A stretch of 64,000 nt of DNA from NCBI GenBank assembly GCA_017409825.1, contig JAFQRZ010000012.1, positions 1 to 64,000 of the forward strand, in the 5' to 3' direction. Made by a program: the position numbers and the translations under genes. The DNA comes from Agathobacter sp. (GTDB lineage Bacteria; Bacillota; Clostridia; Lachnospirales; Lachnospiraceae). Below, piece by piece: positions 1 through 64,000 of the stretch (position 1 is the first letter of the stretch; every line of letters begins with the position of its first letter). The notes under the pieces were generated by a model, which saw nothing but the letters and a program-made list of their open reading frames with translations, was not told where the DNA came from and searched no databases.

Positions 1-15
1 ATTTCAAATGTCAGC

Positions 16-125
16 CCCTCATCATTGACCCTCAAACTAGCCCCTCACGAAGAACCCTCATGAACTTGTTTTAAAAATCGAGTAAACCCTCACGAGAAAC
101 CCTCAAAAAGTTTGGCAAACCATCA
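16..125. repeat. 13-bp periodic CCCTCA array, probable IS end
   Basis: CCCTCA occurs at 16, 29, 42, 55, 87 and 100. Consecutive starts are exactly 13 bp apart except for one 32-bp step, and a degenerate copy lies near 120. Read on the minus strand these are TGAGGG repeats. Short tandem protein-binding repeats of this kind are found at the ends of some transposable elements, for example IS21-type multiple terminal repeats, and as plasmid iterons. No gene is visible in this stretch, so the rest of such an element would lie to the left of the window. The repeat is seen directly; the IS assignment is inference. Confidence 0.45.
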
Positions 126-175
126 AGAAGTTTGATTATCCTATTGCGCTGGCTTTTGCTAAGGAGACATTCATC

Positions 176-1510
176 TTAGAATCCTGATTCTAATGTCTTT
201 TTCCCAAATGTATTTTGTAATATTTGTGACAACTTTGGTTTCTTCGCCTTACATTCTCCAATATCGAAATGCATAAACGCCTTTCTATTTCCTTTATAGG
301 AAGGCCATTCCGGTAAAGTTCCTCCATTTGGATTTCCGGTTCGAATAAAATTCACAAAATATTTCATCATTGTGTCAGAGAGTTCCCTATCCTCTAGTGT
401 AAATGGTCTCCAACATTTATCCAATGCTCCATATGTATACCATAGATCGCTTGAATGCCAAGCACCTAGATTATCTCCTGGTAACTGACGACAGAAATAA
501 TAAGAATATGTATCTGCATGCCCTTTTTGTTTTTTCGCAAGCAATCGCATCATGACGTAGAAAATCAGTGGCATAGTATCTTCCGATGTCATTCCACAAA
601 TAATATTGATATCACATGGTTGATTCTTTGATGCACCGGTAAAATTCTCGTCATACACAAAATTTGCATATGCTAACTGGTTTTGTGCCGCAATATCCAT
701 ATAAGCATCAAAAAGTTGTTCTGCCGAAATTGTTTTCAGTTCTTCCATACTCTGACAACCAGTTTTGTCATATACTTTAGACCATAACTCATATAGCTCT
801 TCCCTATTTTCTTTGCCTTTTATCACCGTGGAAAATCCCGCAGAACTTTGAATGATAGCATTCTTAAAATATCCCTTATTCAGTGGACTTTTTATTTGGG
901 TTTCACAACTAGCTGCACCTGCGGATTGCCCAATCAGCGTCATATTATCTGGATTGCCACCAAAACTTGCAATATTATGACGGATAAAATTAAATGCAGT
1001 ATGTTGATCATAGTAAATAAAATTACCGCATCTACCATCTGGCTTTTCAAGTTCTTTTATAGCCATCAATCCAAATACATTTACTCTGTAATTTAAAGTA
1101 ACAACAACAATTCCTCTTTTTGCAAACTCGGTACCATCAAATTCTTTTTCATTCGTGTGGCCCTTCATATTTCCACCACCATAAATGACCACAAGTACAG
1201 GACAATCTTTTGCATTTTCTGGTGTCCAAATATTTAGGAACAAACAATCTTCTGAATATTCTACTTTTACGTCCTTTAAAAATTCCACTTCATAATGTGC
1301 ATTTTCATTTCTATATTTCTCATAAGTTCTCATCTGAATAGGTGCTGCACCATAATTCAATGCTTCATACACCCCATCCCAGTGCGTAATTTCTTTGGCA
1401 TACTCAAAACGATCTGCATTTGCATAACGTATTCCTAAAAAGCAATTTACACCTTCTGAACTTACACCCTTAATCTTACCGCAGGGTGTATCTAAATATG
1501 TTTCTCTCAT
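176..1510 (-). CDS. type B carboxylesterase (alpha/beta hydrolase)
   Basis: Serine hydrolase of the carboxylesterase type B family, expected to cleave carboxylic esters, possibly acetyl or feruloyl groups on plant-derived sugars. The GQSAG nucleophile elbow places the catalytic serine near residue 196, the oxyanion-hole GGG is at 111-113, and a family-typical SEDCLFLNIW segment lies near 86-95. A C-terminal HSSDLWY segment probably carries the catalytic histidine. At 444 aa it is somewhat shorter than the usual 480-530 aa. No signal peptide is seen, so it is probably cytoplasmic. It starts 12 nt after the symporter gene, with GAGG before the ATG, so the two form an operon that may import and de-esterify a sugar conjugate. 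The family is clear; the substrate is unknown. Confidence 0.85.
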   Translation of the reverse strand: MRETYLDTPCGKIKGVSSEGVNCFLGIRYANADRFEYAKEITHWDGVYEALNYGAAPIQMRTYEKYRNENAHYEVEFLKDVKVEYSEDCLFLNIWTPENAKDCPVLVVIYGGGNMKGHTNEKEFDGTEFAKRGIVVVTLNYRVNVFGLMAIKELEKPDGRCGNFIYYDQHTAFNFIRHNIASFGGNPDNMTLIGQSAGAASCETQIKSPLNKGYFKNAIIQSSAGFSTVIKGKENREELYELWSKVYDKTGCQSMEELKTISAEQLFDAYMDIAAQNQLAYANFVYDENFTGASKNQPCDINIICGMTSEDTMPLIFYVMMRLLAKKQKGHADTYSYYFCRQLPGDNLGAWHSSDLWYTYGALDKCWRPFTLEDRELSDTMMKYFVNFIRTGNPNGGTLPEWPSYKGNRKAFMHFDIGECKAKKPKLSQILQNTFGKKTLESGF

Positions 1511-1522
1511 TATTTTATTCCT

Positions 1523-2893
1523 CTACTTTGAAAGACGTTTTTCACACTCTTCTTTTGTAATCTCACCATTATTACATGCAATCATTTCTTTTACGTCTTT
1601 ATCACGTATAGTATAGAATTTTAAAAGAAGAGGAATCGCTATAATACTACCGATAGCTGTAAAAATTGTGTAAGTAAACCATACTCCATCTTTACCTGCT
1701 TCTGTAACATTTGTCGCAGAAAATCCCATCGCAGCAATAATAAATGCAGTCAGAGATGAAATAATTGCTGAGTTTAACTTTGATACAAATGTCTGTAAAC
1801 AGAACGATGTACCTGCATTTCTTTGTCCAGTTGTATACTGTCCATATTCAATACAATCTGGAATAAACATGAAAATAAGTGCTGTAAATCCAGCATATCC
1901 GATTGCTCGAATCGTTGTAATTAACAAGAAAATCGCCAAACTTTCATAACCAATAAAATACTGTAAAATAGATGGCACTGCAAAAATCACCATAAATACA
2001 ACCAACATGTGAACTTTATCAAAACGACGACAAAGCATTGGTAATACAACTGACAAAACAATAGATGGAACTGAAATTAATAATGCTAATAATGATGCAA
2101 TTGTTTCATTTCCCATTACATATTCACAGAAGATTGGATTCAATACCTGAACTGTATATGTTAATAAGAAGATGAATCTAACTCCAATAATTACAAATAA
2201 ATTCTTATTCTGAATTAATGCAGCAAATAACTCTTTAAAAGATGCTTCCTCTTCTTTTTCAGCATCAAATCTTTCTTTTGCAACAAATCCAACTGGTAGC
2301 ATACATGCCAAACCAATTACACTTACGATAATCGCTGTAACAGACCATCCTAAGTTTGCACCATTTTGACCATATAATAATGGAATTAAAACAGCTGCTA
2401 ACAAACCACCAATTGCACCCGTAACACCACGCAACGAAAGAATTGTAGTTCTTTCATCCATGTTATTTGTCATAGATGTGCTAAGAGCATAGATTGGTGT
2501 ATCACTGATTGTATAACTTGTATCCCATAAAATATACCCAATTACAATCCAAATACATTTACCAGTTACACTCATAGTCTCTGGCACTGAGAATAAAAAG
2601 ATTGTTGCTATAGGCATGAGAATTGCAGATAACTTAATCCATGGAAGAAAACGTCCACCTTTAAAGCGAACCTTATCTACAATAAATCCAAATAAAGTAT
2701 CATTTACTGCATCCCAAATCTTTGGCGCTAAAATAATTGCACCTGCAAGCACTTCATTAACCCCATTGTTTAACAATAATGTTAATACATATGACATAAC
2801 AATTGTGTTAAAAATAAGCTGTCCTGCAAAAAATAAATAATATGATAGTCTTTCTCCTTTCGAAGTCAACCAACCTGTCTTGTGTTTCTTCAT
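1523..2893 (-). CDS. GPH-family sugar:cation symporter
   Basis: Twelve-helix major facilitator of the glycoside-pentoside-hexuronide:cation symporter family (MelB/XylP/UidP-like), about 456 aa. The N-terminal GERLSYYLFFAGQ and KIWDAVNDTLFG segments are typical of the family. The start was placed at the ATG at 2893 because AGGAGG-like sequence lies just upstream; a reading frame extending 49 codons further would run into the divergent promoter region and lacks a ribosome site. It is divergent from an AraC regulator and precedes the esterase gene by 12 nt, suggesting an inducible uptake cassette for a glycoside, pentoside or hexuronide. The substrate cannot be read from sequence. Confidence 0.88.
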   Translation of the reverse strand: MKKHKTGWLTSKGERLSYYLFFAGQLIFNTIVMSYVLTLLLNNGVNEVLAGAIILAPKIWDAVNDTLFGFIVDKVRFKGGRFLPWIKLSAILMPIATIFLFSVPETMSVTGKCIWIVIGYILWDTSYTISDTPIYALSTSMTNNMDERTTILSLRGVTGAIGGLLAAVLIPLLYGQNGANLGWSVTAIIVSVIGLACMLPVGFVAKERFDAEKEEEASFKELFAALIQNKNLFVIIGVRFIFLLTYTVQVLNPIFCEYVMGNETIASLLALLISVPSIVLSVVLPMLCRRFDKVHMLVVFMVIFAVPSILQYFIGYESLAIFLLITTIRAIGYAGFTALIFMFIPDCIEYGQYTTGQRNAGTSFCLQTFVSKLNSAIISSLTAFIIAAMGFSATNVTEAGKDGVWFTYTIFTAIGSIIAIPLLLKFYTIRDKDVKEMIACNNGEITKEECEKRLSK

Positions 2894-3028
2894 AACACTA
2901 TTCCTCCTTTTATTGTTACTACAAGTATAAAAGATATTCAAAACAGAAAATACAAAACATTTTGTTTTAAATATGTTGTTTTTTTGTCCTGTTATAATAT
3001 AATAAAGAAAAACACAAAGGATTACGCT

Positions 3029-4087
3029 ATGTTTCAACAAGAACTTAAAGAACTACTCTCTCTATCTGAGGCAGACAAACTTGGAAAAGAATATTATGAA
3101 CGAACCGGCATCGTCCTTTCCGGTGAAGTAATTGATGAAGCTATGATACAACGCCTCATGAAAGCTGGCGGTCTTGAACATTACATGGATGTTCAGAAAG
3201 AAGGATTAGATGCTTTAATATTAGCCGCAAGTAAAGTTATACATCAAGAAACACCGTTCTTTTATGCCAAAAGTGATGTATCTGTACGCAAATCTATGCG
3301 ATACTTTGCTGGATTTCATCATACACACGACTATTTTGAAATTCAATGTGTACTAGAGGGCAATGCCGAATATGCTACTGCGCTTGGTAATATTCCAATT
3401 CAAAAAAACGACCTAGTTCTCGTCCCACCAAATACAGACCATTGTATTTACGATATAAAGGAAGGCAGCATTATTAATTTCGGAATTCGTAAAAGTACTT
3501 TTGAGATAGCTTTCCGCGATATTTTATCTAGTAATCTTCCAATATCTGTTTATTTTAAAAATGCCATGACCGGTCAACAAAATAATGAGATTTTCTTCCG
3601 AAATGCACTGGATGAATTTTCTCTACAGCTTTTACTCATGATGTATCATCAACAAAAGTTAGATACAAATGAATCAAAAAAAATCAATGACCATCTAGCG
3701 CAATCATTTATTTATTACATTGCTGAAAAAAGTACGACTGATTCCATCTTTGGTTCCGCAGAATATATGAAAGACAAAATTTGGGATATTCGAATGTATA
3801 TGATTGAAAATTACAAGACCATTACACTCAGTGGTCTTGCAAATCATTTTCATTATTCTGAATCTTATTTAAGTAGGTTTATTCATCGACAGTTAGGGCT
3901 TAATTTTTCACAATTGTTACAGGAAATAAGACTAGAAAAATCTTGTGAGTTACTGATTGAAACAGATATGAAAATCACAGAGCTTTGCGAAAAGATTGGA
4001 TATAATAATGATTCTTACTATATTAATATTTTTCGAAAAAAATATGGAGTTACACCATTGCAGTTTAGGAAGATGCACCAGAAATAA
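3029..4087 (+). CDS. AraC-family regulator with cupin sensor
   Basis: Transcriptional regulator of 352 aa. An N-terminal cupin-like ligand domain (HHTHDYFEIQCVLEG near residue 97) is followed by a C-terminal AraC double helix-turn-helix (about 250-350) ending in the usual NIFRKKYGVTPLQFR signature. The ATG at 3029 is preceded by AAAGG; the upstream in-frame region overlaps the symporter promoter and is not protein-like. It is transcribed divergently from the symporter-esterase pair across a 135-bp spacer containing a TATAAT at about 2994. It probably activates that pair on binding a sugar. The inducer is unknown. Confidence 0.88.
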   Translation: MFQQELKELLSLSEADKLGKEYYERTGIVLSGEVIDEAMIQRLMKAGGLEHYMDVQKEGLDALILAASKVIHQETPFFYAKSDVSVRKSMRYFAGFHHTHDYFEIQCVLEGNAEYATALGNIPIQKNDLVLVPPNTDHCIYDIKEGSIINFGIRKSTFEIAFRDILSSNLPISVYFKNAMTGQQNNEIFFRNALDEFSLQLLLMMYHQQKLDTNESKKINDHLAQSFIYYIAEKSTTDSIFGSAEYMKDKIWDIRMYMIENYKTITLSGLANHFHYSESYLSRFIHRQLGLNFSQLLQEIRLEKSCELLIETDMKITELCEKIGYNNDSYYINIFRKKYGVTPLQFRKMHQK

Positions 4088-4182
4088 AAAATAGTATATA
4101 GACTCAATGTTCTTCCCAGTTTTACACACATCTATATTTTGATAATTATTCATAACAAATCCTTTCAAATAAGTAAACTAAA

Positions 4183-4208
4183 ACACACTGCCTATAAAGG
4201 CAGTGTGT
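4183..4208 (-). terminator. hairpin terminator of the PIN/ImmA operon
   Basis: A perfect 10-bp stem (4183-4192 with 4199-4208) closes a TATAAA loop. On the minus strand it is followed by TTTTAGTTT, as expected for a Rho-independent terminator of the two-gene operon ending at 4281. On the plus strand it lacks a good U tract, so it serves araC poorly. Confidence 0.65.
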
Positions 4209-4219
4209 CAATTAGAATC

Positions 4220-4266
4220 CCAACCGTTATTCAATAGGAAGCAACGTTCCAACCATTCTCAATAGG
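4220..4266. repeat. imperfect direct repeat downstream of the toxin gene
   Basis: CCAACC.TT.T.CAATAGG occurs at 4220-4238 and 4249-4266, 29 bp apart. It sits between the operon end and the terminator hairpin. It may be a remnant of a duplication or a binding site; no function is assigned. Confidence 0.35.
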
Positions 4267-4280
4267 GATTTCTTCACTTA

Positions 4281-4832
4281 TCACGCGCATGTATCAAGTG
4301 GCACATAATAATCTATTTGTTTAAAAACTCCTCTATATAGTTTAATAAGAACACTTACATACATTACCACTGCACATCTATTCGGTACACGAATTCTTGA
4401 GTCATTTATGACAATATGAAGAGCTCTTAAAATAATATTCTTATTAATTCCTTCTTTTTCACACTCGCTAATTATCCATAATAAACCATGCACTTTCACC
4501 TGATGCGACTCTGCATACTTGCGTAAACGTTTGTCTCCTGTCATCAATTTCCAACCTCTTAATTTTGCCACAGCATATGCTACGCAATCATAAAATGACA
4601 GTTTGGGATTTTCTTCATACACCTTACGTGCTAATAGGAATTCCTCATCATTCATAGACACGCACAATAGACCACACTTTAATAATTCCTCTTGAATCCC
4701 TTTAGGCTCTAACAACTCGTCATAGAAAATAGATTCCTCTATGCAAATCGTGTTACTTAAAGAAAAGAAATCCTTCAACAAATGTATCTTTTTTAAATCC
4801 AATAAAATATTTGTATCTGCAAATAATACCAT
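4281..4832 (-). CDS. PIN-domain protein, probable toxin RNase
   Basis: Protein of 183 aa with a PIN fold: D6-T-N at the extreme N terminus, an acidic residue near 39, YDCVAYAVAK with D82, and MTGDKRL with D100. These supply the acidic metal-binding residues of PIN ribonucleases. The C-terminal 60 residues extend past the usual 125-140 aa domain and are not recognised. The ATG is preceded by AGGAG that overlaps the stop codon of the upstream gene, so translation is coupled. Pairing with an XRE-ImmA/IrrE protein is a gene order described for predicted type II toxin-antitoxin loci. Family likely; toxicity is inferred from context. Confidence 0.72.
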   Translation of the reverse strand: MVLFADTNILLDLKKIHLLKDFFSLSNTICIEESIFYDELLEPKGIQEELLKCGLLCVSMNDEEFLLARKVYEENPKLSFYDCVAYAVAKLRGWKLMTGDKRLRKYAESHQVKVHGLLWIISECEKEGINKNIILRALHIVINDSRIRVPNRCAVVMYVSVLIKLYRGVFKQIDYYVPLDTCA

Positions 4833-4843
4833 GCCAACATCTC

Positions 4844-5845
4844 CTATTCACAAATTGCTTCTGCGCGTGCGTAAGAGACATCTAGCAACTCTGACACCTT
4901 GCTAATTCCAATTTCTTCTTCATGATATGCACGACAAACAAGCTGCAAAAATCGCCTTGGAATCTCATTTTGTGTATTTCCAACTACTCTACATTTCGCA
5001 TATTTTTTATAGGTTTCCTGATTAATAATCCCTGATTGTTTTGCTCTATAAACAACACAAGCACCAGAGACACCATATTCTTCTGAAAGAATTCGAATAT
5101 CTGTTAGTGAAAGTGCTCTGCGTTTTACGCCGAGTTCTCTCTTGCAATCTTCTGTTGGAAGTAAGAATCTTCCTGTAATCTCATCCACTTCTTTTTCACT
5201 CAGTTTTTTATCGTTATCAAATAATAAATGTACCAATTCATGAGCGATAGTAAAACGTTGTCTCTCAGCCGCCATAGTTCCATTAAATGCAATAATAGGA
5301 ATCTGATTATACCAACAACTATATCCAGAAAAATCACTATCATCTATATTTATTTGAACAACGAATACATTTGCATCTTCTAACACTTGAACAAGATTAC
5401 AAATCGCTCCCCTATTAGAAAAACCAAGTAAATGGCGCACCATGCTCGCACATTCTTCATAGTTACTCTTGCAGGTCAAATTTTCAAATGTGTCAGCAAA
5501 TCCTATACAACCAGTTCCAATGATATCTGCAACCTCTAAATATCTTTCAAGAGCATACTGAATTTGAGCAATGATTTTCTGTTCCTGCATACTAGTTAAA
5601 TTGTCATTCTTTCGAAAACTTCCATTTAAAACAATTTCAGAATTACGAAGAGGCTTATATGCCATAAAACGATTTAATGAAACCCCCAACGCTTTGCAAA
5701 TTGCTTTTACCATTTCTACATCTGGTTCACGTTTTTCATTTTCGTAATTAGAGATTGTCATTTTCTGAACTCCGATTAAGTCTGCTAATTCTTGCTGAGA
5801 ATATCCTTTTTGGATTCTATAATATTTGATGTTTTTACCAAGCAT
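4844..5845 (-). CDS. XRE helix-turn-helix plus ImmA/IrrE metallopeptidase
   Basis: Two-domain protein of 333 aa. Residues 1-61 form an XRE/Cro DNA-binding domain. Residues about 110-290 are an ImmA/IrrE (COG2856/DUF955) zinc peptidase with the HELVH motif at 192-196. Related proteins cleave repressors or act as antitoxins. The first of two genes, it lies 11 nt from the PIN gene, and it probably neutralises or controls that toxin and represses its own promoter. Half-sites TGTTTACA (5862-5869) and TGTAAACA (5892-5899) flank the promoter. Start supported by GAGGGTG upstream. Confidence 0.85.
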   Translation of the reverse strand: MLGKNIKYYRIQKGYSQQELADLIGVQKMTISNYENEKREPDVEMVKAICKALGVSLNRFMAYKPLRNSEIVLNGSFRKNDNLTSMQEQKIIAQIQYALERYLEVADIIGTGCIGFADTFENLTCKSNYEECASMVRHLLGFSNRGAICNLVQVLEDANVFVVQINIDDSDFSGYSCWYNQIPIIAFNGTMAAERQRFTIAHELVHLLFDNDKKLSEKEVDEITGRFLLPTEDCKRELGVKRRALSLTDIRILSEEYGVSGACVVYRAKQSGIINQETYKKYAKCRVVGNTQNEIPRRFLQLVCRAYHEEEIGISKVSELLDVSYARAEAICE

Positions 5846-5861
5846 AGATTCACCCTCTTTC

Positions 5862-5899
5862 TGTTTACATTTTATATTTTTTTAGCATTTTTGTAAACA
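5862..5899 (-). promoter_or_regulatory. promoter and GTTTAC operator of the XRE-ImmA operon
   Basis: Minus-strand -35 TTTACA (5897-5892) and -10 TAAAAT (5874-5869) are 17 nt apart. An inverted TGTTTACA/TGTAAACA pair overlaps both elements, consistent with autorepression by the XRE domain. The same half-site brackets the promoter of the HTH-Fic gene at 20016-20031. Confidence 0.55.
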
Positions 5900-6247
5900 C
5901 TTAGATTAAAATATTCCGAACTGCTGCTCTTGTCACCTCGCTAGACAGACTCGCTTATAACAGTTTGCAAGAAACTTGCTCTACCACTCGCGAACAAGTT
6001 CGCTCGTTGTTTCTTGAATTTGTTCATCAGAAAAAAGCTAGATAAGTAGAGATGAGCGTCCTCTATAATAAGCCAAGTGTAAATCACCTTACCTCAAAAG
6101 AGGCAAGGTGATTTATTTGCCTAGCGGCAAACTACAGTCATCAAAAAAGAACGAGTTGCAAGCAAGCTTGCACTCGTTCTTTTTCGCTGCCTTACACTAG
6201 GCTTATAATTCAATTTACTTACTGAGATAAAATTTTCTCTCTGGCTC
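5900..6247. other. gene-free spacer with nested hairpins
   Basis: No gene is seen in this 350-nt spacer. It holds a nested inverted repeat (CAAGAAAC at 5968-5975 with GTTTCTTG at 6009-6016) enclosing GCGAACAAGTTCGC (5990-6003). A second outer stem at 6068-6082/6192-6206 encloses a hairpin at about 6079-6115 and the glgP terminator at 6147-6181. The arrangement resembles the spacer at 37680-37850 and could encode a structured RNA, or simply be stacked terminators. Confidence 0.5.
6147..6181. terminator. bidirectional terminator of glgP with shared core
   Basis: Stem 6147-6163/6166-6181 with one bulged T. Runs of A on the left and T on the right make it usable in both directions. It is the likely end of the ileS-glgP transcript. 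Its 19-nt centre GTTGCAAGCAAGCTTGCAC (6155-6173) is identical to the centre of the asnS terminator at 37793-37825, although the outer stems differ. Confidence 0.75.
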
Positions 6248-8722
6248 TTATTTAAGTCCAGTCATGTCAACAGTTACTTTTTCAAGATGCCAAATATCGT
6301 CTACATATTCCTGGATAGTTCTGTCTGATGAGAACTTACCTACGTGTGCTACGTTTAAGATAGCACTCTTCGCCCAGTTTTCTGTGTCTTTGTAGTATTC
6401 TTCTACTTTCTTGTGAGCATTAGCATAAGCACGGAAGTCAGCAAGAGTAAAGTATCTGTCTGCTACCTGTCCGCCAATGTTTGAAAGCAGTGAATTGTAA
6501 AGTTCACGGAATAATTCTCTGTCGCCATAAGAGTAGGTTCCATCTACTAACTGATTTAATACCTTGCGGATTTCGTAATCGTTGTTGTAGATATCCATTG
6601 GGTTGTAATCACGATATTTTTCGTGGTTAATTACTTCGTCTGCGCTCATACCGAAGATAAAGATGTTGTCAGCGCCAACTTCTTCGTACATTTCTACGTT
6701 TGCACCGTCCATCGTACCGATTGTAAGAGCACCGTTTAACATGAACTTCATGTTACCTGTACCAGAAGCTTCTTTGGATGCTGTAGAAATCTGTTCTGAT
6801 ACATCTGCTGCAGCAACAACCCATTCAGCGAGTGATACGCGGTAATCTTCAAGGAATACTACTTTGAGTTTTCCGTTGATGCTTGCATCGTTGTTAACTA
6901 CATCTGCTACACTGTTGATGAGCTTGATTGTCTTCTTAGCATTTGCATAACCAGCGGCTGCCTTTGCACCAAAGATGAATGTTCTTGGATAGAAGTCCAT
7001 ATTTGGATTTTCTTTCAACTGGTTGTAAAGGTACATTACATGAAGAATATTCATAAGCTGACGTTTGTATTCATGTAAACGTTTTACCTGTACGTCGAAG
7101 ATAGAATTAGGATCTACTTCTACACCATTGTGTTCCTTGATGTATTTTGCAAGACGTACTTTGTTCTGGAATTTGATTTCCATGAATTCTTTCTGAGCAG
7201 TCTTCTGAGTTGCATTTTTAGTAAGCTTTTCAAGTAATGAAAGATTTGTCATCCATTCATCTGTACCGATTTTCTTTGTTACCCAATCAGCAAGAAGTGG
7301 GTTACCATGTCCAAGGAAACGTCTCTGTGTGATACCATTTGTCTTGTTGTTGAATTTTTCAGGGAACATTTCGTAGAAGTCACGAAGTTCCTGATTCATA
7401 AGGATGTCTGTATGAAGGCGTGCTACACCATTTACTGAGTAACCTGCACAGATTGCAAGGTGTGCCATCTTAACCTGACCATCCCAAAGAATTGCCATTT
7501 TACGAACCTTATCCTGGTTGCTTGGATATTTAGCTTCGATATCAAGTACAAATCTTCTGTCGATTTCTTTTACGATCTGGTAGATACGTGGAAGAAGTGC
7601 TTCGAAGATTTCGATTGGCCATTTTTCCAAAGCTTCTGCCATGATTGTATGGTTTGTATAAGCAACTGTTTTTGTAGTGATATCCCATGCTTCATCCCAA
7701 TTTAAGCCTTCTTCGTCGATTAAGATACGCATAAGTTCTGCAACAGCTACTGTTGGATGTGTATCGTTCATCTGGAAAGTTACTTTGTTTGGAAGTTCTT
7801 TTAAATCATCATGGTTCTTTTTAAATTTCGCAATTGCTCTCTGAATCGATGCAGATACAAAGAAGTACTGCTGTTTCAGACGAAGCTCTTTACCTTTTCT
7901 GTGGTTATCGTTTGGATAAAGTACTTCTACTAAGTTACGAGCAAGGTTTTCTTCTTCTACCGCTTTCTGGTAATCACCCTTATCGAACTGGTCAAGTGCA
8001 AAGCCTACCTTTGGCTGAGCATCCCAGATGATGAGTGAGTCTACTACATGGTTATTGTAACCAACGATTGGCATATCGTAAGCAACTGCAAGTACAGACT
8101 GGTAATTTTCGTGTTTGTGTACGAAGTTACCATTTTCATCTGTATATTCTACTACATTACCACCGAATTTGATTTCATAAGTATATTCTGGACGACGAAG
8201 CTCAAATGGATATCCATCTTTTAACCAGTTATCTGGTACTTCTACCTGGAAACCATCTGAAATTTTCTGTTTGAACATACCATAACGGTAACGGATACCA
8301 CATCCGTAAGCAGAATAGCCTAAAGATGCAAGGGAATCCATGAAACATGCCGCAAGACGTCCAAGACCACCATTACCAAGTGCTGGATCTGGTTCCTGAT
8401 CTTCAAGTGCATTAAGGTCTAAACCGATTTCTTCTAATGCTTCCTGTACTTCTTTATAAGAGCAAAGGTTGATTAAAATGTTACCAAGTGCACGACCCAT
8501 TAAGAATTCCATTGACATATAGTAAACTGTCTTTGGATCCTGTTTGTCTACCGCATTCTGTGTAGCGAGCCATTCATCCATGACTACGTCTTTTACAGCA
8601 GCAGCTACAGCCTGGTAAAGTTCCTGCTGGCTAGCCTGCTCAACAGTCTTACGATAGTTCGCTTTCAAATGGTCTTTTACAGACTTAATGAAAACTTTCT
8701 TGCTAAATACGTTTTCTCTCAT
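6248..8722 (-). CDS. glgP: glycogen/maltodextrin phosphorylase
   Basis: Pyridoxal-phosphate enzyme of 824 aa (GT35) that releases glucose 1-phosphate from alpha-1,4-glucans by phosphorolysis in the cytoplasm. Full family length. The N-terminal segment ending GRLAACFMDSLASLGY and the PLP segment EASGTGNMKFMLNGA with the Schiff-base lysine near residue 659 are clear. An AAGGAG site precedes the ATG. It follows ileS by 51 nt and probably shares its transcript, at least in part; the pairing is not functionally obvious. It is followed by a strong hairpin terminator. Confidence 0.97.
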   Translation of the reverse strand: MRENVFSKKVFIKSVKDHLKANYRKTVEQASQQELYQAVAAAVKDVVMDEWLATQNAVDKQDPKTVYYMSMEFLMGRALGNILINLCSYKEVQEALEEIGLDLNALEDQEPDPALGNGGLGRLAACFMDSLASLGYSAYGCGIRYRYGMFKQKISDGFQVEVPDNWLKDGYPFELRRPEYTYEIKFGGNVVEYTDENGNFVHKHENYQSVLAVAYDMPIVGYNNHVVDSLIIWDAQPKVGFALDQFDKGDYQKAVEEENLARNLVEVLYPNDNHRKGKELRLKQQYFFVSASIQRAIAKFKKNHDDLKELPNKVTFQMNDTHPTVAVAELMRILIDEEGLNWDEAWDITTKTVAYTNHTIMAEALEKWPIEIFEALLPRIYQIVKEIDRRFVLDIEAKYPSNQDKVRKMAILWDGQVKMAHLAICAGYSVNGVARLHTDILMNQELRDFYEMFPEKFNNKTNGITQRRFLGHGNPLLADWVTKKIGTDEWMTNLSLLEKLTKNATQKTAQKEFMEIKFQNKVRLAKYIKEHNGVEVDPNSIFDVQVKRLHEYKRQLMNILHVMYLYNQLKENPNMDFYPRTFIFGAKAAAGYANAKKTIKLINSVADVVNNDASINGKLKVVFLEDYRVSLAEWVVAAADVSEQISTASKEASGTGNMKFMLNGALTIGTMDGANVEMYEEVGADNIFIFGMSADEVINHEKYRDYNPMDIYNNDYEIRKVLNQLVDGTYSYGDRELFRELYNSLLSNIGGQVADRYFTLADFRAYANAHKKVEEYYKDTENWAKSAILNVAHVGKFSSDRTIQEYVDDIWHLEKVTVDMTGLK

Positions 8723-8773
8723 TGTGTATGATTCTCCTTTATATAAACTAGCAATTTGCTGGTTTCACGAAAA

Positions 8774-11700
8774 TTACTTCTTGATAACAGCAAGTGTTAC
8801 CTTTTCACCATTGATATTCCATTCTTTTTCATAGCCAGAAAGAGCTTCTGCTGTGATATCTTCTGCCAATACTTCTGACATAATGTCATTGCCGTATTTT
8901 GCAAAGATGACAGCTACTTTTTCATCCGCTACATAAGAAATACCAATGTGGTCCATAACCTCGAAGCCTGCTTCTTTACGCATTGTCTGAATCTTGCTGA
9001 TTAACTCACGTACAAAACCTTCTTCGATAAGTTCTGGTGTAAGCTGTGTATCAAGTACAACAGTTACGTAGTTGTCGCCTTCTGTAATGAAGCCTTCCAT
9101 CTGTGTCATGGTGATGAGTAAGTCTTCTTCTGTAAGAACTACTTCGTCACTGATGTTGGAAAGAACTAACTGTCCAGATGCCTTGAGCTGTGCCATTGCT
9201 TCATTTCCATTGATTTCAGCCAAAGTGGTCTGAATCTGTTTTAAATACTTGCCGTATTTTGGACCAACGGTACGAAGCTGTGGTTTGAACTGATAATCTG
9301 TATATGCAGATACGTCATCCGTAAATGCTACAGATTTTACATTTAATTCGTCTGCAATGATGTCTACATAGAAGTCATTTAAAACTTCAGGTGCTTTTAC
9401 ATACATCTGACCGATTGGCTGACGGTTCTTGATGTTTGCATTGTTTCTACAAGCACGACCCATTACTACGATTTTGAGTACTTCATCCATGCATTTTTCC
9501 AGTTCTTTATCAATCTGTGCTTCGTTAACTTCTGGGAAGTCACACAAATGAATACTTTCTGGAGCATTTGCATCTACCGAACATACTAAGTTTCTGTAAA
9601 TATCTTCTGTCATGAATGGAATCATTGGAGCGGCTGCTTTTGAAACAGTTACCAATGCTGTATATAATGTCATGTAAGCGTTAATCTTATCCTGTTCCAT
9701 TCCCTTTGCCCAGAAACGTTCACGGGAACGTCTTACATACCAGTTACTCATATCATCTACGAACTCTTCTAATACACGAGCTGCTTCTGGAATACGATAG
9801 TTTCCAAGGTTTTCATCTACTGCTTTTACGCAAGAGTTCAACTTAGAAAGTAACCATTTATCCATTACTGTAAGCTTATCATAATCTAAGCTGTACTTGG
9901 TTGCATCGAAATTATCGATATTTGCGTATAATACAAAGAATGCATAAGTGTTCCAAAGTGTTCCCATGAATTTTCTCTGGCCTTCTGTTACAGCTTTTCC
10001 AGAGAAACGGTTTGGAAGCCATGGTGCGCTATTAGAGTAGAAGTACCAACGGATTGCGTCAGCACCATACTGTTCTAATGCTTCGAATGGGTCTACCGTG
10101 TTACCCTTTGATTTGGACATCTTCTGTCCGTTTTCATCCTGAACGTGACCTAATACGATAACGTTTTCATAAGGTGCTTTGTTGAAAAGAAGGGTAGATT
10201 CTGCCATCAGTGAGTAGAACCAACCACGTGTCTGGTCAACACCTTCTGAGATGAATTTAGCAGGGAACTGCTGGTCAAATAAATCTTTGTTTTCAAATGG
10301 ATAATGATGCTGTGCAAATGGCATAGCTCCTGAGTCGAACCAGCAGTCGATAACTTCTGGTACTCTCTTCATGCAGCCACCACAGTTACATTTGAAGGTA
10401 ACTTCATCAATGTATGGTCTGTGAAGTTCTACGTTTGCATCTTCTGGATTACCAGTACGTTCTGCTAAAGCAGCACGGCTTCCGATAGATTCCTGAGCAC
10501 CACAGTCTTCACATTCCCAAATATTAAGTGGAGTTCCCCAATAACGGTTACGAGAAATGCCCCAGTCCTGGATGTTTTCCAACCAGTTACCGAAACGACC
10601 TTCGCCGATAGACTGTGGAATCCAGTTTACTGTCTTGTTGTTTGCAATAAGGTCATCTTTTACTGCTGTCATCTTGATGAACCAAGATTCACGAGCATAG
10701 TAAATAAGTGGAGTATCACATCTCCAGCAATGTGGATATTCATGCTCAAATTTAGGAGCATCGAATAACTGTCCTCTTGCATCTAAATCTTTTAATACTT
10801 CTGGGTCAGCTTTTTTACAGAATAATCCAGCGAATGGAGTTTCTGCAGTAAGTTCACCCTTTTCGTTTACGAACTGTACAAATGGAAGGTCGTAATTACG
10901 TCCTACGTTCGCATCGTCTTCACCAAATGCTGGTGCAATGTGTACGATACCTGTACCATCTGACATCGTTACATAGCTATCGCAAGTAACGAAAAATGCT
11001 TTCTTGTGCTGTTTGTCAGCAACTGCTTTTGCACATTCGAATAATGGTTCGTATTCTTTGTGTTCTAATTCACTACCCTTGTAGCTTTCTAATACTTCAT
11101 ACGCCTTTTCGCCTTCTTCTTTTGCAATTCCACCGAGAACTTTGTCAAGAAGTGCTTCTGCCATGTAGTATGTGTAACCGTCAGCAGCCTTAACCTTGCA
11201 GTAAGTATCTTCTGGGTTTACACAAAGTGCTACGTTAGAAGGAAGTGTCCAAGGTGTTGTAGTCCATGCAAGGAAGTATGCATCTTCGCCTGTTACCTTG
11301 AAACGAACTACTGCGGAACGTTCTTTTACAGTCTTGTAGCCCTGTGCTACTTCCTGTGAAGAAAGTGGTGTTCCACAACGTGGGCAGTAAGGTACGATTT
11401 TGAAACCTTTGTACAATAATTTCTTATTCCAGATTTCATTGAGCGCCCACCATTCAGATTCGATGAAATTATCATCATAGGTTACATAAGGATCGTCCAT
11501 ATCTACCCAGAATCCTACTGTGTTTGAAAAATCTTCCCACATGCCTTTGTATTTCCAAACAGATTCTTTACATTTACCGATGAATGGTTCCATACCGTAT
11601 TCTTCAATCTGTTCTTTTCCGTTAAGGCCAAGAAGTTTTTCAACTTCCAATTCTACTGGAAGACCATGGGTGTCCCAACCAGCTTTACGAGGTACGTATT

Positions 11701-11929
11701 TGCCCTTCATTGTCTGGTATCTTGGAATCATATCCTTGATAACACGTGTTAAAACGTGACCAATATGTGGTTTTCCGTTTGCAGTTGGAGGTCCATCATA
11801 AAATGTGTAGGTTTCTCCTTCTTTTCTGCTGTCCATGGATTTTTTGAAAATGTCGTTTTCGCGCCAGAAGCTTTCTATCTGCTTTTCTCTGTCCACGAAG
11901 TTCATGTTTGTATCAACTTTGTTGTACAT
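8774..11929 (-). CDS. ileS: isoleucyl-tRNA synthetase
   Basis: Class I aminoacyl-tRNA synthetase of 1051 aa charging tRNA-Ile. HIGH is at 55-58 and KMSKS near 602. The editing (CP1) insert lies between them, and a CPRCG zinc-type motif is near 182. The length and the inserted CxxC pairs match the longer type-2-like IleRS common in Clostridia. GAGGAGG precedes the ATG at 11929. Expression is controlled by a T-box leader (11957-12250) read from a consensus promoter. glgP follows 51 nt downstream. Confidence 0.97.
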   Translation of the reverse strand: MYNKVDTNMNFVDREKQIESFWRENDIFKKSMDSRKEGETYTFYDGPPTANGKPHIGHVLTRVIKDMIPRYQTMKGKYVPRKAGWDTHGLPVELEVEKLLGLNGKEQIEEYGMEPFIGKCKESVWKYKGMWEDFSNTVGFWVDMDDPYVTYDDNFIESEWWALNEIWNKKLLYKGFKIVPYCPRCGTPLSSQEVAQGYKTVKERSAVVRFKVTGEDAYFLAWTTTPWTLPSNVALCVNPEDTYCKVKAADGYTYYMAEALLDKVLGGIAKEEGEKAYEVLESYKGSELEHKEYEPLFECAKAVADKQHKKAFFVTCDSYVTMSDGTGIVHIAPAFGEDDANVGRNYDLPFVQFVNEKGELTAETPFAGLFCKKADPEVLKDLDARGQLFDAPKFEHEYPHCWRCDTPLIYYARESWFIKMTAVKDDLIANNKTVNWIPQSIGEGRFGNWLENIQDWGISRNRYWGTPLNIWECEDCGAQESIGSRAALAERTGNPEDANVELHRPYIDEVTFKCNCGGCMKRVPEVIDCWFDSGAMPFAQHHYPFENKDLFDQQFPAKFISEGVDQTRGWFYSLMAESTLLFNKAPYENVIVLGHVQDENGQKMSKSKGNTVDPFEALEQYGADAIRWYFYSNSAPWLPNRFSGKAVTEGQRKFMGTLWNTYAFFVLYANIDNFDATKYSLDYDKLTVMDKWLLSKLNSCVKAVDENLGNYRIPEAARVLEEFVDDMSNWYVRRSRERFWAKGMEQDKINAYMTLYTALVTVSKAAAPMIPFMTEDIYRNLVCSVDANAPESIHLCDFPEVNEAQIDKELEKCMDEVLKIVVMGRACRNNANIKNRQPIGQMYVKAPEVLNDFYVDIIADELNVKSVAFTDDVSAYTDYQFKPQLRTVGPKYGKYLKQIQTTLAEINGNEAMAQLKASGQLVLSNISDEVVLTEEDLLITMTQMEGFITEGDNYVTVVLDTQLTPELIEEGFVRELISKIQTMRKEAGFEVMDHIGISYVADEKVAVIFAKYGNDIMSEVLAEDITAEALSGYEKEWNINGEKVTLAVIKK

Positions 11930-11956
11930 ATCATTTTCCTCCTCGATTTATAAAAT

Positions 11957-12250
11957 AAAAAAGCGCCCATGTCCTGCATTAGGACGTGGGCGCACGCTAT
12001 ACCACCTAATTACAATGTACTTAAGGGCCTATTATCCCTTGCATACCCGTTCCCTGTAACGTAGGAAATACGTCAGAGCTTACTGAAATCATCCCCAAAC
12101 TACGCAACCCCTTGCGACGGTTTCAGCCCTGCAACTCGGAAGTGATGTTCGTTTCTACCCTACTCATACCGCCTCCCACCAACGCGGCTCGCTGTGACTT
12201 TACATGTAGAAATTACTGTCTTCGTCAACGTCTTTTCTTATAAATCATAC
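11957..12250 (-). ncRNA. T-box riboswitch of ileS
   Basis: The minus strand carries the T-box bulge region TTAGGTGGTATAGCG (12009-11995), followed by a terminator (stem 11963-11974/11982-11993, then TTTTTTA). Upstream is a Stem I region with a GAACATCAC segment that presents an ATC isoleucine specifier at 12146-12144. Uncharged tRNA-Ile would stabilise the antiterminator and allow readthrough into ileS. T-box core and terminator seen directly; the specifier position is inferred from Stem I layout. Confidence 0.9.
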
Positions 12251-12256
12251 CCAACA

Positions 12257-12285
12257 ATTATATGAAAAATACCACATATTGTCAA
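12257..12285 (-). promoter_or_regulatory. promoter of the ileS T-box transcript
   Basis: Consensus sigma-A promoter: TTGACA (12285-12280), 17-nt spacer, TATAAT (12262-12257). Predicted start is near 12250, at the head of the T-box leader. Confidence 0.8.
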
Positions 12286-12330
12286 GATTTTGTTGTATGT
12301 ATTTTTTATACAATTTATAAGTGATACTAC

Positions 12331-13095
12331 TTATTGCTGTGGTGCAGCTGTAGTATTCTTATCAATGTAATCCATAAGCTCTCTTAAAGTGAAATCTTCC
12401 CCAAGCTTTTCTTCTAACTTATCGTATGTTACTTCGCCACCAAATTCCTGAATCAGATTCTGGATAGAAGCCTCATCCATAGTAGAAACCTTGTTTACAA
12501 AATTCGTAATTTCTTCTTCTTTTACATCACCTACGAAGTTTACTACACGTTCAACCGAAACCTCGCCACCAACGAATTCTTCAATTGTATTCAAATCCAT
12601 CATATTGCCAGTTGCTTCGACTACCATCTGATTTACAGTTTCTCTACCATCGATTTCTTCGCCCATAAGAGCTCCCACATCTTCCATAATGGTATACACA
12701 TCTGTTTTCACAAAGTACATATATGCACTTACCCAGATTGTGGTACTAATAGCAAGTGAAATCACAGTCAATACGATACCTGCAATCGCTTTTCCTTTTG
12801 GTTTGATATCTGCTTTCTTTGCAAGATAAACGATACCAAAAATAAGGGAAAGAAGACCAAATACATAGTTCACAAGGAACAAGGTTGTAATAAAAGCAAA
12901 AATACCAAATACCAGACATGCGGTTGCGAAACCTTTTTTCGCCTTCTTTGGTTCCTGCGGAGCTGCCTGCTCATATACAGGAGCTTCACCTGATGGAGCC
13001 TCGTACACCGGTGCTTCATATACTGGCTGTTCTTCAACTACCTCTTCCGCCACTTCTTCTGTCGTTACATCATCATAAACTTTTTCTTCACTCAT
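12331..13095 (-). CDS. DUF4190-like membrane protein with acidic tails
   Basis: Protein of 254 aa, function unknown. Residues 1-55 are rich in Glu, Pro and Val with YEAP repeats. Two hydrophobic segments follow (about 60-92 and 100-130), with the AIAGIVLTVISLAIS pattern of DUF4190 domains. The C-terminal half is acidic, has repeated helical segments (VGG/VNFVG/FVNK) and probably faces outside or folds separately. The ATG at 13095 was chosen over a TTG two codons upstream because AGGAG lies 8 nt before it. It is single and divergent from pncB. No mechanism is claimed. Confidence 0.7.
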   Translation of the reverse strand: MSEEKVYDDVTTEEVAEEVVEEQPVYEAPVYEAPSGEAPVYEQAAPQEPKKAKKGFATACLVFGIFAFITTLFLVNYVFGLLSLIFGIVYLAKKADIKPKGKAIAGIVLTVISLAISTTIWVSAYMYFVKTDVYTIMEDVGALMGEEIDGRETVNQMVVEATGNMMDLNTIEEFVGGEVSVERVVNFVGDVKEEEITNFVNKVSTMDEASIQNLIQEFGGEVTYDKLEEKLGEDFTLRELMDYIDKNTTAAPQQ

Positions 13096-13196
13096 AATCA
13101 ATCTCCTCTTTCTTTAATTTCCGCATTTATTTGTAATGATTTTACACTTTTTCGGCTTATTTTTCAACGAAATCCTCCGAAATTATGCAAAACTAA

Positions 13197-13224
13197 TTGT
13201 AAAATCGTTCCAAAGTGATAAAAT
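13197..13224 (+). promoter_or_regulatory. promoter of pncB
   Basis: TTGTAA (13197-13202), 16-nt spacer, TAAAAT (13219-13224), about 30 nt upstream of the ribosome site AAGGAAGGGG. Confidence 0.55.
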
Positions 13225-13260
13225 AGGGATATCTATATTGTACTAAGGAAGGGGTATATT

Positions 13261-14706
13261 ATGAGTTCTTCAAATCTTACCTTATTAACCGACCTTTACC
13301 AGCTCACAATGATGCAGGGCTATTTTAAGGCCAACAACAAAAATGTAGCCGTTTTCGATGCATTTTATCGCAAAAATCCTTGCGATGGTGGTTATGCTAT
13401 CTTTGCTGGATTACAGCAGGTGATTGAATACATTGAAAATCTGCATTTTGATGAAGATGACATTAACTATTTACGCGGTCTTGGAATCTTTGATGAGGAT
13501 TTCTTAGAATACTTATCTGATTTCCATTTTACCGGTGATATTTACGCATTCCCAGAAGGAACTGTTATGTTCCCAAGAGAACCAATGATTAAGGTTATCG
13601 CACCTATCATGGAAGCACAGCTTATCGAAACCGCGATTTTGAATATTGTAAATCACCAGAGTTTGATTGCAACCAAGGCAGCACGTGTCTGCTATGCAGC
13701 TCAGGGTGACGGTGTTATGGAATTTGGACTTCGTCGTGCTCAGGGACCAGACGCAGGTTTATACGGTGCTAGAGCCGCTATGATTGGCGGATGCAAAGGA
13801 ACTTCTAACGTTCTCGCTGGCGAAATGTTCGATGTCCCAGTTCTTGGCACACATGCTCATAGCTGGATTATGAGTTTTCCAGATGAATACACTGCTTTCA
13901 AAACGTATGCAGAGCTTTATCCAAATGCCTGCACACTTTTGGTAGATACATACGACACCTTACGTTCTGGTGTTCCAAACGCAATTCGCGTATTTAGCGA
14001 ACTCCGCGACAAGGGCATCCATCCAAAGAGTTATGGTATTCGTATCGACAGCGGTGACTTGGCATATCTTTCCATTGAGGCACGCCGTATGTTAGACGAA
14101 GCAGGTTTTGAGGATGCAGTCATTTCCGCTTCCAACGATTTGGACGAGTACCTCATCGAATCCTTAAAAGCTCAGGGAGCCCAAATCAATGTCTGGGGTG
14201 TAGGTACAAACCTCATCACCTCCAAGGACAACCCATCTTTTGGCGGCGTATACAAATTGGCTGCTATTGCAGATGAAGATGGAAACTTCGTTCCAAAGAT
14301 TAAAAAATCAGAAAACATCGAAAAGGTTACCAACCCTGGTAACAAGAAAGTATATCGTATCTATGACAATGATACTGGCAAGGTAAAAGCAGACCTCATC
14401 TGTCTTGCAGATCAGGTGTATGATGTATCCGAAGAGCTCGTACTCTTTGATCCAAATGCTCCATGGAAGAAAACGACACTTCCTGGCGGCAGCTACACCA
14501 TGCGTTCACTCCATGTACCAGTCATCAAAAATGGGGAAACGGTTTACACTTCCCCATCTGTTATGGAAATCCGCGATTACTGCAACAAAGAAAAGAAAAC
14601 CCTTTGGGATGGCTGCAAGCGTTTCGCATTTGCACAGCTTCCTCGCGTTGACCTTTCTCAGAAACTCTATGACATGAAAGTAGAACTGCTTCACGCAGTA
14701 GAATAA
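13261..14706 (+). CDS. pncB: nicotinate phosphoribosyltransferase
   Basis: Enzyme of NAD salvage, 481 aa, joining nicotinate and PRPP (with ATP) to give nicotinate mononucleotide. The N-terminal LLTDLYQLTMMQGYF, the FGLRRAQGPDAG region near 160, the GTHAHSWIMSF segment near 198 and the IRIDSGDLAYLS segment near 260 are all typical of the family. Length is normal. An AAGGAAGGGG ribosome site precedes ATG. It is monocistronic and convergent with the glycosyltransferase gene; two large palindromic elements lie in the spacer after it. Confidence 0.96.
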   Translation: MSSSNLTLLTDLYQLTMMQGYFKANNKNVAVFDAFYRKNPCDGGYAIFAGLQQVIEYIENLHFDEDDINYLRGLGIFDEDFLEYLSDFHFTGDIYAFPEGTVMFPREPMIKVIAPIMEAQLIETAILNIVNHQSLIATKAARVCYAAQGDGVMEFGLRRAQGPDAGLYGARAAMIGGCKGTSNVLAGEMFDVPVLGTHAHSWIMSFPDEYTAFKTYAELYPNACTLLVDTYDTLRSGVPNAIRVFSELRDKGIHPKSYGIRIDSGDLAYLSIEARRMLDEAGFEDAVISASNDLDEYLIESLKAQGAQINVWGVGTNLITSKDNPSFGGVYKLAAIADEDGNFVPKIKKSENIEKVTNPGNKKVYRIYDNDTGKVKADLICLADQVYDVSEELVLFDPNAPWKKTTLPGGSYTMRSLHVPVIKNGETVYTSPSVMEIRDYCNKEKKTLWDGCKRFAFAQLPRVDLSQKLYDMKVELLHAVE

Positions 14707-14935
14707 CAGGGGCTATACCAAATTATTTTCTAAATACTATGAAAAGCGGCTTGTATATATTTAAAGTTTGGACACGCTTTCGCTCTTAGCGGTGACGTCG
14801 CGTTACTAAATTCGTATCAAGTTAACACTTGCTACTTATTAAGTAACGACTACCGCTAAAGGTCCAATTTTAAATATATACAAGCCGCTTTTCTTACTTT
14901 TCTGAATAATACTAATTCCATTCTCCCCTGTTTTT
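14707..14935 (+). terminator. outer arms of pncB terminator around an element
   Basis: CAGGGG directly after the pncB stop (14707-14712) pairs with CCCCTG at 14925-14930, which is followed by TTTTT. The 151-bp element at 14742-14892 is nested between the two arms. The element may have split an older terminator, or the whole may act as one. Confidence 0.4.
14742..14892 (-). repeat. family-1 structured palindromic element, copy A
   Basis: A 151-bp element. The outer arms 14742-14765 and 14869-14892 are perfectly complementary over 24 nt. Read on the minus strand, the interior contains the shared core: ACCTTTAGCGG, then GTTACTTAATAAG, a small apical hairpin with CAAG/CTTG, CGAATTTAGTAACG, and CCGCTAAGAGCGAAAGCGTGT split over the 3' side. 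The core is nearly identical to copy F in the opposite orientation and clearly related to copies B and G. No protein is encoded. Confidence 0.85.
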
Positions 14936-15002
14936 GTAAGTAAAAAAATCTTTCATTCATAACTACCATTTAAATAAAAATTGAGGTAGTACAATAAAGT
15001 AA

Positions 15003-15156
15003 GAAATCAGCCATGTATTATATGTAAATGAGCACCATTAGGCGTCGCCGGCACTTAGCAAGCGACACCCTCACGGGTGTTGCGAGCTTAGTACCGCTGC
15101 GTAACGCCTATGAGTGAAAACGTGTGCAAATTTATATATAATACATGGCTGATTTC
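15003..15156 (+). repeat. family-1 structured palindromic element, copy B
   Basis: A 154-bp element with 27-nt outer arms (15003-15029, 15130-15156) carrying one G-U type mismatch. The core keeps the CACCATTAGGCG start, ACTTAGCAAG, CGAGCTTAGTACCG and GAGTGAAAACGTGTG landmarks. The apical stem here is CGACACCC/GGGTGTTG, with no sequence similarity to the apical stems of the other copies. A further inverted pair (14976-14990 and 15168-15182) encloses the element and ends at the stop codon of the minus-strand glycosyltransferase gene. Confidence 0.8.
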
Positions 15157-15180
15157 GTATATTATAGACTACCTCAATTT

Positions 15181-16194
15181 TTAGTTAAAGCCGATTACTT
15201 TCTGTCCGATATGATACAATCCAACCGCAAACTTACGTCCTGCTTCGCCAGGAAGATTGAATGCGAGTCCGAAAACCCCATGTCTTAACTTCTTGTAAAG
15301 CTGCTCGTCAGTTTCTTTTATGTATGCCCAAAGGTCAGCCTTCTTCTGAAGAAGTTCATCTGAGCCATCAATTAAACACATGATTGTAGAAACTGCTGTA
15401 ATAATTTCTACGTAATTGTACAAATATTTGTAAAGCTGTTTGTTTTCAATCGTCCAGGAAGAAAACTTGTCAATCATCAGCTTATTTACCTTCATCTGCT
15501 GGTCAATACGACGAATCATAACCGTTTCATTAACAGACTGGTCATCACGTCCGATGAAGTATCTGTAGAAATCTACATCCATGTAATACATTTTCTTCAC
15601 ACTTGGAAGTGGATTGAATACGTAAATATTATCTACATAGAAGGTGTGTTTTGGAAGTTCTAATCCACATTCGCGAATCATTGCTGTTCTGTAAATTACA
15701 GAATGCATTAAGATATACTGTCCTTTAAAGAAACGCAGCTTATCATTCCATGAAAATTCCACGTCCTTTGGCACGCCACTCTGACGCATTACCTGTTTGT
15801 GCTTTGCACCTTCTTTTTCATATACATAGTTCGCAAGGAGCATATCCAAATAATTTTCATCGCTATCATATTCACGAAGTTTATTTAAAATTGCTTTATA
15901 CGCATCTGGATCTATCCAGTCATCACTATCTACAACTTTGAAATAACGTCCTGTTGCATTACGGATGCCCGCATTTACCGCTTCTCCATGACCACCATTT
16001 TCCTGGTGAATCGCACGACAAATCGTTGGATATTTCGCAGCATACGCATCTGCGATTTCTGCTGTACGATCCTTAGAACCATCATTTACAATAAGAATTT
16101 CTACATCTTCACCACCTACTAAGATGGATTCGATACATTTTTCCATATAAGCTTCTGAGTTATAACAAGGAATTGCAAAACTTAATAATTTCAT
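15181..16194 (-). CDS. family 2 glycosyltransferase
   Basis: GT-A fold glycosyltransferase of 337 aa that probably transfers a sugar from a nucleotide-sugar donor to a cell-surface glycan. The N-terminal FAIPCYNSEAYMEKC, the IVNDGSKDRT nucleotide-binding segment and the DSDDW metal-binding motif (89-93) are clear. The C-terminal 130 aa hold mixed hydrophobic segments but no clear membrane anchor. The ATG at 16194 has GAGAGG upstream; a longer frame lacks one. It is a single gene between pncB and mutY, so context gives no acceptor. Confidence 0.88.
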   Translation of the reverse strand: MKLLSFAIPCYNSEAYMEKCIESILVGGEDVEILIVNDGSKDRTAEIADAYAAKYPTICRAIHQENGGHGEAVNAGIRNATGRYFKVVDSDDWIDPDAYKAILNKLREYDSDENYLDMLLANYVYEKEGAKHKQVMRQSGVPKDVEFSWNDKLRFFKGQYILMHSVIYRTAMIRECGLELPKHTFYVDNIYVFNPLPSVKKMYYMDVDFYRYFIGRDDQSVNETVMIRRIDQQMKVNKLMIDKFSSWTIENKQLYKYLYNYVEIITAVSTIMCLIDGSDELLQKKADLWAYIKETDEQLYKKLRHGVFGLAFNLPGEAGRKFAVGLYHIGQKVIGFN

Positions 16195-16445
16195 AAATTT
16201 CCTCTCTTCTATAAAATAATTATCATTTGTCCCCTCATTTTTACACCATTTTCCATTATACACAATTTGTTCAATTAGTCGATTTAAAAATATTTAATTT
16301 TTTATGAAGTTTTCCTTGATGTTCATAATTTGTTCACAAAATAATCACAAAAGAAACATATCGATTTCACATTTACCTCCTATACTAACATTATAGAACA
16401 CAAGAGATAAATTTTTCCTTCTCATAATAAATCTTTTTCATAACA

Positions 16446-16474
16446 AAACCGGTGCACGCCACATGCACCGGTTT
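16446..16474 (-). terminator. terminator of mutY
   Basis: Perfect 11-bp stem (16446-16456/16464-16474) with a 7-nt loop, followed on the minus strand by TTTTGTT, just after the mutY stop at 16490. Confidence 0.75.
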
Positions 16475-16489
16475 CCTCTTTTTCTATGT

Positions 16490-17698
16490 CTATTCTGTTT
16501 TATCCTCCGCCTTCGCGATTGCTTCCTTCCCAATTACCATATTCAGATACTCTGCATATTTCACAAACGCACTTGGAATCGCGTAATTCGCCTTGGTTTC
16601 TTCGACATCCACAAACACCCAGTTCTGAGGCTCTTGCGGCATTTGCAATATGTGCAATTCGTTTTCGCTAAGCGGTTCTGCTCCTGTAAATTCCTTTGCC
16701 TGCAAAAATACCACATATCCCTTCATGTGCCATTCCACATGAGAAAAAATATGCTTTGCTTCACAGGCTGGCTGGATACGAACCGGTGTATAACCTTGTA
16801 TCTGAATATATGTGACTGCTTCCTGCTCGCTTAAATGTCCTTCTACATTTGGAAGCTCATATAACCCCGCCAAAAGGCCTTTGTCTGGTCTTTTATGCAA
16901 TGCTAGCTGTTCCCCGTCTTTTATAATAAAAACTGTCTTTTTCTCAATCCTTCTTGCTTTCGCTTTTGTCTTGACTGGAATCTCAGCAATTCTATCCTGT
17001 TTTCTCGCTTCACACAAATCTTGCCATGGACACACCTCACAGCGAGGGGCTCCATTTGGAAGGCAGACCATAGCTCCAAGTTCCATGAGAGCCTGGTTAA
17101 AGATGGACGGAATCACCCTATCTGCAACTTCTCCTGTCGTCTTGGAAGTTTCTTCCTGACCCATATCGGAGTTCATAAGCTCTAGAAGTTTCTCTTCCAT
17201 GTGCGTCCGCACGCTCTGTTTCATGATATCGCTATCATCCGCAGTCACACGCGAAATCACGCGAAGCACGTTACCATCTACCGCTGGAACCGCCTTGCCA
17301 TAGGCAATCGAAGCAATGGCACCTGCGGTATAGTGTCCGATACCTTTTAGCTTCAACAGTTTCGCATACTCCTCTGGAATAACACCATCATATTCCTCTA
17401 AAATCTGATTTGCGGCAATTTTTAAATTTCTAGCTCTGTTATAATACCCCAGCCCTTCCCATAGTTTGAGAAGCTTATCCTCTGGACACTCCGCCAATGC
17501 CTTTACATCCGGAAGCTCCCGAATAAATCGGTCAAAATATGGCTTCACTGCCTCTACTCTGGTCTGCTGCAGCATAATCTCAGAAATCCATACATAGTAG
17601 GCAATTGGATTTTCGCGCCAAGGCAACACACGCGCATTTCCTCGGAACCAGGTTTGGAGTGGTTTAACTAATTGTTTTAAATCATAATTATTCATCAT
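16490..17698 (-). CDS. mutY: A/G-specific adenine DNA glycosylase
   Basis: Base-excision repair enzyme, 402 aa, removing adenine mispaired with 8-oxoguanine. The catalytic glutamate is near 40 (SEIMLQQTR), the helix-hairpin-helix with LKGIGHYTAGA is near 117-127, and the catalytic aspartate is near 141 (VPAVDGN). A [4Fe-4S] cluster is supplied by C212, C220, C223 and C229; the first spacing is seven residues rather than the usual six. A C-terminal NUDIX-like domain follows. No ribosome site precedes the start: a -10 TATAAT ends 7 nt before the ATG at 17698, so the mRNA appears leaderless. A TTG six codons upstream lies inside that -10 region and is unlikely. Confidence 0.93.
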   Translation of the reverse strand: MMNNYDLKQLVKPLQTWFRGNARVLPWRENPIAYYVWISEIMLQQTRVEAVKPYFDRFIRELPDVKALAECPEDKLLKLWEGLGYYNRARNLKIAANQILEEYDGVIPEEYAKLLKLKGIGHYTAGAIASIAYGKAVPAVDGNVLRVISRVTADDSDIMKQSVRTHMEEKLLELMNSDMGQEETSKTTGEVADRVIPSIFNQALMELGAMVCLPNGAPRCEVCPWQDLCEARKQDRIAEIPVKTKAKARRIEKKTVFIIKDGEQLALHKRPDKGLLAGLYELPNVEGHLSEQEAVTYIQIQGYTPVRIQPACEAKHIFSHVEWHMKGYVVFLQAKEFTGAEPLSENELHILQMPQEPQNWVFVDVEETKANYAIPSAFVKYAEYLNMVIGKEAIAKAEDKTE

Positions 17699-17705
17699 GA
17701 GATAT

Positions 17706-17735
17706 ATTATACCCAATCATTATGCTTTTTTTCAA
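17706..17735 (-). promoter_or_regulatory. promoter of mutY giving a leaderless mRNA
   Basis: TTGAAA (17735-17730), 18-nt spacer, TATAAT (17711-17706). Transcription should begin at about 17699, essentially on the first base of the ATG at 17698. Confidence 0.6.
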
Positions 17736-17749
17736 TACATCTTTTCTCA

Positions 17750-17778
17750 TTGAATTTCACACACTTTTGCCATATACT
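17750..17778 (+). promoter_or_regulatory. promoter of the 17822 gene
   Basis: TTGAAT (17750-17755), 17-nt spacer, TATACT (17773-17778), divergent from the mutY promoter. Confidence 0.5.
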
Positions 17779-17821
17779 ATATACATGGTATTTAATAACA
17801 TACAGAATTGGGGGAACACAA

Positions 17822-18874
17822 ATGAAAAAACTAAAAAAAGAAACCATACGTCACATTCTGCCTTTACTGATTATTTTTTGGGGCGTGGCATCCCTTTTTC
17901 TCATGGTAGGTATATCTGACTCAGCAACCGTTGCAGATGGCCCTACTCCATTAGAAGAAGTGGATTTTTCTGGAGATATTGACGGCTTGTATGTCACCGG
18001 AACAATCTATTATATTTATGACTGCTATTGCGAAGTTACAGAAGAAGAAATCGTAACACGTAGAGAATATCTCATTGATGCAAATGATTATTATTACATG
18101 GCACTACGTGCAGACGATAGCGACATCCAGGCCGCAGACACACTTTTGGACGCAAGCTATTCCTACTATCTTGGTGAAGATGACGGAACAAAATTGGTCG
18201 CTGCTCAATACGAAATAACTGGTGTCATTGAAAAAATCCCAGACTCAACCTTAGAATACTATCATGATTACATCGAATGGGATACCTTGGATGACGCATC
18301 GAAAGAAACTTTCCTTCCATACTACATAAGGGTCACCGACTATGAATCAGATGCTGCTACCAGTCTCGTAATATCCATTATCTTCTTTATTTGTGGTGGA
18401 ATATTCCTTGCAATGGCATTAGCTGGTTTCTATCAGAGAACCGTGAAAAAATACATCAAAGCAAGTCCTTCACCAGAACTTGCAAAACAGAAAGTAGATA
18501 ACTTTGTTGAAAACACACCTATCATAAATGGTATGCGTTGCAACAACGAATTTATCTTAGGAAATAATATTGGTGTAACAATTTTCGGTGAAACCTCCAA
18601 AGTAGCTTGGGTATACTTACACACCACTACTCACCGCATATTATTTATTCCAATTTACAAAAATTATAATATCTATTTCGGCTTTGCAGATGGAACCCTT
18701 CAGGCTGCTGCCACTAAAAACAAAAAAACTGCCGCAGCTACTCTCGAAATGCTACAGCAGTACTGTACAAAAGCTGTTTTTGGTTATACCCCAGAACTAG
18801 CTCAGATGTTTAGAAAAAATCGTGAAGAATTCTTAAATATAAAATATAATTCTCCAGAAGAAGTTGTAGAATAA
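17822..18874 (+). CDS. two-helix membrane protein of unknown function
   Basis: Unrecognised protein of 350 aa. A membrane segment at about 12-32 (HILPLLIIFWGVASLFLMVG) is followed by some 155 residues, acidic and tyrosine-rich, expected outside the cell. A second membrane segment lies near 190-212 (LVISIIFFICGGIFLAMALA), and a C-terminal cytoplasmic domain of about 135 residues contains aromatic beta-like strands (TTHRILFIPIYKNYNIYFGF). The ATG at 17822 follows GGGGGA. The layout suggests an envelope sensor or a component of an unknown surface process. It is monocistronic, with a terminator at 18880-18920. No function is assigned. Confidence 0.6.
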   Translation: MKKLKKETIRHILPLLIIFWGVASLFLMVGISDSATVADGPTPLEEVDFSGDIDGLYVTGTIYYIYDCYCEVTEEEIVTRREYLIDANDYYYMALRADDSDIQAADTLLDASYSYYLGEDDGTKLVAAQYEITGVIEKIPDSTLEYYHDYIEWDTLDDASKETFLPYYIRVTDYESDAATSLVISIIFFICGGIFLAMALAGFYQRTVKKYIKASPSPELAKQKVDNFVENTPIINGMRCNNEFILGNNIGVTIFGETSKVAWVYLHTTTHRILFIPIYKNYNIYFGFADGTLQAAATKNKKTAAATLEMLQQYCTKAVFGYTPELAQMFRKNREEFLNIKYNSPEEVVE

Positions 18875-18879
18875 ATAAA

Positions 18880-18920
18880 AAGGGCTGTCGACAAATTTAT
18901 ATTTTTTTGCGACAGCCCTT
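18880..18920 (+). terminator. hairpin after the 17822 gene
   Basis: Stem 18880-18890/18910-18920 (11 bp) with a 19-nt AT-rich loop containing seven T residues. A clear 3' U tract is lacking. Confidence 0.5.
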
Positions 18921-19049
18921 CGTTTCAATCAGCGCTGTTTTCAATTTTTTTCTAGCACTTACAATAAAAATAATAGGGTAGACGATATGAACTAACTAAA
19001 CTATCCATTTACATCACTTGACTATCATTCTCCAAATATCTTTTGCGTT

Positions 19050-19973
19050 TTAAATATATTCAAAATATTCCAATAATCTTTTATAAGCTTCTTGCGAAGC
19101 TCTACAAGTTTCAACTAAATATCCTTTTTCTGATGTATACTCTTTTAGTCCTCTTCTGTAATAATCCTTTGATGTATCTTCGATTATAAATGGTGGAATG
19201 TTATATTTTAAACACTCCTTAAACATAATTAATCTACCTACACGACCATTCCCATCTTGAAACGGATGAATCTTTTCAAAGTTATAATGAAAATCAATAA
19301 TATCTTCAAATGTTATATTACTGTTTTCTCTGTATTTTTTTAACAACTGTCTTATTTCTGATGCTACTTTTGAAGGATGAGTTGTTTCTACCATATCCCC
19401 TATCATATTTGGACGTTTTTTATAATCTCCAACAGCAAACCATTCTTTTTGACTATCAGTTGTCCCACTCTTTAATAATAAATGGATACGCTTCATAATA
19501 TCTTCTGACAGCTCCTTGTCTGCTACGGATAGAATATAGTCAAAACATCTAAAGTGGTTTACTGTTTCAATAATATCGTCAACTTTTTCAGCCCCCTCTG
19601 TAACACCAATCGTTTGAGTTTCATAGATGCTTCTCGTTTGGTCTTCCGTTAATCGGCTGCCTTCCATATGATTTGAATTATATGCTAACCTAACTTGCGT
19701 TTGATGGTACAATCCACCTTTTAATTTTATATCCTGCTCTTCTCTAAGTCTGAAAAGTATTGAATTTTCATCTATTTCTTTTTCGCAAGACAAAATAGCA
19801 CCCGGCTGACAATCGAAATAATTACACAAACTCTGTATTGTGGACATAGCAACTTCTTCATTTTTAGAAAGTTTAGCCATTGTCGCAGAAGATATTCCAA
19901 TCTCATTTTTTAGTTTCTCTTTAGTTATTTCTCTTTCTTCCATCATTAAGAATAGTTTTTTATACGAAATCAT
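19050..19973 (-). CDS. HTH-Fic protein (AMP transferase type)
   Basis: Protein of 307 aa. Residues 1-65 are a Cro/C1-type helix-turn-helix. The Fic domain carries HPFQDGNGRVGR at 236-247, matching the catalytic HxFxxGNGRxxR motif with all key residues present. An inhibitory-helix motif S100-NHM-E104-G lies N-terminal to the core, as in class II Fic enzymes, so activity is probably autoinhibited. Fic enzymes AMPylate target proteins, often topoisomerases, and can act as toxins. The HTH probably autoregulates through the palindrome at 20016-20031. The target is unknown. Confidence 0.88.
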   Translation of the reverse strand: MISYKKLFLMMEEREITKEKLKNEIGISSATMAKLSKNEEVAMSTIQSLCNYFDCQPGAILSCEKEIDENSILFRLREEQDIKLKGGLYHQTQVRLAYNSNHMEGSRLTEDQTRSIYETQTIGVTEGAEKVDDIIETVNHFRCFDYILSVADKELSEDIMKRIHLLLKSGTTDSQKEWFAVGDYKKRPNMIGDMVETTHPSKVASEIRQLLKKYRENSNITFEDIIDFHYNFEKIHPFQDGNGRVGRLIMFKECLKYNIPPFIIEDTSKDYYRRGLKEYTSEKGYLVETCRASQEAYKRLLEYFEYI

Positions 19974-20001
19974 TTAATACACCACCCTTCTAGATATATG
20001 C

Positions 20002-20031
20002 AGTATATCATATACGTTTACTTTTGTAAAC
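20002..20031 (-). promoter_or_regulatory. promoter and palindromic operator of the Fic gene
   Basis: TTTACA (20030-20025), 17-nt spacer and TATACT (20007-20002) on the minus strand. The -35 is embedded in the 16-bp palindrome GTTTACTTTTGTAAAC (20016-20031), a likely site for the protein's own HTH domain. Confidence 0.6.
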
Positions 20032-20144
20032 ATATCATCTTTAGTTATCTAAATCTGCAAATCTCTAATTTCACAGCCTTACAAACCACTTAGTAATTCT
20101 TTCTTAGTATTCCCATGTTGGTTGAATATCTGTAAAATCACTAC

Positions 20145-20241
20145 TTGATTTAACGGTTCAATCATAATATACTACATAAGTCGAAACGCAAACTGCGTAA
20201 ATCGGAAGTGGCACATACTTCGGTATGTGTCTTTTTATTTT
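20145..20241 (+). ncRNA. candidate small RNA with its own promoter and terminator
   Basis: TTGATT (20145-20150), 17-nt spacer and TATACT (20168-20173) predict a start near 20180. A TTCG-loop hairpin (20212-20218/20223-20229) followed by TTTTTATTTT ends at about 20241. No plus-strand gene lies upstream to need this terminator, so a transcript of about 60 nt is suggested. It contains a second small GCA/TGC hairpin and no convincing reading frame. The remaining bases of 19974-20314 hold no recognisable gene. Confidence 0.4.
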
Positions 20242-20314
20242 AGCAAATGCTTCTCCCATGCATATTTCCCCCACCTTCCAGACACACTAATAAAAATGGT
20301 AAAGGAGATATTTT

Positions 20315-20773
20315 ATGGTATTAACACAGAAAGAAACCGAAGCTCTCAAAGACTTGCAGACTCAGGAGCAGTCCTGTATCGAGAAATACACCCGCTATTC
20401 GCAGGAAGCGAAAGACCCACAACTAAAGGATTTATTTAAAGAACTATCCGCCGAAGAACAAAAGCATTATCAGTCTCTTGGACAGGCATTGAATGGTCAG
20501 GTTCCAAGTGTGGACTGCAACGACACCAAAGGACGCGACTATCAACCAAAGGCTTATTACACACCAAATGACAACTCTCCCGAAAAAAGAACAGACCAGT
20601 TCCTCGTAACCGATTGCATCGGAACAGAAAAACTGGTTTCTGGTGAATATAACAATGACGTTTTCATTTTTGGAAACTCTGATATCCGCAAACTTCTTGC
20701 TGACATTCAGATTGAAGAACAGAATCACGCAGAGATGCTGTGGAAATACAAAACTACAAATGGTATGGCATAA
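20315..20773 (+). CDS. CotF-like ferritin-fold spore coat protein
   Basis: Protein of 152 aa with two helical ExxxH-like repeats (LSAEEQKHYQSLG near 43-55 and IQIEEQNHAEMLW near 132-144), the pattern of the coat F/ferritin-like family. Members are spore coat components in Bacillus and widespread in Clostridia; some may bind metals. Start supported by AAAGGAGA. It is monocistronic with a strong terminator, and presence of the ger/spoIIR genes in the window fits a sporulation role. No sporulation promoter was identified upstream. Confidence 0.75.
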   Translation: MVLTQKETEALKDLQTQEQSCIEKYTRYSQEAKDPQLKDLFKELSAEEQKHYQSLGQALNGQVPSVDCNDTKGRDYQPKAYYTPNDNSPEKRTDQFLVTDCIGTEKLVSGEYNNDVFIFGNSDIRKLLADIQIEEQNHAEMLWKYKTTNGMA

Positions 20774-20780
20774 TTTATGA

Positions 20781-20806
20781 AAAGAGTGGCTTTTTTGCCA
20801 CTCTTT
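20781..20806 (+). terminator. terminator of the CotF-like gene
   Basis: Perfect 10-bp stem (20781-20790/20797-20806) with a T6 loop, ending in TTTTT. Confidence 0.85.
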
Positions 20807-20861
20807 TTCACTATTCCTACACTTCAAAACTATTACAATCGATTTACTTTGTTAGATTTGA

Positions 20862-20871
20862 TTGTATACAA
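20862..20871. promoter_or_regulatory. FadR/GntR-type operator match TTGTATACAA
   Basis: A perfect 10-bp palindrome fitting the tnGTnnACna pattern bound by FadR-subfamily GntR repressors, followed closely by another GTTGTAT half-like sequence. It lies 55 nt upstream of the kdgK -35. Related sites occur near uxuB (30561-30570) and over the ispE-gntR start (47000-47009). Confidence 0.45.
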
Positions 20872-20925
20872 GTTGTATTAATTTAAAAACATAGTATTTT
20901 TGTCCAAAAAATCCCATTTAGCTTG

Positions 20926-20953
20926 TTGACAAATTCTGCGTATCAAGTAAAAT
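20926..20953 (+). promoter_or_regulatory. promoter of kdgK
   Basis: TTGACA (20926-20931), 16-nt spacer, TAAAAT (20948-20953). The leader that follows contains a hairpin (20965-20973/20978-20987) before the AAAGGAG ribosome site. Confidence 0.65.
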
Positions 20954-21028
20954 TATAAATAGCAAGGTTTCGCTTTGGCGAAAGCCTAAGCGAGTAAATT
21001 TTTTCAAAGAAAAGGAGAAGAAAAAACT

Positions 21029-22126
21029 ATGGATTTGAATTTAAGACCAGCAAGTGAATGCAAATTTGATGCGGTATCTCTCGGTGAAGTAATGCTTCGT
21101 CTTGATCCAGGCGAAGGACGTATCCGTACAGCAAGACAGTTCCGCGCTTGGGAAGGCGGCGGCGAATACAACGTTGTTCGTGGTCTTCGTAGATGCTTCG
21201 GTTTAAGAACAGCTGTTATCACAGCTTTCGCTGACAACGAAGTAGGTATGTTGATGGAAGACTTCATCCTTCAGGGTGGTGTTGATACATCCCTTATCAA
21301 ATGGATGAAGACAGACGGTATCGGCCGTGTTTGCCGTAACGGTATCAACTTCACAGAAAGAGGATATGGTATCCGTGGTGCAGTTGGATGTTCTGACCGT
21401 GCTAACACAGCTATCTCTAAAGCTACACCAGCTGATTTCGATTTCGACTACATCTTTGGCGAACTCGGTGTAAGATGGTTACATACAGGCGGTATCTACG
21501 CTGCATTATCTGAAGAAGCTTGTGAAACAGTTATCGCTGCTTGTAAAGCTGCTAAGAAATACGGCACAATCGTATCTTATGACTTAAACTACAGACCTTC
21601 TATGTGGAGCGCTATCGGCGGTCTTGAAAAAGCTCAGGCTGTTAACAAAGAAATCGCTCAGTACGTAGACGTTATGATCGGTAACGAAGAAGACTTCACA
21701 GCATGTCTTGGTTTCGAAATCGAAGGTAACGACGAAAACTTAAAAGAACTCAACATCGAAGGCTACAAGAAGATGATCAACGAAGCTGTTAAGACATATC
21801 CTAACTTCAAAGCAGTTGCTACAACTCTTCGTGAAGTTAAAACAGCTACAGTTAACGATTGGTCAGCTCTTTGCTGGGCAGGTGGAGAAATCTACAAAGC
21901 TAAAGACTACAAGGGTCTTGAAATCATGGACCGTGTAGGTGGCGGTGACTCATTCGCTTCAGGTTTAATCTACGGATTAATGACAACAGGTGATGCTGAA
22001 ACAGCTGTTAACTACGGTGCAGCTCATGGCGCACTTGCTATGACAACACCAGGTGACACAACAATGGCTAGCAAAAAAGAAGTTGAAGCTATTATGGGTG
22101 GCGCTGGCGCTCGTGTACAGAGATAA
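21029..22126 (+). CDS. kdgK: 2-keto-3-deoxygluconate kinase, PfkB family
   Basis: Ribokinase-fold sugar kinase of 365 aa. The N-terminal SLGEVMLRLDPGEGR and the C-terminal catalytic VGGGDSFASGL (aspartate near 311) define the PfkB family. Sitting upstream of uxuA, it most likely phosphorylates KDG to KDPG with ATP. It is about 25 aa longer than the paralogue at 27105. Codons are strongly biased (AAC, TAC, GGT, CGT), indicating high expression. AAAGGAG precedes the ATG. An alternative is a related fructose or 5-keto-gluconate kinase; the pathway context favours KDG. Confidence 0.85.
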   Translation: MDLNLRPASECKFDAVSLGEVMLRLDPGEGRIRTARQFRAWEGGGEYNVVRGLRRCFGLRTAVITAFADNEVGMLMEDFILQGGVDTSLIKWMKTDGIGRVCRNGINFTERGYGIRGAVGCSDRANTAISKATPADFDFDYIFGELGVRWLHTGGIYAALSEEACETVIAACKAAKKYGTIVSYDLNYRPSMWSAIGGLEKAQAVNKEIAQYVDVMIGNEEDFTACLGFEIEGNDENLKELNIEGYKKMINEAVKTYPNFKAVATTLREVKTATVNDWSALCWAGGEIYKAKDYKGLEIMDRVGGGDSFASGLIYGLMTTGDAETAVNYGAAHGALAMTTPGDTTMASKKEVEAIMGGAGARVQR

Positions 22127-22174
22127 TTCTTTACGCAAGCAAATATTGGCTATTGCAATTTAGTTATTTAAATT

Positions 22175-22253
22175 CTTTGCCGCATGAATAATAAGTAGAA
22201 CGCCTCGTGCCTTCGTCCATCTCGGCTTTTCTACTATTATTCATGCGGCAAAG
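22175..22253 (+). repeat. palindromic element C, terminator-like
   Basis: Arms 22175-22200 and 22229-22253 pair over 25 bp with one bulged base around a 28-nt loop, then TTTTT follows. A second inverted pair (22148-22156, 22268-22276; GGCTATTGC/GCAATAGCC) encloses it. Arm style (GC-rich foot, AT-rich upper stem) resembles the other elements, but the loop matches neither family. It separates kdgK from the yhcH-type gene. Confidence 0.75.
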
Positions 22254-22321
22254 TTTTTATACAGAGAGCAATAGCCTGCCTTACTCACATGACATAATTA
22301 TCCATATAGGGGGACTTACAC

Positions 22322-22768
22322 ATGATTTATGATAAATTGAAAAATATTGATTTATATCGTGGATTATATCCAAACTTGGATGTAGCTATCGACTACATCA
22401 AAAAAGGCGAATACACTTCTCTTCCAGTTGGAAAACACGAAATCGTTGGCAAGGACGTTTTCGTAAGTGTTATCGAAATCGAAGGCAAAGATGTAGCTAC
22501 TACACCTTTCGAAATTCACAAGAAATACTTAGATATCCATGTAGATATTACAGGAAACGAACTCATCGAAACCGGTGGCGAAGGCGTAGAAACAAGCTTT
22601 GACGAAAACCGTGACTTCGGTATCGTAGAATGTGAAAACGTAAACTCATCTTACATGAGTCCAGATGATTTCTATATCTGTATGCTTGATGAACCACACA
22701 AACCAGCTTGTGCTGCACCAGGCAAAGATAAAGCAATCAAGAAGTGTATCTTTAAAGTACTCGTATAA
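22322..22768 (+). CDS. YhcH/YjgK/YiaL family protein
   Basis: Cupin-like protein of 148 aa (DUF386). Family members such as E. coli YhcH, YiaL and TabA are found in sialic acid, diketogulonate and hexuronate loci and are thought to act as sugar isomerases, epimerases or sugar-binding auxiliaries. Conserved features include HKKYLDIHVDITG near 82-94 and LDEPHKPACA near 122-131, which would supply metal-binding histidines. The ATG follows AGGGGGA. Placement between kdgK and uxuA points to a helper role in hexuronate catabolism; the exact reaction is unknown. Confidence 0.82.
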   Translation: MIYDKLKNIDLYRGLYPNLDVAIDYIKKGEYTSLPVGKHEIVGKDVFVSVIEIEGKDVATTPFEIHKKYLDIHVDITGNELIETGGEGVETSFDENRDFGIVECENVNSSYMSPDDFYICMLDEPHKPACAAPGKDKAIKKCIFKVLV

Positions 22769-22804
22769 TTTGTAGGATTTACCATGAAACACGAAATTTT
22801 CCAT

Positions 22805-22832
22805 GAAAATATTGTGCAAAACACAAATTTTC
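22805..22832. promoter_or_regulatory. inverted repeat upstream of the uxuA promoter
   Basis: GAAAAT-A-TTGTG and CACAA-ATTTTC are separated by five bases, giving an 11-bp interrupted palindrome just upstream of the predicted promoter. It is a candidate operator or short leader hairpin. Confidence 0.35.
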
Positions 22833-22855
22833 TGGTGGTTTTATGTGTAAATATA

Positions 22856-22864
22856 TGGTATAAT
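22856..22864 (+). promoter_or_regulatory. extended -10 promoter of uxuA
   Basis: TGGTATAAT (22856-22864) is an extended -10 element. No good -35 is seen, so an activator or the extended -10 may carry recognition. Confidence 0.5.
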
Positions 22865-22916
22865 CTACATTAGTAACATGCGAATGTTAAATGTATAATA
22901 TAAGGAGGGTATTTAT

Positions 22917-23999
22917 ATGCCAATGCAGATGGGCTTTCGTTGGTATGGTGAAGGAAATGACAAAATTTCTTTAAACTATATCAAACAGATTCCAGGTGTA
23001 ACCAGCATCGTTTGGTCTTTACACCACAAAATGCCAGGTGAAGTTTGGTCAGTAGAAGAAATCGCAGAAGTTAAGAAACAGCTTGATGAATACGGTTTCA
23101 ACATGGACGTTGTAGAATCAGTAAACGTACATGACGATATCAAGATTGGTCTTCCAACTCGTGATCAGTACATCGCAAACTACATCGAAACTATCAAAAA
23201 CCTTTCAAAATTCGGCGTTAAAGTTATTTGCTATAACTTCATGCCAGTATTTGACTGGACAAGAACAGACCTTTTCCATCCAGTAGGTGATGGCTCTACA
23301 GCTCTTTACTACGAAGCAGCTCGTATCCATGACGATCCTAAGGAAATGGCTGACTACATCTTAAACAACTTAGGCGGTATGACATTCCCTGGTTGGGAAC
23401 CAGAACGTATGGCTAAGTTAGACGAGCTTTTCGAAGCTTACAGACCAGTTGACAAAGAAGCATTATGGGCTAACCTGAAATACTTCTTGGAAGCTATCAT
23501 GCCTACATGTGAAGAATGTGACATTAAGATGGCTATTCATATGGACGATCCACCATGGGATATCTTCGGTCTTCCACGTCTCTTAACATGTGAAGAAAAC
23601 ATCGACAGATTCTTAAAGATGGTTGACAATCCATACAACTGCTTAACATTATGCTCAGGTTCTTTAAATGCAGATCCTAAGAATGATGTTCCTTCAATCG
23701 TTCGTAAACATTGCGATCGTATTGCATTTGCACATATCCGTAACGTAAAACACTTCGACAACGGTGACTTCTCTGAAGCTTCTCACCGCGACTGCGATGG
23801 TGACACAAGAATCCTTGATATCTTGAAAGCTTACCATGATTGTGGTTACGAAGGATACATCCGTCCAGACCATGGTCGTCATCTCTGGGATGAAGAACCA
23901 GGTAACGTACGTCCAGGCTATGGCTTATATGATCGTGCTCTTGGTATTATGTACATGCTCGGTGTATGGGATATGCTTGATAAGTTAGACGAAAAGTAA
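22917..23999 (+). CDS. uxuA: mannonate dehydratase
   Basis: Metal-dependent TIM-barrel enzyme of 360 aa that dehydrates D-mannonate to 2-keto-3-deoxygluconate. The N-terminal MGFRWYGEGND and the MAIHMDDPPWDIFGLPR segment (about 204-220) with its metal ligands are characteristic, as are HIRNVKHFDNGDF and the IRPDHGRHLW segment near 315. TAAGGAGGG precedes ATG. Codon bias indicates strong expression. It acts after UxaC and UxuB and before KdgK, all encoded nearby. The last ~30 nt are copied in inverted orientation at 24121-24152. Confidence 0.96.
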   Translation: MPMQMGFRWYGEGNDKISLNYIKQIPGVTSIVWSLHHKMPGEVWSVEEIAEVKKQLDEYGFNMDVVESVNVHDDIKIGLPTRDQYIANYIETIKNLSKFGVKVICYNFMPVFDWTRTDLFHPVGDGSTALYYEAARIHDDPKEMADYILNNLGGMTFPGWEPERMAKLDELFEAYRPVDKEALWANLKYFLEAIMPTCEECDIKMAIHMDDPPWDIFGLPRLLTCEENIDRFLKMVDNPYNCLTLCSGSLNADPKNDVPSIVRKHCDRIAFAHIRNVKHFDNGDFSEASHRDCDGDTRILDILKAYHDCGYEGYIRPDHGRHLWDEEPGNVRPGYGLYDRALGIMYMLGVWDMLDKLDEK

Positions 24000-24026
24000 T
24001 TTTCGGCAAACCAAGTTAAACAACAC

Positions 24027-24101
24027 GTCCCCGTGTGAAATATATTAATTTATCGCTGTACTGACGTAAGGCTTCTAAATTAATATATTTCACACGGGGA
24101 C
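24027..24101 (-). repeat. family-2 palindromic element, copy D
   Basis: Exactly 75 bp: perfect 26-nt arms (24027-24052, 24076-24101) around a 23-nt loop. The loop read on the minus strand matches the loop of copy H (34847-34869) at 20 of 23 positions, while the arms differ. On the plus strand it ends in CTTTTTATTTT and would terminate the uxuA transcript. Confidence 0.85.
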
Positions 24102-24120
24102 TTTTTATTTTATCTATTCA

Positions 24121-24152
24121 GCCGAAGATTACTTTTCGTTTATCAAGCATAT
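24121..24152 (-). repeat. inverted copy of the uxuA 3' end
   Basis: Read on the minus strand, this segment repeats the uxuA end at about 23973-24007, covering the last codons, the stop codon and the following bases. It differs by one 5-nt deletion (GTTAG) and one mismatch. Together with element D it makes the uxuA 3' end a large near-palindrome that includes coding sequence. Confidence 0.75.
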
Positions 24153-24275
24153 TCTAAGGCGAGAGAAATCTTTTTTGCTCACGCAATAAATAGTTATTGC
24201 ATAATATTGCACAACACTTTATAATATAGCTATATAATTGTTGGACAATTTAGCCAACACAAGGGGGAAAAGATC

Positions 24276-24914
24276 ATGCAAGAAAGAATTTTAATCACTA
24301 TGAAAGAAAATCCAAATGTAATTTTGCGAGCAATTCCTGGTCACTTTATTACACCGAATGCTCACTCTAATTACTATTTGGATATGACTGCTATTAAGAG
24401 CCGTACGCACGAATCCCGAGCTGCAGCTATAGAGTTTTCTAAAAAAATTCCACCTACAACCGTAGTCGATACTATCGTTTGTATGGAAGGCACTCAGGTT
24501 ATCGGTGCTTATCTTGCAGATGAATTGACCAAGAGCGGCTTTGTTAATGTCAATACATATAAGGCAATCAATGTAATCACAACCGAATTAAGCTCCACAG
24601 GACAATATATCGTTCGCGACAACCTCAAGCCTATGTTTGAGGGCAAGAATGTTATCATCTTAGTTGCTACCGCAGCAACTGGACAAACCATTGCTAAAGT
24701 TGCTGAAGCCATCAAATATTATGGTGCAAAAGTACGTGGCATTTGTAGTGTATTCAGTGTTGCTAACACCTGTTTTGGAAAACCTATTTACTCTTTATTC
24801 TCTGTAAAAGATTTACCAGACTACCGCAACACTCCAGCAGGTGAATGTCCAATGTGCAAAAATGGACAAGCTGTCGATGCGATTGCAAATCCATTTGGAT
24901 ATTCTGAGTTATAA
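24276..24914 (+). CDS. orotate phosphoribosyltransferase-like protein
   Basis: Protein of 212 aa with the fold pattern of type I phosphoribosyltransferases, resembling orotate phosphoribosyltransferase. The expected PRPP loop lies near 126-138 (NVIILVATAATG) but lacks the usual acidic pair before TxxTG, so PRPP-dependent catalysis is doubtful. A CPMCKNG pair of cysteines is near the C terminus and could bind metal. AAGGGGG precedes ATG. It follows uxuA, separated by a terminator-like element, and no pyrimidine genes are nearby. It could be a regulator or a specialised PRTase. Confidence 0.7.
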   Translation: MQERILITMKENPNVILRAIPGHFITPNAHSNYYLDMTAIKSRTHESRAAAIEFSKKIPPTTVVDTIVCMEGTQVIGAYLADELTKSGFVNVNTYKAINVITTELSSTGQYIVRDNLKPMFEGKNVIILVATAATGQTIAKVAEAIKYYGAKVRGICSVFSVANTCFGKPIYSLFSVKDLPDYRNTPAGECPMCKNGQAVDAIANPFGYSEL

Positions 24915-25215
24915 CGAGTTAGTTAAGAATTAAGTTTTTCGATAAACTACGAAATCAGCCATTATATTATATTTAAGGTCTAGTTTTAAATATAATATAA
25001 TGGCTGATTTCTTACTCTATGGATATTCCTTAATTCTTATCTAAATGTGTTATTCTTATATCAAGGGGGACGAAGCCCGAACTTACTAGGAATAACATTA
25101 CCTGTTATAATAAATTATTTACCTCTCAGCTTCCTTACCTTGCATTATTTTAGGAATTAAGCTATGATAACACTATCAAGGAAAGCATGAACTTTACATA
25201 TTGGAGGAAATGAAA
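24915..25215. other. spacer with element E, no other gene
   Basis: Apart from element E (24951-25011) and its flanking inverted pair (24919-24934 with 25029-25044), this spacer contains only AT-rich sequence and the ribosome site of the PspC gene. No gene is seen. Confidence 0.6.
24951..25011. repeat. palindromic element E, core-deleted form
   Basis: Perfect 26-nt arms (24951-24976, 24986-25011) around a 9-nt loop GGTCTAGTT. The arm foot GAAATCAGCCAT is shared with copy B, and the loop resembles the junction next to the core in copy F (ACTAGACC reversed). It looks like a family-1 element that lost the ~90-nt core. Confidence 0.7.
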
Positions 25216-25410
25216 ATGGAAAAAAGATTATATAAAAGCAAAGAAAACAGAATGTTAGATGGTGTATGCGGTGGTATTGCAGAATATTTTAATATTGATC
25301 CTACCATCGTAAGACTTGCTTGGGCTATCTTCAGCTTAGCAGGTGGTTCTGGAGTTCTTGCTTACATCATCGCACTTATCATCATCCCAGAAAGACCACA
25401 CAACATGTAA
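25216..25410 (+). CDS. PspC-domain small membrane protein
   Basis: Protein of 64 aa matching the PspC domain: RLYKSKENRMLDGVCGGIAE, then YFNIDPTIVRLAW and one hydrophobic segment (about 35-58) ending IIPERP. Such proteins are linked to envelope stress in other bacteria; small stand-alone versions are common in Clostridia. The ATG at 25216 is placed 8 nt after GGAGG; a TTG and an ATG slightly upstream overlap that ribosome site. It is a single gene convergent with uxaC. The exact role is unknown. Confidence 0.85.
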   Translation: MEKRLYKSKENRMLDGVCGGIAEYFNIDPTIVRLAWAIFSLAGGSGVLAYIIALIIIPERPHNM

Positions 25411-25457
25411 AAGATTACAACGGCTTGCATATAATATGCAGGTCGTTTTTATTTCCT

Positions 25458-25671
25458 CTTGAAACTAAGTAGTTTCTCCAAAAAAAGAAACGCGGCTTAT
25501 ATATATTTAAAACTAGACCTTTAGCGGTAGTCGTTACTTAATGAGTAGCAAGTGTTAGCTTGATACGAATTTAGTAACGCGACGTCACCGCTAAGAGCGA
25601 GAGCGTGTCTAGACTTTAAATATATATAAGCCGCGTTTCGAAGTATTTAGATAAAACTACTTAGTTTCAAG
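25458..25671. repeat. outer inverted repeat around element F
   Basis: 18-nt arms at 25458-25475 and 25654-25671 enclose element F. The right arm contains the last codons and stop of uxaC, so the left arm is an inverted copy of a gene end, as seen at uxuA. Confidence 0.7.
25487..25639 (+). repeat. family-1 structured palindromic element, copy F
   Basis: A 153-bp element with perfect 25-nt outer arms (25487-25511, 25615-25639), extended by CTAGAC/GTCTAG. The core on the plus strand is nearly the same as copy A on the minus strand. On the minus strand the left arm runs into TTTTTTT, so it probably terminates the uxaC transcript. Confidence 0.85.
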
Positions 25672-27078
25672 ATCAAATCCAAAATATCTTACTGCATTAT
25701 TATATGCAAGACCTTTTGCAATCTTTTCTAATGCTTTTTCATCATTTGGATATTCGCCATTTTCAACCCATCCACCGATAAGTTCACAAGCGATACGACG
25801 GAAGTATTCATGTCTTGTGTATGATAAGAAGCTACGAGAGTCTGTTAACATACCGATGAAGTTTCCGAGCAATCCAAGGTTTGCAAGAGATACCATCTGG
25901 TCAATCATACCCTGTTTGTTATCATTGAACCACCAAGCAGAACCCTGCTGAATCTTGCCTACACATGAAGAATCCTGGAAGCATCCAAGGATTGTTCCGA
26001 TAGCTGCGTTGTCGATTGGGTTTAATGAATAAAGGATTGTCTTTGGCAACTGGTCTGAGCTAGCTAATGCATTTAAGAAATCAGCCATTTCAGATGATGG
26101 TGTATAGTTGCTAATACAGTCAATACCAGCATCTGGTCCAAGTTTACGGAAGATACTCTGGTTGTTATCACGTTTTACACCATAGTGAAGCTGCATTACC
26201 CAGTTTTTCTTGTGGTATTCTTTTCCAAGTTCTACCATGAAAGCTGTTTCGAATTTCTTCACTTCTACTTTAGAAACAAGTTCGCCAGCAAGACGTTTTG
26301 CAACGATTGCTTCTACTTCTTCTGCTGTAGCTGGTTCATACATTACATAATCTAAGCTGTGGTCAGAGATTGTACATCCATTTTCGTTGAAGTAATCAAG
26401 ACGTACTCTTAACGCTTCGATTAATGTAGCAAATGAGTTTACAGTTACACCAGAAACTTCTGATAATTTTGCACAGTAATCAACGAAACCTGGTTTGTTG
26501 ATACCCATGGCTTTTTCAGGTCTCCAAGCTGGAACTACCTGTACATCAAATGTTTCATCTGCTTTGATTTTCTGATGCCATTCCAATGTATCTACAGGAT
26601 CATCTGTCGTACATACTAATGTAACATTAGACATTTTGATAAGTCCACGTGCAGAGTATTCTGGCTGCTGTAATTTTTCGTTACAGATATTCCATACTTC
26701 TTCTGCTGTTTCACCACAGAGGTGTCCTTCATATCCGAAGTATCTCTGTAATTCTAAATGGCTCCAGTGATATAATGGGTTTCCGATAGCCATTTCAAGT
26801 GTTTCAGCCCATTTCTGGAATTTTTCTCTGTCTGTTGCGTCACCTGTGATGTATCTTTCTTCTACACCATTAGAACGCATCTGACGCCATTTGTAATGGT
26901 CAGCACCAAGCCAAACCTGTGTAATGTTTTCAAATTTTCTGTCTTCATAGATTTCCTGTGGATTGATGTGGCAGTGGTAATCCAATACTGGAGTTACAAC
27001 TGGAGATGCATAATCATGATACAGATGTTTTGCTGTATCTGTTGTTAAAAGGAAATCTTTGTCCATAAATTTTTTCAT
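25657..27078 (-). CDS. uxaC: glucuronate isomerase
   Basis: Amidohydrolase-like isomerase of 473 aa interconverting D-glucuronate with D-fructuronate, and D-galacturonate with D-tagaturonate. DYHCHINPQEI near 33-43 carries N-terminal metal ligands, and the LHYGVKRDNNQSIFRKLGPDAG segment near 300 is typical of the family. GGGGAAAA precedes ATG. It is last in the order uxuB-kdgA-kdgK-uxaC and lies 26 nt after kdgK. The 3' end is embedded in an inverted repeat with element F. Confidence 0.97.
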   Translation of the reverse strand: MKKFMDKDFLLTTDTAKHLYHDYASPVVTPVLDYHCHINPQEIYEDRKFENITQVWLGADHYKWRQMRSNGVEERYITGDATDREKFQKWAETLEMAIGNPLYHWSHLELQRYFGYEGHLCGETAEEVWNICNEKLQQPEYSARGLIKMSNVTLVCTTDDPVDTLEWHQKIKADETFDVQVVPAWRPEKAMGINKPGFVDYCAKLSEVSGVTVNSFATLIEALRVRLDYFNENGCTISDHSLDYVMYEPATAEEVEAIVAKRLAGELVSKVEVKKFETAFMVELGKEYHKKNWVMQLHYGVKRDNNQSIFRKLGPDAGIDCISNYTPSSEMADFLNALASSDQLPKTILYSLNPIDNAAIGTILGCFQDSSCVGKIQQGSAWWFNDNKQGMIDQMVSLANLGLLGNFIGMLTDSRSFLSYTRHEYFRRIACELIGGWVENGEYPNDEKALEKIAKGLAYNNAVRYFGFDLETK

Positions 27079-27104
27079 TGTTAATTTTCCCCGTTCTTTC
27101 TTTT

Positions 27105-28130
27105 TTAACGTTTCATTTCGCTTACATAACCGCCTGTATGGTTATGATCTGCAATAAGGTTATCAATTTCTTCCAAGTCCATAGATGGCATATCGCCAGG
27201 AATGGTGTTCTTACCTGCACTACGTGCATTACCATAAGCAAGTGCTTTCTGGCAATCCATATCATATTTCAACAAGCCATAAAGAACACCTGCACAATAC
27301 TGGTCACCACTACCAATACGGTCGATAACTTCGATGTTTCTGTATGGTTCTTCTTCATAATACTTGTCTTCTTTTGCATTATAAATAACGGAACCGAAGC
27401 TGTGCTGTTTTGGGCTGTGTACCGTTCTCTGCGTTGCAGCTACGATAGAAATTGGATATTCCTCTGTAAAGCTCTTTAAAATCTGTTTCAAATCGCCTTC
27501 TTTTTTGAAGGTCAAACGTGCCGTATCTTCCGAACAGAAGAATACGTCTACATAAGGCAAAATACCTTCAATACATTCTTTCGCTTCTTCACCTGTCCAA
27601 AGGTTGCCACGGAAGTTTACGTCAAAGGAAATCATAACACCATTTTCCTTGAACTTCTTAATCATCTCGATGGTAGTTTCTCTACAATCTTTGCTGAGCG
27701 CCAAAGTAATACCTGATGTGTGGAAACATCTCGTATTGGTGTACATTTCTTCATCAATATCTCCAATGTGGAGTCTTGTGATGGAAGAATTCGCTCTGTC
27801 GTATACAACCTGTGGTTTTCTTGGGAAAGCACCCATTTCATAGTAGTAAATACCTAAACGGGCATCTTTCTCATGATCATAAATCAAATAGTCGTCACTT
27901 ACACCATTGAAACGAACTTTATTTCGAACGAAATCACCAAGTGCAGAATCTGGAATCTTGGAAACCACGCCAGTGCGTAAACCGTTCAGCGAAACCCCAC
28001 ACGCAACGTTCAGTTCAGCACCACCGATGTGTTTTTCAAACATCTTACACTTTGAAATACGCTCATTTCCTTGTGGTGAAAGACGAAGCATAATTTCCCC
28101 AAGGGTAAGTAAATCAAATTTCTTATCCAT
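27105..28130 (-). CDS. kdgK: second 2-keto-3-deoxygluconate kinase, PfkB family
   Basis: PfkB-type kinase of 341 aa, paralogous to the protein at 21029. The N-terminal LLTLGEIMLRLSPQGNER and the C-terminal DRIGSGDQYCAGVLYG with the catalytic aspartate are present; the residues after GD (QYC) differ from the SFA of the other copy. AGGAG precedes ATG. Position between kdgA and uxaC supports KDG as substrate, but the divergence from the other copy leaves room for a different acid sugar. It sits 72 nt after kdgA, with a hairpin in between. Confidence 0.82.
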   Translation of the reverse strand: MDKKFDLLTLGEIMLRLSPQGNERISKCKMFEKHIGGAELNVACGVSLNGLRTGVVSKIPDSALGDFVRNKVRFNGVSDDYLIYDHEKDARLGIYYYEMGAFPRKPQVVYDRANSSITRLHIGDIDEEMYTNTRCFHTSGITLALSKDCRETTIEMIKKFKENGVMISFDVNFRGNLWTGEEAKECIEGILPYVDVFFCSEDTARLTFKKEGDLKQILKSFTEEYPISIVAATQRTVHSPKQHSFGSVIYNAKEDKYYEEEPYRNIEVIDRIGSGDQYCAGVLYGLLKYDMDCQKALAYGNARSAGKNTIPGDMPSMDLEEIDNLIADHNHTGGYVSEMKR

Positions 28131-28160
28131 ACCTTATTCTCCTAAATAAATAAAAGCAAA

Positions 28161-28189
28161 TATAGGCTGTCGTGAATCGACAGCCTATA
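28161..28189 (-). terminator. intercistronic hairpin between kdgA and kdgK
   Basis: A perfect 12-bp stem (28161-28172/28178-28189) with a TGAAT loop inside the operon. Lacking a run of T it is more likely an RNA-stability or attenuation element than a full terminator. Confidence 0.55.
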
Positions 28190-28202
28190 CATAAATATTT
28201 GA

Positions 28203-28841
28203 TTAGCCACGCATTTCTTTTACGATTGCTGCTGCTTCAGCTGTTAATTCTTTAATCTTTTCGAAATCACCAGCTTTGATTAAATCACCAGAGCACATCC
28301 AGCTACCGCCACAAGCGATAATTCTGTCGTATGCTAAGTAATCTCTTACGTTTGATGGGCTGATTCCGCCTGTTGGCATGAATTTAAGGCTTACGTATGG
28401 AGCTGCAAGAGCTTTAATCATTTTAAGTCCGCCTGCTGGTTCAGCTGGGAAGAATTTAACTACTTCTAAGCCGTTTTCGATACCCTGTTCCATATCAGAA
28501 GCGTTTGCTGTACCTGGAGTAATGCAGATGCCTTTTTCTACACAGTATTTAACGATTCTTGGGTTTAAACCTGGGCTTACGATGAATTCAGCACCAGCTG
28601 CTACTGCACGGTCAACCTGTTCAGTTGTGATAACTGTACCAGCGCCAAGTAACATATCTGGGAATTTTTCTTTCATGATGCGGATTGATTCTTCAGCAGC
28701 ATCTGTACGGAAAGTAACTTCTGCACATGGAAGTCCACCTTCGATAAGAGCTTTTGCTAATGGTTCAGCATCTTTCACATCGTTGATAACTACTACTGGA
28801 ATAATACCAGTTTTCTGGATTTTTTCTAATACTGGATTCAT
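28203..28841 (-). CDS. kdgA: KDPG/KHG aldolase
   Basis: Class I aldolase of 212 aa splitting 2-keto-3-deoxy-6-phosphogluconate into pyruvate and glyceraldehyde 3-phosphate. The catalytic glutamate is in EVTFRT (about 41), and the Schiff-base lysine near 129 in VVKFFPAEPAGG. Length is standard. AAAAGGAGAGG precedes ATG. It follows uxuB by 24 nt in the same operon and completes the hexuronate pathway. Confidence 0.96.
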   Translation of the reverse strand: MNPVLEKIQKTGIIPVVVINDVKDAEPLAKALIEGGLPCAEVTFRTDAAEESIRIMKEKFPDMLLGAGTVITTEQVDRAVAAGAEFIVSPGLNPRIVKYCVEKGICITPGTANASDMEQGIENGLEVVKFFPAEPAGGLKMIKALAAPYVSLKFMPTGGISPSNVRDYLAYDRIIACGGSWMCSGDLIKAGDFEKIKELTAEAAAIVKEMRG

Positions 28842-28865
28842 AATATATACCTCTCCTTTTTAATA

Positions 28866-30470
28866 TTAAACGTATTTTTTAAGTGTAGCTCTAACTGCAC
28901 CAGGACCAGCGATTAATTCTGTGAAGTACTGTACTGTTAAATCAGCAAGTCCAACTTCATAAAGGTCTACACCAAAGATAGCTTTGTTTGTAAGTAATGG
29001 TTTGATTGTTTCTTCAACGTCTGTATCACCAAGCTTGATGCCAGCAACGATTGGGCAAACAGTATCAAGCAATGGATCTGGGCTGAGTTCGAATGCTTCG
29101 CCGTTGTCATCGATAGCCATTAAATATCTCATCCATCCTGCAAATACCATAGGGATTAATTTGAGTTCTCCAAGGTCTTTGCCGTCTTTGATGTAATTCT
29201 TAATTGTTTCACCGAAACGGATTGCAAGTTTCTGAGATGTATCAGTAGCAATACGCTGTGGTGTATCAGGCATGAATGGGTTTGGAATACGAACGTTAAG
29301 TACTGTATCGATGAATTCTTTTGGATCAAGGATACCAGGGTTAACTACTACTGGAAGACCTTCTACGTATCCAACTCTTTCAACGAGTTTCTTAAGTTCT
29401 GCGTCTTTCATTTCTTCAGAAATCTTTTCGTATCCAAGTAAGCAACCGAATACTGCAAGAGTTGTATGAAGTGGGTTAAGACATGTACAAACTTTCATTC
29501 TTTCTACTTTGTCTACTGTTTCGCGTTCTGTGAAAATGAATACTTCTTCTAATTCTGCTGGACGTCCGTTAGGGAACCAGTCTTCGATTACAAGGTATTC
29601 TGTTTCTTCTGCATTAACGAATGGAGCTACATAAGTATTCTTAGATGTGATAACTGGTTCAAGACCTGTAATATCATCTTCGTTAAGGATAGCTTCTACA
29701 GAAGCATCTGGTCTTGGTGTAATCTTATCAATCATTGACCATGGGAATGCAACTTTGTTTCTATCGTTGATGTAATCAACAAATCCCTGATCTACTAAGC
29801 CATTTTTAGCCCAGCCTTCTGCGAATGCATTGATAGCTGCGTATAATTTGTCACCATTGTGTGAGCAGTTGTCCATAGAAACCATAGAAACTGGTGCAGC
29901 ACCGTTCTGGTAACGTGTTACTAATAAAGAAGCAACTTTACCAATGTAGCTAGCTGGTTTAGCAGGACCGTTAGCCATGTCAGCAACTACTGCTGGAAGC
30001 ATTTCGCCTTTACCATCTACAAGGCTGTAACCTTTTTCTGTAATTGTGAATGAACACATCTGTAAAGAATCTTTACAGAAGATTTCTTTTAATCTTGAGT
30101 ATTCAGCATCGTCTTCTGAATCAAGTACACATGATTCTACAACAGCACCTACAACTGTTTTTTCGATTGTACCGTTTGCTTTTAATGTAACGAGGATTGT
30201 GTAATCATCGTGTGGACGGTTCATTTTCTGTACGATTTCATAGTCGAAACCTTCAGCAACGATAAGACCTCTGTCCATTTTGCCGCTGTTTAAGATTTTC
30301 TGCATATCATTTGCCTGGAACGCACGGAAAATATTTCCTGCACCAAAGTGAATCCAGAATGGATTTTCTTTTGTAGCAGCTGTAACTGCTTCTCTGTCGA
30401 ACTGTGGGAGGTTGTAACCTTTCGCTTCCCACTCTGCACGGTTCTGTAAACCTACATTACTTAATTCCAT
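28866..30470 (-). CDS. uxuB: fructuronate reductase (mannitol dehydrogenase family)
   Basis: Long-chain polyol dehydrogenase of 534 aa, expected to reduce D-fructuronate to D-mannonate with NADH. The N-terminal FWIHFGAGNIFRAFQ nucleotide-binding segment (near 36-50), the SMDNCSHNGDKL motif with the catalytic lysine (about 200) and CLNPLHTTLA (about 338) are family signatures. The ATG at 30470 has AGGAG 9 nt upstream; the longer frame contains promoter sequence. First gene of the minus-strand hexuronate operon. Tagaturonate reductase (UxaB) is a close relative, but uxuA nearby favours UxuB. Confidence 0.88.
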   Translation of the reverse strand: MELSNVGLQNRAEWEAKGYNLPQFDREAVTAATKENPFWIHFGAGNIFRAFQANDMQKILNSGKMDRGLIVAEGFDYEIVQKMNRPHDDYTILVTLKANGTIEKTVVGAVVESCVLDSEDDAEYSRLKEIFCKDSLQMCSFTITEKGYSLVDGKGEMLPAVVADMANGPAKPASYIGKVASLLVTRYQNGAAPVSMVSMDNCSHNGDKLYAAINAFAEGWAKNGLVDQGFVDYINDRNKVAFPWSMIDKITPRPDASVEAILNEDDITGLEPVITSKNTYVAPFVNAEETEYLVIEDWFPNGRPAELEEVFIFTERETVDKVERMKVCTCLNPLHTTLAVFGCLLGYEKISEEMKDAELKKLVERVGYVEGLPVVVNPGILDPKEFIDTVLNVRIPNPFMPDTPQRIATDTSQKLAIRFGETIKNYIKDGKDLGELKLIPMVFAGWMRYLMAIDDNGEAFELSPDPLLDTVCPIVAGIKLGDTDVEETIKPLLTNKAIFGVDLYEVGLADLTVQYFTELIAGPGAVRATLKKYV

Positions 30471-30519
30471 AGTATTAACGATCTCCTTTCGTTTTGACAC
30501 TTTATTCATGTTACCTAAT

Positions 30520-30570
30520 ATTATAAGGCTTTTCCAATAAAACCGCAAGATATTTTATACAAGTATACAT
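30520..30570 (-). promoter_or_regulatory. promoter and operator region of uxuB
   Basis: TTGCGG (30548-30543), 17-nt spacer, TATAAT (30525-30520). Upstream is AAGTATACAT (30561-30570), part of TGTATACTTGTATA on the minus strand, similar to the GntR-type sites at 20862 and 47000. A second possible promoter (TTGAAG, TATAAA) has this site in its spacer. Confidence 0.5.
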
Positions 30571-30609
30571 TATGTCTTCAAAGAAATTTGTGTACTTTTC
30601 ATAATACAA

Positions 30610-30646
30610 AAGGGAATGCCAAAAATTCCTTTATTGACATTCCCTT
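30610..30646 (-). terminator. terminator of the GH5 gene
   Basis: Stem AAGGGAATG/CATTCCCTT (30610-30618/30638-30646), extended past a mismatch, followed on the minus strand by TTTTGTATT. Confidence 0.75.
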
Positions 30647-30653
30647 AGACAAA

Positions 30654-32021
30654 CTATTTTTTATTGTATTCCTGAATTACATCATATAGTGTAGCTGTTA
30701 CACAATTTTCGGTTTTTACCTTTTCACAGGTTGCCAAATATTCCTCATAGGTACAAGTCGCAATATTGCATTTGGTATCCTCATTTTCTGTAATCGCTTT
30801 AAGCTGGCAGGTATAAACGCCCCAAGAAGTGGTCCACCAGCCGGTAACGGTCGATTTATAATTCCAAATCGTCCACGAATAATTTCTCTGGTCCAAAAGC
30901 GCAAATGTATCTGCCCAGGCTTCCCTATCCTCAAACAAGGTAAACTCTCCAATAAGCACCGGCACATCATAATCGCGTCCAATATTATACAAGTCGTAAT
31001 ATGCATACAGCAGTTCATTTGGCAAAATATTGGACCACCAATTATACCAATGATATTCGTACTGCACATTTTCCCAGCCATAATCTACAGGATCTGGAAG
31101 CTTGCCAAAATCCCAGCAGCCTTCCATCGTAATCACATGCGCATCTCCGTTGGCACGAATCACATCATAAATTTGGTCAAACACTTCCCAGCATTCTGGA
31201 GTCGTCTGTGTGTTATATTCATAGGTTGGCTCATTTAATATATCATAGGTTGCAATCCACTTGCCGAGCTCCGGCTTGGTCTCGGTATAATGCTTGGAAA
31301 CGAATCTCCAAAGCTCTACTGTCGCTTTCACATTTTCTTCACTGGTCCAAAGTCCTGCTACCCTGTCTTTTCGACCAGAGTGTTCGAAACCATTCTGGCT
31401 ACCTGGTGCACCGTGCAAATCAAGCACTACATATAACTCCTGCTTTGCAGCCTCTTCCATAAACCAGTCAAGGTAAGCAAAAGCATCTTCTTCTGATTTT
31501 AAGGTAAGGTCTTCATTTAAAATATTTAGATAATAGAATGGAAGACGGATGGTATTCATCTGCAAATCTTCTTTGATGATACGGAAATCTTCTTCTGTGA
31601 AAAAAGCATCCCAATAAATTCTCATCAATTCTTCCATATCGTAGGTATTTAAGTTTGGATTTGACTTAATTCCTTCACGAAATTCTTCTTCCGTAAATTC
31701 TGGATACTGAATATTGTTGTCTGCATCCTTCACATAAGAACCATCTTCATTCTTCAACGGTTCCAACGCAAACGGACTCATCCAGCCTTCCTGTAAAAGA
31801 ATCTGGCCTGCATTGATACCATGTAAAACAAGCTGGTTTCCTTCTGCGTCGTAAAGAGATTTGCCTGACGCCTGCACTAAGCCGGTCGTGTTTTCGATTT
31901 TGTTTATTTTTTCTTCATAAGTATAATTCTGCGAATATGTAACAAAACAATCTAAGAAAATGACCACTGCCAAAAGAATTACACCTACAAATAAAAATAC
32001 ATTTTTTACTATTTTTTTCAT
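30654..32021 (-). CDS. membrane-anchored family 5 glycoside hydrolase
   Basis: Protein of 455 aa with an N-terminal membrane anchor or uncleaved signal (about 5-27), then a (beta/alpha)8 GH5-type catalytic domain outside the cell. The acid/base glutamate is E264 in ILNEPT and the nucleophile E359 in VLIGEFT; LVLHGIN (near 65) and the HG pair near 203 are also typical. It probably cleaves beta-glucans or related plant polysaccharide; the subfamily was not determined. It lies next to the hexuronate genes but is separated by a terminator, so co-regulation is not shown. Confidence 0.85.
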   Translation of the reverse strand: MKKIVKNVFLFVGVILLAVVIFLDCFVTYSQNYTYEEKINKIENTTGLVQASGKSLYDAEGNQLVLHGINAGQILLQEGWMSPFALEPLKNEDGSYVKDADNNIQYPEFTEEEFREGIKSNPNLNTYDMEELMRIYWDAFFTEEDFRIIKEDLQMNTIRLPFYYLNILNEDLTLKSEEDAFAYLDWFMEEAAKQELYVVLDLHGAPGSQNGFEHSGRKDRVAGLWTSEENVKATVELWRFVSKHYTETKPELGKWIATYDILNEPTYEYNTQTTPECWEVFDQIYDVIRANGDAHVITMEGCWDFGKLPDPVDYGWENVQYEYHWYNWWSNILPNELLYAYYDLYNIGRDYDVPVLIGEFTLFEDREAWADTFALLDQRNYSWTIWNYKSTVTGWWTTSWGVYTCQLKAITENEDTKCNIATCTYEEYLATCEKVKTENCVTATLYDVIQEYNKK

Positions 32022-32089
32022 AATATTCCCCTCATTTGTTCTTCATTTATTAGATGCAAGCCCATAAAATAATTCGTTTCAGAACGTAA

Positions 32090-32241
32090 GAAGTGGAGCT
32101 TACTATATGTTAAATGAACACCTTTAAGCGGCCGTCGTTACTTAATAAGCGGCGATGTAAATCGTCGCGAATTTAGTAACGCAACGAGTCCGCTTAGAGC
32201 GAAAGTCGTGTGTGAAGTTAACATATAGCAAGCTCCACTTC
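32090..32241 (+). repeat. family-1 structured palindromic element, copy G
   Basis: A 152-bp element with 24-nt arms (32090-32113, 32218-32241) carrying one mismatch. The core on the plus strand keeps ACACCTTTAAGCGG, GTTACTTAATAAG, CGAATTTAGTAACG and CCGCTTAGAGCGAAAG. The apical stem GCGGCGAT/ATCGTCGC differs from copies A, B and F but still pairs. AAAATAATT and AATTATTTT sequences flank the element, the latter overlapping the serS stop. Confidence 0.85.
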
Positions 32242-32262
32242 GTAAATTTTAGAACATGCTAA

Positions 32263-33552
32263 TTATTTTACAGGAATAAGTTTTTCCTTACCACCCATGT
32301 ATGGGCGAAGTGCTACTGGAATATTTACACTTCCATCTGCATTTAAGTTATTCTCTAAGAATGCGATAAGCATACGTGGTGGTGCAACTACAGTATTATT
32401 CAATGTGTGTGCAAAATATTTATTATTATTTGCGTCTTTCACACGGATTTTCAATCTTCTAGCCTGTGCATCACCTAAGTTCGAACAGCTACCTACTTCG
32501 AAGTATTTCTTCTGACGTGGGCTCCATGCTTCTACGTCACAAGATTTCACTTTAAGGTCTGCTAAGTCACCAGAACAGCATTCTAATGTACGAACAGGGA
32601 TATCTAAGCTACGGAATAAATCAACTGTATTTTTCCATAATACATCATAGTATTTTGGTGATTCTTCTGGCTTACAAACTACAATCATTTCCTGTTTTTC
32701 AAACTGGTGAATACGGTATACACCACGTTCTTCGATACCATGTGCACCTTTTTCTTTACGGAAACATGGTGAGTAGCTGGTAAGTGTCTGTGGTAATGTA
32801 GCTTCATCATTTAATGTGTCGATGAATTTACCAATCATAGAGTGTTCTGATGTACCGATGAGGTAAAGGTCTTCTCCTTCAATCTTGTACATCATAGCAT
32901 CCATTTCTTCGAAACTCATAACGCCAGTAACTACGTTGGAACGAATCATGAAAGGTGGGATGCAGTATGTGAATCCACGATCAATCATGAAATCTCTCGC
33001 ATAAGAAATAACTGCCGAATGAATTCTAGCAATATCTCCCATAAGATAATAGAAACCATTTCCTGCTACTTTGCCTGCAGCTTCCATATCAATACCATTA
33101 AATTTTTCCATAATTTCAGTATGGTATGGAATATCAAAATCTGGAACTACTGGTTCACCGAATTTTTCGATTTCTACGTTACAGCTATCGTCTGGGCCAA
33201 TAGGTACAGATGGATCAATGATGTTTGGGATTGTCATCATGATTTTCGTAACTTTTTCATTTAATTCTTTTTCTAAAACTTCAAGCTCTGCAAGACGAGC
33301 AGCATTTGCACTTACCTGTGCCTTTACTTCTTCTGCTTCTTCTTTCTTGCCCTGACCCATTAACATACCAATCTGCTTGGAAAGTTTATTTCTGTTGGCA
33401 CGGATTTCATCAGCTTCCTGCTGTGTCTTACGTGCCTGCTCATCTAATTCAATTACTTCGTCTACTAATGGAAGTTTGTGTTCCTGAAATTTCTTACGGA
33501 TATTTTCTTTTACAACTTCAGGATTTTCTCTTAAAAATTTAATATCAATCAT
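32263..33552 (-). CDS. serS: seryl-tRNA synthetase
   Basis: Class II synthetase of 429 aa charging tRNA-Ser and tRNA-Sec. An N-terminal coiled-coil arm (about 25-110) for tRNA binding is followed by the catalytic core with motif 2 (TLTSYSPCFRKEKGAHGIEE, near 264-283) and motif 3 (NNTVVAPPRMLIAFLE). GGAGGCAAT precedes ATG. No T-box was seen in the 96-nt spacer upstream. Confidence 0.97.
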   Translation of the reverse strand: MIDIKFLRENPEVVKENIRKKFQEHKLPLVDEVIELDEQARKTQQEADEIRANRNKLSKQIGMLMGQGKKEEAEEVKAQVSANAARLAELEVLEKELNEKVTKIMMTIPNIIDPSVPIGPDDSCNVEIEKFGEPVVPDFDIPYHTEIMEKFNGIDMEAAGKVAGNGFYYLMGDIARIHSAVISYARDFMIDRGFTYCIPPFMIRSNVVTGVMSFEEMDAMMYKIEGEDLYLIGTSEHSMIGKFIDTLNDEATLPQTLTSYSPCFRKEKGAHGIEERGVYRIHQFEKQEMIVVCKPEESPKYYDVLWKNTVDLFRSLDIPVRTLECCSGDLADLKVKSCDVEAWSPRQKKYFEVGSCSNLGDAQARRLKIRVKDANNNKYFAHTLNNTVVAPPRMLIAFLENNLNADGSVNIPVALRPYMGGKEKLIPVK

Positions 33553-33648
33553 ATTGCCTCCAAATTTATCCTTAAATCATTATCTGCTATTGTACTATTT
33601 TCTATACGAAAAATCAAGAAAGACCTGCATATTCTTGGCAAATTATGT

Positions 33649-33921
33649 CTACGAAAACACATAGCATACAGCAATAAATTCCAACAGGCAAATCGCTGGT
33701 GCGCCATATTTAAAATACCAGTGCTTGGTCTTGTGGCGAAACACCTCCATGCCTAACCATATACCCGCACCGCCACCAGCAAATGCGATACCAAACAACG
33801 TCTTTTCCGGAATACGCCATGCATTCGCTTTGGCCTTCGCCTTATCAATACCCATGGCACAAAATCCAACCATGCTCATAAACACCATAAATATCAACGC
33901 AATTTTTAACCCTTCGCTCAT
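33649..33921 (-). CDS. DUF1294 membrane protein
   Basis: Protein of 90 aa with three hydrophobic segments and the DUF1294 pattern: GIDKAKAKANAWRIPE followed by LFGIAFAGGGAGIWLGM and HKTKHWYFKYG. Function is unknown; some relatives are fused to cold-shock domains. It lies 15 nt after the HTH-Uma2 gene and may be co-transcribed with it. Confidence 0.85.
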   Translation of the reverse strand: MSEGLKIALIFMVFMSMVGFCAMGIDKAKAKANAWRIPEKTLFGIAFAGGGAGIWLGMEVFRHKTKHWYFKYGAPAICLLEFIAVCYVFS

Positions 33922-33936
33922 ATACTTTCCCTCTCT

Positions 33937-34722
33937 TTATTCTTCTAAATATGCTTTAATTTCAGCAAAGTCTACCACACATTCATCATCCCAGATTCCT
34001 ACCGTAATCTGACTGGCAAAGGTATAAAAATAAATCTGTGCATCATTTTCATCTTCGCGGCTGAACTTATACACAATGACAGTCTCTTTCTCTGGATCTA
34101 CTACCCAATATTCTCTTACCCCTGCTTCTGCATATTTTCCCAATTTAATAGTCATATCTTTTTTCTTAGTGCTTTTTGATAAAACTTCTACCACCAAGTC
34201 TGGTGCTCCATCTAAATATCTCTCTGTAAACTTATCCTTTTGACAAACAACCGTAATATCCGGAACCACCATTGTTTTGTCATCACAATCCAAGCGAACA
34301 TCAACTCCCGCTCCAAAAATCTCACATTTCCCCTTTTTCTTTTTTACATAAGTCTTAAAAGCGAAATCAATTTCTCCAACTATACGCTGGTGCTTAATGC
34401 CAGGCATTGACACATGATATATCACACCATCAATCAACTCGATTCGCTCGTCCTCCGGCCAATTATAATAGTCCTCCACTGTATATTCGCCCTGTCTCTT
34501 GGTAGGCTTACTACCATACTGCACCGCAGCTTCACTAACTTTGGAAGTCGAATAGTCCTCCAACACAGTCTCAATCGCAAGTAACGTCTCATATCGAGGC
34601 GACTGTGTAGCTCCGCTAAATACCTTCTGCACCGTACTAAGTGGCACTCCCGACATATCTGCAATCTGCTCATAGGAGTAACCTAATTCTTTTTTCCGCT
34701 CTTTCATCTCTGACAGTGTCAT
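33937..34722 (-). CDS. HTH fused to Uma2-type nuclease-like domain
   Basis: Protein of 261 aa. Residues 1-50 form an XRE-like helix-turn-helix (YSYEQIADMSGVPLSTVQ). Residues about 80-255 are a Uma2/DUF820 domain of the PD-(D/E)xK fold, with PDITVVCQ, PDLVVEVLSKST and YAEAGVREYWVVD supplying the acidic and lysine residues. Uma2 proteins are numerous in cyanobacteria and lineage-specific elsewhere; their function is unresolved. The HTH and the repeats in its promoter suggest autoregulation. Start supported by AGGAGG upstream. Confidence 0.82.
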   Translation of the reverse strand: MTLSEMKERKKELGYSYEQIADMSGVPLSTVQKVFSGATQSPRYETLLAIETVLEDYSTSKVSEAAVQYGSKPTKRQGEYTVEDYYNWPEDERIELIDGVIYHVSMPGIKHQRIVGEIDFAFKTYVKKKKGKCEIFGAGVDVRLDCDDKTMVVPDITVVCQKDKFTERYLDGAPDLVVEVLSKSTKKKDMTIKLGKYAEAGVREYWVVDPEKETVIVYKFSREDENDAQIYFYTFASQITVGIWDDECVVDFAEIKAYLEE

Positions 34723-34743
34723 GTTCCGCCTCCTTTACCGTAA

Positions 34744-34813
34744 TTTCCATTTTATTTCCATCTCTCCCTTCATTATATCCATATTCTTTCCATTCGTCAA
34801 TATTCTTTCCATT
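34744..34813 (-). promoter_or_regulatory. promoter with ATGGAAA repeats before HTH-Uma2
   Basis: TTGACG (34800-34795), 17-nt spacer, TATAAT (34777-34772). Two identical 14-bp repeats (34781-34794 and 34800-34813) overlap the spacer and -35 with a 19-bp period, and two more ATGGAAA copies (34744-34750, 34755-34761) lie downstream. Probable autorepressor sites. Confidence 0.55.
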
Positions 34814-34820
34814 GAACAAG

Positions 34821-34895
34821 AAAAACGGGCTACATATATTCATTTAGAAGCCTTATGCCAATACAGCGATAAATGAATATATGTAGCCCGTTTTT
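34821..34895 (+). repeat. family-2 palindromic element, copy H
   Basis: Exactly 75 bp: perfect 26-nt arms (34821-34846, 34870-34895) around the 23-nt loop 34847-34869 shared with copy D in opposite orientation. On the minus strand it ends in TTTTTCTT and is the likely secDF terminator. Confidence 0.85.
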
Positions 34896-34917
34896 CGTGG
34901 TTTATAGAAAACTTTAT

Positions 34918-37170
34918 TTATTCAGTTTTTGCTTTAATACGAACCTTCATCTCATACCACAACTCTGTTGCAATGAAAAGTGAAGAATATGTACCTGCCA
35001 GCATACCAATCATAAGTGGCAATGCAAATTCTTTAATAGCTGGCACGCCTATGATATAAAGAAGCACTACCATTACAAGAGTTGTAAATGATGTATACAT
35101 ACTTCTAGTAAGCGTCTGTGTAAGGGAACGATTTGCTACCTCATACCAGCTTTCTGGAGTCTGTCTCTTAATCGTAGTTAAGTTTTCACGGATACGGTCA
35201 AATACAACAATTGTATTATTAATTGAGTAACCTACTACAGTAAGTACACAAGCAATTAATGTATTACCTACTGTAATACGTAGTAACGCATATGCTGCTA
35301 AAACAACGAATACATCATGCACTAATGCAAGGATTGCACTGGTTGCAAAACGCAAATCCTTAAATCTAAGACGAATATAAACAAGCATAAAGAAACATGC
35401 CACGATTACTGCAATGATTGCGCTCTGTCGCATTTCACCACTTACAGTTGAGCTGATACTCTGAGAAGAAATCGTATCTTCGTCTACACCAAATTCTTTT
35501 ACAAGCATTGCATTCAATGCTTCTCTTTCTTCTAAAGAAAGGGTTCTTGTTTTTAACACGACATCTGTACTTTCATCTACTGTAGTAGCTTGTACAGTTG
35601 CACCACCAAGCACCTTTGATACCTGTGGAATAATTTTCTTTTCAATATCTTCAATGGTATATGTTTTTTCAAAATCTACCGTTGTAGAAGTACCGCCTGC
35701 AAATTCGATACCATAGTTAAATGCATTTCCACTTGTAGCACCATGAAATGCCATTCCACCAATGCCTGCTACAATAATCGCAACAGAAATCGCAAACCAA
35801 AGAACTCTGCGTTTTAAGAAATCAATGCTCTTAATTTCTTTTGCCGCACCATAGAATTTCTTATCTTTAAATCCCACTGCATAAAATGCCTGCATCAAAT
35901 ATTTTGCGATAATCAAAGCAGTAAACATAGACATAATGATAGAAATCATAAGTGTGTATGCAAAGCCCTTTACTGTACCAGAACCCAAAATCATAAGTAC
36001 AACTGCTGCAATAAATGTAGTTACATTTCCGTCGACAATCGCTGACATGGCTTTTTTATAGCCATTCTTAATCGACATAGAAACAGAGGTACCTGCTGCA
36101 ATTTCTTCTTTGATTCGGGCAAAGGTAACTACATTTGCATCTACCGCCATACCAATACCGAGAATAATACCTGCAATACCTGGTAACGTAAGTGTTATTT
36201 CAAATAACTGCACAAAGGTTATTGTTGCAAAAGTATAAATACCAAGTGCAATAGTTGCCACCACACCTGGCAAACGGTATACCGCAATCATAAATAACAT
36301 GATAATAAGCAAACCAATTCCTGCAGCCATAACACTCGTAGTAAGTGCCTGACTACCTAACTGCGCGCCAACCACATTCGACTCTAATTCTTCTAACTTC
36401 AAACTAATCGCACCAATTCGAATGAAGGTTGCTAGTTCCTCAGCATCTGCAAACTCTCTCGAGCCAGAAATTACACATTCTCCATTGGTAATCGCTTCTT
36501 CTACCGTTGGCACACTGATAAAATGATCATCGTAGTAAATTGCAATGGTATCATTATTTTTGGCAGCCTCTTTCGTTGCTTCGCCAAAAATCTTAGCCGC
36601 TTCATCTGTAAATGTCAAAGAAACAATCGGCTGATTTCCGCCATACTGATCTGGCATATAACCCGCCTGTGCTGATTTTACATCATTACCAGTTAAAATC
36701 ACCGAACCATTTTCAATCAATTCTTCCAATTTGTAATTCAGTTTATATGCAACCTCTTCATCGCTTGTAGAATCATAAGAATAGTTCGCTTTTCCATCTG
36801 CATTTTTTGCAGTGATAAAATATAATGCCCCTGGACTTCCCAGTTCTTCTAACACTGCATTCGCATCAAACACACCAGGAATCTCAACCGTGATTCTATC
36901 TTCGCCTACCTGATATACTGCATATTCTGTACTATAGTTTTCCGCTCTTTCTTCTAATTTTGCAATTGTATCATTGATATCTGTCTGTGTCGGATTTTCT
37001 GTCATAATCTGATATGTAATGGAAACGCCACCAGATAAATCCAATCCCAGAATAATAGACTGGTCTCCCTTGGAAGTGGTATCCTTCAAAACATTCACTC
37101 CATAAAACCCAAGGCCAGCCAACAACACAACTACCGCAAGAATAATTGCAATCGCCTTATTTTTTTTCAT
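34918..37170 (-). CDS. secDF: SecDF protein translocase subunit, fused
   Basis: Single polypeptide of 750 aa joining SecD and SecF, the proton-driven accessory of the SecYEG translocase. Twelve membrane segments in two groups are separated by periplasmic-type P1 domains. SecD-type GLDLSGGVSITYQI is near 32-45 and a SecF-type NYGIEFAGGTSTTVDF segment near 470. The ATG at 37170 has GAGAGG upstream and leads straight into a hydrophobic segment; the 15-codon upstream extension is unlikely. Fused SecDF is common in Firmicutes. The TIGR04086 gene lies just upstream. Confidence 0.95.
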   Translation of the reverse strand: MKKNKAIAIILAVVVLLAGLGFYGVNVLKDTTSKGDQSIILGLDLSGGVSITYQIMTENPTQTDINDTIAKLEERAENYSTEYAVYQVGEDRITVEIPGVFDANAVLEELGSPGALYFITAKNADGKANYSYDSTSDEEVAYKLNYKLEELIENGSVILTGNDVKSAQAGYMPDQYGGNQPIVSLTFTDEAAKIFGEATKEAAKNNDTIAIYYDDHFISVPTVEEAITNGECVISGSREFADAEELATFIRIGAISLKLEELESNVVGAQLGSQALTTSVMAAGIGLLIIMLFMIAVYRLPGVVATIALGIYTFATITFVQLFEITLTLPGIAGIILGIGMAVDANVVTFARIKEEIAAGTSVSMSIKNGYKKAMSAIVDGNVTTFIAAVVLMILGSGTVKGFAYTLMISIIMSMFTALIIAKYLMQAFYAVGFKDKKFYGAAKEIKSIDFLKRRVLWFAISVAIIVAGIGGMAFHGATSGNAFNYGIEFAGGTSTTVDFEKTYTIEDIEKKIIPQVSKVLGGATVQATTVDESTDVVLKTRTLSLEEREALNAMLVKEFGVDEDTISSQSISSTVSGEMRQSAIIAVIVACFFMLVYIRLRFKDLRFATSAILALVHDVFVVLAAYALLRITVGNTLIACVLTVVGYSINNTIVVFDRIRENLTTIKRQTPESWYEVANRSLTQTLTRSMYTSFTTLVMVVLLYIIGVPAIKEFALPLMIGMLAGTYSSLFIATELWYEMKVRIKAKTE

Positions 37171-37228
37171 ATCTGTAACCTCTCTAAAAAATACTAACGA
37201 AAAACATTGTAGCACAAAAAGGGAGCAT

Positions 37229-37594
37229 TTACAATATCCGACCTAAGAAGGTGCTACTCGTCAAAAGGAGCCAAATCATAAGCCATCTATCTGAGATTTC
37301 GAAAGGATTTTGGAGCACAAAAATAGACACCGCAAATAAAAGCAGCATAAATATTCCACTAAGACAAAACACCTCTAATCCTCTTCCTCTTAAACCCATC
37401 TTCTCTTTATTTAATATCTTTAAAGTCATCCCTCCTGCAAATCCTGCCAATATGTATGTAACAATGATTCCTGCCATAGCTTTATCTGCATACCATTTAA
37501 GGAAATAGGTGAGTGTACTCACTACGAATAATGCAAGCAACGCTGTGAGCATCATTATTATAATGGCAATTCCAAAACTTCTAATTTTTCTCAT
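37229..37594 (-). CDS. TIGR04086 family membrane protein
   Basis: Protein of 121 aa with four hydrophobic segments, matching the small TIGR04086 family that in Clostridia often sits beside secDF/yajC. The AGFAGGMTLKILNKEKMGLRGRG loop region between helices 2 and 3 is typical (the string continues beyond what is shown). The ATG at 37594 is directly preceded by GGAGGG; an ATG four codons upstream overlaps that site. Role unknown, possibly linked to translocase function by position, 58 nt ahead of secDF. Confidence 0.78.
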   Translation of the reverse strand: MRKIRSFGIAIIIMMLTALLALFVVSTLTYFLKWYADKAMAGIIVTYILAGFAGGMTLKILNKEKMGLRGRGLEVFCLSGIFMLLLFAVSIFVLQNPFEISDRWLMIWLLLTSSTFLGRIL

Positions 37595-37679
37595 AAGGCC
37601 CTCCATTCACCCTATTTTATGAGAAAAAAAGTGGCTTCATTCTATAAATTTATGATTTTCTCTTGACTGTGAAGTTATA

Positions 37680-37850
37680 ATTTGCATCTCGCCCTGCAAC
37701 ACTCGACCTTCGCCACTTCGTGGCTTTCCGTCGCTTTACAAGCGACTCAGCTCTCGCGCGTTGGCTAGTCGCCAACGCTTATGGTAAAAATAAAGTGCTG
37801 TTGCAAGCAAGCTTGCACAGCACTTATTTTTTCCATTTCGCATGGCTCGT
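37680..37850. other. hairpin-rich spacer after asnS
   Basis: No gene is seen. Successive short stems are GCCAC/GTGGC (37712-37724), GTCGC/GCGAC (37730-37746) and GCGTTGGC/GCCAACGC (37758-37778), followed by the asnS terminator (37793-37825). The string-of-hairpins layout and the terminal hairpin core match the spacer at 5940-6181. Confidence 0.5.
37793..37825 (-). terminator. terminator of asnS with shared core
   Basis: Stem 37793-37808/37811-37825 with one bulged T, followed on the minus strand by TTTATTTTT. The centre (37800-37818) is identical over 19 nt to that at 6155-6173, with unrelated outer base pairs. Confidence 0.8.
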
Positions 37851-39242
37851 TTATAATTCGCAGTTGTTTACCGTACGTGGGAATGGAATTACGTCACGGA
37901 TATTGCTCATACCAGTGAGGTACATTACGCAACGTTCAAATCCAAGACCAAAGCCTGCATGTCTTGCAGAACCATATTTACGAAGGTCAAGGTAGAAGCC
38001 GTAATCTTCTTCGTTCAGTCCCATTTCTTTGATACGTGCAAGGAGCTTATCGTAGTCATCTTCACGCTGAGAACCACCGATGATTTCGCCGATACCAGGT
38101 ACAAGACAGTCTACTGCAGCTACTGTTTTGCCATCTTCGTTCAGTTTCATATAGAATGCTTTGATATCCTTTGGATAATCTGTAACGAATACTGGACGTT
38201 TGAATACTTCTTCTGTTAAATATCTTTCATGTTCAGTCTGTAAATCACAACCCCATGATACTTTGTAATCGAAGTTGTCATTGTTCTTTGCAAGGATGTC
38301 GATTGCCTCTGTGTAGGTTACGCGAGCAAAATCGTTGCTTACTACGTTTTCAAGACGGTCTAATAAACCTTTGTCTACGAAGTTGTTGAAAAATGCCATT
38401 TCTTCTGGAGCATTTTCAAGCACATAATTGATTACATATTTAAGCATGCTTTCTGCAAGCATCATGTTGTCCTGTAAATCAGCGAATGCGATTTCTGGCT
38501 CAATCATCCAGAACTCTGCCGCATGACGAGTTGTGTTCGAATTTTCTGCACGGAAGGTTGGTCCAAATGTGTAGATATTCTTGAATGCCATCGCATAAGT
38601 TTCACCATTTAACTGACCAGATACTGTAAGGTTAGTTGGCTTGTTGAAGAAGTCCTGAGAGAAATCTACTTTGCCCTCTTCTGTCATAGGTACATTTGCT
38701 AAATCAAGAGTTGTAACCTGGAACATTTCGCCAGCACCTTCACAGTCGCTACCAGTGATAAGTGGTGTGTGTACATATACGAAATCTCTTTCCTGGAAGA
38801 ATTTGTGAATCGCATAAGCACATAAAGAACGCACACGGAATACCGCTTCAAATGTGTTTGTTCTAGGTCTTAAGTGAGAAATTGTTCTTAAATATTCAAA
38901 TGTATGGCGTTTTTTCTGAAGTGGGTAGTCTGGTGTAGATGCACCTTCTACAATAACTTCTGCTGCCTGAATTTCAAATGGCTGTTTTGCTTCTGGTGTA
39001 GGAACGAGCTGACCTTTTACGATAAGTGCAGCACCTACATTTGTTTTTTCGATTTCTGCAAAGTTTGCAAGAGCATCTGAATATACCACCTGAATTGGTT
39101 CAAAAAATGTACCATCGTTGATTACGAGGAAACCAAAGTTTTTTGAACTACGGTTGCTACGTACCCATCCACCGATGGTTACTTCTGTGTTTTCATATTT
39201 TTTCTGGTCACGGAATATATCCCTAATGTTTACTAAATCCAT
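37851..39242 (-). CDS. asnS: asparaginyl-tRNA synthetase
   Basis: Class IIb synthetase of 463 aa. The N-terminal OB-fold anticodon-binding domain contains [18 protein letters not shown], and the class II core has [20 protein letters not shown] (motif 2) and the motif 3 segment [15 protein letters not shown]. The second ATG (39242) lies 8 nt after GGAG and was preferred to the ATG two codons earlier, which is only 2 nt away. It follows the FKBP lipoprotein gene by 13 nt and may share its transcript. Confidence 0.96.
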
Positions 39243-39255
39243 TTTCATATCTCCT

Positions 39256-40368
39256 TTACTGATAATTTTCGATTACGTAATCTCTCACTGCTTCCTGATT
39301 TAAGAAATATGCCTTTCCTTCTGCCACATTTCCTACACCAAGCATTTTATAAATATTCTCTTCTTTTGCAAAGAAGTCATTACCCTCTAATGTTCCTGCT
39401 GTTGTCATAATCGTTGCAACGTAATCCGACAATTCTTCTTCATCAACCTTTAATCCAGCATCCTTTACAATTGCCTCGAATACCAATTCTGCTTTAATTT
39501 GTGACTGCAAAGAAGCCGCCCACTGTACCTTAATGGCATCTAATGTTGTTCCATAGTAAGATAAATAGGTTTTTAAATCGACCTTTGTACAATATAACTC
39601 TGTAAAAAGCTCCTGATATTCTTCCAAACGATAATTCAAATATTCCTCTGGAATATCAAAGGTACTCTTTTCAATCACATAATTGATGAGGAAATTATAT
39701 GCCACTTCTTCTTTCATTATCTGCATGAAATCTGCTACGGTAGAAACGTCATAGCTCTTTTTGAATGTTTCTGCAACCATCGCATCGGTAATTGTTTCTG
39801 GTGTTACCTCGGCATAAATCGCTTTTACAGTAAATTCAAAGGTAGTTTCCTTTCCAGCTAAATCTGCATTTCCATAGTTATCTGGGAATGTAACATTATG
39901 ACTGGTCTTTTCACCAACTTTTGCGCCAACAAGTCCATCTGTGAAACCAGCGATAAATCCGCCAGCAGATTCTCCTGTAGAAGTATCAATTCCACAGTTA
40001 TTCGCTACGTCAATCCATTGATCTGTTGCAGCACCGCCATCAAAAGCGACTCCATCTAGATAGCCTTTGTAATCTGTTTTTACAATGTCACCCTTCTGCA
40101 CGGTATCACGATCCTTCACTTCCATCACTCCGATACCCGCACTGTAAACCACATTACTGAAGTAAGCCTTTACTTTTTCATCTGTTACTTCGTAATCTCC
40201 AGTTAGAATCGTTGCAAAATCCTTATAATCTGCAAGTGTCGTAATGGATGGCTGCTTTACATCTTTATTGCTATCCTTCTGAGTATCATCTTTATTTGAA
40301 TCACCGCATGCCCCCAAGGATAAGGCCATAACAGCGCACAATAATACTGCTAATAATCTTTTTTTCAT
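39256..40368 (-). CDS. FKBP-type peptidyl-prolyl isomerase lipoprotein
   Basis: Secreted lipoprotein of 370 aa. The signal peptide ends in LGAC with C21 as the lipid anchor. An FKBP domain follows at about 85-195 ([35 protein letters not shown]), then a helical trigger-factor-like C-terminal domain of some 170 aa. It is likely a folding factor for exported proteins on the outside of the membrane. Resembles trigger factor without the ribosome-binding domain. GGAGAG lies upstream of the ATG. Confidence 0.88.
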
Positions 40369-40522
40369 AATATTTCTCTCCTTACTAAACTACAGTAAAT
40401 TTATGAACCGTTAAATGATATCATATTTTTTCCAAAAATACAAATACTTACGCATATTCACGTTGATTTTTTTTCTGTTTTTTGTTAAAATGTTCGTTAG
40501 TGAAATTAAAGGAGGGAAAAAT

Positions 40523-41041
40523 ATGGAACCAGGCACAATCGTCTTGTTAGTTGTCATCGCAATTACTATCGCTGCTATGGTTGGTTTATATTTCTTTGGC
40601 AAAAAGACACAGGCCAAGAAAGAAGAGCAGGATGCTCAAATGGCAGCTGTTGCACAGACCGTATCTATGTTGATTATTGATAAGAAAAAATTAAAAATAA
40701 AAGATTCTGGACTTCCACAGGCAGTCATCGACCAGACACCTTGGTATGCACGTATGACCAAGCTTCCAGTTGTAAAAGCAAAAGTTGGTCCTAAGGTTAT
40801 GACCTTAATTGCTGATGAAGCTATCTTCGCAGACATCCCTGTGAAAAAAGAAGTAAAAGCAACTGTTAGCGGCATTTACATCACCGCTGTAAGAGGCCTT
40901 CGTGGACCACTGGAAAAACCAGAAGGAAAGAAATCTTGGCGTGCAAAATTGAAAGACAAATATGATAGCTTAAACGCAGAACTTGAAGCTGATAAAAAAG
41001 CGGAAGAAGCTAAAAAAGCGAAAAAAACCAAGAAGAAATAA
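40523..41041 (+). CDS. single-pass membrane protein with Lys-rich tail
   Basis: Unrecognised protein of 172 aa. An N-terminal membrane helix (about 4-24, TIVLLVVIAITIAAMVGLYF) is followed by a cytoplasmic domain of about 110 residues and a highly basic, alanine-lysine tail ending KKTKKK. The ATG at 40523 follows GGAGGG; an upstream frame of 36 codons is AT-rich and not supported. The tail may bind nucleic acid or acidic membranes. Monocistronic with a strong terminator. No function is assigned. Confidence 0.7.
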   Translation: MEPGTIVLLVVIAITIAAMVGLYFFGKKTQAKKEEQDAQMAAVAQTVSMLIIDKKKLKIKDSGLPQAVIDQTPWYARMTKLPVVKAKVGPKVMTLIADEAIFADIPVKKEVKATVSGIYITAVRGLRGPLEKPEGKKSWRAKLKDKYDSLNAELEADKKAEEAKKAKKTKKK

Positions 41042-41046
41042 ACAAA

Positions 41047-41075
41047 AAGGGGGGCTAAAGAGCCCCCTTATTTTT
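41047..41075. terminator. bidirectional terminator between convergent genes
   Basis: AAGGGGGGCT-AAAG-AGCCCCCTT followed by ATTTTT on the plus strand and TTTTTG on the minus strand. It serves the 40523 gene and the DUF1934 gene. Confidence 0.85.
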
Positions 41076-41517
41076 ATAACTTAAATTCCTTAATTCCTTT
41101 GGATTTCACATTAATCCTGATATTGCAGTCCGCCACAAACTCCTGATTCATTTCCATCGCATATTCAACCACGATATCCATCTCATGCTCAGATTCTTTG
41201 ATTTCAACCTTTTTTCCATCAATTCCCATCATCAGACTTCCATACGGTGTATAGTAATGTGTAATATTCTTCACTTTTTCCTCAAAAACCATGTGAACAT
41301 TTACCACACCACTTTTGGTAAGCTCCATCTGTCCGTCTGAAATCTTGATGCGATTCTTGGTTACCTGAGATTCGCCCTCCATCACCTCGTCATAGAGAAT
41401 ATAGTGCTTCTTATTTTTATAAAAATACTCGCCAGAAACAATCATTTCGATTGGTTCACCATCGGTTTCTGGTCCATTCTGCAAACCACAAATCGTAACT
41501 ATTACTTCTTTTGTCAT
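41074..41517 (-). CDS. DUF1934 family protein
   Basis: Protein of 147 aa belonging to DUF1934, small beta-barrel proteins related to Bacillus YwiB. Typical features are the alternating strands with KKHYILYDEVMEG near 36-48 and THYYTPYGSLMMGI near 86-99. Function unknown. It lies 61 nt after spoIIR and may be the last gene of the ger-spoIIR transcript. No signal peptide. Confidence 0.82.
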   Translation of the reverse strand: MTKEVIVTICGLQNGPETDGEPIEMIVSGEYFYKNKKHYILYDEVMEGESQVTKNRIKISDGQMELTKSGVVNVHMVFEEKVKNITHYYTPYGSLMMGIDGKKVEIKESEHEMDIVVEYAMEMNQEFVADCNIRINVKSKGIKEFKL

Positions 41518-41578
41518 TTCAAAATCCTCAATACTATATTTTAAAAATATTTTCTGTACAAGGATACATTATATCATC

Positions 41579-42181
41579 TTACCGAAAGAATTCAAGAAAT
41601 TTAAACCGAACCTTCACCTCTTTCGATTCGAATACATCTGCATACTCCCACGGGCTTAATACTTCTTTCAATGCCTCTCCCGCCTCTTCTTCTACTACTT
41701 CGAATACTGAACCACGAAAACACATATTAGGATAAAGCACACACCACCAGTTTTGGCCTTCCCCTTCCCCAATTACAATCTGAAGAGCCTCATACTCCCC
41801 CTTTGGAAAGGTATACGTACCATAGGTTTTCTCTGGGAAATCAGTACGTGTAATGCGTGCCGTTACGCTATAATCATATCCATTTTCTGCCAAAGTGTTT
41901 TCTGCAACTGTAACAATATCCGGGATATACTCTCCTACAATCTGCTTCGTTTCCGCTAAACTTTCCGCATCTTCCAAAAGTGGCTGCAAATACACACCAA
42001 CTGCGTCACGTACCTTTTCCTTCACCGCCTGGTCTGCATCACTGTCGCTATTCGCCAACACATGAAAACGCAAAATTTTCGAAGCAATGGATGGCTGCAA
42101 CAAATCATGTCCTAATACCATTGTCCATATATATAGAAAAACAATTGCTCCCGCAAGAATATAAAATAATGTATGCTTCAT
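41579..42181 (-). CDS. spoIIR: stage II sporulation protein R
   Basis: Signal protein of 200 aa, made in the forespore under sigma-F and exported, which triggers SpoIIGA to process pro-sigma-E in the mother cell. An N-terminal membrane/signal segment (about 3-20) precedes ILRFHVLANSDSDADQAVK and the NWWCVLYPNMCF segment typical of SpoIIR. The ATG at 42181 is 8 nt after GGAGG. It starts 16 nt after the GerAC-like gene, and a candidate sigma-F promoter lies in the end of that gene (42211-42240). Confidence 0.95.
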   Translation of the reverse strand: MKHTLFYILAGAIVFLYIWTMVLGHDLLQPSIASKILRFHVLANSDSDADQAVKEKVRDAVGVYLQPLLEDAESLAETKQIVGEYIPDIVTVAENTLAENGYDYSVTARITRTDFPEKTYGTYTFPKGEYEALQIVIGEGEGQNWWCVLYPNMCFRGSVFEVVEEEAGEALKEVLSPWEYADVFESKEVKVRFKFLEFFR

Positions 42182-42197
42182 TTCTTCATCCTCCATA

Positions 42198-42773
42198 TCA
42201 TTCTATTTCAGATTCTTGCCAGCTTTTACCAGATGTATTCACATATCCTTTCCATTCCACGAAATTTTCTTCTACATCCAAATAGGGTAAATATAACACC
42301 ATCATCTGATTTTCTTTTTCATCCAGCAAATCGCCCAGTGTTAGTAATCTATCCTTCTTTTCCTCATGCTTTTTCAAATACTCTTCCAGATATGTGCCCA
42401 AATCCTGTGAAATATTTTTCTCCATTTCAAACAAATCATCTATATCATCTACCACACAAACATAAGTATTACGGGGAAATTTTTCTGTTTCTGCCAGTTC
42501 TTCCAGCATTGCCTCATATTGACTTTTCTGCTCCAACAAATCTTCTTCCAGCACCAGAACTTTTAAATGTGCATAATCTCGCTCCTTCGCACCTAGCTTT
42601 CCCGTATCATCCTCTTTCGAAAACGCATCCTGATAGCTCACTTTTCCATTCTCATATTCCACGGCTGTCAGCATCGGAAAGCAACGATCCTCTAGCTCCG
42701 TCGTACTACACCCTACCAAGAGAAGGCTTGCAAGAACAATCAGCATACTCCTTTTCATTCTATATTTCCGCAT
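42198..42773 (-). CDS. short GerAC-like germination lipoprotein
   Basis: Lipoprotein of 191 aa with lipobox LVGC (C22), in the place of the C subunit of a Ger receptor. Normal Ger(x)C proteins have about 350-400 aa with three domains; this one has roughly the N-terminal domain only (ELEDRCFPMLTAVEYENG start). It is not an obvious frameshift, because spoIIR begins 16 nt after its stop. Start codon overlaps the gerAB stop by one base (TAATG). It is either a naturally reduced subunit or a decayed one. Confidence 0.72.
   Translation of the reverse strand: MRKYRMKRSMLIVLASLLLVGCSTTELEDRCFPMLTAVEYENGKVSYQDAFSKEDDTGKLGAKERDYAHLKVLVLEEDLLEQKSQYEAMLEELAETEKFPRNTYVCVVDDIDDLFEMEKNISQDLGTYLEEYLKKHEEKKDRLLTLGDLLDEKENQMMVLYLPYLDVEENFVEWKGYVNTSGKSWQESEIE
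42211..42240 (-). promoter_or_regulatory. candidate sigma-F promoter of spoIIR
   Basis: GAATA (42240-42236), 15-nt spacer, GGCAAGAATC (42220-42211), close to the forespore sigma-F pattern. It lies inside the 3' end of the GerAC-like gene, about 30 nt upstream of spoIIR. Confidence 0.4.
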
Positions 42774-43864
42774 TACTTTTTCCTCCTAACCAATACCAAA
42801 AATGCCGGAACTACTACCATAAATGGAACTGCTCCATAGCTGTAATATCCCAAAAATAAGTTCAAGAAACGACGATCCAAATAAATCGCGTATGCAACCA
42901 AAAACACTGCGACAGTTGGAAGCAGTAGCTGCCACCACTGCAATCTTTTTTTCTCCTTCGGACTAAGTTCTGTCAACATCCGCACCCCATAATGCAGATG
43001 CAGATTCAAAAGGGCAAACAAAGTAAAAAACCAAACCGCCAGCATGAGTGCATCCATACGTTTTAGAAAATTCCCTTCAAACTGTATCGTACTCATCAAA
43101 GTCACCACTGGAAACCGCAAACTTGCTAGACTTTTTGCACCAAAATTTCCTAATAAAAGCACATAGCTTCCCAACAAAATCACTCCAGAAAAAAGCACAG
43201 AAACACTTATCGTTTTCACAATATTTCTACCATAATTTTTCTCCTTTTCGCCAATGAGAAACAACGAAAAGAACAGTGGTGTCAAAAGTAGAAACACTAA
43301 ATAAGTGCCTTTCCCCAGATTTGTACTATCAAATTGCAAAACTGATTCCACATACACCCATTCAAAATCTCTTACCGAAGCCAGCATCATCGCCACGTAC
43401 GGTACAAGAATAAACCAAAACATAACCTCATATACTCTGGCTCGACTTTCAATTCCACCACTTACCGCATAAGCAGCCACTGCCACAATAATCAGCAAAA
43501 TCACCGCATACGAAGAATCTCGCACCAGACTATACTGCATGAGATTGGTAAAGACATAGGCGCAAAAGCCTGCGGTAAGTATGCTATGCAGCATAATTAG
43601 AACAAACACCAATTTTCCCAGCCAGACATTTACGCCCTCGTGCAGAAAACTTGCCATATCCGTTCCCATCTTTTTCATAATCCAACCCAAGTACAGTAAA
43701 TAGATGAGACCCGCTCCTGTTCCCAATGCTATAGCATATATCCCGCTCGCTCCACACAATTTCGCCAAATAAGGAGGCAATAGCAGTGTGGCAATTCCCA
43801 TCAAATCGAACACATATAATCGCAGCGTTTGTCGACTGGATATTTTCCCATTATTCACATACAT
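42773..43864 (-). CDS. GerAB-type germinant permease subunit
   Basis: Membrane protein of 363 aa with about ten hydrophobic helices, of the GerAB/APC transporter-like family that binds germinant in the inner spore membrane. It begins with ISSRQTLRLYVFDLMG and has the alternating short loops of this family. Its start lies one base after the stop of the A subunit, and its stop overlaps the start of the C subunit, so the three are translationally coupled. Germinant unknown. Confidence 0.9.
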   Translation of the reverse strand: MYVNNGKISSRQTLRLYVFDLMGIATLLLPPYLAKLCGASGIYAIALGTGAGLIYLLYLGWIMKKMGTDMASFLHEGVNVWLGKLVFVLIMLHSILTAGFCAYVFTNLMQYSLVRDSSYAVILLIIVAVAAYAVSGGIESRARVYEVMFWFILVPYVAMMLASVRDFEWVYVESVLQFDSTNLGKGTYLVFLLLTPLFFSLFLIGEKEKNYGRNIVKTISVSVLFSGVILLGSYVLLLGNFGAKSLASLRFPVVTLMSTIQFEGNFLKRMDALMLAVWFFTLFALLNLHLHYGVRMLTELSPKEKKRLQWWQLLLPTVAVFLVAYAIYLDRRFLNLFLGYYSYGAVPFMVVVPAFLVLVRRKK

Positions 43865-43865
43865 A

Positions 43866-45350
43866 TCATTTTTCTTTCTTTTTTAATTTCGTTCTTTCGT
43901 GAGGATTCGCATAAATCGGACGTTTCCAAATCATGCGCAATGGAAATCGGACGACGGAATCTTTTTCATCCTGATATTCATTCAGTTGTGCTCCTACATA
44001 AGGCGAAAGATATGGCACATCAAAACTCTTTAGACTTGCTAAATGCACCAGAACGAGGAAAATTCCAATTAAGAATCCGAAAAAGCCCAGCCATGCCGAT
44101 AACGCAATCAATACGAATTTTAGAATCCGAAAGGAAAAGGCAAACTCCTCATTCGGTATCGCAAAAGAGCAAAGTGCCGTAAATGCTACCACGATGACCA
44201 CTATCGGGCTCACCAGATTTGCTTCTACGGCAGCCTGCCCTATGATAAGTCCCCCGACAATCCCGATGGTATTTCCCATCGTTCCTGGCAATCGTACCCC
44301 TGCCTCTCGAATCAATTCAAAGGATAACTCCATAAGAAGCACCTCCAAAGCCGCTGGAAATGGCACACCTTGCCTAGCTTGCCAAAAGGACATCAAAAGA
44401 GGTGTAGGCAGAATCTGCGTGTGGAAATTTGTCATCGCAAGATAAAGCCCCGGTAATGTCAGTGCAAAAAATGCTGCCACATAACGAATGATTCTTGCAA
44501 ATGTTGCCATGTGAAAACGATTATAATAATCATCCGTCGTTTTCAAAAAAGAATTCACGTCCGTCGGAAGTAGTAATGCTACTGGTGAATTATCTACTAG
44601 TACTACTATCTTCCCATTTAATACTTCCATCGCAGCTCGGTCCGGTCGTCTCGTCGACTGAAACTGTGGAAATGGCGACAACCAGGATTCCTCTGCTAGT
44701 TGCTCCATTACTCCACTATCCATCACCCCATCGATATCGTATTCCGTAAGTCGTGCATGAATCTCTTGAATAAGCTTCGGGTCGGCAAGTCCTTCCACAT
44801 AAACAATTGCTACATTCGTAAACGAACGAACCCCCACCTGAAACTCCCTGACCTTTAGCTGAGTGTTACGGATTCGTTTTCGAATCAGCGCCGTATTCGC
44901 CTTTTCCGATTCCGTAAAGCTTTCATCCGAACCACGAACCACTTTTTCTGCTTCAGACTTACTAACCCCCATTTTCGGATAGCCCTGGTCTGGGATTTTG
45001 AGTGCCCTTGCTACACCATCCACGAAAAAAACACTATCCCCAATTAATACACCAAGTATTGCATCCTCCATATATTCATAAGGCTCCACGTCAGATAACG
45101 CAAATGCATTCCCCTTTACATTTTCGACCACCTGCTCATCTGACAATCCCTCCAAATATGCCAGCATCCGACCTAAAACATTTACCATATTGTTGCCCGC
45201 ATTCACCTCGATATAACAGACAAACCCTTTTACACTTCCATTTTTCCCAATGGACAGCTTACGCACCTTTAAATCATCACAATCCGAAAACGCTTGACGT
45301 ACCGCCTTTTCATTCTCCTCAATGTGCTGTGAAATCAACTGCTTTTGCAT
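43866..45350 (-). CDS. GerAA/GerKA-type germination receptor subunit
   Basis: Protein of 494 aa. A large N-terminal cytoplasmic domain (about 1-285) is followed by four or five membrane helices (FALTLPGLYLAM, GVRLPGTMGNTIGIVGGLI and later). PFPQFQSTRRPDRAAMEVLNG in the middle is a family hallmark. The A subunit assembles the Ger receptor and may form the ion channel. The ATG at 45350 follows GAGGTG, which is inside the terminator-like hairpin discussed at 45356-45413; an in-frame ATG six codons earlier lies within that hairpin and is less likely. Confidence 0.92.
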   Translation of the reverse strand: MQKQLISQHIEENEKAVRQAFSDCDDLKVRKLSIGKNGSVKGFVCYIEVNAGNNMVNVLGRMLAYLEGLSDEQVVENVKGNAFALSDVEPYEYMEDAILGVLIGDSVFFVDGVARALKIPDQGYPKMGVSKSEAEKVVRGSDESFTESEKANTALIRKRIRNTQLKVREFQVGVRSFTNVAIVYVEGLADPKLIQEIHARLTEYDIDGVMDSGVMEQLAEESWLSPFPQFQSTRRPDRAAMEVLNGKIVVLVDNSPVALLLPTDVNSFLKTTDDYYNRFHMATFARIIRYVAAFFALTLPGLYLAMTNFHTQILPTPLLMSFWQARQGVPFPAALEVLLMELSFELIREAGVRLPGTMGNTIGIVGGLIIGQAAVEANLVSPIVVIVVAFTALCSFAIPNEEFAFSFRILKFVLIALSAWLGFFGFLIGIFLVLVHLASLKSFDVPYLSPYVGAQLNEYQDEKDSVVRFPLRMIWKRPIYANPHERTKLKKKEK

Positions 45351-45355
45351 AAAAA

Positions 45356-45385
45356 AAGAACACCTCAATTTCTTAAGATGTTCTT
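45356..45385 (-). terminator. gntR terminator hairpin overlapping the ger leader
   Basis: AAGAACA (45385-45379 on the minus strand) pairs with TGTTCTT (45362-45356), followed by TTTTTTT and then the gerA-type ATG. The GAGGTG ribosome site lies in the loop and 3' arm. It ends the ispE-gntR transcript. Confidence 0.7.
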
Positions 45386-45413
45386 AGTATGTGTAACTAT
45401 TTTCCTTTTATGC
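45385..45413 (-). promoter_or_regulatory. sigma-G-type forespore promoter of the ger operon
   Basis: GCATA (45413-45409), 17-nt spacer, CATACTA (45391-45385), a close match to the sigma-G consensus. Predicted start near 45378 lies after the 5' arm of the overlapping hairpin. Confidence 0.65.
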
Positions 45414-45419
45414 CAGAAA

Positions 45420-46094
45420 CTATCCCTGCTGGATAATCACTTCTTTGACTGCAATCGCCTGATTCTTTACATGCTCACGAATCGAAGCTGTTGCACCGTC
45501 CTGATTACGGTTCACAAGAGAATCATAAATCGCATTGTGTTCTTTAATCAAAGTAGGGTAATTCTCTTCTCTCTTCAAATATTCCACACGATAGCGGTAA
45601 ATCTGCTCACGAAGATTGTTTAACATATTTACAAGCTTTGGATTGTTCGTCGCATCGTAGATTACATCATGAAATTCTACGTCTGTCTCTGCAATCGCTT
45701 TTACATTTCCAGATTTCAAACTATCTTCAAATGCTTTCTTCTTTTCCGCTAAAACGGTTAGCTGTTCTTCCGTAATACGATCACAAGCAAGCTGACATGC
45801 TAGGATATCCAATGCTTCACGAATCTCTAATACGTCTTCCATTCCCTTCAGGGTCATCTTGGCAACCTCTGCCCCTTTTCTAGGAACTGTCACGGCAAGG
45901 CCTTCCTGCTCTAGCATACGAATCGCTTCACGAATCGGAGTACGGCTTACCCCAAGCTGTGCTGCCAGTTGAAGCTCCATCAAACGCTCGCCTGGTTTCA
46001 AATCCCCTTTTAAGATTGCTTCACGAAGTGTATTGAACACTACATCACGTAGTGGTAAAAATGCATCCATATTTAACTTCAAATCTTCTGTCAT
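45420..46094 (-). CDS. GntR/FadR-subfamily regulator
   Basis: Regulator of 224 aa. A winged helix-turn-helix at 12-75 (GERLMELQLAAQLGVSRTPI) is followed by an all-helical FCD ligand domain (about 85-215) with conserved metal-site residues (EFHDVIY, HNAIYDSL, REHV). FCD regulators commonly respond to organic acids including hexuronates. It lies 12 nt after ispE in one operon. A TTGTATACAT site at the operon start and similar sites near kdgK and uxuB make it a candidate hexuronate regulator, although those genes are 15-25 kb away. Confidence 0.9.
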   Translation of the reverse strand: MTEDLKLNMDAFLPLRDVVFNTLREAILKGDLKPGERLMELQLAAQLGVSRTPIREAIRMLEQEGLAVTVPRKGAEVAKMTLKGMEDVLEIREALDILACQLACDRITEEQLTVLAEKKKAFEDSLKSGNVKAIAETDVEFHDVIYDATNNPKLVNMLNNLREQIYRYRVEYLKREENYPTLIKEHNAIYDSLVNRNQDGATASIREHVKNQAIAVKEVIIQQG

Positions 46095-46106
46095 CTTGTC
46101 ACCTGC

Positions 46107-46982
46107 TTACTCTCTTCGATTATTATAAATACTAGTTACATATATCTGTTTTGCAAGTCCAGACTTCACCATATCGTCGTAAGCTTTTCTTGCAGTTTCT
46201 TCATCTTCAAATAAACCGAATACCGTTGGACCACTACCACTCATCATGGAGTTAATCGCACCGGATTTCATCATCTGCTCCTTAATTTGAGCAATGATAG
46301 GATATTCTGGAATCGTTACCGACTCAAGCACATTTCCCATGTGGCTCGCAATTGCGTGCAAGTCCTTGTTTTTAATATCTGTTACCAGCTGGTCAATATC
46401 TGGATGAATGGTTTCTTCATTCAATTTCAAATTCTCATATACAAACTTGGTCGAAACCGAAATCGCTGGTTTCGCAATCAGCACTGGACATTTTACCATT
46501 GGAGGCAGGCTAGTCAGCTTCTCACCGATTCCCTCTGCCAAAGCAGTGCCACGCATCAAGCAATATGGTACATCCGCACCAATTTTTACCCCACGCTCCA
46601 TCAAGTCTTTTCTGGAAAGTCCCAAATCAAAAATCTGGTTCATACCATACAGCATAGCCGCAGCATCTGAACTTCCTCCTGCCATACCTGCAGCAACTGG
46701 AATTCGTTTCTGCAAATGTACAGATACTCCTTCCTTAATATCAAATTCATCCATCAAGAGTTTGCCCGCTTTATACACCAGGTTATTCTCATTGGTCGGC
46801 ACATAAGAAAGATTGGAAGTAATGGCAATGCCAGATTCCGTCGTCTTCTTAATATCCAATTTGTCATAAAGATGAATTGTCTGCATAATCATGCGTACTT
46901 CATGATATCCATCCTCACGTCTGCGGACCACATCCAGCCCAAGGTTGATTTTTGCTAGTGCTTTTAACGTAATATTATCCAT
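46107..46982 (-). CDS. ispE: 4-diphosphocytidyl-2-C-methyl-D-erythritol kinase
   Basis: GHMP kinase of 291 aa in the MEP isoprenoid pathway. The N-terminal LKALAKINLGLDVVRRREDG and the ATP-binding PVAAGMAGGSSDAAAM (about 92-107) are characteristic, as is MSGSGPTVFG near the C terminus. The ATG at 46982 is preceded by GGGGTGAAGG; nine codons of upstream frame overlap the transcription start. First gene of the ispE-gntR operon. Confidence 0.95.
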   Translation of the reverse strand: MDNITLKALAKINLGLDVVRRREDGYHEVRMIMQTIHLYDKLDIKKTTESGIAITSNLSYVPTNENNLVYKAGKLLMDEFDIKEGVSVHLQKRIPVAAGMAGGSSDAAAMLYGMNQIFDLGLSRKDLMERGVKIGADVPYCLMRGTALAEGIGEKLTSLPPMVKCPVLIAKPAISVSTKFVYENLKLNEETIHPDIDQLVTDIKNKDLHAIASHMGNVLESVTIPEYPIIAQIKEQMMKSGAINSMMSGSGPTVFGLFEDEETARKAYDDMVKSGLAKQIYVTSIYNNRRE

Positions 46983-46999
46983 ACCTTCACCCCTGTACT

Positions 47000-47042
47000 T
47001 TGTATACATTATTCATTATACTCTTATTTTTGTATTTTTCAA
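47000..47042 (-). promoter_or_regulatory. ispE-gntR promoter with GntR-type operator
   Basis: TTGAAA (47042-47037), 16-nt spacer, TATAAT (47020-47015). Predicted start is near 47008, inside TTGTATACAT (47000-47009), so a repressor bound there would block initiation. Confidence 0.6.
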
Positions 47043-47105
47043 TGTACACAGCAGAAAAATTATCAGAAAAATTTAGGTAAACTTGCATAAATTTCAAAAA
47101 AAGAC

Positions 47106-47134
47106 TTCACAAAACCAGAAATATGTCCGATACT
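47106..47134 (+). promoter_or_regulatory. promoter of the 47201 gene
   Basis: TTCACA (47106-47111), 17-nt spacer, GATACT (47129-47134). The GTCCGATA within the -10 region also loosely resembles a flagellar sigma factor -10 (GCCGATAA), but no good -35 supports that. Confidence 0.4.
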
Positions 47135-47200
47135 ATGATTAGAAGAGTATTCTTATATTTAAACAGGACAAATTTGTATCATATCCAAGGAGGGATTATT

Positions 47201-47857
47201 ATGAGTGTACAGTCAATTTATAACAATGTAGCTGCTGCAAACGTAAACACCGTTAGCAAAGCACCTGAAACCAAAACGGAAGAAAAAGCTGTAGAAACCA
47301 CGAAAAATACTGGTTTTGATGAAACAGCCGTTGTTTACGAAAAATCAAAGGAAACCGAAACTGTAAAAACAAATAAAAATAATGCCGTAGACCGTGAAGC
47401 TATCATCGCACAGATGAAAGCGGACACAGAAGCTCGCATGGCACAGATGCAGGAATTGGTTCGCAAGATGATGCAGGGACAGGGAAATGCTCTCGCTCAG
47501 ACCGACGACATCTGGTCATTCCTTGCAAGCGGTGACTACACCGTAACCGAAGCTGCTAAGCTTCAGGCTCAGGAAGATATTTCAGAAGATGGATACTGGG
47601 GTGTAGAACAGACCTCTCAGCGTATTCTTGATTTTGCAAAAGCTCTCTCTGGCAACGATGTAAGCAAAGCAGATATGCTCCTTGATGCATTCAAGAAAGG
47701 CTACAAAGAAGCAACTGGCGCTTGGGGCAAAGAACTTCCAGAGATTTCTAAGAAAACTTATGAAGCTGTAGAAGAAAAATTCGCAGCTTGGAAGGAAGAA
47801 GCAAATAAACCAGCTGTGGAAGAAGTACCAGCAGAAGACACCAAAGTAGAAGCTTAA
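47201..47857 (+). CDS. soluble helical protein of unknown function
   Basis: Protein of 218 aa without signal peptide or membrane segment. Residues 1-60 are a low-complexity, charged linker rich in Lys, Glu and Thr. Residues 70-105 form a predicted amphipathic helix with repeated Met and Gln (MKADTEARMAQMQELV). A compact domain at about 125-200 contains RILDFAKALSGND and LPEISKKTYEAV, a pattern I associate with conserved hypothetical proteins (possibly DUF5610-like). Strong AAGGAGGG precedes ATG. Good codon use suggests high expression. No function is assigned. Confidence 0.65.
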   Translation: MSVQSIYNNVAAANVNTVSKAPETKTEEKAVETTKNTGFDETAVVYEKSKETETVKTNKNNAVDREAIIAQMKADTEARMAQMQELVRKMMQGQGNALAQTDDIWSFLASGDYTVTEAAKLQAQEDISEDGYWGVEQTSQRILDFAKALSGNDVSKADMLLDAFKKGYKEATGAWGKELPEISKKTYEAVEEKFAAWKEEANKPAVEEVPAEDTKVEA

Positions 47858-47872
47858 TTACATAGTAATATT

Positions 47873-47905
47873 AAAATGGGCATGTATATTTTCATGCCCA
47901 TTTTT
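47873..47905 (+). terminator. terminator of the 47201 gene
   Basis: Stem 47873-47884/47893-47904 with an 8-nt loop, ending in TTTTT. Confidence 0.85.
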
Positions 47906-47922
47906 GCAAAAGGAGAAATCTT

Positions 47923-48462
47923 ATGTTCAAAAAGAGTTTTGCATTATTTTTAATCACTTTTATTTGTTTTTTGCTTATTGGTTGCAACACTAGCCAACTT
48001 GATAATTCGCCAGAAGCAAATCCAACTGAAAATAGGAATCCAGACTCAACAAATTCTTCCGAAAAAACTAATTCTTCAGCAGAAACTCAACCAGAAGAAA
48101 GTATCTACACAGTAAATAATTTTGAGTATGCCTCTATTACTAATATCTCTACTAATGGTGATGTTATTACCCTTGAATTTACATATACTGGAGAAAACGA
48201 ACTTGATTTAGGAGAATGGTTTGTCTTAGAAACTTATGAGAATGGAACCTGGTATACTCTCCCATATGATATAGAAAACTGTTGGCAACTACTCGCTTAT
48301 CCTGTTGCTCCAAACCAGTCAAAGAGTCTAGATTATAATCTAAAATATGTGTATGAACCATTATCGACTGGAAAATATCGCATTGTAACATCGGTTTTGG
48401 ATTTTATTGAAACAGGGAATTACACAAAGTACTATCTAGCGGCTGAATTTGAAATCGAATAA
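47923..48462 (+). CDS. lipoprotein with Ig-like domain
   Basis: Surface lipoprotein of 179 aa. Signal peptide with lipobox LIGC (C21), then a Ser/Thr/Asn/Glu-rich linker (about 22-60) and a beta-rich domain (62-178). Within it, the LGEWFVLETYENGTWYTLPY and LSTGKYRIV patterns resemble bacterial Ig-like domains (Big_14-type). AAAGGAG precedes ATG. It follows the terminator of the upstream gene closely, so it probably depends on readthrough or on its own promoter near 47890. Ligand unknown. Confidence 0.75.
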   Translation: MFKKSFALFLITFICFLLIGCNTSQLDNSPEANPTENRNPDSTNSSEKTNSSAETQPEESIYTVNNFEYASITNISTNGDVITLEFTYTGENELDLGEWFVLETYENGTWYTLPYDIENCWQLLAYPVAPNQSKSLDYNLKYVYEPLSTGKYRIVTSVLDFIETGNYTKYYLAAEFEIE

Positions 48463-48490
48463 CAAATTTACTAAACAAATTGAACAAATG

Positions 48491-48525
48491 AAGGAGGTGC
48501 ATATTCGTATGCATCCTCCTTTTAT
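48491..48525. terminator. terminator between convergent genes
   Basis: AAGGAGG-T-GCATA, TTCG loop, TATGC-AT-CCTCCTT, followed by TTATTTTAT. It serves the lipoprotein gene on the plus strand. Confidence 0.75.
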
Positions 48526-48551
48526 TTTATCCACGTAATTTGATTATCTGG

Positions 48552-49046
48552 TTACATATTTATTGTTACTCCACCATCTCCATGGTCGCAGTTTGCAGCG
48601 TCAATCGCTACTACCAGCATAAGACCCATAAGCTCATCTGTTGGATTTTCGAAGTCGATGGTGTAGGTATCTCCCCACGCAAGCCACTCCTTGTTGATAT
48701 GAATGATTGGTCTGCCGCCAGCATACACATCATAATTCCAATCGAGGAAATCTCCATCTACATGCCAGCCATTGAAATCAATATCATATTTCTGGAAAAA
48801 CAAGGTAAACTGCTTCGTAATCGTTCCTCGCGTCGCTCCATTCATTACAATTTCGAATTTCTTTGGAAAACTGAATATCTTTTCATGCACCGAACCGATT
48901 TCATTATCTTGCATATCATACACATGAAGCTGGTGTCCGAAGGAGAATACCTCTCCTTTTACAAAATATTTTACATTACCTGCTTCGTCATAAATATCAA
49001 ATTTATCTCCCCAAGAAAATACTCGCTGCTTGATTAAAAGTTTCAT
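48552..49046 (-). CDS. LURP-one-related (DUF567) protein
   Basis: Protein of 164 aa with the LURP-one/phospholipid scramblase-like twelve-strand barrel pattern (KQRVFSWGDKFDIYDEAGN, GHQLHVYDMQDNEIG, FTLFFQKYDIDFNGWHVDG). Bacterial members are of unknown function; a lipid or membrane-surface role is speculated from the fold. The ATG at 49046 follows GGAGGAA. Its promoter shares an unusual 24-nt box with the ABC/two-component operon next to it, pointing to co-regulation by that system. Confidence 0.85.
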   Translation of the reverse strand: MKLLIKQRVFSWGDKFDIYDEAGNVKYFVKGEVFSFGHQLHVYDMQDNEIGSVHEKIFSFPKKFEIVMNGATRGTITKQFTLFFQKYDIDFNGWHVDGDFLDWNYDVYAGGRPIIHINKEWLAWGDTYTIDFENPTDELMGLMLVVAIDAANCDHGDGGVTINM

Positions 49047-49072
49047 AAGCTGTTCCTCCTCTCCCTGTATAA

Positions 49073-49125
49073 GATTATCATACAAAATGAACCTTAATAA
49101 AACAAGTGCATAACCTTAACAAAAT
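49073..49125 (-). promoter_or_regulatory. LURP-one promoter with TTAAGG direct repeats
   Basis: -10 TATGAT (49082-49077). In place of a -35 there are TTAAGGTT, TTAAGGTT and TTAAGAT copies spaced 22 and 11 bp on the minus strand, one helical turn apart as expected for an OmpR-type regulator. The segment 49073-49096 matches 54231-54254 at 20 of 24 positions. Confidence 0.6.
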
Positions 49126-49139
49126 CTTAAACCTGAAAA

Positions 49140-50279
49140 TTAACCACGCACCTTTAACGACTCATAAACAGGTAATATAATTTGGAATACAGCCCCACCT
49201 TCTGAATGATTATATACATATACCGATCCCTGATGTCCTTCAATAATCAGCTTCGCAAGATTCAAACCGATGCCCGTATGATTTTCCTTTACATTTTGTG
49301 GCAGATAAAACCGATCAAAAATATTTGGAATATCTTTTTCGTGCAATCCCTGTCCAAAGTCCCGAATCGAAAGTTTGACATAATCCGCTTCCTGCACACA
49401 GGAAATCTCCACACTTCCCGCCGATTTATCTGCTTCTAATGCATTCGCCAATATATTTAATAGTGCTTCCCTTAACCATTTTTCATCACCATAAAAATGT
49501 GTTGTTTTTTCACAAGCAATGTGTATTCTTGCCTTCTCAGTCTCAAAGCTTTCTCTCAACTCTTCTAATAACGATTTCAAATCCAACAATTCTTTCTGAA
49601 ATATTACCTTCCCAGCCTCTAATCTGCCGATATCCATCAATCGTTTCATCAAGTTATTCATACTATCTAAATGCTGATAGCATTCTTCCACGTGCTGTTT
49701 ATTCGTACCATCTGTCAATTCACTCTCTACAATATCAAGTGAAGTATACACTCTGCTAATCGGAGTTTTCATCTGGTGTGCAATATTTTCAATAAAGCTC
49801 TGGATTCTCCTGTTTTGATTGATAACATATTCTTCCTGCATTTGCTGTTCTTTCAGCTTAAAATTTTCTTGGCGAAGTAAGTCTAGCTCCTGCTGCTGTA
49901 TTCGCATCAATCGATAGAAACTTAAGAATATAATTCCCACCAGTAAAATAAATACGGCTACAACCACATAAATACATTCCTGCATTCCCATATTATGGGC
50001 GATAAATTGGATTCCTGCATCGGTATAGCCATACAGCTCCAGTATCTCGTCCCCCTTTTCTATTGATGCATGACTAGGCACTTCAAACATAGCATGTATA
50101 TAGGTCTGCACGTATTTTTCATCGTGTTCCTGCAAAACGCCAATGATATGCTTCTGAAAATCCATAACCATTCCCAACACATAATTACACATTGCATATC
50201 CACTTACCAGCAATCCCAACATGCCCACGATTAAGATGCAATTATATATCTTTTTGTATCCGATTTCTTTATTCTTCAT
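49140..50279 (-). CDS. sensor histidine kinase
   Basis: Membrane kinase of 379 aa. Two membrane helices (about 10-35 and 105-125) flank an extracellular stretch of about 70 residues. The phosphoacceptor is H168 in IENIAHQMKTPISR. The catalytic ATPase domain has NILANALEA (N box), DFGQGLHEKD and GIGLNLAK (G boxes). The ATG at 50279 lies inside the end of the response regulator gene (11-nt overlap) after GAGG, giving coupled translation. It probably senses a peptide antibiotic or envelope stress through the neighbouring ABC permease. Confidence 0.93.
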   Translation of the reverse strand: MKNKEIGYKKIYNCILIVGMLGLLVSGYAMCNYVLGMVMDFQKHIIGVLQEHDEKYVQTYIHAMFEVPSHASIEKGDEILELYGYTDAGIQFIAHNMGMQECIYVVVAVFILLVGIIFLSFYRLMRIQQQELDLLRQENFKLKEQQMQEEYVINQNRRIQSFIENIAHQMKTPISRVYTSLDIVESELTDGTNKQHVEECYQHLDSMNNLMKRLMDIGRLEAGKVIFQKELLDLKSLLEELRESFETEKARIHIACEKTTHFYGDEKWLREALLNILANALEADKSAGSVEISCVQEADYVKLSIRDFGQGLHEKDIPNIFDRFYLPQNVKENHTGIGLNLAKLIIEGHQGSVYVYNHSEGGAVFQIILPVYESLKVRG

Positions 50280-50961
50280 AAATTCCTCTGTGCACCTTTC
50301 CCACAAAACGATAGCCAAAGCCTCGTACCGTTTCAATATATTCACTTCCGATTTTTCCACGCAAACGACTCATATTTACCGAAAGCGTATTATCTTCGAC
50401 ACCTTCGTACCCATCTTTACTCAAACAATCCATAAGCTGTTCTCTATCTACGATGCACTCTGCGTTTTCCATCAGTTTTAGCAAAAGCTCCAGTTCTACT
50501 GGTGTCAAACGAACAGGCTCCCCCTGTTTTTTTACAAGTCCCTGCATTCTATCCACAAGTAAATCGTTGCTCTTTAGGAGATTTCCTATACGATGGCTCT
50601 CATTTTTGCGTAAATTCGCACGAATTCTGGATAATAATTCTTTGGTACGATAAGGTTTTACCACATAATCATCTCCACCCAAATTCAATCCCTTTACCAC
50701 CGCGTCCTCATCCTCGCAGACACTCAAAAAAATAATCGGTCGATGATTCCGCTTGCGTATCTCCTTGCAAACTTCGAACCCCTCTCCATCTGGAAGCCAG
50801 ATATCCAAAAGGTACAAATCAATGGCTTCGTCCGTTTGCACATAGCGAACAGCCTCTCCCACAGAAGAGGCTGTCAGCACCTGAAAATTATTTTTAATCA
50901 ATATCTCTTTCAAATTACGTCTTAAGTAATAATCATCTTCGACCACTAAAATTCGATTCAT
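50269..50961 (-). CDS. OmpR-family response regulator
   Basis: Protein of 230 aa. Receiver domain with phosphoacceptor D53 (LYLLDIWLPDGEG), acidic pocket VVEDD at 6-10 and the conserved lysine in VVKPY. A winged-helix domain follows (about 130-222) ending ETVRGFGYRFVG. It overlaps the upstream ATPase gene by 4 nt and the kinase gene by 11 nt. It probably binds the TAAGGTT boxes before the operon and before the LURP-one gene. Confidence 0.95.
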   Translation of the reverse strand: MNRILVVEDDYYLRRNLKEILIKNNFQVLTASSVGEAVRYVQTDEAIDLYLLDIWLPDGEGFEVCKEIRKRNHRPIIFLSVCEDEDAVVKGLNLGGDDYVVKPYRTKELLSRIRANLRKNESHRIGNLLKSNDLLVDRMQGLVKKQGEPVRLTPVELELLLKLMENAECIVDREQLMDCLSKDGYEGVEDNTLSVNMSRLRGKIGSEYIETVRGFGYRFVGKVHRGIYEE

Positions 50962-51623
50962 GAAATTTCTCCATCCTGTATTCGTATGATGCGGTCTGCA
51001 TAATCCGCCGTCTGCATATCATGTGTCACCATGATAATCGTCTGGTGATACATCTTCGCAGCCTTACGCATTAAGGTTACTACTTCATTGCTATTTTCGC
51101 AATCCAAATTTCCTGTTGGTTCATCTGCCAGAATCACTGCCGGCTGGATGGCAATCGCTCTTGCAATTGCCACACGTTGTTGCTCACCACCCGACATCTC
51201 ACCAGGGAACTTGTCCTTACAGGAGAGGATTCCAAGGACCATCATCAGTTCCTCAATCTTGTCTTTTTCTGGTATTTTTCCGTCCAATCGAATCGGAAAA
51301 ATAATATTTTCATACGCAGTGAATTCTGGAAGCAGACTGTAATCCTGATAAACAAATCCAATCTGACTGCGTCTTAACTTCGACACATCCTTATCCTTCA
51401 AACGAAGAATACTTTTCCCATTCAACAAAATATCTCCGTCATCTGGTATTTCGGTCGTACCAAGCAGCTTTAACAGAGTAGATTTGCCTGAGCCACTTTT
51501 TCCTACAATGGATACAAATTCTCCTTCCTTAAAAGTAAGAGAACATGGTTTTAGCGCTTTTACCTCTACACTTCCATTTTTATAGGTTTTTGAAATATCC
51601 TTTGCTTCTAAAATAATACTCAT
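50958..51623 (-). CDS. ABC transporter ATPase, MacB/BceA type
   Basis: ATP-binding protein of 221 aa. Walker [10 protein letters not shown] (about 40-48), signature [14 protein letters not shown], Walker [13 protein letters not shown] and the H-loop MVTHD are complete. It pairs with the FtsX-type permease, with which it overlaps by 4 nt. Such pairs resist or sense peptide antibiotics, or export peptides and lipoproteins. The adjacent two-component system favours a Bce/Vnc-like detoxification module. Confidence 0.95.
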
Positions 51624-54202
51624 TTCGTACTCCTTTCTGTCATGTGCGTAATACGAATCACGGAAGTTCCTACCATCACGAGATAGAGCAGTAATAGGAA
51701 CAGCACAAACCTTGTATGCCCTATGCTCGCTACTTCTATCTTCACTGCCTCTAGGATAAACTCCTCTGGAGTACCCATTACCTGATTATAAACGATTCTC
51801 TCTCTGAAAATAATCAAGTATCCACATACAAGCCCCGCTCCAATCCATAAGTAATTCTTGACTTCTGCCCATGCAGCACTGCATATATACTGTGCATTCG
51901 TCATTCCAATTCGTTTTAGTCTAGTGAATTTCTCTTCCATAAACTTTAATCGACTACTCAGGAAATTATTTTGCAAGGTCACATATACGACCAGAATTAC
52001 TACAAACAGAACCCCATAGATTCCAACATCCTGCACGGCTTCCTGAATCGCCATCCGACGAAACTCTGCGTTGGAAGAATATCCCATACCATTATTTACT
52101 GCAAGTGTGGCCAACTGCTTATCTGTAGATTCGTAAGAGGATGTGATATCATACATAATTTTCAAACCACTACATTTCAGTTCCTTTCCCTCAGACGCCA
52201 TAATCTTCTCTGCCAATGCACGGGTTCCAATTAACTTATAGGATTGTGTATTAGGAACCTGATTGGTTAATACCTGTGCTACTTTTACCGTGTATTTGCT
52301 TTCCTCCATAAAATGCACAATATCCAAATCCATGCCAGCTTTTAAGGTGTTCTCCTCCAAATAATGAATGGTTTCATCCTCTTTATCTACCCACCAATCG
52401 CCTTCCTTATAATCAGACGCAACCAACATAATGACCTGTTCGCCTCGTTCGATTGCATCCCAGTCCACGGCTTCCAGCTCTTTCATGACATCTAACCCAG
52501 TCTGTTCCTTACGATTATTCCAATGCGCCCATTCATCCTCCGTAAATTTCTTTTTTACAGCTTCCACATCTTCATAAAATGTCATACTCATCTGATATTC
52601 CAATGGTGTTTCATATACATGCTTCGATTCTAAATATTGGATAACTGGACTTTGTTCCATATTTTCCCACCGGAATATGTGCACACCATCATGCCAATAT
52701 ACATCTACTGTTTTTATTCCAGGAGAAGACTTTACCGCCTCTTCAAACTGTGTATCTCCACCAATACTCATATCACTCGGTGTAAAACCCAAGACATATA
52801 TCATTCCCTCTATCGGTTTTGATTCAAAGTCATACTGTATGCCTCCATTACTAGACATCGTAAAATCTTGTGACAAAGCTAAACGACCAGCCATTCTATT
52901 TAGTGAATTATCGATTTTAAACAAGCATAGCATCAAACATCCACACACCAATATCGTAAGCACCACAGAAATCATGTTTAAAACTGGATGCAACATAATC
53001 TGTCTTCGAAATACTGTCTTTTCTGGTCGTGCTGTTCTTTCTGCAATTCTGCGAAGCCATTTATACTTGGAAGGCTTTACCAGCCCTATATTTCCAGCAA
53101 TTCGTTTGTCGCTTACACTAAACTGTGTCACCACCATTGCCATAAGAACTACGCACACAGCAGATGTGAGCTGACTTACCAACAATTCTCCATCTACAAT
53201 AAATTCTACCGCCAATTGATGTGACTGCGCGATTTTACAAGCAAGAAATGCCGCCCCATACGCACCTGCAAGTCCAACTATAATTTGTGGAATCGTAATA
53301 CGCATACACTCATAGCATACCATTCCACGAATCTGCATCTTTGATGCTCCAAGACTTCTACAACGGTAATACGTCTCTCTTCGTTTTCCTGTGTAGGCCA
53401 CCATTAAATAACCTATCGCCAGCACGCCGATCAACATGATTGCTCTAGTCACTCGGTCAAACATCTCCGCAGAACCCCACACCTTATTTTCATATACATA
53501 ACTATTGTAAGTTACTGGATTTACATTTGCCATTTCCGTCGTTGGCTTAAAACTACTTGCAAATTCGAAAGTATTAATTTCGTTATATACTGGATTCAAC
53601 TGATAAAAATATGTAGTATATCCACCCAATGAAAACTGCTCGAAATCTTTTTCAATAACTAAAAAATTCGGTAATGGAAAGAAATTAGCAGTATTCCAAA
53701 TTGCTGAAAAATTCTTCAAAGTTCCCACCAACAAAAATTCTGCTGACTGAAGCTCTCCCGCTTCGTTTAAAATATTCACCTTAATGGTCTGCCCTAGTTC
53801 ATAGCTGTATTCAAGAATCGCTAGAGCAGAAATATCCATCGCAATCTCACCATCTGCTTCTGGCATTCTGCCTTCATATATAACAGACTCATAAATATGC
53901 CCAAAGTTTTCATCCGCCATACCGGCACGAAGCTCTAAGGATTTTCCCTCTGCATTCACCAAAACTTGTCCTGTCTTTACGAAACTTTCTGTCATAAGGT
54001 ATGGATGACTACAAGTTTTCCCCACTGATGAGATAACCCAATCGCCATAGTTGTGCAGATTAGTTGAAAACACATAGCTATTCATGATACTTTGAAACAA
54101 GGTCACCCCTGTCATAAAAAGTACTGCAATAAACGTTACAAATGACACATACCATGTCTCTTTTCTTCTTCGTCTCATTCCCGTATCTATCATTTTAAAC
54201 AT
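51620..54202 (-). CDS. FtsX-type ABC permease
   Basis: Permease of 860 aa with two FtsX-like units. One helix near 20-40 and three near 260-375 are followed by a second unit with a helix near 430 and three helices near 740-850. Large extracellular domains lie at about 45-255 and 450-720. The layout is closer to Vex/MacB-like or SalY-type permeases than to BceB. First gene of the four-gene operon, transcribed from the box promoter at 54231-54254. The substrate is unknown; a peptide is likely. Confidence 0.85.
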   Translation of the reverse strand: MFKMIDTGMRRRRKETWYVSFVTFIAVLFMTGVTLFQSIMNSYVFSTNLHNYGDWVISSVGKTCSHPYLMTESFVKTGQVLVNAEGKSLELRAGMADENFGHIYESVIYEGRMPEADGEIAMDISALAILEYSYELGQTIKVNILNEAGELQSAEFLLVGTLKNFSAIWNTANFFPLPNFLVIEKDFEQFSLGGYTTYFYQLNPVYNEINTFEFASSFKPTTEMANVNPVTYNSYVYENKVWGSAEMFDRVTRAIMLIGVLAIGYLMVAYTGKRRETYYRCRSLGASKMQIRGMVCYECMRITIPQIIVGLAGAYGAAFLACKIAQSHQLAVEFIVDGELLVSQLTSAVCVVLMAMVVTQFSVSDKRIAGNIGLVKPSKYKWLRRIAERTARPEKTVFRRQIMLHPVLNMISVVLTILVCGCLMLCLFKIDNSLNRMAGRLALSQDFTMSSNGGIQYDFESKPIEGMIYVLGFTPSDMSIGGDTQFEEAVKSSPGIKTVDVYWHDGVHIFRWENMEQSPVIQYLESKHVYETPLEYQMSMTFYEDVEAVKKKFTEDEWAHWNNRKEQTGLDVMKELEAVDWDAIERGEQVIMLVASDYKEGDWWVDKEDETIHYLEENTLKAGMDLDIVHFMEESKYTVKVAQVLTNQVPNTQSYKLIGTRALAEKIMASEGKELKCSGLKIMYDITSSYESTDKQLATLAVNNGMGYSSNAEFRRMAIQEAVQDVGIYGVLFVVILVVYVTLQNNFLSSRLKFMEEKFTRLKRIGMTNAQYICSAAWAEVKNYLWIGAGLVCGYLIIFRERIVYNQVMGTPEEFILEAVKIEVASIGHTRFVLFLLLLYLVMVGTSVIRITHMTERSTK

Positions 54203-54230
54203 AGCGGATTCCTCCTGCGCTTCTTGATAA

Positions 54231-54262
54231 GATTATTATACAATAGTAACCTTACAATAAGG
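54231..54262 (-). promoter_or_regulatory. promoter of the ABC/two-component operon with shared box
   Basis: -10 TATAAT (54240-54235), with TAAGGTT (54254-54248) eight bases upstream instead of a -35. The site forms CCTTA/TAAGG (54250-54262). The block 54231-54254 matches the LURP-one promoter at 20 of 24 bases. Confidence 0.6.
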
Positions 54263-54295
54263 TGACAAATACGCTTGGAAAAATATCACAAAAAA

Positions 54296-54327
54296 ATACA
54301 CCGCCACATAAAATTTGTGCGGTGTAT
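54296..54327 (-). terminator. terminator of the ABC exporter operon
   Basis: Stem 54296-54308/54316-54327 with one bulged C, followed on the minus strand by TTTTTTG, after the stop at 54349. Confidence 0.8.
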
Positions 54328-54348
54328 CTTTTATGTTTACTTTCGTTT

Positions 54349-56235
54349 TTACTTTTGTTCCAACTGCTGTTTACTAAACTGTAATGTATACAGATGATAA
54401 TACTGTCCCTTCTTCGCCAAGAGTTCCTGATGATTTCCCTGCTCGATAATCTCACCGTGGGAAAGAAGGATGATATTGTCGGAATGCTGAATTGTAGAAA
54501 GTCGATGTGCTACGATAAGCATCGTGCCGATGTTTTTCATCTTTTCTAAGGAGTCCTGGATGAGGAGCTCTGTTTCGGTGTCAATATTTGCAGTAGCTTC
54601 ATCGAGAATCATTACCGCTGGTTTGTGAATGATAGTTCTTGCAAAAGAAAGGAGCTGTCTCTGTCCTGCAGAGAAGTTGTTGCCTCGCTCCTGTACCACA
54701 TCATCCAAGCCGGCTTCCAGCTTATTGATAAAGGAATCTGCATTTACATAACGGCAGGCTTCCATAACTTCTTCATCGGAAATACCTTCTTCACGAAGTA
54801 AGATGTTGCTTCGGATATCCCCTGAGAAAAGGAATACATCCTGTAGCATCTGACCGAAGTGTTTACGAAGGGATGCTATCTTAATCTTCTTAATATCGAT
54901 TCCATCGATAAGAATCTGACCTTTCTGGATATCGTAGTTGCGCACCATAAGGGAAAGAATTGTGGTCTTTCCAGAACCCGTAGAACCTACGAAGGCTACT
55001 GTCTGTTTTGGTTCTACATGGAAGGATACGCCTTTAAGCACCCATTCCCCTGGTTTGTATGCAAACCATACATCTTTAAATTCGATTTCCCCACGGATTT
55101 CATCTAATTCGATGGCATCTGGTTCATCCACAATTTCTGGCACCATGTCCATAATCGTAAATATTTTTTCTGCTCCTGCAAAAGAACGCTGCAACACATC
55201 GAACTGCTCCGCCAAGGTCTGAATCGGATTGTAGAACTTGGAAATGTACATATAGAACGATACGACAATCGCACTGGTAATCGTCTGTCCGAATATCACA
55301 GTATCTTGAATCTGTCCTTTTGCACCGAAGTACATAAGGCACATGATAGTCGAGATGTTAAGCATATATACCATTGGACGGAAAATACCAAATACAAACA
55401 TCTGATTGATACGTGCTTTTTTAAGTCTGTCACTTCTCTCTAAGAAGTCCTGCATCTTCTGCTCTTCACGGTTAAAAATCTGAGTAATCTTGATACCAGA
55501 TAAGTTTTCGGAAAGGTAGGTATTGATGTCAGTTCTGGCATCGTTTACCTTTCTATGTGCTCTTCTTGAAAACTTACGGAAGATTACTGTAAAGAGTACT
55601 ACGAATGGTACGAAGCAAAGCACCATAAGGGTCAATGCATAGTTTAACATCAGCATGGAACCAAGTACCGCTACGATTACCATCGCATTTTTTACCATCG
55701 TTACGAGTACGTTCGTAAACATCATGGAAATCGAGTTGGTATCGTTCGTTACACGAGTTACTAATTTACCAACCGGAATATTATTTAACTGTTCATGCGA
55801 CAATTTCTCAATATGTGTAAAAATGTCCATACGCAGGTTGGAAAGAATCTTCTGTCCGATTTTCTGCAAAATGATTGCCTGGAAATAAGTACATACCATG
55901 GACACAATCAAAATTCCAGCATAAGCCACAACGCGGATATATAAGTCGTTCAATTCAAAATCATCTTTTACAAGGTTCTGAATATCTCCAATAATGAGTG
56001 GTGACACAATGTCATATACAATGGAAAAAATCATGATAAAGAATACAAGCACGAAGGACTTCCAATATGGTTTTGCATATCTAAGAAGTCGTGCAACCAG
56101 CTCTTTATCCGACATATTTCTATCATCATCCTGCTGCTCTTTTTCTTTGCGAATCGCAAGATAAGCGATTACAAAAACAATTGCGAAGGCACCAATAATG
56201 GAGCCTACGATAATTACTGGTAAAAATTCTGCCAT
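54349..56235 (-). CDS. ABC exporter half, catalytic-site subunit
   Basis: Half-transporter of 628 aa: six membrane helices (about 1-340) fused to an ATPase. It carries an N-terminal extra helix and a charged EKEQQDDDRN segment. Walker A GSTGSGKTT, signature FSAGQRQLLS, Walker B MILDEATANID with the catalytic glutamate, and H-loop VAHRLST are intact. It overlaps the partner gene by one base. With the degenerate partner it fits heterodimeric multidrug exporters of the BmrCD/LmrCD type. Confidence 0.92.
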   Translation of the reverse strand: MAEFLPVIIVGSIIGAFAIVFVIAYLAIRKEKEQQDDDRNMSDKELVARLLRYAKPYWKSFVLVFFIMIFSIVYDIVSPLIIGDIQNLVKDDFELNDLYIRVVAYAGILIVSMVCTYFQAIILQKIGQKILSNLRMDIFTHIEKLSHEQLNNIPVGKLVTRVTNDTNSISMMFTNVLVTMVKNAMVIVAVLGSMLMLNYALTLMVLCFVPFVVLFTVIFRKFSRRAHRKVNDARTDINTYLSENLSGIKITQIFNREEQKMQDFLERSDRLKKARINQMFVFGIFRPMVYMLNISTIMCLMYFGAKGQIQDTVIFGQTITSAIVVSFYMYISKFYNPIQTLAEQFDVLQRSFAGAEKIFTIMDMVPEIVDEPDAIELDEIRGEIEFKDVWFAYKPGEWVLKGVSFHVEPKQTVAFVGSTGSGKTTILSLMVRNYDIQKGQILIDGIDIKKIKIASLRKHFGQMLQDVFLFSGDIRSNILLREEGISDEEVMEACRYVNADSFINKLEAGLDDVVQERGNNFSAGQRQLLSFARTIIHKPAVMILDEATANIDTETELLIQDSLEKMKNIGTMLIVAHRLSTIQHSDNIILLSHGEIIEQGNHQELLAKKGQYYHLYTLQFSKQQLEQK

Positions 56236-58010
56236 TACTGATTACCTCCTTCCTCTTCTAATTTCTGAAGGTCTACCATTTTCTGGTAAGCAGGACATAT
56301 ATTATAAAGCTCACTATGTTTACCAAATGCCGCTACTTTACCTTCCTCGATGAAGAGCACCTTATCCATCTGCTCAATCGTAGAAATACGATGTGCAATC
56401 AAAATCGTGGTCTTACCTGCTCTTGTCTCACGTAAATTCTTTAAGATTGTACGCTCTGTCTTGGTATCTACTGCAGAAACTGAGTCATCCAAAATCAGAA
56501 TTGGAGCATCCTTCATCAGTGCACGTGCAATCGAAATACGCTGTTTCTGTCCACCCGAAACCGTCACGCCGCGTTCTCCAAGCACCGTGCCATAACCATC
56601 CTTGAATTCCTTGATATTGCTGTCTACATCCGCCATAGTCGCAGCTTCAATAATCGCATTCTGCTCCTTCTGATCCGTACCAAAAGAAATATTATTTTCG
56701 ATGGTATCTGAAAACAGGAAATTATCCTGTGGTACATAGGCACAGCCTGCACGTACGTCGCGGATTGCTACCGTATTTACATCCTGTCCATCGATAAATA
56801 CGGTTCCATCTGGTACGTTGTAAGTACGAAGAATCAAATCTACCAAAGTCGTTTTACCAGAACCAGTTTTTCCTACTAAGCCAATATTTTCACCTGCATT
56901 AATTTTGAAAGATACATCTTCCAATACATCATATTCGCCATCTGGATAACGGAAGGTAAGATTCTTGAATTCGATATCACCTTTGATGTCCTTTAATTCT
57001 TTTACATCTGGATGGTCAATCACATTCTGTTTGGCATCCAAAAGCTCGCTAATACGTTTGAGCGATGCATTTCCTCGAGACACCATATCGATAAGCTCTG
57101 CAACTGCCATGATTGGCCATACAATCGCTGTAAAGTAACCGATGAACTCTACCAACTGACCTGCATTAAACTGTCCCTTGTATACCAAATATCCTCCATA
57201 GCCCAAAATAACGCAGATAACACTTTCTACGAAAAGCATGGTAAAGATACGAAGCAATACAGAGGATTTCGTATATTCAATATTTGCCACTTCGTTTTCA
57301 TCATTTAATTTACGGAATGCCATCAGCTCTTTTGCTTCTTTTACAAATGCTTTGATAACGGCAATACCGGAAAAGCTTTCCTGCGAGAAATCCGAAAGCT
57401 TTGAGAATGCTTCCTGACGAATGTCCCATTTCTTCATCATATGATTTCCCAAAACAATACTAGCTGCCATTAACAAGCCCATTGGGAGCATTGCAAACAT
57501 AGTCAACACCTGATCCATGTTCCACATCTTAATGACTGCTAAACCGCCCAAAAATGCGGCATCAAAGAACATCAGCATACCCCATGCAAAACATTCCTGA
57601 ATGGTATCCAAATCATTGGTGAACAAACTCATCAGGTTACCTACTTTGTTTACCTGATAATATTCACAGCTCAAATCCTTTGCGTGGTCAAACATACGAT
57701 TTCTAAGGTCAGCTTCTACTTTGATACCTACACCAAAGAAACAAACTCGCCAAAGGAAACGTCCAAATACCATTGCCAGGATAATCCAAACCATAGGCAT
57801 ACAGATTTCGTCTAAAAGGAAAGCCAAATCAAATACTTTCTTCACGCCATCTACTTCTACGAATCCTGTATTCATACCATTGATTACCATCTGGTACATA
57901 TTTGGAATGACCAACTGAAACCAGTCTACAATTACTAAGGCAAATAAGCCTAATATCAGCCATCCCAGATATTTTATGTAATAGCGATTAATATGTTTTC
58001 CAAATATCAT
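56235..58010 (-). CDS. ABC exporter half, degenerate-site subunit
   Basis: Half-transporter of 591 aa with six membrane helices (about 15-310) and an ATPase domain. Walker A GKTGSGKTT and signature VSGGQKQRIS are normal, but Walker B reads LILDDSVSAVD, with aspartate in place of the catalytic glutamate. This is the usual mark of the non-hydrolysing site in heterodimeric exporters. The gene overlaps the ABC-F gene by 4 nt, so resistance by ribosome protection and by efflux are encoded on one transcript. Confidence 0.93.
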   Translation of the reverse strand: MIFGKHINRYYIKYLGWLILGLFALVIVDWFQLVIPNMYQMVINGMNTGFVEVDGVKKVFDLAFLLDEICMPMVWIILAMVFGRFLWRVCFFGVGIKVEADLRNRMFDHAKDLSCEYYQVNKVGNLMSLFTNDLDTIQECFAWGMLMFFDAAFLGGLAVIKMWNMDQVLTMFAMLPMGLLMAASIVLGNHMMKKWDIRQEAFSKLSDFSQESFSGIAVIKAFVKEAKELMAFRKLNDENEVANIEYTKSSVLLRIFTMLFVESVICVILGYGGYLVYKGQFNAGQLVEFIGYFTAIVWPIMAVAELIDMVSRGNASLKRISELLDAKQNVIDHPDVKELKDIKGDIEFKNLTFRYPDGEYDVLEDVSFKINAGENIGLVGKTGSGKTTLVDLILRTYNVPDGTVFIDGQDVNTVAIRDVRAGCAYVPQDNFLFSDTIENNISFGTDQKEQNAIIEAATMADVDSNIKEFKDGYGTVLGERGVTVSGGQKQRISIARALMKDAPILILDDSVSAVDTKTERTILKNLRETRAGKTTILIAHRISTIEQMDKVLFIEEGKVAAFGKHSELYNICPAYQKMVDLQKLEEEGGNQ

Positions 58011-59584
58011 AGTTCATTACTCCTTTTTATTTCTAGTCCCTTCTCTGTAAGTTCATAAACCTTATCTGCAACCTCTTCAATATACTTTCTATCGTGAGAA
58101 ATGGAAAGAATTGCTCCACCAAAACTTTTTAACATCTGTCGAATCACAGGATTGGACAGTGGCGAAAAGTTGCGTGTCGGTTCATCTAATATTAGCACAT
58201 CACTGCCAGACATACTCATCTGAAGCAGCAATAACTTTGCTTTTTGTCCACCTGACAAATCTCGAATCGGATGACTCATTTCATCTGGTGTATATTTCAT
58301 ACTACCTAAGTAGGTACGTATTCTGGAATTTTCTTCCTTATCTCCTGTCACAGCTAAAAACTCCACAGGTGTCAAATTCTCATCCAAATACTCCTCATAC
58401 GTTTGAGGCATATAAGAAACCTTTATATCTTTGCGAGCATACAGCTCCTCTGCAATTTTTCGAAGCAGCGTCGTCTTACCACATCCATTTTTGCCTACAA
58501 TACAGATTTTTTCGGGGCCTCGAATATATAGTCGAACGTCGTTTGCAAGTATTCTGTTTTTTTCTGAATTTTCCGCTGTCTCAAAATCATTTTCAATGCT
58601 CAATTCCGGCAAATGATAATCCAAAATCACTTTTCCATTTGGAATATTTATCTTATCACCAAATTTAATGAAAATCGCATCTTCCGTTTCTGGGATTTCG
58701 GTCATATTCTCAAATTCCTTTTCGAAACGAGCCTCATAAGCCTTCACCCGGTGCATGGTCTTTTTTAGCAAAGCACCACCATGTGGGTCTTGCCTACTGA
58801 TTACATTCTGCTGATGCTCCACCTTTTGCTGAATCTGACGAAACTTTTCCTGCTGCTTTTGATATTCGCTTCGTTCTTTTCTTGCTACTTGTTCTTGATG
58901 CGAAAGACTTCGTATCCTTTGCTCTACATATTCTCGATATCCAACCTTCAACACCGTCGCACGCGACTGCATCTTTCTTTTAATCTGTTCTAAATGAATA
59001 ATCTTGTTCGCCGTATTCTCTAACAATACTTCGTCATGTGAAATGTATAAAATCGGTACTGGTGATTCTTGAATAAATCGTTCCAGCCAGCACACCGTTT
59101 CCATATCTAAATCATTGGATGGTTCATCTAATAAAAGAACATCTGGTTTATTTATCATCAAGCGAGCAAGTTGTAGTTTTATTTTCTCTCCACCTGACAT
59201 TTGACCTAATTTCTGTTCACTATAAAACAAATCCAATGGCAATTTGAGTTTTCTACTTATCTGAGCCAATTCTGCCGGCTCCGTCTCATAAAACAACGGA
59301 CTTTGACTCATAAATTCATATGCACTTAGCATTTTCTCCTCGTTTGCCATTTCTTGTGGTAAATAGCCGATATATGCTTGATTCTTTATGATTTCGCCGG
59401 TATATTCCACATATCCTTCCACCAGCGTTTCATCATATATGAGTTTCAGTAGTGAGGACTTTCCATTTCCTTCCTCACCGATAATAGCGACCTTATCTCC
59501 CTTATTTAATGTAAAGCTCAAATCCTGCAACAAAACGCGGTTATCTTTTATGTGTGTAATCGTTAAATTCTTAATCTGCAACAT
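58007..59584 (-). CDS. ABC-F ribosome-protection type ATPase
   Basis: Soluble protein of 525 aa with two ATPase domains and no membrane part. The first has GEEGNGKSS and LLLDEPSNDLD; the second has GKNGCGKTT and LILDEPTRNFSPLSNP. A basic, coiled linker (about 190-285) would form the interdomain arm that reaches the ribosome. Such proteins dislodge antibiotics (lincosamides, pleuromutilins, streptogramins A, macrolides) or act as translation factors. The attenuator leader and the co-transcribed exporter favour antibiotic resistance. The ATG at 59584 follows GGAGG. Confidence 0.9.
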   Translation of the reverse strand: MLQIKNLTITHIKDNRVLLQDLSFTLNKGDKVAIIGEEGNGKSSLLKLIYDETLVEGYVEYTGEIIKNQAYIGYLPQEMANEEKMLSAYEFMSQSPLFYETEPAELAQISRKLKLPLDLFYSEQKLGQMSGGEKIKLQLARLMINKPDVLLLDEPSNDLDMETVCWLERFIQESPVPILYISHDEVLLENTANKIIHLEQIKRKMQSRATVLKVGYREYVEQRIRSLSHQEQVARKERSEYQKQQEKFRQIQQKVEHQQNVISRQDPHGGALLKKTMHRVKAYEARFEKEFENMTEIPETEDAIFIKFGDKINIPNGKVILDYHLPELSIENDFETAENSEKNRILANDVRLYIRGPEKICIVGKNGCGKTTLLRKIAEELYARKDIKVSYMPQTYEEYLDENLTPVEFLAVTGDKEENSRIRTYLGSMKYTPDEMSHPIRDLSGGQKAKLLLLQMSMSGSDVLILDEPTRNFSPLSNPVIRQMLKSFGGAILSISHDRKYIEEVADKVYELTEKGLEIKRSNEL

Positions 59585-59589
59585 ATTTT

Positions 59590-59802
59590 CCTCCATACGT
59601 TGCCAAAGAGATTCCACTGCCCCGCTTTTTCATATCGTGATTTTCTACAACAAAAAAAGAGAGGGGTTCCTGAACAAACAACCTCTTTTGGCAACATGAC
59701 TAAGAAAGGCTCTGCGAACCTTCCCTTCTACTTCTAACTAAGTAAAATTCATGTTATCAAAAGACGCTATTTGTTCATTTCCACACCTCTCTCCCACGAT
59801 AT
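59590..59802 (-). promoter_or_regulatory. ribosome-mediated attenuator leader of the ABC-F operon
   Basis: The leader contains, in order: the MNK leader ORF (59778-59767); an arm at 59757-59751 that can pair with 59700-59694; a 7-bp hairpin AAGGTTC/GAGCCTT; an arm at 59695-59680 that can pair either with the terminator 3' arm (ending in TTTTTTT at 59658-59652) or with 59613-59599 just before the ABC-F ribosome site. These exclusive pairings make a classical antibiotic-sensing attenuator. Confidence 0.75.
59767..59778 (-). CDS. three-codon leader peptide MNK
   Basis: ATG-AAC-AAA-TAG, 5-6 nt after a good ribosome site (GAGAGGTG). It would be translated constitutively; a ribosome stalled on it by an antibiotic would cover the first pairing arm of the leader and free the antiterminator. 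It is too short to be called by gene finders. Short upstream ORFs regulate several known ABC-F and erm genes; this specific one is inferred here. Confidence 0.6.
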   Translation of the reverse strand: MNK

Positions 59803-59808
59803 AGGTCT

Positions 59809-59837
59809 ATTATAGGACGATACTCGGATAATGTCAA
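59809..59837 (-). promoter_or_regulatory. promoter of the ABC-F operon
   Basis: Perfect TTGACA (59837-59832), 17-nt spacer, TATAAT (59814-59809). Predicted start near 59802. A perfect promoter fits control by attenuation rather than initiation. Confidence 0.85.
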
Positions 59838-59878
59838 ATATTACACGCCATATTTTTTTCGATAATTAATAACAACTC

Positions 59879-62326
59879 TTACTCTCCTTTGTTATCTCTA
59901 TCTTCCGCAAATGTCGCCAAATACATCTGCCCCAAAGCGATTCCACCATCGCCACAAGGCACTTTTTCGTTCGTATAAACCTTTTTGTCATTCTTGTAGA
60001 ATCCTTGGCACACTTCCGTTAAAAGAATACGATTGATAAACGTTCCACCACTAAGTGCAATTTTGTTTATATTCTCTTCTTCACAAATTTTTTCTGCCAT
60101 TTCCACGATTGCAGTGGCTACAGCATGATGGAATAAATATGCCAGAACCTCCTTAGAATAATGATTCTTGAAGCGATACAAATCTACCAGAAACTTAACA
60201 CCATTGGCCTGCCAGCAATTATCTATCTTGACATAGTTTATTTTTAATACCTTTTGGAGCATATTCGTTTCTGTTTTCGCCATAGCATCTATTTGGCGTT
60301 TTCCTTCGTGTGCCGCTTGCTCTAGCTTAATCGCACACTCACCTTCATACGAATTGTAGCGACAGATATCAAGTAAAGCGGCTACTGCATCAAAAAATCG
60401 TCCCATAGAAGAGGAATATGCGGTATTGATATTCTGCTTCCATGCCATTTCCTGAAGCTTCCGTTTTTGTCGCGCAGTCTCATCTGCATTCCCCTGCGTA
60501 TCTACACAAACCTTCTCGTATTCGGTAAAAAATGCCTCTACATCATATCCACGTTCTCTCGCTTCGAGCATATAGGAATAAAGGGTCATATCCGCCTGCT
60601 TTGCACTTGCATCGCCACCGACCAATTTTACCGAAGAAAAATGTCCTGCACGAGTCATCTTCTCTTCTTCGCAAAGCAAAAATTCACTGCCCCAAATCGT
60701 ACCATCCGTACCGTATCCCGTTCCGTCACAGGCAATTCCCAACACCTTTCCTTCTAACCCATGCTCTGCAATTACAGATGCCACATGGGCGTGATGGTGC
60801 TGGATTTTCTTCTTCGTATTCTGCGCAGAAAAATATCCTGGATGCAAATCTCCCACACGGATTTCAGGCGATATTTCTAAAAGCTGCTGCATACGTCTAA
60901 GCCCAGTTTCACGGCTCTCCATGCAACGAACATCTTCCAAGTCTCCAAAATACTGACTCAGATAAACCAATTCTTCTCTTCCTAGAGCAAAGACTGCCTT
61001 CAAATCGCCACCTGCCGCAAAGCCATCCTTCGCCAATTTTCTATGCAAACGAATCGGTTCTGGTGCCAGCCCTCTCGCACGTCGAATCAACTGAATTCTA
61101 TCGTCCTCTTGAACAATACAACCACCTCGATGCTTGATTTTTGTCACCTGATAAATACTGTCATCGAGTGGTGTCAAAATCTCTCTATCATGCGTCAGCA
61201 TAAAATCAATCCCATTTCCAATGTGCTGCATCATCTCATCTTCTGAAATAATAATCGGCTCTCCTCCACGATTACCACTCGTCATAACCAACGGTCCCGT
61301 TTCTTCCAGCAACAATATCTGCAACGGATTGCATGGAAGAAGTGCACCGATTCTATCACTTTCTCCACAAATCTCTGGTACGAAATCTTTTTTCTTCTTC
61401 AATAACACAATCGGTCTTGCAGAGGACTCTAAAATTGCAGCTTCTTTCTCAGATACTTCACAATACTTCCGAACCTCATCTAGGTTCAAAAACATTACTG
61501 CAAATGGTTTCTTATCGCGATTCTTAAACTCTCGCAAACGGTCTGCAGCCTTGGAGTTCATTGGTGAGAACGCAAAATGATAGCCTCCAATATCCTTAAT
61601 TGCCCCGATTTTTCCTTGAAGCAAAGCTTGAACTGCTTCAGAAATCGCCTGCTGCTCATCCGAAATTTGCAGGAAATGTTGCACAGCACTTTCATTCTTT
61701 TCTACCACATCTTCAACTGCAACATAACGCAAGCTTGGTCCACAATCCTTGCATGCTATCGTCTGTGCATGGCGACGAATATTTCCTTTTTGCGTATATT
61801 CTTTTTCACAGGCCTCGCACATTGGAAAGACATCCATCGTAATCGTTTCTCTGTCATACGGCACATTTTTTTGGATTGAAAAACGTGGACCGCAAGCCGT
61901 ACAGCTAATAAATGGATAACGATAGCGACGATTGTTTGGATCATGCATCTCTGCAACACATCTATCACAAGTAGGCAAATCAACCGGAAGGAAACGACGA
62001 ACTTCGCGTCCATTGCCACTTTCTACGATGCGAAATTTATTTCCTGTTTCTGAATCAGAAACATCTATTGTGTCGCTAATTTCTTCCACATCTAGCTCAT
62101 CAATTCTACAACCAGGCAATTCCCCCGCTTCTGTAACGCACATAAGACGCTGGACAAATACATCCACCGCCTGTTTCTCACCAGAGACAATGATTTCCAC
62201 AATGCCTCCTAAATTCTTCACTTGTCCTGTTAATTTTAGTTCTTCTGCCAGTTCCGCTACAAAAGGTCGAAATCCAATGCCCTGTACCAGACCGGAAACT
62301 GTAATTTTATATACTGCATTCATCAT
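59879..62326 (-). CDS. hypF: [NiFe]-hydrogenase maturation carbamoyltransferase HypF
   Basis: Protein of 815 aa that makes thiocarbamate on HypE for the cyanide ligands of [NiFe] hydrogenase. It has an N-terminal acylphosphatase domain (KITVSGLVQGIGFRPFV), zinc fingers (CDRCVAEMHD, CTACGPRF, CEACEKEY, CKDCG), a YrdC-like domain and a C-terminal Kae1-like domain (HHHAHVASVIAEHG, ALSGGTFINR, CGDGGIALGQ). No other hyp genes are in the window. A TATAAT ends 6 nt before the ATGATG start and there is no ribosome site, so the mRNA appears leaderless. An ATG at 62323 is equally possible. Confidence 0.95.
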   Translation of the reverse strand: MMNAVYKITVSGLVQGIGFRPFVAELAEELKLTGQVKNLGGIVEIIVSGEKQAVDVFVQRLMCVTEAGELPGCRIDELDVEEISDTIDVSDSETGNKFRIVESGNGREVRRFLPVDLPTCDRCVAEMHDPNNRRYRYPFISCTACGPRFSIQKNVPYDRETITMDVFPMCEACEKEYTQKGNIRRHAQTIACKDCGPSLRYVAVEDVVEKNESAVQHFLQISDEQQAISEAVQALLQGKIGAIKDIGGYHFAFSPMNSKAADRLREFKNRDKKPFAVMFLNLDEVRKYCEVSEKEAAILESSARPIVLLKKKKDFVPEICGESDRIGALLPCNPLQILLLEETGPLVMTSGNRGGEPIIISEDEMMQHIGNGIDFMLTHDREILTPLDDSIYQVTKIKHRGGCIVQEDDRIQLIRRARGLAPEPIRLHRKLAKDGFAAGGDLKAVFALGREELVYLSQYFGDLEDVRCMESRETGLRRMQQLLEISPEIRVGDLHPGYFSAQNTKKKIQHHHAHVASVIAEHGLEGKVLGIACDGTGYGTDGTIWGSEFLLCEEEKMTRAGHFSSVKLVGGDASAKQADMTLYSYMLEARERGYDVEAFFTEYEKVCVDTQGNADETARQKRKLQEMAWKQNINTAYSSSMGRFFDAVAALLDICRYNSYEGECAIKLEQAAHEGKRQIDAMAKTETNMLQKVLKINYVKIDNCWQANGVKFLVDLYRFKNHYSKEVLAYLFHHAVATAIVEMAEKICEEENINKIALSGGTFINRILLTEVCQGFYKNDKKVYTNEKVPCGDGGIALGQMYLATFAEDRDNKGE

Positions 62327-62332
62327 GTGGAT

Positions 62333-62338
62333 ATTATA
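62333..62338 (-). promoter_or_regulatory. -10 element placing the hypF start at +1
   Basis: TATAAT (62338-62333) with a weak -35. The gap to the first ATG (62326) is six bases. It directly follows the T run of the upstream terminator (62360-62389). Confidence 0.55.
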
Positions 62339-62359
62339 ACATTTTTCCCAATAAAAAAA

Positions 62360-62389
62360 CACCCCAGATTGCCATAACTCTCTGAGGTG
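62360..62389 (-). terminator. terminator of the 62397 gene
   Basis: CACCTCAGA (62389-62381 on the minus strand) pairs with TCTGGGGTG (62368-62360) with one wobble, followed by TTTTTTT. Confidence 0.8.
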
Positions 62390-62396
62390 CTCTAAA

Positions 62397-62687
62397 TCAT
62401 CTCTGTTTCCATAAGAATGATTCTCTCCTTCCATATTCTCTTTCGTATACATCTTTAATATCCTGAGCTTTATAATCCAACACCTTGAATTCTTCTAACT
62501 CAGCCGTTTCTTTTTCCAGTTCTCTTTCGAAAGGGCGTTCCTCTTTCTCCTTGCGCTCCCTTCGACCATCATATCCCCTTGTCTCTGTTGCGAACACATG
62601 ATAATACTCACCACTTGCTCCAACTGCCTTCTGAGAATATACATAAGTTGGTGGTCCACTTCCCACATACTGAATACTCTGCAACAT
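62397..62687 (-). CDS. small charged protein of unknown function
   Basis: Protein of 96 aa. Residues 1-40 contain Gly/Tyr/Ser-rich sequence (YVGSGPPTYVYSQKAVGASG). Residues 45-95 are highly charged, Arg/Glu/Lys-rich and probably helical. No signal peptide or known domain is recognised. AAAGGAGGTAA precedes ATG and a terminator follows, so it looks like a real monocistronic gene. A coat or structural protein would fit the composition, but nothing shows it. Confidence 0.6.
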   Translation of the reverse strand: MLQSIQYVGSGPPTYVYSQKAVGASGEYYHVFATETRGYDGRRERKEKEERPFERELEKETAELEEFKVLDYKAQDIKDVYEREYGRRESFLWKQR

Positions 62688-62775
62688 CCTTGTTACCTCC
62701 TTTCACAGTTTCTATTTCTAGAACCTGCCCACATCTTGTGGTAATACTATTCTCTTTGGTATATATATCGGCATT

Positions 62776-63177
62776 TTATGTATTATCTTTAGTATCTGCT
62801 TTGACCTCTTTCAGGTTCTTTACCCCAAAGAGGAAGTACACCATATGAAACACCCAAACCGCAAATAAAATCGCACGCCCTACTGGAACTCGACTCATCA
62901 TAATAAATCCGATAGACATAAAAAGTGTTACAGTTGTCATAATTCGTATCTTCGTTTTCCGTGTCATGCCTTTTCCTGCTACATAAGATTCCAAATTATC
63001 TTTGTACAATTTCGTACCCACAAACCATTCGTTTAGTTTTTTCGAACTTTTGGCAAAACAATATGCAGCTAATAATAAAAATGGAAACGTTGGGAGCACA
63101 GGTACTACCGATCCAACCGCTCCAATAACTAATCCTACACAACCGACCACAATATACACAATTTTCTTAATACTCAT
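62776..63177 (-). CDS. DUF454 (YbaN-like) inner membrane protein
   Basis: Protein of 133 aa with three or four hydrophobic segments, matching DUF454/YbaN: GAVGSVVPVLPTFPFLLLAA (near 19-38) and CFAKSSKKLNEWF (near 40-52) are hallmarks. Function unknown; relatives often lie near heme or iron genes. The ATG at 63177 follows AAGGAGAA and lies 25 nt after the DUF3793 gene, with which it probably forms an iron-regulated operon. Confidence 0.85.
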   Translation of the reverse strand: MSIKKIVYIVVGCVGLVIGAVGSVVPVLPTFPFLLLAAYCFAKSSKKLNEWFVGTKLYKDNLESYVAGKGMTRKTKIRIMTTVTLFMSIGFIMMSRVPVGRAILFAVWVFHMVYFLFGVKNLKEVKADTKDNT

Positions 63178-63202
63178 TTTAGATTCTCCTTCATGTTTCA
63201 AA

Positions 63203-63817
63203 TTAAGAAGCAAATGGAATACTTTGCTCGCGATAGAGCTGAATAATCGGGCGAATTCCATGCCCATTTGCCAATAAAACAATCAATTCTTCCTTTGCCT
63301 CTTCATACGCATCGAAAATTTTTCTCTTGGAAGCAACATCCGCATATACCTTCCAATATCCAGAATATAGATAATTATTCCCTTTATGTTCGATAAATCC
63401 TAGAACATCCTCTAATGGATAACCCAGGAGAAGCCCCATTTCATGAGGAAAGCCTTCTCCTTGATCCATGTATGTCTGATAACGGTATTGAAACGTTCTT
63501 AAAATACCGCCCAGGGATAAATCATGATAACCATTTGCCTTTAAAATACGTTGCACTTCTGGGTCATTTAAATGCGTTGCTAATTGCATTTTGCGAAACA
63601 GCAGGAAGGTGGTTTTCTCATCCTGTCGCAGCAAACGGTAATGAAGAATCCCTGTCTTCTTTAAGATTATACGAACAGCATCTTCATCTTTACTTGATAC
63701 GATCAACAAATTAGACATTTTAATTCCTTTGATAAGCGGAGCACATTGTAGCACCAGCTTCGTCTCTACTTGTGATAAATCCATTGTTTGCACAATCTTA
63801 AATACTTCTTGACACAT
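63203..63817 (-). CDS. DUF3793 family protein
   Basis: Soluble protein of 204 aa of the DUF3793 family, found in anaerobic Firmicutes, often next to flavodoxin or Feo iron-uptake genes. The characteristic GFPHEMGLLLGYPLEDVLGF and GNNYLYSGYWKVYAD segments are present at about 122-155. Function unknown. AAAAGGAG precedes ATG. It is divergent from a gene starting beyond the window, and two DtxR-like palindromes lie between them, so iron control is likely. Confidence 0.85.
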   Translation of the reverse strand: MCQEVFKIVQTMDLSQVETKLVLQCAPLIKGIKMSNLLIVSSKDEDAVRIILKKTGILHYRLLRQDEKTTFLLFRKMQLATHLNDPEVQRILKANGYHDLSLGGILRTFQYRYQTYMDQGEGFPHEMGLLLGYPLEDVLGFIEHKGNNYLYSGYWKVYADVASKRKIFDAYEEAKEELIVLLANGHGIRPIIQLYREQSIPFAS

Positions 63818-63837
63818 AACAGCTCCTTTTTGTTCCA

Positions 63838-63853
63838 GTTAGTCTTAACTAAC
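63838..63853. promoter_or_regulatory. DtxR-like operator, inner site
   Basis: GTTAGTCTTAACTAAC, a perfect 6-bp inverted repeat with a 4-bp centre, resembling the TTAGGTTAG half-sites of iron-dependent DtxR/IdeR repressors. It lies about 20 nt upstream of the DUF3793 start. Confidence 0.5.
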
Positions 63854-63934
63854 CTTGGTTTACTATATCTAATCCATTCATATTTGTCAATCTTATTTTG
63901 TGTTTTTTTATAAGGACATATTCGCACTTGTTTA

Positions 63935-63952
63935 GCAACTAATTTTAGTTGC
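63935..63952. promoter_or_regulatory. DtxR-like operator, outer site
   Basis: GCAACTAATTTTAGTTGC, a perfect 18-bp palindrome overlapping the -35 of the outgoing plus-strand promoter. Confidence 0.5.
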
Positions 63953-63992
63953 AAATCTTTTTAGATAATTATATAATAATTTGTGTAGGAGG
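63949..63992 (+). promoter_or_regulatory. promoter and ribosome site of a gene beyond the window
   Basis: TTGCAA (63949-63954), 17-nt spacer, TATAAT (63972-63977), then AGGAGG (63987-63992). The start codon would fall just past position 64000. By the operator and DUF3793 context, a feo-type iron gene is the best guess. Confidence 0.65.
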
Positions 63993-64000
63993 TATTTTCA

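Follow-up and report, generated by a model that had tools for sequence, protein, structure and literature searches.

ERIC sequences are imperfect palindromes of about 127 bp that lie between genes in related genera, and REP/BIME sequences are palindromes that often stand in inverted pairs, with REPs being tied to Y1 transposases. Integron attC sites are a folded strand whose terminal stem varies while extrahelical bases are conserved. In passages of two papers, bacterial MITEs include BOX and RUP of Streptococcus pneumoniae, whose terminal inverted repeats are hybridised in the fold, and QMITE2 of Coxiella, which has direct repeats of 7-9 bp (PMC3049150, PMC10969869); ERIC is mentioned in one of them (PMC3049150), and a passage of a third gives the size of REPs as 20-40 bp (PMC3733652). 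A literature search covering titles and abstract openings, with subscription papers mostly outside it, returned no account of the family described below. One survey reports 3161 candidate structured RNAs, 250 of them palindromic (PMC8040213).

The four elements considered here, e1 to e4, lie in a window of 64,000 nucleotides (the whole stretch of DNA that was analysed) of an Agathobacter sp. contig, and are members of one family of small mobile repeats that is common to many Lachnospiraceae gut bacteria. A sequence-only reading had described four hairpins in this window, and they were recovered to within one base of where it had placed them. The elements and their neighbourhood are as follows:

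14741..14893, minus strand: e1, core 14763-14870; 93% identical to e3
15003..15156, plus strand: e2, core 15027-15134; forms a divergent pair with e1
25487..25639, plus strand: e3, core 25510-25617; the relative G007 has a copy at the same site
32090..32241, plus strand: e4, core 32113-32220; 3' of a minus-strand gene at 32263-33552, which we take to encode seryl-tRNA synthetase
14706..14712, plus strand: ACAGGGG, the left half of a terminator-like stem that e1 interrupts, seen by eye, with a loop outside the scanner's 3-8 range
14925..14935, plus strand: right half of the stem split by e1, with a T run (CCCCTGTTTTT), by eye
14969..14990, no strand: left outer inverted arm around e2, 95% complementary to the right arm
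15168..15189, no strand: right outer inverted arm around e2, extending to the 3' end of a minus-strand ORF at 15181-16263
25446..25475, no strand: outer inverted arm on the far side of e3 (87%), a reverse-complement copy of the adjoining gene's 3' end
25654..25683, no strand: outer inverted arm on the gene side of e3, which is the 3' end of the ORF at 25657-27078
24939..25023, no strand: core-less hairpin, probably derived from the element, with element-type flanks CTACGAAA..TTTCTTACTC and e3-type TTTAAAACTAGACC (reverse strand) in its loop, by eye
34806..34910, no strand: hairpin with an element-type outer motif and a 23-nt loop replacing the core, by eye

Each element is predicted to fold as one long rod, at -73.4 to -86.1 kcal/mol on the strand first read and -70.4 to -83.9 kcal/mol on the opposite strand, and a second outer palindrome layer is present at e2 and e3. 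The order of landmarks noted earlier holds, with corrections to the letters: e2 has GGCG in place of GCGG, and also GAGTGAAAACGTGT; e4 reads GAGCGAAAGTCGTGT; and e3 reads GAGCGAGAGCGTGT. The apical stems, which had been called unrelated in sequence yet always paired, amount to three independent stems, not four, since e1 and e3 are near copies of one subfamily. Judged by eye, the hairpins at 24939-25023 and 34806-34910 are probably core-less derivatives of the element. Terminator-like stems enclose e1 and e2 (by eye). Other divergent element pairs exist in the same genome. In relatives, the e1/e2 site is found without an element in G011, G039, G012 and G010, as is the e4 site in G039 (all by eye).

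Built from 24 copies, a covariance model detects the element at 33 places in the genome to which the window belongs (hereafter the own genome) at E < 1e-5. With a broader model, 158 of 397 Lachnospiraceae genomes have a match, in 140 of 334 genera; the kind of search that the sequence-only reading had proposed yielded copies at both scales. At the scale of the genus, the family is present in 15 of 60 genomes, the own genome counted, with at least 64 places in the relative G017 (genus-level search). A class-wide draw of 391 genomes gave 11 hits, all of them in Lachnospiraceae. Rfam gave no match in the whole window at gathering score, and none over the elements in a permissive search of positions 14600-32400 up to E 5. 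Phages (211-bp G017 query) and plasmids (161-bp e3 query) gave no matches, nor did viral contigs with two exact patterns of a kind that misses many copies (a gapped pattern matches 67 of 287 known loci, and among own-genome loci only L060), and carriage by any of these was set aside on the queries used. The work adds a repeat family spread across a large part of Lachnospiraceae, which is without an Rfam match and unmet in the literature searched. All three results that could have overturned the earlier proposal (an Rfam match, stems without covariation, no further copies) came out the other way.

The evidence for mobility comes from G017, in which 36 fetched copies fit the end patterns once copies with diverged ends were dropped (a prior search gave 46). 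Of these 36, 21 measure exactly 180 bp from TCCC to GGGA. In 11 copies the ends are flanked by exact direct repeats 8 or 9 bp long, while 25 are without an exact 8-bp repeat; the mean longest flank repeat is 5.69, against 4.36 for re-paired flanks and a maximum of 4.86 in 200 trials. Because closely related G017 copies end sharply and are bounded by 8-bp duplications of AT-rich target, the element is a MITE-like mobile repeat, and it has the make-up of a MITE in that the whole element is a palindrome, non-coding and shorter than the 600 bp or so usual for MITEs, with terminal inverted repeats. Target duplications were tested in G017, and for the window's copies they would apply by extension. 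The sequence-only reading had left two options, structured RNA and folded mobile repeat; the second is well supported by copy number, by the many related G017 copies with these duplications and by patchy presence. In own-genome composites, for which contig ends were presumed to join, the flanks resemble inverted rather than direct repeats; inverted flank copies were rejected as an insertion signature, with no excess in G017 (4.47 vs 4.70).

Neither an autonomous copy nor an associated transposase was found among IS200/IS605, IS256, ISL3 and RVT_1. A Y1 transposase occurs in 6 of 17 genomes searched, and Y1_Tnp was not found in the copy-bearing G000 (the own genome), G017, G007, G055, G024 and G039, several of which are incomplete assemblies; mobilisation of the REP/RAYT (IS200/IS605) type was rejected on these six genomes. 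IS256 (2 of 9 genomes) and ISL3 (5 of 19) transposases are both missing from G000 and G017. RVT_1 is present in these two and was not found in the copy-bearing drafts G007, G055, G024, G039, G388, G125, G159 and G247, nor in the copy-bearing single-contig G449. IS256, ISL3 and reverse transcriptase were rejected as general mobilisers, each being missing from several copy-bearing genomes. Genes between divergent cores were considered as autonomous copies and dismissed by eye, the ORF being methyltransferase-like in G039 and lipoprotein-like in G075, neither transposase-like. One may argue that the element is a SINE-like retroelement whose core RNA is reverse-transcribed in trans, given its RNA-like core, the RVT_1 of the own genome and G017, and the perfect arms that self-primed copying of a hairpin would yield, but the nine copy-bearing genomes in which RVT_1 was not found, eight of them drafts, make this highly improbable.

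The four stems had been said to covary, and the larger family bears this out. Of the 36 predicted pairs, 22 are kept through two-sided change in at least one of the 24 own-genome copies. In a set of 62 copies this holds for 29 of the 36 core pairs, and the covariation score is 0.508, whereas shuffles reach 0.168 (sd 0.007) and slid partners 0.050-0.082; 57 distinct copies from other loci, mostly in other genera, score 0.584 against 0.192 shuffled and 0.064-0.115 slid, both alignments being fitted to the model and both kinds of control leaving the kinship of copies in. Pairing is far beyond chance.

What this covariation means differs between the arms and the core. In 112 distinct elements, with a median of 55.5 positions aligned on each side, the arms contain 144 G-U and 163 A-C cells and show no RNA strand bias. 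Moreover, arms change in concert among copies within G017, with 83 double changes, some of which mark sublineages rather than fresh events. In copy L090_2133 the right arm matches the reverse complement of the left arm in all but one base, length differences included (by eye). The far arm of e3 copies the gene's 3' end and, where the gene differs synonymously between G000 and G007, the arm differs with it. Template switching creates and maintains hairpins, according to one paper (PMC8794818), and we read the concerted change as replication template switching. Since there is no G-U excess and the change is concerted, DNA template switching would explain arm covariation without selection on RNA, and in the outer arms covarying stems are then no argument for RNA. 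The core is still likely to take the form of RNA or single-stranded DNA. Selection for pairing could likewise make arms change together. A derivation of own-genome arms from host terminators was rejected, as the variable arms do not include GTAAG and CGTAG, which are conserved.

In the core, the U-U mismatch columns are 100/100% conserved, the tandem GA columns 93-98% and A153 100%. Of 119 distinct cores, 112 gave a GNRA loop in a pattern search; the remaining seven matches were GACA, upstream of a GNRA loop in the rows inspected. Core wobble cells number 73 G-U against 40 A-C (two counts with slightly different column rules, pooled), and 73 against 18 only after one column with 22 A-C cells is dropped. 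Because the mismatches are invariant and the tandem G-A and GNRA loop sit on one strand, the core is probably recognised in the form of a folded single strand, be it RNA or DNA.

Could that strand serve the host? A structured RNA, cis-acting at 3' ends or regulatory and copied around the genome, would account for the RNA-like motifs and for the ORF 3' end that lies 40-67 bp away on the 3' side of the core in 17 of the 20 own-genome copies away from contig ends. However, orientation in tandem contexts overall is near even (40 vs 33), which also rules out a general rule of orientation relative to genes, and the 3'-side gene at e1-e4 would transcribe the strand opposite to that of the GNRA loop. 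Near the elements, promoter-like sites occur at no higher frequency than in shuffles, and the presence in 15 of 60 genus genomes and the 64 or more places in G017, with 8-bp duplications, also speak against a host RNA, which we consider unlikely. Large transcription terminators, with long stems, T-rich 3' edges behind genes and an irrelevant centre, would agree with own-genome arms that lie behind stop codons and, read on the strand of the gene, finish in TTTC(TTAC), and with the stems enclosing e1 and e2. Yet cross-genus conservation sits in the centre, which terminators do not need, some other-genus copies are without a T run (by eye), and the duplications, like the high copy number, are signs of mobility; terminators are thus very unlikely.

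By analogy with REPs and RAYT or attC and integron integrase, the element might instead be a folded single-stranded DNA site for a structure-reading enzyme, which would suit stems that are paired but free in sequence, fixed unpaired bases on one strand and divergent pairs that recall BIMEs. Against this stand the six genomes in which Y1_Tnp was not found and the 8-bp duplications, which to our knowledge are not expected of RAYT- or integrase-type enzymes, and we regard such a site as rather unlikely.

We favour, with somewhat better than even confidence, non-autonomous MITE-like repeats whose arms are re-matched by template switching and whose core is under selection as a folded strand. A transposase acting in trans would move a master copy, duplicating 8 bp of AT-rich target as observed in G017, and insertions settle between genes, in the own genome mostly close behind a stop codon. 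Replication template switching may then re-match the long palindrome, so that at every locus both arms would change in step and take on new sequences, the concerted change itself being observed among G017 copies and at e3, and older copies could lengthen the palindrome into the flank. The centre appears to escape this levelling, its mismatches, bulge, tandem G-A and GNRA loop being kept family-wide; hence, selection must hold an imperfect fold on one strand. The folded strand, RNA or single-stranded DNA, is most likely what the mobilising machinery would recognise. The core could also be conserved for a host function. More tentatively, the identity of the element may reside in the folded strand and not in terminal sequence, a core with a GNRA three-way junction, tandem G-A and fixed bulges being read, as RNA or single-stranded DNA, by a dedicated Lachnospiraceae mobilising protein, while template switching rewrites nearly all pairs.

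If the core is read as a folded strand, this would be a new mode of recognition in transposition. In addition, the family offers a test case for the general question of whether covarying stems always imply selection on RNA, as replication alone may mimic the classic signature while a small core carries the true constraint.

Among known systems, attC shares with this family a folded strand, a variable stem and conserved unpaired bases, and the family differs in its target duplications and in core motifs that are not those of attC. REP/BIME sequences are likewise palindromes in inverted pairs, but REPs are smaller and tied to Y1, which was not found in the own genome or G017. ERIC resembles the family as intergenic imperfect palindromes in related genera, yet ERIC keeps its sequence, whereas e1-e4 and their relatives keep structure and have new arms at each locus. 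QMITE2, BOX and RUP are, like this family, short, non-coding, intergenic and foldback, and as far as the available passages show they are recognised by sequence; in the family of e1-e4, by contrast, the arms are free and it is the fold and the unpaired letters of the core that persist.

The four elements of the window are members of a Lachnospiraceae family of MITE-like foldback repeats whose imperfect core is unusually conserved, and they lie as follows:

14741..14893, minus strand, element e1
15003..15156, plus strand, element e2
25487..25639, plus strand, element e3
32090..32241, plus strand, element e4

The sequence-only reading had located these hairpins correctly to within one base, and the landmark order it described holds in an alignment of the four, with minor letter differences. 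Of the apical stems that it described as unrelated yet always paired, three rather than four are independent, because e1 and e3 are 93% identical. Each element folds as a single rod on either strand, and e1 and e2, read by eye, sit within terminator-like stems. The elements had also been described as matching no known class, and indeed the window holds no Rfam match at gathering scores; a permissive search with a cut-off of E 5 returned none across the elements. In related genomes inspected by eye, no element was seen at the e1/e2 site in G011, G039, G012 and G010 or at the e4 site in G039; G007 has merely a small hairpin at the e4 site and a full copy at the e3 site. Elsewhere in the window, a palindrome at 23986-24142 (67-nt arms, 82% complementary, 23-nt gap) carries a permissive Rfam microRNA match of 51.6 bits against a gathering score of 211, and a pair of 25-nt inverted arms (92%), separated by 41 nt, lies between ORFs at 22169-22259; by eye, neither has the family core.

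The covariance-model search proposed with that reading did find further copies, both in the own genome (G000) and in other Lachnospiraceae. In the own genome, a model built from 24 copies (R1), paired with a DNA search, gave 33 places at E < 1e-5, of which four are the window's and four are cut by contig ends or shortened; ten weaker listed matches are opposite-strand readings of places already listed. Many contigs break off within or next to a copy, a usual effect of repeats on assembly. A genus-level draw gave matches in 15 of 60 genomes, own genome counted. With a model from 62 sequences (R2), 158 of 397 Lachnospiraceae genomes and 140 of 334 genera match, copy numbers here being lower bounds since at most nine candidates were scored per genome. 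A class-wide draw matched 11 of 391 genomes, every one Lachnospiraceae, and none of the approximately 375 outside the family (a number estimated from listing order); these two large draws used stricter filters, under which weak matches are lost. Phages, plasmids and viral contigs gave no match to the element.

Evidence of mobility comes from the relative G017, with at least 64 places. A first pass gave 426-456 candidates, and since every scored candidate was confirmed (64 in one search, 40 in another), this genome likely holds hundreds of copies; the best 40 are 91-100% identical to the query across most of its length. Among 36 fetched copies passing end patterns, a set from which copies with diverged ends were dropped, the distance from TCCC to GGGA is exactly 180 bp in 21, and the element seems to extend one base past these motifs at either end. 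Exact 8- or 9-bp direct repeats lie beside the ends in 11 of the 36 (for example TTTGTATAA, TTTTATTA and TAAAATAA), and the mean longest direct repeat is 5.69, against 4.36 in re-paired flanks (maximum 4.86, 200 trials). We take this as target-site duplication; inverted flank repeats show no excess (4.47 vs 4.70). A second repeat family, in which motifs of the TTTTAGGTATACGATGA and CCTAAAATCTTTGAAAAA types recur, adjoins several G017 copies (loci L103 380-650, L099 380-600, L107 400-560 and L217 2350-2600), and at L099 288 and L107 283 a terminal half of the element stands alone, lacking the core.

Candidate mobilisers were searched for in genomes of which several are incomplete. Y1_Tnp was found in 6 of 17 genomes (none in G000, G017, G007, G055, G024 or G039), IS256 transposase in 2 of 9 and ISL3 in 5 of 19 (neither in G000 or G017). 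RVT_1 was found in 13 of 24, including G000 and G017, and in none of the copy-bearing G007, G055, G024, G039, G388, G125, G159 and G247, nor in the copy-bearing, single-contig G449.

From outside in, the element consists of a variable outer stem, a conserved motif pair (in most own-genome copies GTAAG ahead and CGTAG(TATTTAGA) behind), a variable stem with roughly 25 pairs, and the core. The core begins with a short stem, GAC pairing GTC, and opens into a three-way junction. The third arm of this junction is a hairpin of two pairs capped by a GNRA loop; that pairing is our reading, the model setting it one pair off. Further in, a stem with a conserved bulge is followed by a stem in which a U-U mismatch is invariant, then by tandem G-A and a free apical stem. 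In alignment A6 (57 distinct copies), the U-U columns are 100% and 100% conserved and the G-A columns 95, 95, 93 and 98%. GNRA is present in 112 of 119 distinct cores of A6 and alignment A5 (GAAA 54, GAGA 35, GCAA 9, GGGA 9, GGAA 3, GCGA 2); the other seven pattern matches read GACA and, in the rows inspected, lie upstream of the true loop.

Pairing is maintained by change on both sides, with at least one copy so altered at 22 of 36 pairs in the own genome, and at 29 of 36 in both A5 (62 sequences) and A6. In A5, 93.0% of cells are paired, against 72.8% in shuffles. The covariation score is 0.508 in A5 (shuffled 0.168, slid partners 0.050-0.082) and 0.584 in A6 (0.192 and 0.064-0.115), above the controls by a large margin, although significance is overstated because A5 and A6 were each aligned to the structure of the model and the copies are related.

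Levelling of the arms probably occurs in the DNA itself. RNA selection on one strand should favour G-U, yet the arms of 112 distinct elements (median 55.5 aligned positions per side outside the core, the script reaching at most about 70) hold 4888 Watson-Crick, 144 G-U, 163 A-C and 541 other cells and 324 gaps, with no excess of G-U over A-C. Among the copies of G017 the two arms change in concert, with 83 double changes, part of which mark sublineages. In copy L090_2133, as judged by eye, the right arm matches the left arm's reverse complement at all but one base, even where the consensus arms differ in length, a pattern expected from one multi-base event. The far outer arm of e3 is a reverse copy of the neighbouring gene's last codons and stop, and where G000 and G007 differ by a synonymous change it follows the gene: one genome has CTTG in both arms and the other TTAG in both; one nearby base differs in the G007 pair. 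Selection for pairing could instead have made this non-coding arm follow the codon change, which copying explains most simply. That template switching can create hairpins and maintain them has been published (PMC8794818).

The core, in contrast, resists levelling: arm-on-arm recopying would erase mismatches and bulges, yet several of its most conserved letters are unpaired, though the mean information over every column is slightly higher for paired positions (1.05 vs 0.89 bits), free loops being counted as unpaired. Core wobbles number 73 G-U against 40 A-C, two counts combined, or 73 against 18 without one column holding 22 A-C cells; that column is evidence against our preferred strand, because it reads G-U on the other. 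The third GNRA position is a purine in 112 of 112 loops, which fits RNA better than DNA loops. Promoter-like sites near elements are at shuffle level (2 vs 1.8, 4 vs 4.1, 10 vs 11.6). To judge from sequence, the core is most likely recognised in the form of a single folded strand.

Among fetched loci, cores no more than 1.5 kb apart form 24 divergent, eight tandem and no convergent pairs; these counts are inflated, since several loci had been chosen for a divergent pair already spotted there; the complete own-genome match list, not so chosen, has seven close pairs, all divergent by our count, and its composites end in AAATTCCGATTT..AAATCGGAATTT or AAATATCAATTT..AAATTGATATTT. At L265 585-1957 (G039), two divergent copies with similar, unusually long apical arms flank one methyltransferase-like ORF in composite-transposon fashion, and in the single-contig relative G052 (L071 1246-1500) a copy adjoins overlapping ORFs that encode repeated short peptides and suggest an array of short repeats. 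An ORF 3' end lies 40-67 bp from the core's 3' side in 17 of 20 own-genome copies away from contig ends. Across 173 copies from all fetched loci (50 from G017, ORFs called mechanically), ORF 3' ends within 500 bp are faced by the 3' side in 96 copies and by the 5' side in 77, ORF 5' ends by the 3' side in 52 and by the 5' side in 60, and in tandem gene contexts the two orientations number 40 and 33.

Taken with known systems, the element shares the size, terminal repeats and target duplication of MITEs where these features were tested, and the family works like a MITE.
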